Assembly (NCBI GenBank): GCA_030950555.1
Contig: JAUZRH010000316.1
Coordinates: forward strand, 1 to 38,705
Origin: Mariprofundus sp.
Lineage (GTDB): Bacteria > Pseudomonadota > Zetaproteobacteria > Mariprofundales > Mariprofundaceae
Direction of reading: 5' to 3'
Length of the DNA stretch: 38,705 nt
Under the pieces are notes generated by a model. It did no database searches, was not told where the DNA came from, and saw nothing but the letters and a program-made list of their open reading frames with translations. Shown piece after piece: positions 1 through 38,705 of the stretch (position 1 is the first letter of the stretch; every line of letters starts with the position of its first letter). The translations under genes and the position numbers were made by a program.

Positions 1-137
1 TCCAGGTTATGCGCAGGATAGTTGTTGGATTCAAGGCGCCAAATCAAGCGCATAGCAGGGCTATGTAACTGATTTGGCAACGCAGAATGCGGACTTATAG
101 ACCAGCAGAATTGGATGATTTATTCTTTCCGCGGCCC
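1..137 (+). mobile_element. R1 MITE-like element, copy A (right part, cut by window edge)
   Basis: Right portion of the dispersed R1 element. It ends in the inverted-repeat sequence TTTCCGCGGCCC and is followed by TTA at 138-140, the same 3-base target seen at other copies. The arm at 11-40 matches the inner arms of the other copies. The centre is a nested palindrome: CCAAATCA (39-46) pairs with TGATTTGG (70-77), and CATAGC (51-56) pairs with GCTATG (60-65). The missing left end matches what is present at the right edge of the window. It has no coding potential. Confidence 0.8.
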
Positions 138-153
138 TTAGTAACGCCTTGCC

Positions 154-247
154 CGTCATTCCCGAGGCTTGAATCGGGAATCCAGCTCAAAACAAACGCT
201 CTGCTTTATACCAAAGCCAATGGATTCTCGTCTTCACGGGAATGACG
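154..247. repeat. R2 palindromic repeat (dRS3-like), copy 1
   Basis: This 94 bp unit is bounded by perfect 11 bp inverted arms, CGTCATTCCCG (154-164) and CGGGAATGACG (237-247). It holds two smaller palindromes: ATTCCC/GGGAAT at 158-181 and ATTCTC-N8-GGGAAT at 224-243. The pattern resembles the neisserial dRS3 repeat. It lies just downstream of the acetyltransferase stop codon and could also end transcription, which is inference. Confidence 0.7.
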
Positions 248-267
248 GATAATCCATACTTGAATCA

Positions 268-789
268 CTATATCTCGTTTACTTCAATAATCGGGAGAAT
301 AGCCATCGGTTTAATGGGCGCATCACTCAACCGCTTATCAACAGCGACCTCATCACAGGCGGCAAATCGTTCACAGTGAACGCACACTGTCCATACTTTT
401 TGCGGCAAACTCTCTTTGGAGACAACAGCATAGCCCATACGCTTAAAAAAACTAGTCACATAGGTCAGGGCAAAGACGCGTGCCACGCCGAGCGCTGCCA
501 ACCACTGCTCACAGCCATCAACCAGCAGGCGGCCAACCCCATGTTTCTGAAATGCAGGCAAAACAACCAGTGAACGGATCTCAGCTAGATTTTCACCATA
601 AATATGGACAGCAACAACACCACTGACAACCCCATCATAATCGGCTACCAGAAATTCCTGTAGATGCTGAAAGATATTATCTTTATCCCGTGCCAGAATA
701 ATATCTCGATCAACAAAGGGCGTGAGCATTGAAAAAATGGCTTCCACATCCTCCACACCTGCATTGCGGATAGTAATCAAGTGGTTCAT
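268..789 (-). CDS. GNAT-family N-acetyltransferase, ArgA-like (short N-acetylglutamate synthase type)
   Basis: This 173-residue protein is a single GNAT domain. The acetyl-CoA loop is visible as QKHGVG (about residues 81-86) after the strand IRSLVVLPAF. The C-terminal part, with FFKRMGYAVVSKE, LPQKVW and a cluster of cysteines (VHCERFAACDE), is the pattern of short ArgA-type acetyltransferases that make N-acetylglutamate, the first step of arginine synthesis. There is no amino-acid-kinase domain, as expected for the short type. The start follows a purine-rich AGGGTAGGGA. A 9-codon open frame (786-815) overlaps the start codon as ATGA. Family assignment is firm; the arginine role is inferred because no arg genes are nearby. 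Confidence 0.8.
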   Translation of the reverse strand: MNHLITIRNAGVEDVEAIFSMLTPFVDRDIILARDKDNIFQHLQEFLVADYDGVVSGVVAVHIYGENLAEIRSLVVLPAFQKHGVGRLLVDGCEQWLAALGVARVFALTYVTSFFKRMGYAVVSKESLPQKVWTVCVHCERFAACDEVAVDKRLSDAPIKPMAILPIIEVNEI

Positions 790-1003
790 TCCCTACCCTC
801 AGTTACTATCGTCATTACAACCAACCTCTTTATATTCGCCTCGCAAAAGTGCAACGGCTTGGTCTATTTTTCGCTACCCTGAAAGTGTGCCTTTAGCCCC
901 GCATTGATTTCACAACACAGTTATAGCCAAGGAACAGTTTCAAGGATGGCATCCGTCATGCCCTATTTGATCGACAATCCTAAGAGCCGTGGACTACGCC
1001 CGC

Positions 1004-2686
1004 TTACTCTGAGGCGGTAAGTGCCTGACCACGATGTAACATACTCTCGGCATGCGGTAGTGCATCCACGCCACCCAGCATGCGAGCAATTTCAGGCTGG
1101 CGATCAGGTTGATCCAGCTTCTGTAGTGAACTTACCGTGCGACCATCTTTCTCAGCCTTACGAATTACAACCTGATAATCTGCGCAAGCCGCCACTTGTG
1201 GAAGATGTGAAATCACCAATACCTGTCTCTCACGCCCCATCGAGGCTAATAGCTCACCAACACACCAGGCTGTTTCACCACCAATGCCGGTATCCACTTC
1301 ATCAAATACCGCAAGCTTAGGTGCATCCACCATACCGCCACACCCTTTCAGCGCCAGAATCATCCTCGATAACTCGCCACCGGAAGCAACCGCTGAAAGC
1401 TCACGCCATGGCTCTCCCGGATTACTCATCACCTGCATCGATACTTCATCCATACCCATCGCTGAATAAAGCGGTTTGTCAGTCGGTGATTGCCCACTCT
1501 GAAGCGAGAAACGTACCTGCATACCAGCCAGCGCCAAACGATCCAATAGGGGTCTGAGTGCCTGACAGAGTGATTCACCCGCCTCGACACGCGCTATACT
1601 TAACAATGCTGCCTGCTGCAAATAATAACGACTTGCTTCTTGCAAACGAGCTGTTGCTGCTTCTTCATCCCAGCCGGCTGTATCAAGAGCCGATAAGCGC
1701 TTCTCCCACGTTTCCATAAGCGTCAGTAGGCCCAACTCATCACAGCCATGCCTGCGTGTGGCCTCTAACAGTTGCATGAGTCTCTCTTCAATCAACGCCA
1801 AGGCATGCTCATCAAATGCGGCGTCGAGCGCATCTAGCAAACCCGGCACGACTTCGCCCAAAAGCGCATCCATCTGTTCTAAAAGTTCAAAACTATTTTT
1901 CAAGCCTGCGTGAAATTGTTGTACCGCAGCTAACTCATGCGCCGAACGAGCCAATAGCTGTCGCACATTGGGCTCAGCTTCATCCAACATCTGCAAGGCA
2001 GACACTGCCGCAGAACGAATTTGCGCATGGTGACGACCGGCCTGCACATCTCCTTGTAGCTTTTCAATCAAACCCTGTTCCACATTCAATATTTGCAAAT
2101 GCGATAACTCACTGTGCATCCATTCTACCTGCTGCTCAGTATCTCCCCGCTGTTGCTGTAATTGATGCAGTGCTTTACCTGCCTGCTTCCACGCTTCATA
2201 AGCCGATCTAACCTCAGCCATCAAAGATGCGGAGAGATGGGCATCCAGCAGTTGGCGCTGAAAATCAGCCTGCAACAACGCCTGATGTTCATGTTGACCA
2301 TGCAGATCCAAACAGATTCGTCCTAATTTTTGCATCAGTTTGGATGGTACAGGGACACCATTCAAATACGCGCGTGAACGTCCATCACTATTGATAATGC
2401 GCCGCAGTAACAGCTCATCATCCATCTCAATATCCTGCTCGGCCAATAGTTGGGCAATCTGTTTATCACCGGCTTCCAAGGCCCACACGGCCATCACTTC
2501 AGCTCTACTAGCCCCATGCCGAACCCAGTCCGCCGAGGCACGCGCCCCGAACACGGCACTCAAGGCATCAACCAACATGGATTTACCCGCTCCGGTTTCG
2601 CCGGTAAAGACAGTCATACCACGATCCAAATCCAACTGTACATGCTCAATCAAAGCAAATTGTTTAATAATAAGGGAAACTAACAT
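1004..2686 (-). CDS. recN: DNA repair protein RecN
   Basis: This 560-residue SMC-like ATPase acts in recombinational repair of double-strand breaks in the cytoplasm. The Walker A motif GETGAGKS is at residues 29-36. A long glutamine- and leucine-rich coiled-coil middle follows. The C-terminal ATPase half has the signature SGGELSRMILALKG and a Walker B stretch ending FDEVDTGIGGETA. Length and motif order match complete RecN. It starts 7 bases after the nadK stop, so the two are probably co-transcribed; recN-nadK linkage is common in bacteria. I saw no LexA box upstream, and the nearest upstream promoter should lie ahead of the cytochrome gene or further up. Confidence 0.96.
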   Translation of the reverse strand: MLVSLIIKQFALIEHVQLDLDRGMTVFTGETGAGKSMLVDALSAVFGARASADWVRHGASRAEVMAVWALEAGDKQIAQLLAEQDIEMDDELLLRRIINSDGRSRAYLNGVPVPSKLMQKLGRICLDLHGQHEHQALLQADFQRQLLDAHLSASLMAEVRSAYEAWKQAGKALHQLQQQRGDTEQQVEWMHSELSHLQILNVEQGLIEKLQGDVQAGRHHAQIRSAAVSALQMLDEAEPNVRQLLARSAHELAAVQQFHAGLKNSFELLEQMDALLGEVVPGLLDALDAAFDEHALALIEERLMQLLEATRRHGCDELGLLTLMETWEKRLSALDTAGWDEEAATARLQEASRYYLQQAALLSIARVEAGESLCQALRPLLDRLALAGMQVRFSLQSGQSPTDKPLYSAMGMDEVSMQVMSNPGEPWRELSAVASGGELSRMILALKGCGGMVDAPKLAVFDEVDTGIGGETAWCVGELLASMGRERQVLVISHLPQVAACADYQVVIRKAEKDGRTVSSLQKLDQPDRQPEIARMLGGVDALPHAESMLHRGQALTASE

Positions 2687-2693
2687 GCACTCA

Positions 2694-3569
2694 TCACTCT
2701 TTTCTGGCCAGCTGACCGGCCCAATTCAGTTTACTTCTCAGCATTTCAAAATAGTGACGATCAGGCAGGTAGACCAATGAAACATAGCCTCCCTTGGCAA
2801 TCGTAAGCCTATCGCCCTCCTCTAACTGCATGAGTTCAATGCCATCTAAATTGACAGCAGCTGTCAATGGCGACTCGACCAAGCGTAACTGAATCACATC
2901 ATCGGCTGGCAACACAATAGGACGGTTGGAGAGTGTATGGGGGCATACCGGAACAATAGTGATCGCTTCAACGAGGGGATGCACAATCGGCCCACCCGCA
3001 GAAAGAGCATAGGCCGTAGAGCCTGCCGGTGTGGCTAGAATAAGCCCATCAGCCCGCATACGAAACACGAATTGATCACGCACAGCCATCTCAAAGCTAA
3101 TCATGCGCGGATGCGCACTACGCTCTAGCACCACATCATTCATCGCTGTACCTTGAGCTAGCTTCTTATCTCCTCGCCACACTTCCGCCATAAGGGTAAA
3201 ATGACGTTTTGTCTTTAAATTGCCGGCCAGAATATCTTCAACCACATCAAACATACTGCCAATGGGTGTATCTGTGAGAAAACCAAGGCGCCCTAGATTA
3301 ATGCCTAAAATAGGTATTGATGAATCAATAAAATGTCGGGCTGCATGTAACAGCGTACCATCACCACCAAGCACAATCAGCAACTCCACCTCTGCGGCCA
3401 TCGACCGCATTGGCAAGCGATGACATAGAGCTGAGCAAACTGAGCTATGATCTAATGTTTCATCAATATAGACCGTACATCCCTTATCTAACAACCAACG
3501 CTGCAATTCACCCATCAGCTCACATGCTGGGTCATCATCAGGCTTGATCGTAATACCGATACGGTTCAT
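2694..3569 (-). CDS. nadK: NAD kinase
   Basis: This 291-residue enzyme phosphorylates NAD to NADP in the cytosol. The catalytic GGDG is at residues 68-71 (Asp70), followed by TLLHAAR. NLGRLGFLTD and the nucleotide-binding segment ADGLILATPAGSTAYALSAGG are intact, so it should be active. The ATG overlaps the TGA of the upstream cytochrome gene as ATGA, and recN follows 7 bases after the stop, giving a cytochrome-nadK-recN transcription unit. Confidence 0.96.
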   Translation of the reverse strand: MNRIGITIKPDDDPACELMGELQRWLLDKGCTVYIDETLDHSSVCSALCHRLPMRSMAAEVELLIVLGGDGTLLHAARHFIDSSIPILGINLGRLGFLTDTPIGSMFDVVEDILAGNLKTKRHFTLMAEVWRGDKKLAQGTAMNDVVLERSAHPRMISFEMAVRDQFVFRMRADGLILATPAGSTAYALSAGGPIVHPLVEAITIVPVCPHTLSNRPIVLPADDVIQLRLVESPLTAAVNLDGIELMQLEEGDRLTIAKGGYVSLVYLPDRHYFEMLRSKLNWAGQLARKE

Positions 3570-3847
3570 TTAGGCATGCCTTTCCATGCTTTGGGCTGAG
3601 TATGACATTGAAAACATTGGCCACCCTTGATATGTCCTAGTGGCCGTGGACGCATCCCCTGCGCACCATGGCAGCTCATACACTCAGATAGCTTGGTAAC
3701 CGCAAGATGGTTCTGATCATTCGGAACCGCCTTAGTGGTGCGTTCACTTGTCCCCAGCACCAGCACCAGGATAACCGTTGCGATAACAGTTAAAAAAACA
3801 GCATCCCGTTTGCCAAATTTCCAGGATATTTTCTGCTCACCACTCAT
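3566..3847 (-). CDS. Small membrane-anchored diheme c-type cytochrome
   Basis: This 93-residue protein has a basic N-terminus, one hydrophobic segment (about residues 16-32, VFLTVIATVILVLVLG) and a periplasmic tail with two CXXCH haem-binding sites, CMSCH and CFQCH. The uncleaved-looking anchor and the short spacing between sites suggest a small electron carrier facing the periplasm. The second site followed by TQPKAW recalls the end of the NapB diheme subunit, but the protein is far shorter and no nap genes are nearby. A good ribosome site (TGAGGTGA) precedes the ATG by 3 bases. Its stop overlaps the nadK start. No specific partner can be named. Confidence 0.8.
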   Translation of the reverse strand: MSGEQKISWKFGKRDAVFLTVIATVILVLVLGTSERTTKAVPNDQNHLAVTKLSECMSCHGAQGMRPRPLGHIKGGQCFQCHTQPKAWKGMPK

Positions 3848-4015
3848 ATTTCACCTCAGATCATCCATAAAGAATTTATCACCCATCAAGCGCGGCAATC
3901 ATGAACGATTGTACAAATCATTGCTATCAGCACGCCTTCTTTGCCACCATAATTTGCCACCACAAGCATGACCATCGCAGCAATCACCCAGCGCAAGAAT
4001 CATCAGGTCATACCT

Positions 4016-4789
4016 TTAGCCATGCCGCCAAAAATACCAGAGTAAGCCCAGATATTCATGCAAGCCATCACCCGAGTCAGCCAATACATTCCATCGGGGA
4101 AAAAAACTACGCAGGTCATAGGGCTGTTTTTCTACTCTATAATTACAAGGCGCAGGAATCACCTGCATGCCAAAGCTTTCAAACACCCGTACAGCGCGCA
4201 CCATATGCCAGGCGGTCGTCACAAGAATAAGCTTTTTATGATGACCTGCGGCCAATATCTGTTGCATATACTGACCATTTTCCCACGTAGTACGCGACTT
4301 TGATTCAACATGGATATGTTTGGCATCCACGCCAAAACGGCGCAGCATGCGCGCCATCACCACCCCTTCAGGTTCGCCCAAACCAGGATGAAGCGCACCC
4401 CCACTCACATAAACCGGAAAGCCACTTTGCAAAGCAAGATCCGCTCCATACAACGTGCGCATTAAAGCATGATCATGCAGACTATCACGACCACCATATT
4501 CAGGCGCCTGTTCATACAAACCACCGCCAAGCACCACTATCACCGCAGAACCTGCCTCAATAGCCTGTAGCTCTACACGGCTCAAGGGCGGATAGTGTAA
4601 CTCTAACGGATTCAACAGCTGATCGCGCACCGGTTCTGTAGCCAATAACCAGAGCAGTGCCATCGCCAGTAGTACCACGGCACGGCCCCAACTACGTCGC
4701 CAAAATACAAGCCCTATAATGCTCAGCACAATGAAACCACCTGGGGGCAATAACAGCTGTGCAATCACTTTACTTATGATTAAATCCAT
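4016..4789 (-). CDS. DUF218/YdcF-family envelope protein, ElyC-like
   Basis: This 257-residue inner-membrane protein has two N-terminal membrane segments (about residues 8-29 and 35-51) followed by a DUF218 domain. Diagnostic parts are VIVVLGGGLYEQAPEYGG, VSGGALHPG, the Glu-rich EPEGVVMARMLRRFGV, SRTTWENGQYM and LVTTAWHMVRAVRVFESFGM. Layout and length match E. coli ElyC, linked to lipid carrier and peptidoglycan metabolism, more than the shorter SanA. The start lies 6 bases after the stop of a small lipoprotein gene, so the two are probably one unit. The biochemical activity of the family is still poorly defined. Confidence 0.8.
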   Translation of the reverse strand: MDLIISKVIAQLLLPPGGFIVLSIIGLVFWRRSWGRAVVLLAMALLWLLATEPVRDQLLNPLELHYPPLSRVELQAIEAGSAVIVVLGGGLYEQAPEYGGRDSLHDHALMRTLYGADLALQSGFPVYVSGGALHPGLGEPEGVVMARMLRRFGVDAKHIHVESKSRTTWENGQYMQQILAAGHHKKLILVTTAWHMVRAVRVFESFGMQVIPAPCNYRVEKQPYDLRSFFPRWNVLADSGDGLHEYLGLLWYFWRHG

Positions 4790-4795
4790 CAGGCT

Positions 4796-4951
4796 TTAAT
4801 TGATGGTATGATCTTTCTCGTCATAATCAGCATCATCAAACCAATGAGCTGGCGCAGTAACCACATCCATGCTTGTTATCATAGCTGAGCGCAGCATGCT
4901 ACATGAGCTTAAAAAAAACAGTGAAACAACCAACATCAATATCAAACGCAT
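4796..4951 (-). CDS. Small predicted lipoprotein (51 residues)
   Basis: The minus strand encodes a 51-residue peptide starting MRLILMLVVSLFFLSSC. It has one Arg, a hydrophobic core and a lipobox LSSC with Cys17, the pattern of a signal-peptidase II lipoprotein. The remaining 35 residues are short and acidic at the end (FDDADYDEKDH). An AAAGAGG ribosome site lies about 10 bases before the ATG. The stop is 6 bases before the start of the ElyC-like gene. The second residue after Cys is Met, not Asp, which by the E. coli rule favours outer-membrane sorting. I do not recognise a family, and function is unknown. Confidence 0.6.
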   Translation of the reverse strand: MRLILMLVVSLFFLSSCSMLRSAMITSMDVVTAPAHWFDDADYDEKDHTIN

Positions 4952-4995
4952 AAATTAAAAACCTCTTTTAAGATCAAGCAATCCTAAGTGAGCGT

Positions 4996-5305
4996 AAGGC
5001 CAAGAGCTATCAAAACAAATGACCACCCCCATGCCAGACTAAAAGCTCGCCCTCTAAGTACCGCATCACGCCCCTCTAAAAGCGACTCACTTACCCATGA
5101 AGATGCTTTTTTATTGTTATTCCGCCCTTAATATGGCATCCAGCTACAAAGACACAAAGTAAAACCGGCTAACCACAAAGACACCAAGACTCAAAGTAAA
5201 CAGGCCATCGATATGGTCTTCCCGCGTTCCCACGCTCCTGCGTGGGAACGCATAGGCAGAGCGTTTGTTTGATATGGATTCCCGTCTCCACGGGAATGAC
5301 GGGCG
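4996..5305. repeat. Mosaic of degenerate repeats (R1 fragment, hairpin, R2 half)
   Basis: No gene is visible from 4952 to 5639. Bases 4996-5075 match one arm of R1 in degenerate form (shared AAAAGCTCGCCCTCT), possibly ending in CCGCCCTTAAT near 5130. Bases 5091-5145 carry pieces (TTACCCATGAA, ATGGCATCCAGCT) also found near 22210 and 36470-36551. Bases 5159-5200 hold an ACCACAAAGACACCAA repeat also seen near 28397. CGTTCCCACGC (5225-5235) and GCGTGGGAACG (5240-5250) form a perfect 11 bp stem with a 4-base loop. An R2 half, ATTCCC-N8-GGGAAT, lies at 5278-5297. The rest, to 5639, shows only weak similarity to the 38.4-38.5 kb repeats. Confidence 0.6.
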
Positions 5306-5639
5306 GGCAGGTGGCTGGTTGATTCGGGCAGTCTAATGAACCCTATCGCGTAGCGGGAGCAACGCTCAAGCTTTTGCGAAGGCGTGGGACAGACAATCCA
5401 TACTTGAATCACTATACCCTCTCCCTCAGGGAAAGGATTTGGGTGAGGGGATCAATCAAAAACGCCCATGATTAATCCGGCCCACGGAAGATGAAGAGAC
5501 ATCTTTCAGCTGTGAGGTAACGTAGAGTGTCAAGCATTTCTTATAACTGGTGAAGAATGGCGTATTTTTTTAACAAGTGCTTCATGGCTCTATCTTTGTT
5601 CCACCTTAAAGGTGAAGCCGAATCATCCAAACGCTTATC

Positions 5640-6794
5640 CTACAAGCTCACCTCAAAGCGCAGCAGGCCAACTTTAGCGGTGCGGATAGCCGCATCACCG
5701 CCTGGGTTATCGATCAGTTGAAATGATGGTTGCAGGGCTAGCCAAGGTGTCAGCACCGCGTGGTATGTAAATTCCAGCGTTGTTTCAGCAGAGAGATGTG
5801 TACTTGCACGCGCAATAGCCAAACCCAACTCATCATCAGCGCGTGAAGGCATCAAGCCCTGCACATGCACACCACCACCAACATAAGCTGTTACACTGTC
5901 ATTACGACTGGCAGGAACCCAGCCATATTGCATAAATGCACCAATTTTGGAGCCATTTTGCAGTTCCAGAAGCGGCTGATCAACAACACCATAAAGCCCG
6001 TAATCGCTACGGTAAACGGCGCCACTAGCTGTCGTGATATTGGCCGTATGCTGCCAATAACCCACTTTATAACTACCGTCAGCTACCGAGACACCCGCCT
6101 CAGCAATGAACATTTTTCCTTCTGTTGTATTCATTTTTCGCGTGGAGGGGTCTCCATCATAAACAGCTCCCTGCAAATAGAACCCTTCCGCTGGCTGAAT
6201 CTTTATGCGCACCCCTAAAGCGGCTTTTGGAAAAAGTGACGTGGCAACATTACCCGACACATCAGGGCCGATGCCAAAGGATGAGTTGAGAAAAAGGCCA
6301 CCATATTCAGATGCATAAAAATCCGAATTCAGATCATGCAGGCCTGCCAGTATCGCCAGTTGACCATCCATAAACTGCTGTTCATACCAAGCTTGATGAA
6401 CAATAAACTGATTAGGCGCTTCGATATTACTAGCTGTCTGCAGATCACCAATTAACATAGCGCTGGGATCACCACCATTGGTTCGCAATCCGTGCACAAA
6501 AAGGGTACCACCCGACCACATACCGAGCTTTTCACTGTCAACGGTAAGCATCAGATCAAGGTTATCTTGATAGGTAGAACCAGCACGATTGAATGCGCCA
6601 CCAGAGAAATTTCTAACTGATTCACCCGTATAGACAAATTCAGCCGTCACGCCCTGTTCTTCCATGGAATCTCGCACCCCGCCCCATGAGCCGGTCATAG
6701 AATCGGCTTCTAACCAGTTGCTATTACCCTCAGCATATCCTGTTAGTGGCACTACTGCCAAGCACAATAAGAGTGCCGCTATCTTTGATTGCAT
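5640..6794 (-). CDS. Carbohydrate-selective porin, OprB family
   Basis: This 384-residue outer-membrane protein begins with a cleavable signal peptide (about residues 1-21, ending TGYA). The N-terminal WGGVRDSMEEQGVTAEFVYTG and the segment GGTLFVHGLRTNGGDPS are typical of OprB porins. The rest alternates polar and hydrophobic residues as in a beta barrel, ending RFEVSL. OprB proteins pass sugars and other small solutes across the outer membrane; the substrate cannot be read here. The ribosome site AGAGGAAAGG lies just before the ATG, and a plausible promoter is at 6830-6858. It is separate from the upstream ald gene (186 bp gap). Confidence 0.75.
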   Translation of the reverse strand: MQSKIAALLLCLAVVPLTGYAEGNSNWLEADSMTGSWGGVRDSMEEQGVTAEFVYTGESVRNFSGGAFNRAGSTYQDNLDLMLTVDSEKLGMWSGGTLFVHGLRTNGGDPSAMLIGDLQTASNIEAPNQFIVHQAWYEQQFMDGQLAILAGLHDLNSDFYASEYGGLFLNSSFGIGPDVSGNVATSLFPKAALGVRIKIQPAEGFYLQGAVYDGDPSTRKMNTTEGKMFIAEAGVSVADGSYKVGYWQHTANITTASGAVYRSDYGLYGVVDQPLLELQNGSKIGAFMQYGWVPASRNDSVTAYVGGGVHVQGLMPSRADDELGLAIARASTHLSAETTLEFTYHAVLTPWLALQPSFQLIDNPGGDAAIRTAKVGLLRFEVSL

Positions 6795-6829
6795 TACCTT
6801 TCCTCTCTCTCTTTTTCATAACTACGCAA

Positions 6830-6858
6830 ATAACAGTAACTACGCTATAGCCGTTCAA
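6830..6858 (-). promoter_or_regulatory. Candidate sigma-70 promoter for the OprB porin
   Basis: On the minus strand TTGAAC (6853-6858), a 17-base spacer and TGTTAT (6830-6835) form a -35/-10 pair, each matching 4 of 6 consensus bases. It would start transcription about 30 bases before the porin ATG. This is a pattern match only. Confidence 0.35.
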
Positions 6859-6980
6859 GCATGGAAGTATCATCATGCACGCGCATACGTCCATCGATGG
6901 GTATCTGCATGCCCTGTCTTGCTGAATTTCTGATCAGGCTGGGCATGACCGCCAAGCCATTTGTCCACTATCATTCGCTC

Positions 6981-8069
6981 CTACCTTAAACTTTTTTTCA
7001 CACCTGCATGTATAATATTGCCAGCACAAACATTCACGCCAGCAGCCAATGCCGAATCAGTCCTACAGGCCAACGCAACACCACCGGCCAAACGCTGAAT
7101 ATAAGCTAGCGTTACACTCGTCAGGGCATGCGTACTGGTGCGCGCTACTGCCGAAGGCAAATTTGGCAAACAACAATGCAGCACACCCTCTTGCCTATAA
7201 ATCGGTGCATCAAAACTACTGACCCGACTCGTTTCTGAAACACCGCCCTGATCAATTGATACATCAACAAACAGGCTACCTGACGCCATCCGACGCAACT
7301 CTGCACGCATCAGCAATCTCGGCGCATGCTCACCGGGAACCAGTGCTGCCCCGATAAGCAGATCACACGTTGGCAACAGTCGGTCGAGTGCTTGCTCTGA
7401 AAAAAGTTGCAACTCAATACGTTGATCCAACTGTGCTTTCAAACGCTCAAGGTAGTTGCTATTTTTTTCCAGCATCACCACCTTAGCGCCTAAACCTATC
7501 AATGCATCAGCGGCATTTAAACCAACCGTTCCGGCGCCAAGAATCACGGCTCGGGCTGCCGCCACACCATCCACCCCACCGAGCAACACACCTTTCCCCG
7601 AGTATTCTGTACCATTCTCTTTTTGCAGAAAATGAGCCCCTAATTGCACCGCCACACGACCGGCTACTCGGCTCATCGGAGCCAACAGGGGCAAACTACC
7701 ATCTTGCAACTGCACCGTTTCATAAGCTATAGCACAAACACCTTTCTTTAACAGCTCATCTGCTAACAGCGCATCAGCAGCCAGATGCAGATAGGTAAAA
7801 AGCGTTAAATCCGATCGTAAGTAACCATACTCCTGCACTTGTGGCTCTTTAACCTTCACCACAAGCTCCGCCGCCCAAGCATCGGCTGGATTTTCAACGA
7901 TCAAACCACCTGCCTGAAGATAAAGTTGATCTTCAAAGCCACTATCAAGACCCGCATTGGTTTCAATGATCACCTGATGGCCGTCAGCAATAAGCGTTTT
8001 CACACCCTTCGGTGTTAAGGCCACACGGTGTTCGTAATTTTTAATCTCTTTAGGCAGTCCGATATTCAA
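6981..8069 (-). CDS. ald: Alanine dehydrogenase
   Basis: This 362-residue NAD-dependent enzyme interconverts L-alanine with pyruvate and ammonia. Residues expected at the active site are present: Arg15 (YEHRVALTP), Lys74 (VKVKEPQ), His95 (TYLHLAAD) and the Asp in VSIDQGG. The NAD-binding loop is VILGAGTVGLNAADAL. Length is slightly under the usual 370. The ATG lies 15 bases after the stop of a small membrane protein gene that itself overlaps a DUF1841 gene, so the three form an apparent operon transcribed from 8906-8935. Confidence 0.93.
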   Translation of the reverse strand: MNIGLPKEIKNYEHRVALTPKGVKTLIADGHQVIIETNAGLDSGFEDQLYLQAGGLIVENPADAWAAELVVKVKEPQVQEYGYLRSDLTLFTYLHLAADALLADELLKKGVCAIAYETVQLQDGSLPLLAPMSRVAGRVAVQLGAHFLQKENGTEYSGKGVLLGGVDGVAAARAVILGAGTVGLNAADALIGLGAKVVMLEKNSNYLERLKAQLDQRIELQLFSEQALDRLLPTCDLLIGAALVPGEHAPRLLMRAELRRMASGSLFVDVSIDQGGVSETSRVSSFDAPIYRQEGVLHCCLPNLPSAVARTSTHALTSVTLAYIQRLAGGVALACRTDSALAAGVNVCAGNIIHAGVKKSLR

Positions 8070-8084
8070 CGATGAACCTCCCAG

Positions 8085-8426
8085 CTATTTAGCAACAGGC
8101 GGACGCAAGCTCTCGCGTCCACTCGGAACCAGCTCCCCCTGCTCATTGACATGCGCTGGTATATATTGGGTGATTTGATTATCCACTTTTTGCAAGTAGA
8201 TGAAGCCATTAATCGCTGTCGCTAGGCCCAGAAGAATCGCCGCCAGATAAAACCAACGAGGAGCCGACTGCTTTTCAACCGGAGTAACATCAATAATTTC
8301 CGGATCACTACGCTCTGCCCGCGCCACCAACCAAATCCGCAGCAGTAATAAGATATTGCGTAACATAAACATCAATAACACAGGACCGAAAAAGAAAATG
8401 AGCGTTAAAAAAATATTACGTATCAT
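8085..8426 (-). CDS. Small membrane protein, DUF6111-like
   Basis: This 113-residue protein has two hydrophobic segments (about residues 4-32 and 60-77) separated by an acidic loop (PEIIDVTPVEK). Its end QYIPAHVNEQGELVPSG resembles the short conserved tail (YVPAH-x-G-x-LVPG) I associate with DUF6111 proteins; that link is from memory and not certain. Its ATG overlaps the TGA of the DUF1841 gene as ATGA, and ald follows 15 bases later. Function is unknown. Confidence 0.65.
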   Translation of the reverse strand: MIRNIFLTLIFFFGPVLLMFMLRNILLLLRIWLVARAERSDPEIIDVTPVEKQSAPRWFYLAAILLGLATAINGFIYLQKVDNQITQYIPAHVNEQGELVPSGRESLRPPVAK

Positions 8427-8893
8427 GATGTTGCCAACGCTCTCAAGCCCTGCGCATAGGCCAATACATCCGGCTCCCCGCCTGCTCGTTGTGCATAAAA
8501 CACCGTTTCAGCTAGTAGCTCAAGTATTTTATGTAGGGCATCATGACGTTCCATCTGTTTAAGCGTAATCATATAATCAAGGGCTTTAGCCATCTCCGGC
8601 GGCTGCTTGGTCGCCGCCTGCTCTTCTAACGCCAAGTGCAAAGAGAGGTGAAGATAAGGATTCATACCATCATCTACGTCAAAATCACGATCAAGAAAAT
8701 CATCCATATCATTAAAATAACAGTGATATTCCGGATGCATCGCAATCACTCTGGCAATACGCACCTCCAAAGCGTTGAGAGGCAGTTTTCCTTGCGCTTT
8801 ATGCCAAGCATCCCAGAAAATCTGTCGATGCGCACGTAACTGCTCTCGATTCGGTCTTCTTGATGCTGTTTGTTCATCCGCAACCTGAGTCAT
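8423..8893 (-). CDS. DUF1841 family protein
   Basis: This 156-residue soluble protein is predicted to be mostly alpha-helical. The segments NREQLRAHRQIFWDAWHK, MHPEYHCYFND and MNPYLHLSLHLALEEQ are the recognisable core of DUF1841 (compare NPFLHMGLHLAIREQ). Its function is unknown. A strong ribosome site, GGAGG, lies 4 bases before the ATG. A near-consensus promoter is at 8906-8935. It is the first gene of a three-gene unit ending in ald. A complete R1 element is inserted immediately upstream of the promoter. Confidence 0.82.
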   Translation of the reverse strand: MTQVADEQTASRRPNREQLRAHRQIFWDAWHKAQGKLPLNALEVRIARVIAMHPEYHCYFNDMDDFLDRDFDVDDGMNPYLHLSLHLALEEQAATKQPPEMAKALDYMITLKQMERHDALHKILELLAETVFYAQRAGGEPDVLAYAQGLRALATS

Positions 8894-8905
8894 TTAACCT
8901 CCATC

Positions 8906-8935
8906 ATTATACTTCTAGTAACAGTTCAACGCCAA
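8906..8935 (-). promoter_or_regulatory. Promoter for the DUF1841-ald operon
   Basis: On the minus strand TTGGCG (8930-8935), an 18-base spacer and a perfect TATAAT (8906-8911) precede the DUF1841 start. The R1 element copy B begins 13 bases upstream of the -35, so the insertion left the core promoter intact but replaced everything above it. Confidence 0.5.
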
Positions 8936-8948
8936 AAACTATCAATAA

Positions 8949-9135
8949 GGGCCGCGGAAAGAATAAATCATCCACCTGCTGGTCTATAAGTCCGCATTCT
9001 GCGTTGCCACAGAGTGACTACTAAAGGCAGTAGGCTATCGCGCCCATTCAGGGCTTGCTTATGCGCTTGATTTGGCGCCTTGAATCCAACTACTATCCTG
9101 CGCATAATTTGGATACTTTATGCTTTCCGTGGCCC
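8949..9135 (-). mobile_element. R1 MITE-like element, copy B (complete, 187 bp)
   Basis: A complete copy in reverse orientation. It begins GGGCCGCGGAAA, ends TTTCCGTGGCCC, and is flanked by TAA on both sides (8946-8948 and 9136-9138). The central hairpin is CTACT (9018-9022) paired with AGTAG (9029-9033). A second small hairpin (GCCC/GGGC around TGAAT on the other strand) lies beside it. It is non-coding and sits between the serS 3' end and the promoter of the DUF1841-ald operon. Confidence 0.85.
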
Positions 9136-9148
9136 TAAAAGGGAAGTC

Positions 9149-9256
9149 GTCATTCACGACCGGATCGGAAATCTATTTGCTGCAGCGTGTGATTGAGAAC
9201 AATGGATTTTTGCCCCACGCCTTCGTGGGGGAGGCAGATTCTTCGCGGGAGTGACG
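9149..9256. repeat. Degenerate R2 repeat
   Basis: CGTCATTCACG near 9149 and GCGGGAGTGACG ending at 9256 are decayed versions of the R2 arms, with a partial palindrome CCCCACGCCTTCGTGGGG between them (about 9212-9229). From here to the serS stop (9453) I see no gene. Confidence 0.45.
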
Positions 9257-9453
9257 AGAAACGACATTTTCAAACTTGCATAGCCATAGCTCAGGGGGAG
9301 GGGTGGAAATTTAACCCCGCAACAAACGCCCCGCAAGACTTGATGCACGACTAAAGTCGCACCCCCGATGTTCAGGTGCCTGAATTACGCTATAATTGAG
9401 CATCACAGAGAACATGCCGCGCCCTTATAATTAACAGTATTCTTTGATCATGA

Positions 9454-10737
9454 TCAGCGGGGTTGAATCGTAGTCATACCACCCATATAAGGCTGAAGGG
9501 CTTTGGGAATAGTAATTGAACCATCGGCTTGATAACCATTTTCTAACACGGCAACCAAACAACGACCAATAGCTAGGCCAGAACCATTAAGCGTTGCAAC
9601 TGGCTGCGGTTTGCCATTTTCATCACGATAACGAATACCCGCACGTCGCCCCTGAAACTGCCCAAAAGTGGAGCAAGAGGAAATTTCACGATACTGCTTC
9701 TGACTCGGTAGCCACACTTCCAAATCAAAGGTCTGTTGAGCTGAAAATCCAACATCACCAGCGCACAGGGAAAGCACCCGATAAGGCAACTCTAATATCT
9801 GCAATACAGCTTCGGCATGGGAGATCAACGCATCCAAATCTGAACGTGCCTGCGCCGGTGTTGTCAAGTGTACCAGTTCGATTTTATCAAACTGATGTTG
9901 GCGAATCATGCCGCGCATATCACGCCCAGCAGAGCCCGCCTCACGTCGAAAACAGGGGGTATAAGCACAATGACGGATTGGTAAGACATCGGCATCGAGG
10001 ATCATATCTTGATAGAGATTTGTCACCGGTACTTCCGCTGTCGGAATAAGAAAAGCATCTTCGCCTTCGAGTTTATAGAGATCCTCTTCAAACTTGGGCA
10101 ACTGGCCTGTACCGGTCATGGTCTTGCGATTAACAATCGCCGGCACCCACACCTCTTCATAACCATGTTTATCGACGTGCAGATCTAACATAAACTGCAT
10201 GAGTGCCCGCTCTAAACGAGCCGCCGCACCTCGCAGCACCGTAAAGCGGGAGCCTGCCAGCTTTGCACCCGCATCAAAATCCAGAATACCCAGTGCCGCA
10301 CCAATCTCCCAATGTGGTGGTACTTCATCACTGCGTGGCTCGCCCCAGCGGCGAAGCTCAATATTATCCGCTTCATCACTGCCATCGGGAACGCTATCCA
10401 GTAGTGGATTGGGAATCTCCAGCAACGCTTCGGAAAAAGCAGCTTCAGCATCACGCGTCAAACTATCCAGCTCTTTAACACGGCCCGATAACGTGCCCAT
10501 TGCAGCCATCTCTGCACTACTATCTTCACCCTGTTTTTTCTTCATGCCGATCTGTTTGGAGACGCGATTACGCTCCGCCTGCAGTGTTTCTGATTCACTT
10601 TTTAACTGCCGCTGATTTTCATCCAGCCCTCGCAAACAAGCCCAAGCACTACCTTCAGCAACCACCGCTTCACCACGGCGAGCCAGGGCTGCTTGCATTA
10701 CCTCATAATCACGCCTTAAGGCTTGCCGATCAATCAT
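9454..10737 (-). CDS. serS: Seryl-tRNA synthetase
   Basis: This 427-residue class II synthetase charges tRNA-Ser. Residues about 30-110 form the tRNA-binding coiled-coil arm. Motif 2 is seen in [15 protein letters not shown] and motif 3 in [18 protein letters not shown], followed by the usual C-terminal [11 protein letters not shown]. Length matches the family. The ATG overlaps the gyrA TGA as ATGA, so it is translated from the gyrA transcript. Confidence 0.96.
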
Positions 10738-13346
10738 TGTTCTGCACCATCACTCTGTTCCGTCTCATTGCTATCATTCGAGACATCACTCTCTGGCTGC
10801 TGGGGTTTATCATCCACCGCCCCATCGACCACTTCTGCATCAGTAACTTTAGTATCTATGACTTCAGCATCATTAGCAGCACCTTCAACCAGCGCCGCTT
10901 CATTCTCATCATCCTCTTCGGGTCGATCCGCGACACGCACCACACCAATCACCCGTTCGCCCTCTTTGCAACCGATCAGCTTCACACCCTGGGTATTGCG
11001 ACCAATCACCGAAACACCATTTAGACGAATACGCACAAGACGGCCTGTATCAGTCATCATCATCACCTGATCATCATCGTGCACCAGTAATGCAGCGACC
11101 ATGTCACCATTGCGGCCACCGGTCTTCAAGCTAAATACACCCTGACCACCGCGTTTTTGCACATTATAATCGCTCACAGAGGTGCGTTTGCCAAAGCCAT
11201 TTTCCGAAACAGAGAGCAGCGTTGCCTGATCGGAAACCAAGGTCATCGAGATCACTTTGCATTCGCCTGGCATACGCATACCGGTAACGCCACGTGTAGA
11301 GCGTCCCATCGGCCGCACATCCGTCTCGTTAAAGCGAATCGCCTTACCGCCACTGGCTGTCAGCATAATATCCTCATCGCCATTGGAGATAAGTACACTA
11401 ATCAGCTCATCACCCTCATCGAGTTTGATCGCAATAATACCATTGGCACGGATATGCTGATATTCTGAAAGGCGCGTCTTTTTCACGACACCATTTTTTG
11501 TGGCCATAATAATATAGCGCTCATCATCAAATTCACGCATCGACAGGGTTGCTGAAATGTGTTCACCCTTTTCGACCGCCAGCAGATTAACCAGTGCTTT
11601 ACCCCGTGCCGTTCGTCCGGCTTGCGGCACTTCATATACCTTTTTACGGAATACACGTCCTTGGTCCGAGAAAAACAGTAGGAAATCATGCGTAGAGGCG
11701 ACCATTAACTGGGTGACAAAATCCTCTTCCTTGGTTGTCATGGCCGTTTTACCCTGACCACCACGCCGCTGGGCGCGATACTCAGAGGTGGCATTACGTT
11801 TAATATACCCTTCGTTGGAGATGGTAACGACCATATCTTCTTCGGTGATCAAGTCTTCTACGGTAAGTTCAGCGCTATCATCCATCATTTCACTACGACG
11901 GGGATCCCCGTACTTATCACGAACCACTTCCATCTCTTCAACAATCACATTCATTAAAAGCACTTCATCAGCCAGGATAGCTTTCAAACCAGCAATCACC
12001 GTCTGAAGTTCATCAAATTCTGCTTGAATCTTCTCACGCTCCAAACCAGTCAAACGCTGTAAGCGCATTTCCAGAATTGCCTGAGACTGTTTTTCAGAGA
12101 GGCCGAAATGATCCATCAAACCAATCTTTGCTTCAGCTGCGGTTTGACTCGCACGGATCAACTTAATCACTTCATCGATGTGATCCAGTGCAATCAGCAA
12201 GCCTTGCAGAATATGAGCCCGCGCTTCTGCCTTAGCCAGATCAAACAAGCAACGGCGCGTAACCACCTGACGACGGTGATCCAGAAAGTGTAGAAGCAGC
12301 TCACGCACACCACACAGCTTCGGCTGTCCATCCAGCAGTGCCAGCATATTACAACTGAAGTTACACTGCAGTTGCGTATGTTTATATAGGTTATTGAGTA
12401 CCACTTCAGGTATCTCATTCCTTTTCAACTCGATGGCAATACGCATACCATCACGATCCGACTCATCACGCAGGTCGGAAATACCATCCATCTTTTTATC
12501 GCGCACTTGATGGGCAATATTTTCAATTAGATTGGCTTTATTCACCTGATAAGGTAGTTCGGTAATAATCAGTGACTGTCGTTTAGTGGTTGCATGCACT
12601 TCAACCAGCGCTCGAGCGCGCATCGTGACCGATCCTCGTCCTGTCAGAAAAGCACTACGCATGCCTGCATGGCCATAGATAAAGCCACCCGTAGGAAAAT
12701 CCGGCCCCGGCATAATTTGCATGAGCTCATCATCATCTATTTCAGGCGTGCGAACCAAAGCGATGGTTGCGTTGATGGTCTCCACAAGGTTATGGGGTGG
12801 AATATTGGTTGCCATACCAACGGCAATACCCTGTGAACCATTGATCAATAGATTGGGAAAACGGGCCGGAAGCACCTTCGGCTCGCGTAGCGATTCATCA
12901 TAATTCGGACCAAAATCTACGGTCTCTTTGTCAATATCGGCCAGTAGTTCACCAGCTAGTCGACTCATGCGGGCTTCGGTATAACGCATTGCCGCCGGAG
13001 AATCACCATCTACCGAACCAAAGTTACCCTGGCCATCAATTAATAGATGACGCATGCTCCATGGCTGAGCCATACGTACCATGGCATCATAAACCGCTGT
13101 ATCACCATGGGGATGATACTTACCAATCACGTCACCGACCACACGTGCCGACTTTTTAAAGGGTTTTTCATAGGTAGAACCCAAATCCTGCATGGCAAAC
13201 AGAATACGCCGATGCACCGGTTTGAGCCCATCACGCGCATCGGGCAGAGCACGCCCAACGATCACGCTCATTGCGTAATCAAGATAAGAGCGTCTCATCT
13301 CATCTTCAATCAGCACCGGTTCTGAAGAGTTCAGCGTTTCATCCAT
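10734..13346 (-). CDS. gyrA: DNA gyrase subunit A
   Basis: This 870-residue subunit cuts and rejoins DNA in the A2B2 gyrase that introduces negative supercoils. The start at 13346 is preferred: AGAGG lies 6 bases upstream and the protein then begins [20 protein letters not shown]; an upstream in-frame ATG at 13400 adds 18 residues unlike GyrA. The quinolone-region sequence is [19 protein letters not shown], the catalytic Tyr is in [10 protein letters not shown], and the GyrA box QRRGGQG is intact, separating gyrase from topoisomerase IV. The tail is strongly acidic. A tRNA-Arg gene lies 63 bases upstream on the same strand, and serS follows by overlap. Confidence 0.96.
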
Positions 13347-13373
13347 ATTCAACCTCTTTTGCATATTGCATCC

Positions 13374-13398
13374 GAGAAGCCGAGCTACATTGCTTCTC
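13374..13398 (-). other. Hairpin between tRNA-Arg and gyrA
   Basis: GAGAAGC (13374-13380) and GCTTCTC (13392-13398) form a 7 bp stem with an 11-base loop. It lies in the 63-base space between the tRNA-Arg 3' end and the gyrA start. There is no T-run, so it does not look like a full terminator; it may be a weak terminator or processing site. Confidence 0.35.
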
Positions 13399-13409
13399 AT
13401 TTATATAAT

Positions 13410-13486
13410 TGGTGCTCTCGACACGATTCGAACGTGTGGCCTGCCGCTTAGGAGGCGGCCGCTCTATCCTGCTGAGCTACGAGAGC
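13410..13486 (-). tRNA. tRNA-Arg (anticodon CCT)
   Basis: The minus strand folds into a standard cloverleaf. The acceptor stem is GCTCTCG/CGAGAGC, the anticodon stem is GCCGC/GCGGC with loop CTCCTAA (anticodon CCT, reading AGG), and the T arm contains TTCGAAT. The 3' CCA is encoded (13410-13412). gyrA follows 63 bases downstream on the same strand. Confidence 0.95.
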
Positions 13487-13571
13487 TGAAGAAATCATCT
13501 TTTATTTTGACGCTCGAAGCATAGCGTCATCACCGCGCATCTGCACGATGAAATCATCATCGCACATCTTA

Positions 13572-13762
13572 GGGCCGCGGAAACAAACAATCATCCCATT
13601 CTGCTAGTCTAAAAGCTCGCCCTCTGCATTGCAGTATCAGCCTTCTGTTGGAAGTGATGCCTATCGCACCCATTCAGGGCTTGCTTATGCTCCCAATACG
13701 GTGCTTTGAATCCGCACTTTTATCCTTCGCAGGGTTGGAATACTTATTTATTGCCGCAGTTA
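13572..13762 (-). mobile_element. R1 MITE-like element, copy C (one end decayed)
   Basis: A reverse-orientation copy that begins GGGCCGCGGAAA with TTA at 13569-13571. The far end has decayed to TTATTGCCGCAGTTAG, so the second target copy is not clean. The centre folds as ATCA (13636-13639) with TGAT (13655-13658) and CTTC (13642-13645) with GAAG (13651-13654). It ends about 8 bases beyond the apt stop codon. The rest of the gap from tRNA-Arg to apt holds an inverted repeat GACGCT/AGCGTC near 13509-13528 and nothing else recognisable. Confidence 0.75.
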
Positions 13763-13769
13763 GCCCGAA

Positions 13770-14297
13770 TCAGCTGTAGTGAAGTAGGCTTTTCACGGCT
13801 ATATCAGGCAAAGCATTGCGCCCCTTCAGAAAATCAAGCTCAATAGCAAATAGACACGCATCAACGGTAGCACCCAATTGCTCAACAAGCTTCACGGTTG
13901 CAGAGGCTGTACCGCCAGTAGCTAGCAGATCATCGACAATCACCACACGGTGTCCACAATTAAGCGCCCCTTTATGAACCTCCAAACAGTCCATGCCATA
14001 CTCAAGTTCATACTCAACGCTGTGTACTGCTGCGGGTAATTTACCCGGCTTGCGTACGGTCACCAAGCCAATACCCAGCTTGTAGGCCAAGGCCGCGCCA
14101 AAGATAAAGCCACGCGACTCAATACCAACAAGCGCATCCACATCAGGACCAATCAGTGCTGCCATCTCATCTACTGCCATAGAAAAAGCCTTTCCATTAG
14201 CCAGCAGAGGGGTGATATCTTTAAAAACAATACCCGGTTTGGGGAAATCAGGCACATCTCGTATAAAATCTTGCCATACTATGTTGCTATCAGGCAT
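13770..14297 (-). CDS. apt: Adenine phosphoribosyltransferase
   Basis: This 175-residue enzyme salvages adenine to AMP using PRPP. The PRPP-binding motif is VVIVDDLLATGGTA; the N-terminal IRDVPDFPKPGIVFKDITPLL and the flexible-loop segment RKPGKLP are typical of Apt. The ATG at 14297 is chosen because AGGAG lies 8 bases upstream; an in-frame TTG just before it would add one residue. The start overlaps the rpoS stop by one base (TGATG), so translation is probably coupled to the sigma factor gene. Confidence 0.95.
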   Translation of the reverse strand: MPDSNIVWQDFIRDVPDFPKPGIVFKDITPLLANGKAFSMAVDEMAALIGPDVDALVGIESRGFIFGAALAYKLGIGLVTVRKPGKLPAAVHSVEYELEYGMDCLEVHKGALNCGHRVVIVDDLLATGGTASATVKLVEQLGATVDACLFAIELDFLKGRNALPDIAVKSLLHYS

Positions 14298-15121
14298 CAA
14301 ATAATCTCCTTAAAATCAATATTTTCACCGACCACCTGCTTGCGCAGCTTGTGAAGCGCCTGCACCTGAATCTGACGAATTCGTTCACGTGTCAATTTCA
14401 GCTGCTCTCCCACCTCTTCCAATGTCCAACACTCTCCACCCATCAAACCATAACGCATGCGCACAACTTCTCGCTCACGGCTACTCAATTTCTCCATCCA
14501 TTTATTCAGCATCTCGCCACGCAGCCGCTGCTGCATTTTTTCACCCGGCTGATCAGCCAACACATCAGCTACCACATCATGCAGTGTAAACTCACCACCA
14601 TCATGTAGCAGCTCATCAACACTCTCGGTTTTGACAGCTATATGCATCAACTCCTGAACACGAAGCAAGGATATATTCATCGTGATGGATACTTCCAACT
14701 CTGTCGGTTCGCGATTCAAATCAACGCGTAGACGATTGGTATGACTCATCAGTGCTTTATACTCTTTCACCACATGCACAGGAATCCGAATAGTACTGGC
14801 CAAATTCATAATAGCCCGTTCTACTGACTGCCTGATCCACCAAGTCGCATAGGTGGAAAAACGACATCCATGGGCTGCGTCAAACTTCTCCACCGCCCGA
14901 ATCAAGCCCAGATTCCCCTCTTCGATGAGATCAGCCAAAGCAACACCACGATTGGCATAACGGCGGGAAATTTTCACAACCAAACGCAAATTAGCATGAA
15001 CCATAAAGTGACGTGCTTCTTCATCACCTGCTGCTATGCGCTTAGAAAGAGCCACCTCTTCACTGGCATCAAGCAACTCATAACGCGATATTTCACGCAT
15101 ATAAATAGCCATAGGATCCAT
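14297..15121 (-). CDS. rpoS: RNA polymerase sigma factor, RpoS type
   Basis: This 274-residue sigma-70 family protein begins almost directly at region 1.2 (DPMAIYMREISRYELL). Region 2 is HANLRLVVKISRRYANRG...LIEEGNLGLIRAVEKFD and RFSTYATWWIRQSVERAI; region 4.2 is WTLEEVGEQLKLTRERIRQIQ. Sequence and neighbours (nlpD-like and pcm upstream) point to RpoS, the general stress and stationary-phase factor. E. coli RpoS is about 330 residues; the usual acidic N-terminal extension is absent. GGGAG lies about 6 bases before the ATG. The upstream DNA is open in the same frame for 31 codons and ends in TAG directly before this ATG. Confidence 0.88.
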   Translation of the reverse strand: MDPMAIYMREISRYELLDASEEVALSKRIAAGDEEARHFMVHANLRLVVKISRRYANRGVALADLIEEGNLGLIRAVEKFDAAHGCRFSTYATWWIRQSVERAIMNLASTIRIPVHVVKEYKALMSHTNRLRVDLNREPTELEVSITMNISLLRVQELMHIAVKTESVDELLHDGGEFTLHDVVADVLADQPGEKMQQRLRGEMLNKWMEKLSSREREVVRMRYGLMGGECWTLEEVGEQLKLTRERIRQIQVQALHKLRKQVVGENIDFKEII

Positions 15122-15213
15122 CTAAAGCTCCCGCTTTTCAATCGTCATCTCAGGTGCATCAGGCACGATACCATCATCAAAGCTATCATAGGGGTGAAGT
15201 GTCCACCATCTGA

Positions 15214-16014
15214 TCAACGAGGTAAATAGGCAAGCGGATCAACGGGTGTACTGCCGAGCCTGACTTCAAAATGTAAATGTGGTCCGGTCGCCCTTCCCGT
15301 ATGGCCTACACGTGCGATAAGCTCCCCTGCGTGCACTTTATCACCTTTGCGAACCAGATTGCGCTGATTATGTGCATAGGTGGTAAAAACACTGTGTGGA
15401 TGGCGCACAATAATCAGATTTCCATAACCACTAAGGCGTGAATCTGAATAGACTACCACACCGCTGGCAGAAGCATGCACGGCTGTCCCCTCAGCAACAC
15501 CAATATCGATGCCATCATGCATTCGACTACCACGACGCCCGAAACGACTGGTAACAACACCTTTAACAGGCCACAATAGCCGCCCTTTCATCACCATAGC
15601 AGCCTTTCGTTTTGAACTCTGTTTGCGATGCTTACGAAGCCTTTTCTTTTTGATCTTTCGCTTTACATGATGGGACCCATGAATCTTTTTCTTTTTTACT
15701 AAGGAACGGCGCTTACTGAGCCGGTGCATCACACCTTTGCTTGTATGCGGTGCACGGCTGGTAATGTACAAGCGCTGACCCACATAAACCGTATAGGGAG
15801 AGTGTAACCTATTACGCTGGGCAATCAGCTTATATTTAACACCAAATCGCTTACCAATACGGTAGAGTGTATCACCACGACGTACCGTATACACCTTCGC
15901 CTTACTGTGTGAGCTATGCGATACATGATGTGTTGTAGGTTTTACATGGGTTGAAAAGCAGGCTGATAGCGATACTATCATCAACAAGCTGAGCAACCGT
16001 AAAGCTACACCCAC
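15214..16014 (-). CDS. LysM-LytM lipoprotein, NlpD-like M23 peptidase
   Basis: This 266-residue envelope protein has a lipoprotein signal with lipobox LSAC (Cys19), a LysM peptidoglycan-binding domain (about residues 41-85, VYTVRRGDTLYRIGKRFG), a very basic Lys/Arg/His linker (about 86-142) and a C-terminal LytM/M23 domain. The zinc and catalytic motifs are complete: HxxxD at His166-Asp170, His215, and HLH at 246-248. NlpD of E. coli is degenerate at these sites and only activates amidases, so this protein may cleave cross-links itself. The GTG at 16014 is chosen: it gives a clean signal peptide and GGAGG lies 12 bases upstream; an ATG at 16065 lies deep in the upstream gene. It overlaps that gene by 10 bases. 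Confidence 0.85.
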   Translation of the reverse strand: MGVALRLLSLLMIVSLSACFSTHVKPTTHHVSHSSHSKAKVYTVRRGDTLYRIGKRFGVKYKLIAQRNRLHSPYTVYVGQRLYITSRAPHTSKGVMHRLSKRRSLVKKKKIHGSHHVKRKIKKKRLRKHRKQSSKRKAAMVMKGRLLWPVKGVVTSRFGRRGSRMHDGIDIGVAEGTAVHASASGVVVYSDSRLSGYGNLIIVRHPHSVFTTYAHNQRNLVRKGDKVHAGELIARVGHTGRATGPHLHFEVRLGSTPVDPLAYLPR

Positions 16015-16577
16015 AATAGGGCAAACCCTCCAACAACAGCCAACACCACCGCTACAGTTAACCATTCAAAATGGCTCTCAACAAAATTCCGTAGCGACTC
16101 CCCGCCCCAGCGCATGAGGCCACCTTCAAGATAAAAACGAGCCCCTCTTGAAACCAAGGCTGCCAAAACAAACAGTGGAAAAGAGAGGCCAAATGCACCA
16201 GCGGCAATGGTAATCACCTTAAAGGGAATCGGTGAAAAGCCTGCCACAAGCACCACCAACAAACCATACTCAGCAAACCACAGCTTCACTTCATTAAAAC
16301 GGTCGATGGCATGGTAAAATTCAAGCAGGGGAAGCGCCACCGTGGTAAAAAGAAACATACCAATGGCATAGCCAATCATTGCCCCTACAACTGAGCCAGC
16401 CGTGGCAATCGCTGCAAACTTTAATGATTTATCCGGTCGCGAAAGCGCCAGAGCCAGCAACAAAATATCAGGCGGAATAGGAAAAACACTGGCTTCAATC
16501 ACCGCAATAGAAAATAAAGCCCAACTAGCTTGTGGATGGGTGGCCCATGCCAGCGTCCAATCATAACTGCGACGCAA
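16005..16577 (-). CDS. DedA/SNARE-associated family membrane protein, YqaA-like
   Basis: This 190-residue inner-membrane protein has four to five hydrophobic segments. VFPIPPDILLLALAL, the GFSPIPFKVITIAAGAFG re-entrant segment and SRGARFYLEGGLMRW mark the YqaA branch of the DedA/VTT family. Members act in lipid-carrier or phospholipid movement and membrane homeostasis; the substrate here is not known. The only normal start after the upstream in-frame stop is TTG at 16577 with a weak ribosome site, so the N-terminus is uncertain. It lies 28 bases after pcm and overlaps the LytM gene, inside the pcm to apt cluster. Confidence 0.85.
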   Translation of the reverse strand: MRRSYDWTLAWATHPQASWALFSIAVIEASVFPIPPDILLLALALSRPDKSLKFAAIATAGSVVGAMIGYAIGMFLFTTVALPLLEFYHAIDRFNEVKLWFAEYGLLVVLVAGFSPIPFKVITIAAGAFGLSFPLFVLAALVSRGARFYLEGGLMRWGGESLRNFVESHFEWLTVAVVLAVVGGFALLWV

Positions 16578-16605
16578 CCAAGAGCGCTTAACGCTAACTG
16601 CAGGA

Positions 16606-17274
16606 TCAGTAATGATTCACCCCTTCCAACAGCGGCACAAAGTTACAAGTATCAAAATACTCTTGTTCATACGTTTGGCCCAAATTTCTTCGACGCACCA
16701 AACGATGATGGCTTCCATCTGCTTCGGGCAGCAGCAACAAGCCACCTACTTTTAACTGTTGCAACCAGACATCAGAGGCAAAGCCACCAGCCGTGACAAT
16801 AATAGCATCATAGGGTGCATACTCTTCCCAACCTAAAAGTCCATCCCCACATTTAAGCATCACATTAGCATGGCGCGCCGCTCGCAGGTTCTGCCTAGCC
16901 CGATGATGCAAGGCTTCAATGCGTTCAATACTGTAAACCCGCAGACAAATACGCGACAGAACTGCGGACTGATAACCACATCCAGTACCAATCTCCAGTA
17001 CCCGCTCACCGCCCTTTAGCTCAAGGAGTTCAGTCATCCGGGCGACCATATAGGGCTGTGAAATGGTTTGACTGCAGCCGATAGGAAGCGCTGAATCATT
17101 ATAAGCGCGTGCAGCTTGTGCCGCATCAACAAACAGATGACGAGGTATTGAGCTCATCGCTTCAATAACCTTTGCATCGCAAATACCACGCGCGATCAAC
17201 TGATCACTAACCATCCGTTGCCGTGGCCGCTCAAAAGTTTGATTTGTTTGCACTTTCATAGCGCTACGATTCAC
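16606..17274 (-). CDS. pcm: Protein-L-isoaspartate O-methyltransferase
   Basis: This 222-residue enzyme methylates L-isoaspartyl residues in aged proteins so they can be repaired. The family signatures are present: the active-site strand SALPIGCSQTISQPYMVARM and the SAM-binding loop VLEIGTGCGYQSAVL. The GTG at 17274 has AGGTGAG a few bases upstream; an internal ATG (17259) lacks a site. As in gammaproteobacteria, pcm sits upstream of an nlpD-like gene and rpoS, here with a DedA gene between. Confidence 0.94.
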   Translation of the reverse strand: MNRSAMKVQTNQTFERPRQRMVSDQLIARGICDAKVIEAMSSIPRHLFVDAAQAARAYNDSALPIGCSQTISQPYMVARMTELLELKGGERVLEIGTGCGYQSAVLSRICLRVYSIERIEALHHRARQNLRAARHANVMLKCGDGLLGWEEYAPYDAIIVTAGGFASDVWLQQLKVGGLLLLPEADGSHHRLVRRRNLGQTYEQEYFDTCNFVPLLEGVNHY

Positions 17275-17347
17275 AACTCACTCACCTGTAGATAGATTCG
17301 GGGAGAAAATAATGAACCACTAGGATGCACTATCATCAATATTAATT

Positions 17348-17424
17348 TGGTCGGGACGAGAGGATTCGAACCTCCGACCACACGGCCCCCAGCCGTGTGC
17401 GCTACCAGACTGCGCTACGTCCCG
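17348..17424 (-). tRNA. tRNA-Pro (anticodon GGG)
   Basis: The minus strand gives a cloverleaf with acceptor CGGGACG/CGTCCCG, anticodon stem CACGG/CCGTG, loop CTGGGGG (anticodon GGG) and T arm with TTCGAAT. The CCA end is encoded at 17348-17350. Its position after ihfA and a merR-type gene is conserved in many gammaproteobacteria. Confidence 0.95.
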
Positions 17425-17438
17425 TTTGTAAAAAGCGG

Positions 17439-17466
17439 ATCATACTGTGTAATTTTAAAAATGTAA
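17439..17466 (-). promoter_or_regulatory. Candidate promoter for tRNA-Pro
   Basis: On the minus strand TTACAT (17461-17466), 16 bases and TATGAT (17439-17444) place a start site about 7 bases before the mature tRNA 5' end. The -10 matches 5 of 6 consensus bases. Confidence 0.45.
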
Positions 17467-17515
17467 GTTAAGGCTTAGCTGCTAAGTTTAAGAGCGACTT
17501 ATGTAGACTTTCAGA

Positions 17516-17884
17516 TCACTCAAGCAGCCGTAAAATGTCGTTTAACTCTTGCCGGATATGCGTCAGCACAGAGCGCGAGTCTTTTTCCACAAGGTCTTCC
17601 AAATCACTATTTAAAAGACGTTTTCTGGCACCGCGTATGGTAAAATTAAGATCATAAAGCAGATGTTTAATTTGCAGCACAGCATAAACATCGCGATGGC
17701 GGTAAAAACGCCGATTTCCGGTACGCTTCACAGGCTTAATATGCTTAAATTCAGTTTCCCAATAACGCAATACATGCGGTTCAACGCCACATATATCACT
17801 CACCTCACGAATGGAAAAAAAAAGCTTATCAGGCAAGACAGGAACATCTAAGCCCGCCTTAACAAGCGCTTGTTCTGATTTCAT
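17516..17884 (-). CDS. MerR-family transcriptional regulator (ihfA-linked)
   Basis: This 122-residue protein has an N-terminal MerR winged helix-turn-helix (about residues 21-90: FSIREVSDICGVEPHVLRYWETEF, RTGNRRFYRHRDV) and a short helical tail with no metal-binding cysteines. This is the small MerR-like protein usually found directly after ihfA and before tRNA-Pro. Its ATG overlaps the ihfA stop as ATGA. Target genes and ligand are unknown. Confidence 0.9.
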   Translation of the reverse strand: MKSEQALVKAGLDVPVLPDKLFFSIREVSDICGVEPHVLRYWETEFKHIKPVKRTGNRRFYRHRDVYAVLQIKHLLYDLNFTIRGARKRLLNSDLEDLVEKDSRSVLTHIRQELNDILRLLE

Positions 17885-18165
17885 TCATCGACCTCTAGCA
17901 GCTTCCCCTTCAATAACGGTGAAGCCCTAAAAGTTACCACAGCGCGCGGCTCGATGGTCAGATCAGAACCTGTTTTTGGATTGCGCCCACGACGTGCATG
18001 CTTATGACGCACCATAAAATGGCCAAATCCAGATATTTTAACATTTTCCCCTTGTATCAGCGTCTCACGAATCACATCCAAAACAGACTCAACCATTTCA
18101 GCCGACTCTTTTTTGCTAATTCCAACACGCTCATGAACTATTTTGGCAATTTCAGCTTTCGTCAC
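17881..18165 (-). CDS. ihfA: Integration host factor subunit alpha
   Basis: This 94-residue DNA-bending protein pairs with IhfB and shapes nucleoid, promoters and recombination sites. The beta-arm tip RGRNPKTGSDLTIEPRAVVTFRAS and the core VKISGFGHFMVRHKHAR fit IHF-alpha better than HU. It starts with GTG, preceded by AGGTGA 6 bases upstream. A promoter with a perfect TTGACA lies at 18238-18265. pheT, its usual upstream neighbour, is absent here. Confidence 0.93.
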   Translation of the reverse strand: MTKAEIAKIVHERVGISKKESAEMVESVLDVIRETLIQGENVKISGFGHFMVRHKHARRGRNPKTGSDLTIEPRAVVTFRASPLLKGKLLEVDE

Positions 18166-18237
18166 AATCCCTCACCTACTGCAAACGAACAGGGCTCAAA
18201 CAGGCCCATATCGGCACTTATTACATTAACTTTAGCT

Positions 18238-18265
18238 AGCTTAATCGAAACGCTTATTCTGTCAA
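18238..18265 (-). promoter_or_regulatory. Candidate promoter for ihfA-merR
   Basis: A perfect minus-strand -35 TTGACA (18260-18265) is followed after 16 bases by TAAGCT (18238-18243), a weak -10. It lies in the 109-base gap between lolD and ihfA, so ihfA probably has its own start rather than relying on lolD readthrough. Confidence 0.35.
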
Positions 18266-18274
18266 AGGTTTTTT

Positions 18275-19006
18275 TTAGCAGCGCTCAACTAAGCGCCCAT
18301 TATGCAGATAAAGAATACGATCACAACGCTTGGCAAGCGCCATACTATGCGTAACCATCACCACAGCAGCCTGTTCTTCACGGCAGAGCTGTTTCAATAT
18401 TCCAAATACTTCCAAAGCCGTTTTTTCATCAAGATTACCTGTCGGCTCATCTGCCAAAAGTAACCGTGGTTTGGCAACTAAGGCCCGGGCTACGGCAACA
18501 CGCTGTGCCTCACCGCCCGATAATTTGGAGGGTACATGCAATTGTCGCTCGGCTAAGCCAAGCCGAGCCAGCAAAGCCGCAGCCCGAGCTTGCCCCTCTT
18601 TCTCTGAACAGCCTTGCACAAGCAGTGGTAGCGCCACATTTTCTAACGCGGTAAGCTCAGGAATAAGGTGATGCGCCTGATACACAAAGCCAATTTTTTG
18701 ATTGCGTAGCTGCGCTTGTCTGCTACTACTTAAGGCTTGAATCGGCTCACCATCAAGCCGTATTTCACCACTATCTGGACGTTCCAGCGTACCTAATATC
18801 TGCAACATCGTGGACTTTCCCGACCCCGACTCGCCCACCACTGCTAGAAATTCACCTTCTTGCAAACTAAAAGACAAACCTTGTAATATATTCAGCATAC
18901 CCGCCGGTGCGGCAAAGCCTTTATGCAGTTCCGTCACGTCAAAAAGAGCGTCTTTCACTGTGCTCTCCGTGCTACTTACACGACCAGCCATGGCTGTTTT
19001 ACTCAT
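18275..19006 (-). CDS. lolD: Lipoprotein-releasing ABC transporter ATPase LolD
   Basis: This 243-residue ATPase powers release of outer-membrane lipoproteins from the inner membrane. Walker A is GESGSGKST, the signature is LSGGEAQRVAVARAL, and Walker B is LLLADEPTGNLD. The EPTGNLD ending and the position next to lolC identify it within the MacB/LolD group. The ATG overlaps the end of lolC by 8 bases. The N-terminal 20 residues are extra compared with typical LolD; a later start cannot be excluded. Confidence 0.92.
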   Translation of the reverse strand: MSKTAMAGRVSSTESTVKDALFDVTELHKGFAAPAGMLNILQGLSFSLQEGEFLAVVGESGSGKSTMLQILGTLERPDSGEIRLDGEPIQALSSSRQAQLRNQKIGFVYQAHHLIPELTALENVALPLLVQGCSEKEGQARAAALLARLGLAERQLHVPSKLSGGEAQRVAVARALVAKPRLLLADEPTGNLDEKTALEVFGILKQLCREEQAAVVMVTHSMALAKRCDRILYLHNGRLVERC

Positions 19007-20240
19007 ATCTTAGTGCCTCCGCTGGCGGCACACTAGCAGCACGCCAAGCCGGATAAAAGGTAGCAAAAAAGCCCATCACCAAACTACAAACCACAATCAC
19101 TACAATCGCTGACGGATCTATCACCGATGGTACATGATCAATATAATAAACATCGCCTGACATAAATTGAACACCCGTCATCTGCTCTATCCAAGCTAAA
19201 ATATCGCTCAACTTCCAGGCCAGCAGTAGCCCCAACGTAGCACCCAACAACGTTCCTATGCCACTTAAAAGACAACCCATCAATAAAAACACACGCATCA
19301 CCGAAGCATGGGTTGCCCCCACTGTTTTTAAGATAGCAATCTCTTTACGCCTCTCCATCACCACCATCACCAGTGAAGCCACCATATTAAAAACAGCCAC
19401 CATCACAATCAAAGAGAGAATAACACCCATAGCCATACGTTCTGTTTTCAGTGCCTTGAAAAAAGAACGGTGACGATGCTGCCAATCTGTTACCCATGCC
19501 CCAACAGGTAGACGCTCACGCGCCATCGCCGCAACGCTTGCTGCCCTATTGCGGTCGGCTATAAAAAGCTCGATACCGGTGATACCATCACCCATGCGAT
19601 TTAAACGCTGAACCGCCGATAACGGCGTCACAATCATACCTATATCATACTCATAAAAACCGGAATCGAAGATACCCACTAGCTTAAAGGCGCGCATACG
19701 CGGCGTTGCTCCCGATGGACTCATGCCACCAGAGGGTGACATCAAGCGCAGCTGATCACCCACACTCAAAGCCAATTTGCGCGCCAGATCTTTGCCAATC
19801 ACGGCCTGAAATGGCGATCCTTCAGCATTGATAAAACGCCCCTTAATGATATGAGAAGCTATTTCATCATTATGAGAAACATCCACCCCTTTAAGCATCG
19901 CACCGACCGCGCGCGAACCGGCTGAAGCCAACACCTGAGCAGAAATATAGGGCGCCGAATGAACCACGCCATCCAACTGCGAGGCAACCTCAAGCCAGCC
20001 GTGCCACTGATCTAGCTGCTCTCCGGGTCCTTGGATATCCACATGCGAAGAGAAACCTAGGATTTTATCACGAATCTCAACCGCCGCACCATTCATCACC
20101 GACAACACCACAATCAAAGTCATCACACCAATGGCAATACCCAGCCCCGAACTCCAGCTAATCAGCGACACAAAACGTTCACTGCGCCGAGAGCGCAAAT
20201 AACGCTTGGCCAACATCCACTCATAGCGTTTAAAAAGCAT
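18999..20240 (-). CDS. lolC: Lipoprotein-releasing system permease LolC/LolE
   Basis: This 413-residue inner-membrane protein has one N-terminal membrane helix (about 25-50), a large periplasmic domain, and three C-terminal helices with RRKEIAILKTVGATHASVMRVF between them, the MacB/FtsX-type permease layout. N-terminal YEWMLAKRYLRSRRSERFVSLISW is typical of LolC/E. Only one permease gene is present beside lolD, so the complex may be a homodimer of this protein (LolF type), or a second gene lies elsewhere. Its ATG overlaps the transporter stop upstream by one base (TGATG). Confidence 0.92.
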   Translation of the reverse strand: MLFKRYEWMLAKRYLRSRRSERFVSLISWSSGLGIAIGVMTLIVVLSVMNGAAVEIRDKILGFSSHVDIQGPGEQLDQWHGWLEVASQLDGVVHSAPYISAQVLASAGSRAVGAMLKGVDVSHNDEIASHIIKGRFINAEGSPFQAVIGKDLARKLALSVGDQLRLMSPSGGMSPSGATPRMRAFKLVGIFDSGFYEYDIGMIVTPLSAVQRLNRMGDGITGIELFIADRNRAASVAAMARERLPVGAWVTDWQHRHRSFFKALKTERMAMGVILSLIVMVAVFNMVASLVMVVMERRKEIAILKTVGATHASVMRVFLLMGCLLSGIGTLLGATLGLLLAWKLSDILAWIEQMTGVQFMSGDVYYIDHVPSVIDPSAIVVIVVCSLVMGFFATFYPAWRAASVPPAEALRYE

Positions 20241-21586
20241 CAGGAGAGATAGCGCAGATACAGATAAATATGAGAGATCACAATCGTGATCAGCATCAAA
20301 CCAAAGGCATGCTTCATGAATACCATAAAGGCAATAGGATGACCCGAGCGTTGTGCAAAACCCGCCACAATCAAATTAGCCGAGGCACCAATCAACGTAC
20401 CGTTGCCCCCCAAACAAGCGCCCAGAGCCAGTGCCCACCATAAGGGAACAAGTGCATCTGGCCCGCCAAAAGTCGGCCCCATATCCTGAATCATAGGAAT
20501 CATCGTAGCGACAAAAGGAATATTATCTATCAGTGCCGAAGCGATGGCAGAAATCCACAGAATCGCAGCCACCGTTGCATTAAAATTACCATCGGTCATG
20601 GCCAGCGTCTGCTCAGCCAACCAGCCGATCGCCCCTGTATGCTCTACACCTGTCACCACAATAAACAGACCCACAAAAAAGAAGATCGTTGTCCACTCTA
20701 CTTCCGCCATAACACTCTCATAGGCGTGCTCTTTTGCACTAAGAGGCTCTCCCCATGTCTGCAGCAATAGCAGTAAGGCCGCACCACTCATAGCAATCGT
20801 GGCAGGCTCTAGGTGAAATTGGTGTGCCACGGTAAAACCACCGATCACCAAAGCAAGTACCAGCAGACATTTTTTCAACAAAGGTACATTTTTAATAGCC
20901 TCTTGCTCATTAAAAGACATAATCAATTGGCGATTCTCTTCCGTTGCCGATAAATCTCGGCCAAACATCAGCCATATAAAGAACAGAGTAACCAGAAAAA
21001 CCACGGGAATAATCGGTGCCAAATTCATCAAAAAATCATAGAAACTGAGATGCGCCGCAGAACCGATCATAATATTCGGCGGATCACCAATGAGTGTGGC
21101 TGTACCACCGATATTGGATGCAAGAATCTGACTAAACAGATACGGATAAGGCCGTACCCCCAAGGCATCCGTAATCAATAGTGTTACAGGTGCGATCAAT
21201 AGTACCGTCGTAACATTATCCAAAAAGGCTGAAAAAACGGCCGTCACCACCGAGAGCATCACCAACACACCCCATGGCTTACCTTTGACCGCTTTAGCCG
21301 CACGAATCGCCACATATTGGAACATGCCGGTCTTTTGGCTAATAGCTACAATCACCATCATACCAGTAAGCAGACCAATGGTATTAAAATCGACACCCGC
21401 CACGGCCTGTTGCTGCGTTAATACGCCACCAAGCACCATCATACCAGCACCCAGAAGTGAAAGAACTGCACGATTAAACTTTTCTGCCATCACAAAACCA
21501 TAGACCAGCAACAGAATAGCGACAGCCAACCACAAGGGCTGCATGCCAAAAATCACACTTTGATGCACCACCGTCTCAGCCACCAT
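20240..21586 (-). CDS. NhaD/ArsB-type ion transporter (IT superfamily)
   Basis: This 448-residue integral membrane protein has about eleven hydrophobic segments arranged as two repeats. The paired motifs SAFLDNVTTVLLIAPVT and ASALIDNIPFVATMIPM, and the loops GGTATLIGDPPNIMIGSAA and GGNGTLIGASANLIVAG, are those of the NhaD Na+/H+ antiporter and arsenite-efflux groups. The transported ion cannot be told from sequence; no ars genes are nearby. It starts directly after the stop of a CBS-domain gene (TAGATG) and overlaps lolC by one base, so the CBS protein may gate it. Confidence 0.85.
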   Translation of the reverse strand: MVAETVVHQSVIFGMQPLWLAVAILLLVYGFVMAEKFNRAVLSLLGAGMMVLGGVLTQQQAVAGVDFNTIGLLTGMMVIVAISQKTGMFQYVAIRAAKAVKGKPWGVLVMLSVVTAVFSAFLDNVTTVLLIAPVTLLITDALGVRPYPYLFSQILASNIGGTATLIGDPPNIMIGSAAHLSFYDFLMNLAPIIPVVFLVTLFFIWLMFGRDLSATEENRQLIMSFNEQEAIKNVPLLKKCLLVLALVIGGFTVAHQFHLEPATIAMSGAALLLLLQTWGEPLSAKEHAYESVMAEVEWTTIFFFVGLFIVVTGVEHTGAIGWLAEQTLAMTDGNFNATVAAILWISAIASALIDNIPFVATMIPMIQDMGPTFGGPDALVPLWWALALGACLGGNGTLIGASANLIVAGFAQRSGHPIAFMVFMKHAFGLMLITIVISHIYLYLRYLS

Positions 21587-22051
21587 CTACTTCTCATCCT
21601 TTGTCATACTCATCAGAGCAGCAATCACATCACCCGCTGAGATCAATCCCGACAAGCGCCCCTCAGCATCAATCACCAAGGCATAATCATGCGTGCCAGA
21701 GCCAACCAATGTCGAAGCAACACTCAGTAGTGATTCCCCAGGAGCGACCATAAGGGGCGCCAGCTCCATGACCTCAGCCACACACTTATCGGCCACAAGC
21801 GTATAGCGTTGACGCAGCAGCCCAATATCCGGTGCAAACGAAACCGAAGCAAGATCACCGCTAACGATATAATCAGGTACAATATGAGCCAAACTCGAAA
21901 ATGTTGACAATACACCTTTAACTCGGCCCGCAACATCTAACACTGGCACCATCCGTAGCCCTAGACGATGCATTCGTCGTAAAACCGTATCCAGATGTTC
22001 ATCCATACAACAGGTTTGAGGCTCCGTAACCATGACACTCGACACCACCAT
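21587..22051 (-). CDS. Tandem CBS-domain protein
   Basis: This 154-residue soluble protein is built of two CBS repeats (about residues 5-60 and 88-148; VSSVMVTEPQTC and VAEVMELAPLMVAPGESL open them, RMVPVLDVAGRVKGVLS and YALVIDAEGRLSGLIS close them). CBS pairs bind adenine nucleotides and often regulate transporters or enzymes. The gene ends exactly where the ion transporter begins, with no spacer, which suggests a regulatory pair. GGGAG lies 9 bases before the ATG. Upstream is a repeat-filled gap. Confidence 0.85.
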   Translation of the reverse strand: MVVSSVMVTEPQTCCMDEHLDTVLRRMHRLGLRMVPVLDVAGRVKGVLSTFSSLAHIVPDYIVSGDLASVSFAPDIGLLRQRYTLVADKCVAEVMELAPLMVAPGESLLSVASTLVGSGTHDYALVIDAEGRLSGLISAGDVIAALMSMTKDEK

Positions 22052-22189
22052 CTAATCATCTCCCCTAGCCGGCTATATCACAGATTAGCCATCAACCACG
22101 CTTCTACCTTGAAACATCAGGTTTCTATTGCAATACGGCCTAACTCATCCATCCCGGACTTGCTTATTGTCGGTACTAAACAGCTACAA

Positions 22190-22593
22190 ACAAACAAATC
22201 ATCCTGATTACCCATGAAGCGCAGCCAAAAAGCGGCCTTCTGAATGATAATGTAAGCTGTAATAAATAGGCGAATATCCACCCAATCATTAATTTCAATA
22301 TTTTTCATGCTCTTTTACGTTTGGGTTCGCAGCCCCGCTCCAAGCATTACAGTCAAAGCCATTTAGCCACTGATACCCCAGGGCACCTTCTCTGCCACAA
22401 GCGGCATTCACCTTATTCCACGACTACCACGAATTAAAAACCTATGATTATTGTCTTCTTCGTGTCCATTCGTGTGTTGTTCCCCAGAGGATACTCTCTA
22501 CCACAAATGGTTTCACCTGATGGCTCGTTTATATTTCTGTCTTTTTTAATAGACCGGAAGATAGCTGAGCTTTGTACGTAATCAGGTAAACCA
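22190..22593. repeat. Degenerate dispersed repeat R3, copy 1
   Basis: The gap 22052-22593 has no convincing gene. From about 22190 it shares ordered blocks with 36450-36795: CCTGATTACCCATGAA, ACCTTCTCTGCC-CAAGCGGCATTCA, and TTTGTACGT-ATCAGGTA. The ends read from the first to the last of these blocks in both places, so they are diverged copies of one unit of about 350-400 bp, not chance matches. No inverted ends are clear. Confidence 0.6.
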
Positions 22594-24126
22594 TTACTGT
22601 TCTGGGCGCATATGTGGAAACAGCAGCACATCACGAATCGAATGCTGACCTGTTAGCATCATCACCAAGCGATCGACACCGATACCGACACCAGCCGCTG
22701 GCGGCATACCAAACTCCAGGGCGCGCAGATAATCTTCATCCACACCCGTTGCCTCTACATCGCCTGCATCTTTGGCCTGCGACTGGGCGACAAAGCGACC
22801 ACGTTGATCATCAGGATCATTTAACTCAGAAAAACCATTGGCAATTTCACGGCCAGCTATAAACAGCTCAAAGCGGTCCGTCACATTCTCTTCTTCATTA
22901 CTACGCCGCGCTAATGGTGATACATCAACAGGGTAGTGGGTAATAAAAGTAGGTTGTTTCAGTCCCGGCTCAACTAGCTCTTCAAACAGAGCCAACAGAT
23001 AGTGACCCGCTTTCCATGTGATGAGCGGCTTAATATCTGGCATTTCCTGCAAACAGGCCGTCGCTAATAGTGCTTTATTATTTGCATGGCCACGCAGATC
23101 AGGGCGCTTCTCAAATACAGCTTCATCCAGCCGAATGCGTCTAAAAGGCTGCGTCAGATCAAGTTCCACCTCTTCCCAAACGACCTGCTGACGATCCAAC
23201 GTGCTAGCAATAGTGCGAATCAACCCTTCGGTGGTATCCATCGCATCATGAAAATCGGCATAAGCCTGATAAAACTCAACCATCGTAAATTCGGGGTTAT
23301 GCGTTGCATCCGAACCTTCATTGCGAAAGTTACGGTTGATCTCAAACACGCGCTCAAAACCACCAACAAGCAACCGTTTAAGGTATAACTCTGGCGCAAT
23401 ACGAAGAAACAGTTCCATATCCAGCGCATTATGGTGGGTTACAAAAGGCCGGGCAGCAGCACCACCAGCCTGTGTTTGCAACATTGGTGTCTCCACCTCA
23501 ATAAAATCACGTTGTTCTAAACCACGTCTAAGCTCAGAGACAATACGTGAACGCAGGCGAAATGTTTGGCGCGACTCAGGTGTCACCATGAGATCGACAT
23601 AACGCTGCCGATAACGGGTTTCAACATCACTCAAGCCATGCCACTTCTCAGGCATTGGACGCAAACATTTACTGACCATCTCAATATGGCTCAAACGCAA
23701 TGATAGCTCACCTGTACGGGTGCGAAACGGTACACCTACAGCACCAACAATATCACCTAAATCCAATTTTTTGGTAGGATTATAGATTTCTGCACCACCC
23801 ATATTATCACGATTCAAGAACAGTTGAATCTGATCAGTGCCATCCTGAATTTTTATAAAACTCGATTTTCCCATCACCCGATGGGCCATGATACGGCCGG
23901 CCACCTTCACCGGCTGATCACACTGCTCCAGCGCTGCATCATCCATCGCATCGAAGCTTGAATGCAACACATTACACTGATGATCGCTACGCCATGTATT
24001 GGGGTAGGCGTTCCCCGTCTCTCGCATGGCGGCAAGTTTGCCGCGCCGGACGAGAATCTGCTCGCTACTCACCGGTTCACTTGCACCAACCTTTGGGTCA
24101 GTTTGCTCTACAACAGTTTTACGCAT
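22594..24126 (-). CDS. lysS: Lysyl-tRNA synthetase, class II
   Basis: This 510-residue enzyme charges tRNA-Lys. An N-terminal OB-fold (about residues 70-180, VAGRIMAHRVMGKSSFIKIQD) is followed by the class II core. Motif 2 is FRNEGSDATHNPEFTMVEFY, and motif 3 is GIGVDRLVMMLTGQHSIRDV ending LLFPHMRPEQ. The length matches the bacterial LysS family. It starts 8 bases after the ndk stop and probably shares its transcript. The ribosome site is weak. Confidence 0.96.
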   Translation of the reverse strand: MRKTVVEQTDPKVGASEPVSSEQILVRRGKLAAMRETGNAYPNTWRSDHQCNVLHSSFDAMDDAALEQCDQPVKVAGRIMAHRVMGKSSFIKIQDGTDQIQLFLNRDNMGGAEIYNPTKKLDLGDIVGAVGVPFRTRTGELSLRLSHIEMVSKCLRPMPEKWHGLSDVETRYRQRYVDLMVTPESRQTFRLRSRIVSELRRGLEQRDFIEVETPMLQTQAGGAAARPFVTHHNALDMELFLRIAPELYLKRLLVGGFERVFEINRNFRNEGSDATHNPEFTMVEFYQAYADFHDAMDTTEGLIRTIASTLDRQQVVWEEVELDLTQPFRRIRLDEAVFEKRPDLRGHANNKALLATACLQEMPDIKPLITWKAGHYLLALFEELVEPGLKQPTFITHYPVDVSPLARRSNEEENVTDRFELFIAGREIANGFSELNDPDDQRGRFVAQSQAKDAGDVEATGVDEDYLRALEFGMPPAAGVGIGVDRLVMMLTGQHSIRDVLLFPHMRPEQ

Positions 24127-24134
24127 GTTTTTAT

Positions 24135-24563
24135 TTACCCGCGGCTATGCAGATCGAGTGCTGCAAAAAAGAAAGAGATTTCAATAGCTGCATTTTCTTC
24201 GGAATCAGAACCGTGAACAGCATTTGCATCAATAGAGTCCGCATGGTCGGCACGAATGGTTCCTGCTTCCGCTTCTTTCGGGTTGGTAGCACCCATCAAC
24301 TGACGGTTTAATACAACAGCATTCTGTCCTTCTAGCACCATGGCCAACACTGGACCTGAACTCATAAATGCGCACAAGTCATTATAAAATGGACGTCCTT
24401 CATGCACAGCATAAAAACGACCTGCTTCAGCAGCGCTCAAATGGGTCAATCTTGTTCCAATCACGGATAAACCATTTTCTTCAAAGCGACGAATAATGTC
24501 GCCAACTACATTCTTACCTACAGCATCAGGTTTAATAATGGAAAGTGTACGTTGAACTGGCAT
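24135..24563 (-). CDS. ndk: Nucleoside diphosphate kinase
   Basis: This 142-residue enzyme balances NTP and dNTP pools by passing phosphate through a histidine. His117 sits in [12 protein letters not shown], and the N-terminal [14 protein letters not shown] is standard. The start at 24563 is chosen because GGGGGAT lies just upstream and the product then has the normal family length; the frame stays open for 51 more codons upstream but that part does not resemble Ndk. lysS follows 8 bases downstream. Confidence 0.95.
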
Positions 24564-24845
24564 CGGATAGATCCCCCTATTTAATAAGGCAGCGTCTTGC
24601 TGCGGGAGCGGCACACTACAGATGCTACCAGCAACTTCCAAGCTATAGAAAAAAATCAGCGCTAGCTGCTTGCTAAATCGGCACCGCAAGAGCGAAGAAA
24701 CAAGAAAGAGCAACACAGCGATGCCTTTGGAGATGCGGCTGTATAGTGATTCGAGCTTGAATCCCTGTATTTCCTCTGTTATTTTAAATCAGGCCTCTCG
24801 CGCAGCGGTACATCGCCGCTCACGAGTTTTGCAATTGGCTCTACA

Positions 24846-24930
24846 TCTTCAACTCTTAACGACATCCATAAAACAGTCAAAAACTTTCCACCACAGAGTC
24901 ACGAAGGACACGAAGAAAACCATAAGCATA
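24846..24930. repeat. Dispersed repeat R5, copy 1
   Basis: About 85 bases here (CTTAACGACA-CCATAAA-CAGTCAAA, CCACAGAGTCACGAAGG-CACGAAGA) recur at 31597-31680 in the same order and strand. No coding capacity or inverted ends are apparent. The remainder of 24564-24845 shows nothing recognisable. Confidence 0.55.
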
Positions 24931-24950
24931 AATAAACTTGTTCAATTAAC

Positions 24951-25256
24951 GGCATCCTTCATTATCAGGTTCACACATTAAGGCTTTCCGATGAAGATGG
25001 AAAAGGCTTCGTCAAATAGTTGATTTCCTCACCCCCCAACCCTCTCCCGGAGGGAGAGGGAGCAGAGTCTCGGCTTGCAAAAACGGGCTTCCATTTTAAG
25101 ACGGGACAATAATGATGATAACAGGCTTTGCGAGGTCAAACAGAGCATTTTTTAGAAATGGATTTCCGACTTAACCTTCGGGAAGCTTGAACGGCGTTCC
25201 CGCTACGCGATAGGATTAGCTAAACAGATCGTGTATTCCCAATCCGGTCGGGAATG
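24951..25256. repeat. Composite dispersed repeat R4, copy 1
   Basis: This stretch matches 38161-38640 in several long blocks: GCATCCTTCATTATC, the low-complexity CCCTCTCCCGGAGGGAGAGG palindrome, CTCGGCTTGCAAAAACG, TTTTAAGACGGGACAATAATG, GCGAGGTCAAACAGAGC, and GGCGTTCCCGCTACGCGATAG. The order of some blocks differs between copies. A loose R2 palindrome (ATTCCC-N9-GGGAAT) is near its end. Confidence 0.6.
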
Positions 25257-25400
25257 ATGTACAATCTCACTCGTTATGACCGTCAGGCTTAGGGAGATTA
25301 TGGGCATTGAGGCCAAACAGCTTGTGGAATAAAAAACAATATAACCGAAAACATCACGTAGTATTTGTCATTGCAGGTGTCCCGTATTAAAAGGGAAGCC
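25086..25400. repeat. Possible second mobile unit R6, copy 1
   Basis: GGCTTCCATTTTAAGACGGG begins at 25086, and its near-perfect inverse, ending TTAAAAGGGAAGCC, finishes at 25400. These bound 315 bp. The same inverted pair bounds 31720-32168. No clear target duplication is seen and no transposase lies inside. It overlaps repeat R4. Confidence 0.4.
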
Positions 25401-25432
25401 AAGTTATACAACTACATCATAAATCATTTTTC

Positions 25433-25460
25433 TTTCATATATAGCAAAAAGCGCTACTAT
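25433..25460 (+). promoter_or_regulatory. Candidate promoter for typA upstream of R1 copy D
   Basis: TTTCAT (25433-25438), 16 bases and TACTAT (25455-25460) form a modest -35/-10 pair. Transcription would start near 25467, so the R1 element would lie wholly in the typA 5' leader. A pattern match only; a promoter inside R1 is the alternative. Confidence 0.3.
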
Positions 25461-25475
25461 GCGCCGCAAATATAA

Positions 25476-25663
25476 GGGTCTCGTAAATAATAAGCTATTC
25501 TAGTTACATGTAGGATCAGAGCTCGCATTCAAGGCGTATAGTGACGCATAAGCAAATCATGAATGAATGCGACAGTCTTCATCTGCAATAGAAGACTGCT
25601 TCTGCAACGCAGAAGATGAGTTTTTAGACCCGTAGAAATGGATAATTTATTTTTTCGTAGCCC
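25476..25663 (+). mobile_element. R1 MITE-like element, copy D (188 bp)
   Basis: A forward copy, somewhat diverged at its left end (GGGTCTCGTAAATAATAAG) and ending TTTTTTCGTAGCCC. TAA flanks it on both sides (25473-25475 and 25664-25666). Its centre is the best hairpin of the family: CAGTCTTC (25573-25580) with GAAGACTG (25591-25598), a perfect 8 bp stem. It ends 19 bases before the typA ATG, leaving only the ribosome site between. Confidence 0.8.
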
Positions 25664-25682
25664 TAATCCTGAGGTTCCATCT

Positions 25683-27500
25683 ATGACACGCAAATTGCGC
25701 AATATTGCCATCATCGCCCACGTTGACCATGGCAAAACTACACTGGTCGATGAACTGCTCAAGCAGTCCGGCACACTTGACGCACGAGAAGATGCCGTCA
25801 CTTGTATGATGGACTCTAACGTTCTTGAAAAAGAACGTGGCATTACCATTACAGCAAAAAATACCGCTATTCACTACGGCGAAGACACCCTGATCAATAT
25901 TATCGACACCCCTGGCCATGCCGATTTCGGCGGCGAAGTTGAACGTGTACTGAACATGGTAGACGGCGTAGTTCTGTTGGTAGATGCCCGTGAAGGCCCA
26001 ATGCCGCAGACCAAGTTTGTCACATCCAAAGCCTTGGCACTCGGTTTGAAACCAATCGTTGTAATCAACAAAATAGATCGTGAAGGCTCTGATCCTGATT
26101 CCGTTGTCGACCTCACTTTCGACCTCTTTTCATCCCTTGGCGCAACCGATGAGCAGCTTGATTTCCCTGTTGTTTATGCATCCGCCAAAAATGGCTATGC
26201 CATGATGACTCTCGGTGAAGAATCTGACAATATGACTTGCATGTTTGATACCATCATCAATCATGTCCAAGCGCCGCAAGGTAGCCCTGATGCACCGCTA
26301 CAGATGCTAGCTACCACACTGGACTGGGATGAATATATTGGTCGTATCGTCATTGGTCGTGTTGCGAATGGTCGCATTGCCACGGGACAGGAAATCACAG
26401 TTGTCCATGCTGACGCCAGTAAAGAGAACTTTAAAGTCACCAAGATCCTAGGCTTTTTGGGCATGCATCGCACTGAAATCCAGTCTGCTGAAGCCGGCGA
26501 TATTATTGCCGTAGCAGGCATTGAACAAATCAATATCGGCGAAACTATTGCCTGCAAAGATGAACCTATTGCATTACCGGTGATTCATGTCGATGAACCT
26601 ACGCTATCGATGGAGTTACATGTAAATAACTCCCCTCTTGCCGGCACCGAAGGTAAGCTAATCACCACTCGTCAGATTCGCGATCGTCTAATGAGAGAGA
26701 TCCGCACCAACGTGGCGATGCGCGTTGAAGAAACAGACTCTGCTGATGTTTATAAAGTATCAGGCCGTGGCGAACTGCATATCGGTATCCTGCTGGAAAC
26801 CATGCGCCGTGAAGGTTTTGAAATGGCCGTATCACGTCCAACTGTGATTATTCGCACCATTGACGGCAAAAAACAGGAACCATACGAACATGTCACCGTT
26901 GACGTTGAATCTGAGTATCAGGGTTCAGTCATTGAAAAGCTGGGCAAACGTGGTGCAGAAATGACCTCCATGGAAACAAATCCAGATGGCTGCACTCGCA
27001 TTGAGTTTATGTCCCCTACTCGCGCACTGATCGGTTACACCTCTGAATTCCTCACCGATACCCGCGGTACGGGTATTATGCATCATATATTCCACGATTA
27101 CGGCCCATTCGTTGGCCCACTACCTGGTCGCACCAACGGCGTGCTGGTCTCCATGGAAAATGGTGAGTCTGTTGCCTTCGCCCTCTGGAAGCTGCAGGAA
27201 CGCGGTAAAATGTTTATCGGTTCTGGCCAGAAACTGTATGAGGGTATGATTATTGGCATTAACAGCCGTGATTCCGACATGACTGTCAACCCGATTAAGG
27301 AGAAAAAGCTCTCCAACGTCCGTGCTTCTGGTAAAGATGAGTCCATTGATCTGGTCACCCCTATGAAGTTGACACTTGAGAGTGCGATTGAGTTCATTGC
27401 CGATGATGAACTCGTAGAGATCACTCCAAAATCTATTCGACTGCGCAAGCGTCACCTGAAAGAGAACGAACGCAAGCGCACCACACCACGCGCTTCATAA
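25683..27500 (+). CDS. typA: Translational GTPase TypA/BipA
   Basis: This 605-residue ribosome-binding GTPase helps large-subunit assembly and growth under stress. The P-loop is AHVDHGKTT (residues 12-20), switch sequence [37 protein letters not shown]; elongation-factor domains II, III and V follow, then the BipA-specific C-terminal domain ([20 protein letters not shown] onward). The ATG at 25683 has GAGG about 8 bases upstream; an upstream in-frame ATG (25638) lies inside R1 copy D and is rejected. It is single-gene, with a strong terminator directly after. Confidence 0.97.
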
Positions 27501-27507
27501 ATAATCA

Positions 27508-27534
27508 GGCAGGCCTTCGGGCCTGCCTTTTTTT
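27508..27534 (+). terminator. Rho-independent terminator of typA
   Basis: GGCAGGCC (27508-27515), a TTCG tetraloop and GGCCTGCC (27520-27527) form a perfect 8 bp GC-rich stem, followed by seven T (27528-27534). It starts 7 bases after the typA stop. Confidence 0.95.
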
Positions 27535-27760
27535 GCTCTATCGCAGACAACTGTTGAAATAATTTTAATTCTCTTTCAAAGGAGCCACTTGCAAAACTCT
27601 GGGTGGATGAGTGACAATTCCACCTCGAGCGCAACTTAGGATGGAATGAAGGGCATGGTGATTCCATACGCTCAATGCAGCCTAGAAATGCGCCGGAATG
27701 GGGCAGTTCATCGTCGCTCAGGGGTTTTGCTTGGGTGCTCAAAGGAGGCATGTTTATTCC

Positions 27761-28285
27761 ATGGTTGATGATCAGCTCTATATGCGCAAAGCTCTACTAC
27801 AAGCTGAACGGGCAGCTTCAGAGGGCGAAGTACCTGTTGGCGCTCTGATGGTATTGGCTGATGGCAGAGAGTTCATGGCTCACAATCGTCCCATCAGCTC
27901 ACATGACCCATCTTCTCATGCTGAAATTGAAGCCATTCGAGCAGCTTGTAAAGCTGTAGAGAATTATAGACTGGCTGATGCAACACTCTATATTACACTT
28001 GAACCCTGTTGCATGTGTGCAGGAGCTATTACTCATGCACGCATTGGCCGTGTCGTCTATGGTGCCAGCGATCCAAAAAGTGGAGCCGTAGAATCGCTCT
28101 ACCAACTTCTCTCTGACAAACGATTGAATCATCAGGTAAATATTACGACAGGTGTACTTGAAGACGAATGCCGCGCACAGCTCAAACAATTTTTCAAACA
28201 CAGAAGAGAAGCACGCAAAATAGCTCGCACAGCTGTCCATCATTCCCGACCTGATCGAGAATCCACCATTGCAGAGTGTGAATGA
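27761..28285 (+). CDS. tadA: tRNA-specific adenosine deaminase
   Basis: This 174-residue zinc enzyme makes inosine at position 34 of tRNA-Arg(ACG). The catalytic HAE is at residues 53-55 and the zinc motif PCxxC at 82-86 (EPCCMCAGAI). The ATG at 27761 is chosen for homology to TadA N-termini (YMRKALLQAERAASEGEVPVGA); AAAGGAGG lies 12 bases upstream, slightly far. The last 15 residues, from the two His at 160-161 onward, are encoded by an R2 repeat that starts inside the gene, so this tail is not ancestral. The region 27535-27760 ahead of it has no recognisable feature. Confidence 0.93.
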   Translation: MVDDQLYMRKALLQAERAASEGEVPVGALMVLADGREFMAHNRPISSHDPSSHAEIEAIRAACKAVENYRLADATLYITLEPCCMCAGAITHARIGRVVYGASDPKSGAVESLYQLLSDKRLNHQVNITTGVLEDECRAQLKQFFKHRREARKIARTAVHHSRPDRESTIAECE

Positions 28286-28304
28286 CGCCTTCGCGGGAAT
28301 GACG
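28238..28304. repeat. R2 palindromic repeat overlapping the tadA 3' end
   Basis: CATCATTCCCG (28238-28248) and CGGGAATGACG (28294-28304) are R2 arms 67 bp apart, with one mismatch. The tadA stop codon lies inside. Bases 28325-28415 hold two near-inverse CACAAAG/CTTTGTG repeats like those near 5160. Confidence 0.65.
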
Positions 28305-28429
28305 AGCAAAGATATATTCAAGCTTGAATCACTATATCTTCCTTCTGCTCTCTTTGTGGCTTTGTGCCTTCGTGGTAAAACTACATAACCGACTAACCAC
28401 AAAGACACCAAAGCTCTTAATAGCCACCC

Positions 28430-29074
28430 TTATTCAGGCGTGAAATTCCGACCTAACAGAAAAAACTCTGCAGAGCTTTTACGACTGGCTGCAGGTTTTA
28501 TATTTTTAATCGGTTTAAAAGAGAGTCCTAACTCTTTACGAAAAGAGTCATAACCCTCACCCATAAAGGTCTTCATCAGAATATTACCGCCCGGCTTTAG
28601 GTATTGACGCGCGAAGTAGAGCGTCATCTCATTGAGATTGATCATTCGCATCTGATCTACCAGCTTATCGCCACTCATCTCTGGCGCCATATCCGACACC
28701 ACCAGATCAACTCTACGCCCCTCCAGCGCTTCCACCAGCAATGCCTGTCCTTCAGCTGTATCAAAGTCTTCCTGAATCAAAGTAACACCATTGATTCCAT
28801 CAAGAGGCAGCAGATCAATACCGATCACTTTCCCAGCAGGCCCCACACGCTTCGCAAGTTCCACACTCCAAGAACCGGGAGCACAACCAAGGTCGACAAC
28901 CACAGTATGATGGCTCACTTTCAAGTCATGTTCATCCAGGATTTCTGTCAACTTAAATGCCGCCCGCGACCGTTTTCCTTCTTTCTGAGCCCGTTTCACA
29001 TGCGGATCATTACTGTGCTTCTGAAACCACGCGGATGTTTTTCTTGCCGCCTTACTTTTCGATTGCTGTGCCAT
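28430..29074 (-). CDS. rlmE: 23S rRNA 2'-O-ribose U2552 methyltransferase
   Basis: This 214-residue enzyme (RrmJ/FtsJ) methylates the ribose of U2552 late in 50S assembly. The K-D-K-E catalytic set is visible: Lys41 in RSRAAFKL, Asp in VVSDMAPEMSG, Lys in LMKTFMGEG and Glu in SRKSSAEFFLLG. The SAM-binding loop is DLGCAPGSWSVELA. ftsH, the usual partner, is not adjacent; the gene stands alone between repeats and an exporter operon. Confidence 0.95.
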   Translation of the reverse strand: MAQQSKSKAARKTSAWFQKHSNDPHVKRAQKEGKRSRAAFKLTEILDEHDLKVSHHTVVVDLGCAPGSWSVELAKRVGPAGKVIGIDLLPLDGINGVTLIQEDFDTAEGQALLVEALEGRRVDLVVSDMAPEMSGDKLVDQMRMINLNEMTLYFARQYLKPGGNILMKTFMGEGYDSFRKELGLSFKPIKNIKPAASRKSSAEFFLLGRNFTPE

Positions 29075-29163
29075 AATTACTCACCTTTTGTTGCTAAGAG
29101 TGCAATGATAATGCGCTCCACACCTCTGATTCATTTTCTAAAGTTAAAACTTCCACTGGGGAT

Positions 29164-29177
29164 GGGACTTTAGTCCC
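29164..29177. repeat. Short perfect palindrome
   Basis: GGGAC (29164-29168), TTTA, GTCCC (29173-29177). A related GGGACTTTAGACCC occurs near 32017. It sits in the 177-base gap between rlmE and the exporter; nothing else is visible there. Confidence 0.4.
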
Positions 29178-29251
29178 GTAATACATCTATCCATCACCCC
29201 ATGTAAACCGCTGAACTATCGCATCTTTTTTGAGACAACCCCATTGGCTTG

Positions 29252-30022
29252 CTATTCTTTCATACGCCAGCCAATATACCAGAGGCGCCAGCAGGCAATA
29301 AAAGTTACCACAACAGTGAACAACACCACGCCCATAGAAGCTGACGGATCCGTGTCACCAACACCTAGAAAACCATAGCGGAAGCCATCCGTCAGATAAA
29401 AGAAGGGATTGGCATGATTTATCATTTGCCAGAAGGGAGGTAACTGCTGAACAGAGTAGAAAACACCCGAGAGGAAAGTTAAGGGTAGAATGATAAAGTT
29501 CGTCACCATCGCCACCTGATCAAAATCACGCGACCACATACCACCCAGCAGACCCATTCCGCCCATAATAATCGATGCGCTCAAGCCATATAATATCACT
29601 ATACCAGGATGCGGTATCGAAATATCGACAAAAGGCACAAGCACCATTAAAAAAACGCTTGCAACTACAACGGCACGTACAACAGCAGCCGCCAGAAATG
29701 CCATAACCACCTCAAAGGCTGAGAGCGGAGCCATCAACAGGTAAATATGCATACCCATCACTTTTCCCATAATCATAGAACTAGAAGTATTGGCAAAGGC
29801 ATTTTGCATCATCGCCATCATCGCCAAACCGGGCACTAAAAAAGTAAAATAATCCACATCCATCCCCGGCACATGTCGATCTCCCATCGCATAACGAAAT
29901 ATCACCAGATAAAGCATCGCTGTTAGGGCCGGCGTAACAATAGTTTGCATTTTCACCTTTAAAAAACGGCGCGTTTCACGCGCAAATAACGTCCAGGCAC
30001 CAAGCAGATTAGACTGACTCAT
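29252..30022 (-). CDS. ABC-2 type exporter permease, YadH-like
   Basis: This 256-residue membrane protein has six hydrophobic segments in the ABC-2 layout. The C-terminal segment ILPLTFLSGVFYSVQQLPPFWQ and NPFFYLTDGFRYGFLG are typical of the YadH/NodJ-type permeases. Its start overlaps the ATPase stop by 4 bases (ATGA), so the two make one exporter. The substrate is unknown; relatives export polysaccharide, lipid or drug-like compounds. Confidence 0.88.
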   Translation of the reverse strand: MSQSNLLGAWTLFARETRRFLKVKMQTIVTPALTAMLYLVIFRYAMGDRHVPGMDVDYFTFLVPGLAMMAMMQNAFANTSSSMIMGKVMGMHIYLLMAPLSAFEVVMAFLAAAVVRAVVVASVFLMVLVPFVDISIPHPGIVILYGLSASIIMGGMGLLGGMWSRDFDQVAMVTNFIILPLTFLSGVFYSVQQLPPFWQMINHANPFFYLTDGFRYGFLGVGDTDPSASMGVVLFTVVVTFIACWRLWYIGWRMKE

Positions 30023-30969
30023 GGCTTATCCCCCACTTCACTCTCCTGCCGCCGGGTAAGACGTAAAAAGACATCTTCCAAATCTTCACTGCGCACAGCT
30101 GCATCTATCGGTATACCAAAACGCGCAACCCCCGCTTGATAGGCTAGATGAAAACTAGAACCACCATTCTCTTCCCTGCTCAACTTCAGGCAGACACCCT
30201 CATCACAAACCGTAGGTTCAAAAGCTGACAACACATCACCATCCTCTTTTGTTAAAAGAACTGGCTTGTCATATTTCAAATAGAGCGTCGAACTGGCAAT
30301 ATCATGCATCAATGTCTGCATCGGCTGGGCTGTTAACAACTGTCCTCTATCAATAATGGCCACGTGACCACATAACTCTTCGGCTTCATCCAGATAATGC
30401 GTGGTCAGCAGAATAGTCGTACCAGCCGCATTTAACTCCCGCATAAAATCCCATAAACGCCGCCTTAACTCTACATCAACCCCTGCCGTCGGCTCATCCA
30501 GAATCACCAGCTGCGGACGATGCACCAGAGCCTGGGCCACCAAGAGACGACGACGCATACCACCCGAGAGTTGCCTTGCCCGCTTACCCGCATGATCCGT
30601 CAACTCCAAACGATCAAGCAACTCCTCCAACCATGCTTCATTAGTCTTGCAGCCAAATAGACCTGCCGTCACACGCAATATTTCGCGCGGCGTAAAAAAA
30701 GGATCAAAGGCGATCTCTTGCGGCACCACACCCAAACGCCGCTTACACCAGTTTCGCTCGCTAAACAGATCATGACCAAGCAGCGTAACCTTGCCACTAC
30801 TCGGTCGCACAGTATCAGCCAAAATATTGATCAGGCTACTTTTACCCGCGCCATTAGGTCCCAAAAGCGCATAAAAACTCCCTTTCGGAACGGTCAGCGA
30901 CACATCACCCAAGGCGCGATTGCCATTTCCATAGATTTTACCCAAGCCATTAATTTCCAATGCATTCAT
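30019..30969 (-). CDS. ABC exporter ATPase, YadG-like
   Basis: This 316-residue protein has a full nucleotide-binding domain: Walker A GPNGAGKSS, Q-loop GVVPQEIAFD, signature LSGGMRRRLLVAQAL, Walker B LVILDEPTAGVD, H-loop TTHYLDEAEE. A C-terminal extension of about 90 residues follows, as in the YadG/DrrA group. It precedes the permease gene and is divergent from rpmB, with back-to-back promoters in the 123-base gap. Confidence 0.92.
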   Translation of the reverse strand: MNALEINGLGKIYGNGNRALGDVSLTVPKGSFYALLGPNGAGKSSLINILADTVRPSSGKVTLLGHDLFSERNWCKRRLGVVPQEIAFDPFFTPREILRVTAGLFGCKTNEAWLEELLDRLELTDHAGKRARQLSGGMRRRLLVAQALVHRPQLVILDEPTAGVDVELRRRLWDFMRELNAAGTTILLTTHYLDEAEELCGHVAIIDRGQLLTAQPMQTLMHDIASSTLYLKYDKPVLLTKEDGDVLSAFEPTVCDEGVCLKLSREENGGSSFHLAYQAGVARFGIPIDAAVRSEDLEDVFLRLTRRQESEVGDKP

Positions 30970-31029
30970 AGCCGTGCACCCTACCCTGCAAGTAGAACGA
31001 CCACCACACTGAAAGCACTATACTACTAA

Positions 31030-31059
31030 AATATAGCTTGCATAGTGCATCTAGTGCAA
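31030..31059 (-). promoter_or_regulatory. Candidate promoter for the ABC exporter
   Basis: On the minus strand TTGCAC (31054-31059), 18 bases, TATATT (31030-31035). It overlaps the plus-strand candidate for rpmB, so the two genes may compete for polymerase. Confidence 0.35.
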
Positions 31060-31066
31060 CTAAAGT
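31038..31066 (+). promoter_or_regulatory. Candidate promoter for rpmB
   Basis: TTGCAT (31038-31043), 17 bases, TAAAGT (31061-31066), leaving a leader of about 20 bases before the GGAGG site of rpmB. A direct GTGCA-CTAGTGCA repeat lies in the spacer. Confidence 0.35.
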
Positions 31067-31092
31067 GCGCGCCGTTTTCAATGGAGGTTATC

Positions 31093-31284
31093 ATGGCAAA
31101 ACGTTGTGAAGTATGTGGAAAAGGCCCAATGAGCGGCAACAATGTCAGTCACGCACACAATACGACCAAACGTCGTTTCCTGCCCAACTTGCATCAGGTT
31201 CGCGCAGTGGTAGACGGCCAAACACGCCGCCTAAAAGTTTGCTCTAGCTGTCTGCGTTCAGGCAAGATTCAAAAAGCAGCCTAA
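31093..31284 (+). CDS. rpmB: 50S ribosomal protein L28 (zinc-binding form)
   Basis: This 63-residue protein is a large-subunit component. [23 protein letters not shown] is the standard L28 start, and CEVC near the N-terminus plus CSSC near the C-terminus form a zinc ribbon, the C+ version of L28. GGAGG lies 6 bases before the ATG; a longer frame from 31045 is not needed. rpmG (L33), usually next, is missing: a terminator follows 3 bases after the stop, so rpmB is transcribed alone. Confidence 0.95.
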
Positions 31285-31287
31285 ACC

Positions 31288-31321
31288 AAAAGGTCTTTTT
31301 CCTATTTGAAAAAGACCTTTT
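31288..31321 (+). terminator. Terminator of rpmB
   Basis: GGTCTTTTTC (31292-31301), a 6-base loop, and GAAAAAGACC (31308-31317) form a perfect 10 bp stem, extended by AAAA before it and TTTT after it. The A/T flanks make it usable on either strand. Confidence 0.9.
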
Positions 31322-31596
31322 CTTCAGGCTGCAGCGTAACTTCTATTAAAAAAAGAGGGGATACTACCCTTTTCTTTATGATTAGAATCCATAAATCTGC
31401 TACTACTTCAATAATGATAGCGTCTCTGACGTGATTTCTCAGGTGCCCCACTGAAATAAAAGATTCTACCGAAATAGCGCGGCAATGAATCACTATTCCG
31501 ATATTTTTGTTTAACTCGATATGCCAGTTTTGTAGTGGAAAATCGAAGGACATACCTGAACTCAGCTAGATTATGCTAAGACGCAAACAAAACCAC

Positions 31597-31680
31597 CGCT
31601 TCGACCCTTAACGACACCCATAAAGCAGTCAAAGACTTTCCACCACAGAGTCACGAAGGGCACGAAGATAATCATTATTA
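31597..31680. repeat. Dispersed repeat R5, copy 2
   Basis: Second copy of the unit at 24846-24930, about 84 bases, same strand. From 31322 to 31596 I see no gene or repeat; an 83-codon minus frame there looks non-coding. Confidence 0.55.
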
Positions 31681-31719
31681 CGGCATCCTTCACCAGTGAG
31701 CAAAAGTAGTTTAAACTTT

Positions 31720-32168
31720 GGCTTCCCTTTTAAGACGGGACAACAATACACATCTCTACGCATGGTAAGGTGATTTAAGTATTACGCCCGTCATTCCCGT
31801 GAAGACGGGAATCCATTGGTTTTATGTTAGCAGAGCGTTTCAGATATGGATTCCCGATTCAACCCTCGGGAATGACGGGCGGGCGTATTTCGTTATGCTC
31901 GGACATGACAAAAAAGCTCATTCAATTTCTAAGTAGGAAGTCTGAAAACCCAACACAAACCTTCCTTCGTGATGGACTCCATTCTCAGACAAGCTCCTAT
32001 TTTCAATGGTTCTGGGGGCGGGACTTTAGACCCGCAAGACTTTGCTGTTGTTCTGTGACTAAAGGCGCTTTCCCAAAATAACACTTAAAGGATCAAGGCT
32101 TGTTGCGCGCACCTCCACCATGATGTAAGCCGTTGTAATCATGGCTGTCCCATCTTAAAAGGGAAACC
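31720..32168. repeat. Possible second mobile unit R6, copy 2
   Basis: GGCTTCCCTTTTAAGACGGG (from 31720) and the inverse GTCCCATCTTAAAAGGGAAA (from 32147) bound 449 bp. Inside are an R2 unit (31789-31877) and a decayed palindrome near 32017. No open frame resembles a protein. Confidence 0.4.
31789..31877. repeat. R2 palindromic repeat, complete
   Basis: Perfect 11 bp arms CGTCATTCCCG (31789-31799) and CGGGAATGACG (31867-31877). An exact ATTCCC-N8-GGGAAT lies at 31793-31812, and ATTCCCGATTCAACCCTCGGGAAT in looser form at the other end. Confidence 0.7.
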
Positions 32169-32218
32169 TTATTTTAGAATCCCCAAACCTCATCTTCAAA
32201 TAAGCGAGCGATGCGTTA

Positions 32219-32408
32219 GGGCTGCGGAAATAAATAATTGTCCCGTTATGCGAAGGATAAGAGTTCGGATTCAAGGCGCAGTATTTGACGCATAAGCAAG
32301 CCCTGAATGGGCGCGATAGCCTACTGCCTTTAGTAGTGACTGATGCTGCAACGCAGAAGGCGAGCTTTTAAACCAACAGAATGGGATGATTATTTGTTTC
32401 CGTGGCCC
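32219..32408 (+). mobile_element. R1 MITE-like element, copy E (complete, 190 bp)
   Basis: Forward copy from GGGCTGCGGAAA to TTTCCGTGGCCC, with TTA on both sides (32216-32218, 32409-32411). The outer 32 bases of the two ends pair at 25 positions, and most mismatches are transitions that would be G-U pairs in RNA. Central hairpin CTACT (32321-32325)/AGTAG (32332-32336). It ends 3 bases from the ridA TAG stop. Confidence 0.88.
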
Positions 32409-32411
32409 TTA

Positions 32412-32795
32412 CTAGTGTGCGGCAACAAGATCCATTTCAACTAGGGCACCTAGAGGTAAGGCCGCCACAGCGACCGTCGCCCTAGCAGGTCGATGGCTTC
32501 CCAACCAGTTTGCATACACTTCGTTGATAAGCGGAAAATCGCCCATATCAGTCAAGAAAATATTCACCTTCAAAATAGCTGAGAGATCAACGCCAGCTTC
32601 CTGCAATACAGCAGTTAAATTTTTTGTGACCTGTTTAGCCTGCGCAACGACATCGTCCCCAACCAACTTACCTGTTACCGGATCCAAGCCAATCTGACCT
32701 GATGCATAAACAGTCCCCTGATATGCAACGGCTTGACTATAAGGCCCGACGGCTTCTGGCGCCTTCACACTATTAATCATGCTAATTTTATTCAC
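32412..32795 (-). CDS. ridA: RidA family enamine/imine deaminase
   Basis: This 127-residue trimeric enzyme hydrolyses reactive enamines and imines such as 2-aminoacrylate. Family marks are APEAVGPYSQAVAYQG, VYASGQIGLDP, VNIFLTDMGDF and RPARATVAVAALPLGALVEMDLVA, including the substrate-binding Arg. The GTG start overlaps the rsh TGA (GTGA), with AGGGGG just upstream; an ATG five codons in is possible. R1 copy E begins 3 bases beyond its stop. Confidence 0.93.
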   Translation of the reverse strand: MNKISMINSVKAPEAVGPYSQAVAYQGTVYASGQIGLDPVTGKLVGDDVVAQAKQVTKNLTAVLQEAGVDLSAILKVNIFLTDMGDFPLINEVYANWLGSHRPARATVAVAALPLGALVEMDLVAAH

Positions 32796-34927
32796 AACTC
32801 CCCCTTATTCTCTTGCGTAGCTTTTCTTCTAAACAGGTTGCGCAATGCCATGGAGAAAGGCTTACCCACAGGCTTATCGCTTAAACCAACACGATTACGA
32901 CGCACCACACTGGTAACACCCTCTACGGATTTAATGGTTCGCATCACTTGTGCTAAGTGCTGACGACCCTCCACCTCAACAAGAAACAGCAACTCTGTCA
33001 CCGCACCAGCCCGCTGCGTTAGCTTCAAATCTTCAATACTGGAGCCTGTTTCGGCTATTTTACGTGTCACATCAGCCAACATGCCACGCACATTACGCGA
33101 GTGCACCTCAATACCAGTTCTAAACAGCTCCCCAGCTTTAGCTTCCCACTCCACATCCAAACTACTATTTTCACCACCCTCAGCCAATACAGGGCATTTA
33201 CGATGATGCAAAATCACCCCTTCACCAGCAATCACACGTCCTAACACAGGGTCTCCCGGCACAGGATGACAACAGTTGGCAGCCCTCATCATGGATCGCT
33301 CCGTTCCCTTAAACATCAAGGGCAAGAAATGACTCCGCTTGGTCGCTTCCAATAGCGCACTAATGTCTATCTCGCCATCTCCCAAACGAGATTTCAACTC
33401 CAAAAGGTCCACACAACCCAGCTGCTCAACCAAACCTTTACCGACATCTTTTCTACCGATCACTTCCGTTAAAATTTTCTCACCTATAGAAATACTATTT
33501 TCTCGTTCTTGACGACGTAACCAATGACGTATCGCCTGGCGGGCGCGCGGTGTCTTTACATATTGTAGCCACTGCCGGCTCGGCGACTGATCAGGACTGG
33601 TCATTATTTCTATCTGATCGCCATTATGTAAACGCGATGAAAAATCAGCTACCTCACCATTAATCCTTACACCAACGCAGTGGTGACCAATATCAGTATG
33701 CACGGTATAAGCAAAGTCCAACGGTTTGGCACCGCGCGGCAAAGGAAAAATATCCCCATCGCGACTAAATACATACACCTCTTGAATAAATAGATCCAGG
33801 CGAACATTTTCCAAGAATTCACCTGGATTATCTGTTTCCTGAATCAATTCGGTTAATTGACGAAGCCATTTAAAGCTCTCTTCACCAGCCGTCTTCCCCT
33901 CTTTATAAGCCCAATGAGCCGCCACACCATCCTCTGCATAACCATGCATCGCTTGCGTACGAATCTGAATCTCTATACGGAAATTTTCAGGCCCGATAAC
34001 AGCCGTATGAAGGGATTGATAACCATTGGGTTTAGGCAGTGCGATATAGTCTTTAAATCTACCCGGCACAGGCCGATAGAGACTATGCACAATGCCGAGT
34101 GTTTGATAACAGGTACTCATATTTTCAACAATGACACGAAAGGCAACCAGATCAAAAATATCATCGAAATTCACATGTTTTCGCTGCATTTTTTCATGAA
34201 TACTATAAAGATGTTTCATGCGACCATGTACTTTAGCCTGCAACCCCTGACGCAGCAGTGCTTCCTGAATCAGCAGTTCCAAACGCTCTCTGGTTTGGTT
34301 CAGAAGATCAAAACGGTCATGCATCTCATCAAGTAGTGACTTATAGGCACTAGGCTCCAGATGAGAGAAAACCAGATCCTCCATCTCTTGCTTAACCCAA
34401 TGGATCCCTAAGCGGTGCGCTAAGGGTGCATAAATTTGCAGCGTCTCTTCGCCGATACGGCGACGCTTATGCTCAGGCATAAAACCAAGCGTTCGCATAT
34501 TATGCAAACGGTCAGCCAATTTCACAATCAATACGCGCAAATCTTTAGCTGTTGCCAAAATCATCTTGCGAAAGTTTTCAGCCTGCTTCTGTTCAGAGGA
34601 GTTAAAATGAATTTGGCCAATTTTGGTCACACCATCCACCAAACTAGCCACATTTTCACCAAAATTGGTTTTTATGTCATCCAGCGTAATGTCAGTATCT
34701 TCAACCGTATCATGCAGTAGACCGGTAATAATGGAGGCCTCATCCATCCTCAAACTAGCCAGAATAGCGGCAACAGCTAGAGGATGGATAATATAAGGCT
34801 CACCTGAACTTCTTACCTGATCTGCATGGGCATGTGCCGCAAAGACATAAGCACGGTTAATCAGGTCTATATTGGCCTTAGGAGCATAAGAAGATACACG
34901 CTCTGTAATTTCAAATATACGACTCAT
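32792..34927 (-). CDS. spoT: Bifunctional (p)ppGpp synthetase/hydrolase (Rel/SpoT)
   Basis: This 711-residue protein makes and degrades (p)ppGpp. The hydrolase HD site is intact (His48 in IIHP, HDTVED at 72-77), and the synthetase site carries RFKD at 290-293 and NGYQSLHT at 301-308; RxKD marks bifunctional enzymes rather than RelA. A TGS domain (about 384-443), a zinc-finger-like segment (CCHPVPGDPV...HRKCPVL) and a C-terminal ACT domain follow. It is encoded between rpoZ and ridA, close to the E. coli gmk-rpoZ-spoT order. A hairpin lies directly before the start. Confidence 0.95.
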   Translation of the reverse strand: MSRIFEITERVSSYAPKANIDLINRAYVFAAHAHADQVRSSGEPYIIHPLAVAAILASLRMDEASIITGLLHDTVEDTDITLDDIKTNFGENVASLVDGVTKIGQIHFNSSEQKQAENFRKMILATAKDLRVLIVKLADRLHNMRTLGFMPEHKRRRIGEETLQIYAPLAHRLGIHWVKQEMEDLVFSHLEPSAYKSLLDEMHDRFDLLNQTRERLELLIQEALLRQGLQAKVHGRMKHLYSIHEKMQRKHVNFDDIFDLVAFRVIVENMSTCYQTLGIVHSLYRPVPGRFKDYIALPKPNGYQSLHTAVIGPENFRIEIQIRTQAMHGYAEDGVAAHWAYKEGKTAGEESFKWLRQLTELIQETDNPGEFLENVRLDLFIQEVYVFSRDGDIFPLPRGAKPLDFAYTVHTDIGHHCVGVRINGEVADFSSRLHNGDQIEIMTSPDQSPSRQWLQYVKTPRARQAIRHWLRRQERENSISIGEKILTEVIGRKDVGKGLVEQLGCVDLLELKSRLGDGEIDISALLEATKRSHFLPLMFKGTERSMMRAANCCHPVPGDPVLGRVIAGEGVILHHRKCPVLAEGGENSSLDVEWEAKAGELFRTGIEVHSRNVRGMLADVTRKIAETGSSIEDLKLTQRAGAVTELLFLVEVEGRQHLAQVMRTIKSVEGVTSVVRRNRVGLSDKPVGKPFSMALRNLFRRKATQENKGEL

Positions 34928-34931
34928 TTCT

Positions 34932-34953
34932 AGCTACAGTTTAGGCTGTAGCT
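34932..34953 (-). other. Hairpin covering the rpoZ-rsh junction
   Basis: AGCTACAG (34932-34939) and CTGTAGCT (34946-34953) form a perfect 8 bp stem with a 6-base loop, in a 33-base gap. It ends 4 bases before the rsh start, where no strong ribosome site is visible. It may tune rsh translation relative to rpoZ, which is inference. Confidence 0.45.
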
Positions 34954-34960
34954 GTGACAA

Positions 34961-35221
34961 TTAAGCTTCGCCGCCTTCAAGCGCTTCATTCATATCAGCC
35001 TGTTTACGACGCTGTTGACTCTCTTGATCATAAAGTACTTCCCAAGAGATAAAACCTTCACCCATTTCACGCAGAGCATTGACAGTTGGCTTATCGCCCT
35101 CAACATCCATCAGCGCAGGCAGACCATCTTGCAGCTGACGCGCCCGTCTTGATGCTAGCAGCACCATCTCAAATCGATTTGGAAAATAACGAATACAATC
35201 TTCAACTGTTACGCGAGCCAT
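34961..35221 (-). CDS. rpoZ: RNA polymerase omega subunit
   Basis: This 86-residue subunit helps polymerase assembly and forms part of a ppGpp-binding site. MARVTVEDCIRYFPNRFEMVLLASRRARQL is the standard start, with a polar helical tail. GGAGG lies 8 bases before the ATG. In many relatives gmk ends just before rpoZ; here 380 bases with an R1 insertion separate them. Confidence 0.95.
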   Translation of the reverse strand: MARVTVEDCIRYFPNRFEMVLLASRRARQLQDGLPALMDVEGDKPTVNALREMGEGFISWEVLYDQESQQRRKQADMNEALEGGEA

Positions 35222-35406
35222 ACGGCTTACCTCCGGATAAAACGAAGCTCGAATCTAGGAAAAACCGAATAAAAAGCAACACAACTGTTCAAAACCGATT
35301 ACAATCAATTTTTTTTCACGGCAAAGGGCGCAAAGGTAGACAGAGGAATGCATTACAATTGAGGCATCCTTCACCAACCATAAAAAATAGTTGACGCTTT
35401 ACGTTA

Positions 35407-35601
35407 GGGCCACGGAAATAAATAATTATCCCGTTATGCGAAGGATAAGAGTTCGGATTCAAGGCGCAGTATTTGGCACATAAGCAAGCCCTGAATGGGC
35501 GCGATAGGCAGTCATGTTGCTTTTAAAAAGTGACTGATGCTGCAACGCAGAAGGCGAGCTTTTAAACCAACAGAATGGGATGATGTGTGTTTCCGTAGCC
35601 C
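35407..35601 (+). mobile_element. R1 MITE-like element, copy F (complete, 195 bp)
   Basis: Forward copy from GGGCCACGGAAA to TTTCCGTAGCCC, flanked by TTA (35404-35406, 35602-35604). The right-hand TTA is, on the minus strand, the TAA stop codon of gmk. Outside the centre it is nearly identical to copy E; its central hairpin is different, CAGTCA (35509-35514)/TGACTG (35531-35536). The remaining gap 35222-35403 holds a GGCATCCTTCACCA...ATAGTTGACGC segment shared in inverse with 38455-38500. Confidence 0.9.
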
Positions 35602-36428
<827 letters not shown>

Positions 36429-36449
36429 CTATATTCCAACCACCAGCTT

Positions 36450-36790
36450 TAAAGCAAAAGCTTTCCTGATTACCCATGAAACCCAGTCATCAAACGGACT
36501 GTTTATATGATATTTCCTTATCGTTATTAAGTACTTAATATAGCATCCAGCTGTTATGTCTTTGACTTCGTTCCACTGTTAATCATGAAGGCAATAACCA
36601 CGGATACCTCAGATCACCTTCTCTGCCGCAAGCGGCATTCAGCTTGTCCTACTACTACCACTGATTGCCCTTGAATGAGCCCCCCAGGGGAACCTCTGTT
36701 GCTTCGCAATCACCTTCTGCTGCAGTGTGTATTCGTGGCGAATCTTGTCTGCGACTTTTTTGGCTGATCTTTGTACGTCATCAGGTAGGC
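36450..36790. repeat. Degenerate dispersed repeat R3, copy 2
   Basis: Second copy of the unit at 22190-22593, with the same block order. The end at 36510-36551 (CTTAATATAGCATCCAGCT) also matches 5120-5145. No gene is seen between the ferredoxin start and the tatC stop. Confidence 0.6.
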
Positions 36791-37537
36791 TTAAGGTAAT
36801 ACAGCTTCCTTCGCCTCTCTATTGCGCACTATAAAACGAGCCACAAACAATCCAACCTCATATAAAACCAACATCGGTACAGCCAGTAACATTTGTGAGA
36901 TCACATCTGGAGGGGTAAGGATAGCAGCAGCAATAAAAACCCATACAATCACATAACGCCGATGTCTCGCCATCGCCTCTGGTGAAGCAATACCCAGCAT
37001 AGCTAAGACCGATAAAATAACCGGAATTTGAAAACTAAGGCCAAAAGCAAAAACCATTTTAAGAAAGAGCGAGAGATACTCTTTTACCGCCGGTAGGGCG
37101 TGAATCTGGTCGGTCGCAAACCCGAGAAAAAACTGTAAAACCAAGGGAAATACAACAAAATAGGCAAAGGCACCGCCAGCCATAAAGAGCAATACACTGG
37201 CAAATACGGCAATCAGAAACGTACGCTTCTCTTCGACATACAGGCCGGGCGCCACAAAGGCCCAAAGTTGATAAAAGGTCAATGGTGATGTTGCAAACAA
37301 GCTACCAAGAAGAGCTATCTTTAAATAGGTAAAAAAAACATCCGGCGCATTGAGAAAAATCATTGGTGTACCGGGTGGCAGCGCATCCAACAGAGGCGCT
37401 GCCATAAAATTAAATACCGGTGCAGACCAGTTCATCAGCACCAGTACACCTATAATATAAACTATCAAAGCCAAGCGAAGCCGCCACTGCAACTCCTTCA
37501 AATGGGAAATAAAACCACCTTCACTCCCCACCATCAT
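36791..37537 (-). CDS. tatC: Twin-arginine translocase subunit TatC
   Basis: This 248-residue inner-membrane protein is the receptor for twin-arginine signal peptides on folded proteins. It has six membrane helices; FISHLKELQWRLR at the N-terminus, the first periplasmic loop with PGTPMIFLNAPDVFF, LWAFVAPGLYVEEKR with the conserved Glu, and TPPDVISQMLLAVPMLVLYEVG are diagnostic. The first of two ATGs overlaps the tatB stop (ATGA). It ends the tatABC operon. Confidence 0.96.
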   Translation of the reverse strand: MMVGSEGGFISHLKELQWRLRLALIVYIIGVLVLMNWSAPVFNFMAAPLLDALPPGTPMIFLNAPDVFFTYLKIALLGSLFATSPLTFYQLWAFVAPGLYVEEKRTFLIAVFASVLLFMAGGAFAYFVVFPLVLQFFLGFATDQIHALPAVKEYLSLFLKMVFAFGLSFQIPVILSVLAMLGIASPEAMARHRRYVIVWVFIAAAILTPPDVISQMLLAVPMLVLYEVGLFVARFIVRNREAKEAVLP

Positions 37538-37833
37538 CGCTTCTCGTTGTCTTTATCAATAAACACATCTTTCACATTCGCTAACTCGACATCAATCACG
37601 CCACTTTTAATAGCTTTGATCTCCGAGCGAATTTCACCACTCACATCTTGCAGTGGCTTACTAATCTCACTGGTTTCACGACTGATCTCATCCCCTAGAT
37701 GCGACATCCAGCTGCGCCCATGACGCACCCATCTACCTATCTGGCCAAGAAACTCCGGCATTCGTTCCGGCCCCACCACCACAAACAGCACAACACCAAT
37801 CAAGATAAGCTCAAATATTCCGATATCAGGCAT
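37534..37833 (-). CDS. tatB: Twin-arginine translocase subunit TatB
   Basis: This 99-residue protein has a short N-terminal membrane helix (about residues 7-21) beginning MPDIGIFELILIGVV, the GPERMPE hinge and a long charged amphipathic helix. The Glu at position 8 and the GPERMP hinge are TatB features. It works with TatC as the signal-peptide receptor. AAGGAG, its ribosome site, is within the last tatA codons. Confidence 0.92.
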   Translation of the reverse strand: MPDIGIFELILIGVVLFVVVGPERMPEFLGQIGRWVRHGRSWMSHLGDEISRETSEISKPLQDVSGEIRSEIKAIKSGVIDVELANVKDVFIDKDNEKR

Positions 37834-37842
37834 GATTAGCCC

Positions 37843-38031
37843 CTACTCCTTTTTTATAACCACATCATCAGAGCTATTGGCCTCGGATGACTTATCATCC
37901 GACATCGTAGAACGGAAATTTTTAATACCCTTAGCTAAACCCGCGCCCAGTTGTGGAATCTTTCCAGCGCCAAACAACAGCACAATAATCAATAGTATCA
38001 CTAGTAATTCAGTCGTTCCTAAACCAAACAT
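37843..38031 (-). CDS. tatA: Twin-arginine translocase subunit TatA
   Basis: This 62-residue pore-forming subunit has the TatA pattern [28 protein letters not shown], with an FGAGKIP hinge, an amphipathic [11 protein letters not shown] helix and an acidic tail. The ATG at 38031 is chosen because AGGGGG lies 5 bases upstream; a TTG five codons earlier is less likely. It is the first gene of tatABC. Confidence 0.94.
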
Positions 38032-38064
38032 CAAAGCCCCCTGCAATCATTAAATAAAAGCCGA

Positions 38065-38093
38065 ATCGTACACATAGCATTAAACATTGTCAG
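38065..38093 (-). promoter_or_regulatory. Candidate promoter for tatABC
   Basis: On the minus strand CTGACA (38088-38093), 17 bases, TACGAT (38065-38070). The -35 matches 5 of 6 and the -10 4 of 6 consensus bases, about 35 bases before tatA. Confidence 0.4.
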
Positions 38094-38160
38094 CAAGCCG
38101 CACATTCAATCGTCACAAGTAGTCAGCATATCGTAATCCAAGTCTAACACTTGGCTCTTT

Positions 38161-38640
38161 TGGCTTCCCTTTTAAGACGGGACAATAATGATTATAACAG
38201 GTTTCGCGGGCATCCTTCATTATCTGGTTTATACATTAGGGCTTTCCACTTAAGATGGAAAAGACTTCGCCAAATAGTTGACTCCCTCACCCCCAACCCT
38301 CTCCCGGAGGGAGAGGGAGCAAGAGCCTCGGCTTGCAAAAACGCGGTGATGTGAACAACAATGGCTCTTAAGCCCTCTCCCTCAGGGAGAAGTGTGGGGA
38401 TCAATAAAAAACGCCCCTGATAATCCGGCTTACGGAAGCTAAATAGGCATCTTCTAGTTGTGTAGAGCATCAACTATTTTTTATAGCTGGTGAAGGAGGC
38501 TATTTCGCGAGGTCAAACAGAGCGTTTTTTTAGCAATGGATTCCCGACTAAACCTTCGGGAAGTAAGTGGCGGCGTTCCCGCTACGCGATAGGGTTAGCT
38601 AAACAGATCGTGGATTCCCGATCCGGTCGGTAATGATGTG
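38161..38640. repeat. Composite dispersed repeat R4, copy 2
   Basis: Shares blocks with 24951-25256 (see that entry). It begins with a GGCTTCCCTTTTAAGACGGG end as in R6, but no inverse partner is seen before the window ends. It also contains a GGGAATGAT-type decayed R2 palindrome and the TTTTTTATAGCTGGTGAAGGA segment shared in inverse with 35360-35395. No coding sequence is visible from 38094 to the end. Confidence 0.55.
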
Positions 38641-38678
38641 CAATCCATACTTGAATCACTATACGGTCGTAAGGCTTA

Positions 38679-38705
38679 GGGCCACGGAAAGAATAAAGTA
38701 TCCAG
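38679..38705 (+). mobile_element. R1 MITE-like element, left end (cut by window edge)
   Basis: The last 27 bases start GGGCCACGGAAA and are preceded by TTA (38676-38678). They continue like the left end of copy B and run into the window edge at TCCAG, the same five bases that open the window. Confidence 0.75.

Follow-up and report, generated by a model that had tools for sequence, protein, structure and literature searches.

The repeat R1 of Mariprofundus sp. (Zetaproteobacteria) has inserted in high copy number, and it carries a folded core that recurs between quite different ends in related genomes. It is probably a non-autonomous element of the MITE type, mobilised in trans by an IS5-type transposase and built around a core that is kept by selection (a probability of roughly three in four). 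The window analysed here, 38,705 nucleotides long, is a complete contig of a Mariprofundus MAG. A motif scan for GGGCYRCGGAAA with at most one mismatch gave 11 matches in it, compared with a mean of 0.46 and a maximum of 3 in 100 shuffles. Ten of these are R1 ends; the match at 18487 lies outside any R1 match and looks like chance.

The first-pass annotation of this DNA had described five full units and two edge pieces, and all seven are present (Table 1): a profile search recovered the five units and the left-edge piece, and the right-edge piece is a GGGCYRCGGAAA match read by eye. It had also found four of the five units identically flanked, the triplets at its boundaries reading TAA/TAA, TTA/GCC, TAA/TAA, TTA/TTA and TTA/TTA. 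The TWA flanks stand, but the count does not, since the second unit ends not at 13762 but at 13759, where three bases have been lost; its flanks are then TTA/TTA, and five of five agree. The minus folding strand of the copy at 8949 was assigned by its orientation relative to the other copies. The copy at 25476 overlaps the initial codons of a BipA open frame called at 25638.

Table 1. R1 copies and target duplications (TSDs) in the window; the strand is the folding strand.
Feature	Position	Strand	Remarks
R1 copy, left part missing at contig edge	1..137	+	core 16-102; TTA directly after; profile
TSD TAA, left of 8949 copy	8946..8948	.	
R1 full copy, 187 bp	8949..9135	-	core 8982-9098; profile
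TSD TAA, right of 8949 copy	9136..9138	.	
TSD TTA, left of 13572 copy	13569..13571	.	
R1 copy	13572..13759	-	core 13607-13725; GGG lost at one terminus
TSD TTA, right of 13572 copy	13760..13762	.	
TSD TAA, left of 25476 copy	25473..25475	.	
R1 full copy	25476..25663	+	core 25513-25629; profile score lowest among the five
TSD TAA, right of 25476 copy	25664..25666	.	
TSD TTA, left of 32219 copy	32216..32218	.	
R1 full copy, 190 bp	32219..32408	+	core 32255-32373; profile
TSD TTA, right of 32219 copy	32409..32411	.	
TSD TTA, left of 35407 copy	35404..35406	.	
R1 full copy, 195 bp	35407..35601	+	core 35443-35567; profile
TSD TTA, right of 35407 copy	35602..35604	.	doubles as guanylate kinase stop codon (TAA, minus strand)
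R1 left end, remainder missing at contig edge	38679..38705	+	TTA before, 38676-38678

Copies beyond the window, for which a genome search had been suggested, are abundant. The genome contains 541 exact GGGCYRCGGAAA ends and two matches to the reversed pattern; with one mismatch the counts are 751 and 48, and together with the shuffles these comparisons exclude a chance origin. A survey covered 704,861 bases, or 27% of the genome, on 80 contigs, 75 of them chosen for having hits; it found 173 non-redundant copies, comprising 83 full copies, 60 cut by contig edges and 30 internal partials. R1 makes up 3.8% of these bases, a value for contigs mostly chosen for hits. All but one of the 82 paired units span 158-196 bp, and the remaining one is a 247-bp composite. 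Terminal inverted repeats (TIRs), a target duplication, short length, high copy number and the lack of a transposase gene are among the features by which MITEs are recognised, and R1 shows each of these. Contigs of this genome break inside the R1 repeats.

R1 copies are insertions that leave a 3-bp TWA duplication, as had been proposed from the window alone. The two flank words agree in 52 of 76 copies (permuted mean 31.5, maximum 48 in 20,000), and rare words are also found on both sides, CAA/CAA twice and TCA/TCA once. Because 14 of 75 junctions (one of them weak) have a paralogous uninterrupted site in the same genome, the best with 100% identity over 113 bp, these are genuine insertions with target duplications. 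The target is TWA, with a weak preference for CC-TWA-GG. In the 24 of 76 copies with unequal flank words, recombination among near-identical copies was considered as a cause and is unsupported: flanks match in 22 of 33 crowded copies and in 30 of 43 elsewhere. Nine gmk-rpoZ spacers of relatives were read for empty sites, but these loci have no R1 profile match and the relatives are too diverged.

The R1 fold is a long hairpin consisting of stem P2, an internal loop AAGGC/AACG, stem P3 and an apical hairpin that is usually AUAGC...GCUAU. Its pairing is conserved through compensatory change. Double changes occur at 16 of 40 pairs in the first alignment (65 such cells, 29.2 when shuffled, 0 of 500 shuffles reaching this), at 19 of 57 in the second (50 cells, 19.1 when shuffled, 0 of 500) and at 21 of 25 in the core alignment (119 cells, 36.5 when shuffled, 0 of 500), where slid controls gave at most 46. 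Alignment A2 was reduced from 27 representatives to 24 by dropping three that extended into foreign sequence at their ends, and A6 from 28 cores to 24 by removing four near-duplicates. In both P2 and P3, pairing within an element's own stem is better than after partners are swapped (permutation p 0.0002 each); the motifs were located for this comparison in 83 of 88 elements, and 24 diverse ones were used, including two in which AACG was mis-placed. The A6 cores were picked by AAGGC/AACG, and the frequencies of these words were therefore taken from a 61-copy alignment not selected for them, in which 56 of the diverged copies have AAGGC and 58 have AACG.

Folding also differs between the strands. 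RNAalifold gives -33.1 for one and -2.5 for the other, and stability favours the forward strand in 91 of 100 distinct copies and in 12 of 12 from relatives. For the window copy at 32219 the fold energies are -83.7 kcal/mol (forward) and -56.1 (reverse); the one copy folded from the common 187-bp type has nearly equal values on the two strands (-74.5 vs -75.4). Such asymmetry is not distinctive by itself, because R2, another repeat of this genome, likewise folds better on one strand in 22 of 28 copies. G.U exceeds A.C in 81 vs 19 cells, and in 20 vs 5 pairs with Watson-Crick as the commonest pair; at pair level in the core alignment, the difference (11 vs 4, p = 0.12) is not significant. Mutation bias does not account for the excess, as unpaired columns lack such a direction (35 vs 41 changes) and paired ones show it (80 vs 55). 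No match in Rfam 15 was obtained for the window copies at gathering score, for eight diverged loci with E allowed up to 1, or at the core positions of five outside loci; the weak hits seen fall below gathering scores, and none is on an R1 copy. Integron attC sites are defined by complementary RYYYAAC and GTTRRRY boxes. Read by eye in A6, AAGGC and AACG are not complementary boxes, and the flanks carry target duplications, so R1 is not an attC site.

A covariance model of the core detects relatives in 27 of 74 Mariprofundaceae genomes. In the 12 genomes that were read, elements about 160 bp long combine one core with six end types; of the 66 matches listed, five repeat an element on its other strand, leaving 61, of which 52 were given an end type. 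Three end types have TWA duplications and the remaining types 4-bp duplications. The TWA types have 13 of 20 positions in common pairwise, a value reached by 0.2-0.3% of shuffles, and judged from their sequences they seem to have diverged from one end rather than been swapped. F3 and F6 ends have 11 positions in common (0.6% of shuffles), as do F2 and F3 with F5 (about 2%), and the ends of F7 and of a Catenovulum element resemble no other type. The Catenovulum core match, which lies outside the family, scores 51.5 bits, at a locus originally fetched for another gene. Viral contigs, scanned with four core patterns and then with the core model, give matches in five contigs, four from the 16 loci of the first pattern and one (L423, 34 bits) from the 68 loci added by the others; no viral contig has the exact 25-base R1 end pattern. 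Plasmids gave no match to the R1-type or F3-type element, nor to the L349 and L350 elements, and one partial Catenovulum match to L076, at a locus lacking a core-model match; phages gave none to the R1-type element. Relatives also contain 62-89-bp derivatives that retain the ends, with the TWA words matching in two of the three, and the core is therefore not needed for movement itself.

The mobiliser was guessed at first pass to be of the IS5 family (IS1031 group), and for the family that guess finds only indirect support. The end type F5, GGARGTGCTGAW, is common to core-bearing relatives and to IS5-family elements (NF033581, IS5 group), so that a sister of the R1 end belongs to such elements although no IS5-family owner was seen for GGGCYRCGGAAA. 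One of these IS elements, L224, has CTAG on both sides, and identical flank words occur in only one of four. The core is absent from the IS5-family elements with F5 ends that were examined. The full IS with GGGCYRCGGAAA ends that had been envisaged did not appear, as no such pair was seen around the PF13586/PF13359 loci of relatives, and this genome, 88% complete, gives no match to PF01609, PF13359, PF13586, PF13340 or PF00665. As candidates for multicopy IS genes, the surveyed contigs offer only five of 517 called ORFs, those (285-1088 aa) whose identity to another ORF reaches 60%. Ends 0.3-6 kb apart were considered as hidden autonomous copies, but the nine loci opened are nested other repeats, truncations and neighbouring copies. 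Three unpaired ends in two relatives (G063 and G073) proved to be short derivatives rather than ends of long elements; of four ORFs scanned near such ends, two encode domains other than transposases and the other two are without a Pfam match.

Much of this is what a conventional MITE would show, and the MITE reading proposed at first pass holds for the short multi-copy body; it is incomplete, as that body is a conserved structure common to elements with different ends. It is quite improbable that R1 is just an internally deleted IS with a functionless body and stems left over from inverted repeats. The short, intergenic layout with TIRs and TSD is classic, the 62-89-bp derivatives keep their ends and mostly TWA flanks, and bacterial MITE transcripts are described in general terms as long stem-loops (PMC2229807). 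However, inverted repeats alone would not yield compensatory changes at most core pairs, near-invariant loop words and one core between different ends would not be expected, and the core is missing from IS5-family elements bearing F5 ends. Stem-loop elements of other bacteria offer partial parallels. To our knowledge, no ERIC core has been reported between different ends, and we know of no near-invariant internal loop in Correia/NEMIS elements. ERIC/IRU elements resemble R1 in layout, being described as miniature intergenic elements that have TIRs, fold over their full length into a stem-loop and reach 711 copies in Photorhabdus (PMC10969869), but most ERIC/IRU-like elements are described as having TA at their ends (PMC2229807), whereas R1 and its relatives, judged by target, have TWA or 4-bp duplications. 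Correia/NEMIS of Neisseria, up to ~200 bp with TIR, TSD and a hairpin transcript for which RNase III cleavage has been proposed (PMC2229807), likewise differ in their TA ends and in sequence. A host-recruited, ERIC-like regulatory RNA in operons or untranslated regions, its fold preserved by host selection, is unlikely. None of the 83 full copies lies inside a called ORF, and within 150 bp of gene 5' ends the folding strand is the mRNA strand in 11 of 14; near 3' ends (9 of 20) and between tandem genes (13 of 23), there is no clear preference, the window copies adjoining gmk and ridA are antisense, and the covariation divides whole subfamilies, not single loci.

The absence of a strand preference near gene 3' ends would suit a folded strand of single-stranded DNA, such as a replication-fork hairpin recognised by a protein that tolerates G.T. 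This is rather doubtful, as 3- or 4-bp duplications are typical of double-strand DDE transposition and not of single-stranded DNA transposases, and the fetched Y1 genes have no R1 nearby. A REP/RAYT-type origin, with a Y1 tyrosine transposase as mobiliser, is largely refuted. R1 is palindromic, extragenic and abundant, and the genome has four Y1_Tnp genes (they are present in seven of eight genomes examined), but no R1 lies within 1.5 kb of the fetched Y1 genes, the target duplications are genuine even for rare words, and units are ~160-195 bp. PIF/Harbinger Tourist MITEs, which are eukaryotic, resemble R1 in their TWA duplications, ends starting GGGCC or similar and palindromic extended target. 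Canonical Harbingers are described as making 3-bp TSDs (PMC12730594). A stronger contender, if still short of an even chance, is a single old lineage whose ends diverged along with their transposases and were never exchanged, the core being conserved. The positions in common among the TWA types, and of F3 with F6 and of F2 and F3 with F5, favour it; the unlike ends of F7 and Catenovulum, the ownership of F5 ends by IS5-family elements without the core, and duplications that vary in length and sequence speak against it.

On the preferred reading, R1 is a MITE-type element with a selected core and would comprise two modules. The outer TIRs would serve a DDE transposase acting in trans, which would leave the 3-bp duplication at its TWA target; the inner core would fold, better on one strand, and would be retained by selection. 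The transposase most likely belongs to the IS5 family, although the genome as assembled shows none, R1 ends were seen at no IS5-type locus found, and the R1 duplication is 3 bp where L224 has CTAG. Divergence of the ends, their replacement, or both could have placed one core between several ends. We infer that RNA, not single-stranded DNA, is the form in which the strand folds, and the fold presumably helps copies to spread or persist.

In an ordinary MITE, the ends are conserved and the body decays, whereas in R1 the body is conserved across the family, with several core matches beyond it, and the ends differ. Tentatively, it may be that the structured module, most likely as RNA, is itself a long-lived selfish unit that spreads through Proteobacteria by acquiring successive IS ends (TWA, IS5-type CTAG and further 4-bp types), the fold being conserved and the ends disposable. 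The R1 body is a candidate for a functional family of RNA or single-stranded DNA, with a defined motif and no Rfam 15 match in the scans made, and R1 provides a concrete case of high-copy miniature elements in an iron-oxidising lineage.

All five R1 units of 187-195 bp with GGGCYRCGGAAA ends, as claimed in the first-pass annotation, are found in the window. The window holds 11 GGGCYRCGGAAA sites with at most one mismatch, where 100 shuffles average 0.46 and reach 3 at most, and 10 of these are unit ends. The remaining site (18487-18498) has one mismatch, is isolated, has no R1 match and is probably due to chance. The TTA or TAA described on both sides of four units is borne out, with identical flank triplets at the coordinates claimed. 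The fifth unit lacks three bases at one terminus; with its true end at 13759 it has TTA on either side, so that an identical TWA word flanks all five units. At 35602-35604, the target duplication doubles as the guanylate kinase stop codon, so this insertion is positioned precisely at the stop. The window comprises the whole of contig C242 in the genome under study (G000), and each end of the contig falls within an R1 copy.

The genome is a metagenome-assembled genome (MAG) of 2.58 Mb in 316 contigs, 88% complete; the SpoT protein of the window is 80-81% identical to homologues of Mariprofundus erugo, M. ferrooxydans PV-1 and one Zetaproteobacteria MAG. The genome-wide search proposed for further R1 copies yields 541 exact ends, versus 2 with the pattern read backwards. 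Few of the 73 other genomes of the family exceed the same control, the clearest being G063 (10 versus 0) and G073 (12 versus 0). Sampled sequence of 704,861 bases (the window plus 80 contigs, 75 of them chosen for having hits) yields 173 non-redundant copies, of which 83 are full, 60 are truncated at contig edges and 30 are internal partials. R1 makes up 3.8% of this mostly hit-chosen sequence. Paired unit lengths fall within 158-161 or 175-196 bp in 81 of 82 cases, and the other is a 247-bp composite.

Of 76 copies, 52 carry the same flank word left and right, whereas 20,000 trials with shuffled right-hand words average 31.5 and never exceed 48. Rare words that recur on either side of a copy (CAA/CAA in two cases, TCA/TCA in one) argue, as does this count, for insertion with target duplication; the target context shows a weak CC-TWA-GG preference. 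Unequal words in the other 24 copies, most commonly TAA/TTA, count against the simple picture; the outer T and A nonetheless hardly vary in the sampled contigs (L111-L190) and the window. The unequal words may stem from mis-assembly, mixed strains or recombination. A test of crowding by near-identical copies as the cause gave no support: the unequal words show no concentration in the crowded subfamily. For 14 of 75 junctions (60-base flanks), an ungapped copy of the joined flanks exists elsewhere in the sampled sequence, the best paralogous site being 100% identical over 113 bases; one of the 14 is weak (L125, 70%), another is R1 within R1 (L185), and several lie in other repeats. The loci of nine relatives whose gmk-rpoZ spacers were read contain no R1 profile match. 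By a crude gene call that is blind to genes cut by insertion, no ORF of 100 aa or more contains any of the 83 full copies, of which only 44 have called genes on both sides.

The R1 body has a conserved fold that one strand forms better than the other. For the copy at 32219-32408 the folding energy is -83.7 kcal/mol on the better strand (z = -7.9), compared with -56.1 (z = -3.0) on the opposite one. That better strand is also the more stable in 91 of 100 distinct full-length copies (the gap exceeds 10 kcal in 44) and in all 12 copies from relatives; in the single folded copy that belongs to the common 187-bp type, the strands do not differ (-74.5 versus -75.4). Folding energy alone is not special, because R2, a second repeat family of the genome, likewise favours one strand (22 of 28 copies), as does R3, a third, in 6 of 9. 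With RNAalifold, 24 diverse copies give -33.1 kcal/mol and 40 pairs on the forward strand and -2.5 and 16 pairs on the reverse. Compensatory double changes occur at 16 of the 40 pairs, in 65 cells versus 29.2 shuffled (0 of 500 shuffles reach 65), and the short form alone has 57 pairs, 19 compensated, with 50 cells versus 19.1 (0 of 500); these figures are not exact probabilities, since the structures come from the same alignments and the shuffles ignore relatedness. G.U cells outnumber A.C cells by 120 to 21, and in a strand-neutral subset (commonest type Watson-Crick) by 81 to 19, or 20 versus 5 pairs (p = 0.004); changes in unpaired columns have no corresponding direction (35 versus 41). 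The covariation and G.U signature would arise from RNA and from single-stranded DNA alike.

The core of this fold comprises stem P2, an internal loop AAGGC/AACG and stem P3. A short-form covariance model has matches in 27 of 74 genomes (G000 among them), from 8 of 14 genera, when no more than 40 candidates are scored in each genome; the counts, which include opposite-strand matches of palindromic copies, are for example 38 in G063, 32 in G068, 25 in G067, 23 in G018 and 19 in G094. When 61 diverged copies from 12 genomes, read with their flanks, are aligned by the model rather than selected by word, AAGGC is present in 56 and AACG in 58; among 100 distinct R1 copies the numbers are 88 and 96. 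In 24 diverse cores, themselves picked by these two words, the stems differ in sequence while pairing is kept, with double changes at 21 of 25 pairs and 119 double-change cells versus 36.5 shuffled (slid controls at most 46). In an alignment-free test, pairing within an element's own stem is better than pairing with halves swapped in from other elements (permutation p 0.0002 for P2 and P3 each), the own partner being strictly best in 6 of 24 elements for P2 and 11 of 24 for P3. The core alignment folds at -24.6 forward versus -2.6 reverse; its strand test is weaker (30 versus 9 cells, 11 versus 4 pairs, p = 0.12).

One core occupies the middle between different ends. End types (F1-F7) were assigned by end sequence for 52 of the 61 diverged copies, which are 155-162 bp long. 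The TWA types F1, F2 and F3 have 13 of 20 positions in common pairwise, reached by 0.2-0.3% of shuffles, which suggests that they diverged from a single end. For F5 and F6 the resemblance is marginal: 11 of 20 positions agree with F2 or F3, a level reached by 0.6-2% of shuffles, among 21 pairs tested. Since the F7 flank is self-complementary, it may belong to the repeat itself.

End types, ends-only derivatives and neighbouring repeat families
Feature	Ends	Location	Identical flank words	Flanks
F1	R1-like		1/1	
F2	GGAAYGNN		13/18	mostly TTA or TAA
F3	GGYAACKCG		15/17	TAA or TTA
F5	GGARGNNCTGA		5/8	CTAG twice, TTAG, ATAG, CTAA
F6	GGGCACCTC		6/6	TTAA twice, CATA, TATA, TTTA, TCTA
F7	TAYCCCRACCC		2/2	CTAG
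62-89-bp derivatives (relatives G073, G063)		L198 3905-3966; L201 958-1046; L204 5458-5545		TAA/TAA; TTA/TTA; TGA/TTA
R2	GAGCCAATTGC...GCAATTGGCTC	window 27561-27730; L178 6507-6667; L159		
R3	GGCATCCTTC...GAAGGATGCC	window 5414-5559, 24965-25060, 35363-35406, 38223-38500		

F5 ends are also present at four IS5-type loci of relatives, three encoding IS5-family transposases (324-341 bits, cut-off 140) and the fourth a shortened one below the cut-off. One of these elements (1,155 bp, L224) is bounded by CTAG on each side; flanks differ in the remaining three (CTAA/CAAA, TTAG/CTAA, TTAG/CTAG). The core is found at one of 18 transposase-family loci (PF13586/PF13359 hits), L216, within a 160-bp element whose F5 ends are flanked by CTAG on either side. 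F5 ends are therefore common to core-bearing elements and IS5 elements, and the core is not the interior of these IS5 elements. By analogy, the mobiliser of R1 is probably another IS5-type element. PF01609, PF13359, PF13586, PF13340 and PF00665 have no match in the 88% complete MAG, and no transposase occurs among the 26 ORFs scanned of the 54 listed for the window, many of them spurious.

R2, a hairpin family, has 39 matches longer than 100 bases in the sampled contigs; copies lie inside R1 units, and one R1 unit (L122 8395) lies inside an R2-related copy. R3, with internal CCCTCTCCC hairpins and 172 BLAST matches there, is likewise nested in R1 and directly adjoins the R1 copy at 35407. The genome has four different Y1 (RAYT-like) transposase genes, on C61, C261, C84 and C69, and no R1 copy lies within 1.5 kb of them.

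Beyond the family, the sole core-model hit among 18 loci of other bacteria, chosen solely for a SpoT-like gene, is in Catenovulum sediminis (51.5 bits), within an inverted-repeat element whose arms start with CTAG; its ends, like F7, resemble no other end type. Viral contigs preselected by core patterns also give hits (L349, L350, L360, L364, L423). In L364, a core-like hairpin at 1776-1868 lies between two genes, without transposon ends recognisable by eye; could it be a free-standing version of the fold? No Rfam 15 model matches the core places in L076, L349, L350, L360, L364, the diverged loci or the window copies. Among the matches listed, open-licence literature on Mariprofundus or Zetaproteobacteria mobile elements, and on MITEs with covariation, structured RNA or unrelated interiors, contains no description of such an element.

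Long stem-loop transcripts of bacterial MITEs (PMC2229807) and up to 711 ERIC copies in Photorhabdus (PMC10969869) are known, so neither the hairpin nor the copy number is new in R1. What is new, as far as we can see, is a heavily covarying core with a near-invariant loop, retained inside transposon ends of several kinds. These ends serve as substrates for transposition, which duplicates a short target, and the conserved fold of the core recurs inside unlike ends. The core may function as an RNA transcribed from the folding strand, may be bound by some factor at the AAGGC/AACG loop, and may help the element persist or spread. The 62-89-bp derivatives in relatives keep only the ends, with identical TWA words in two of three, which argues that movement itself does not need the core. 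A protective or regulatory role for the core is thus more likely than one in transposition chemistry.
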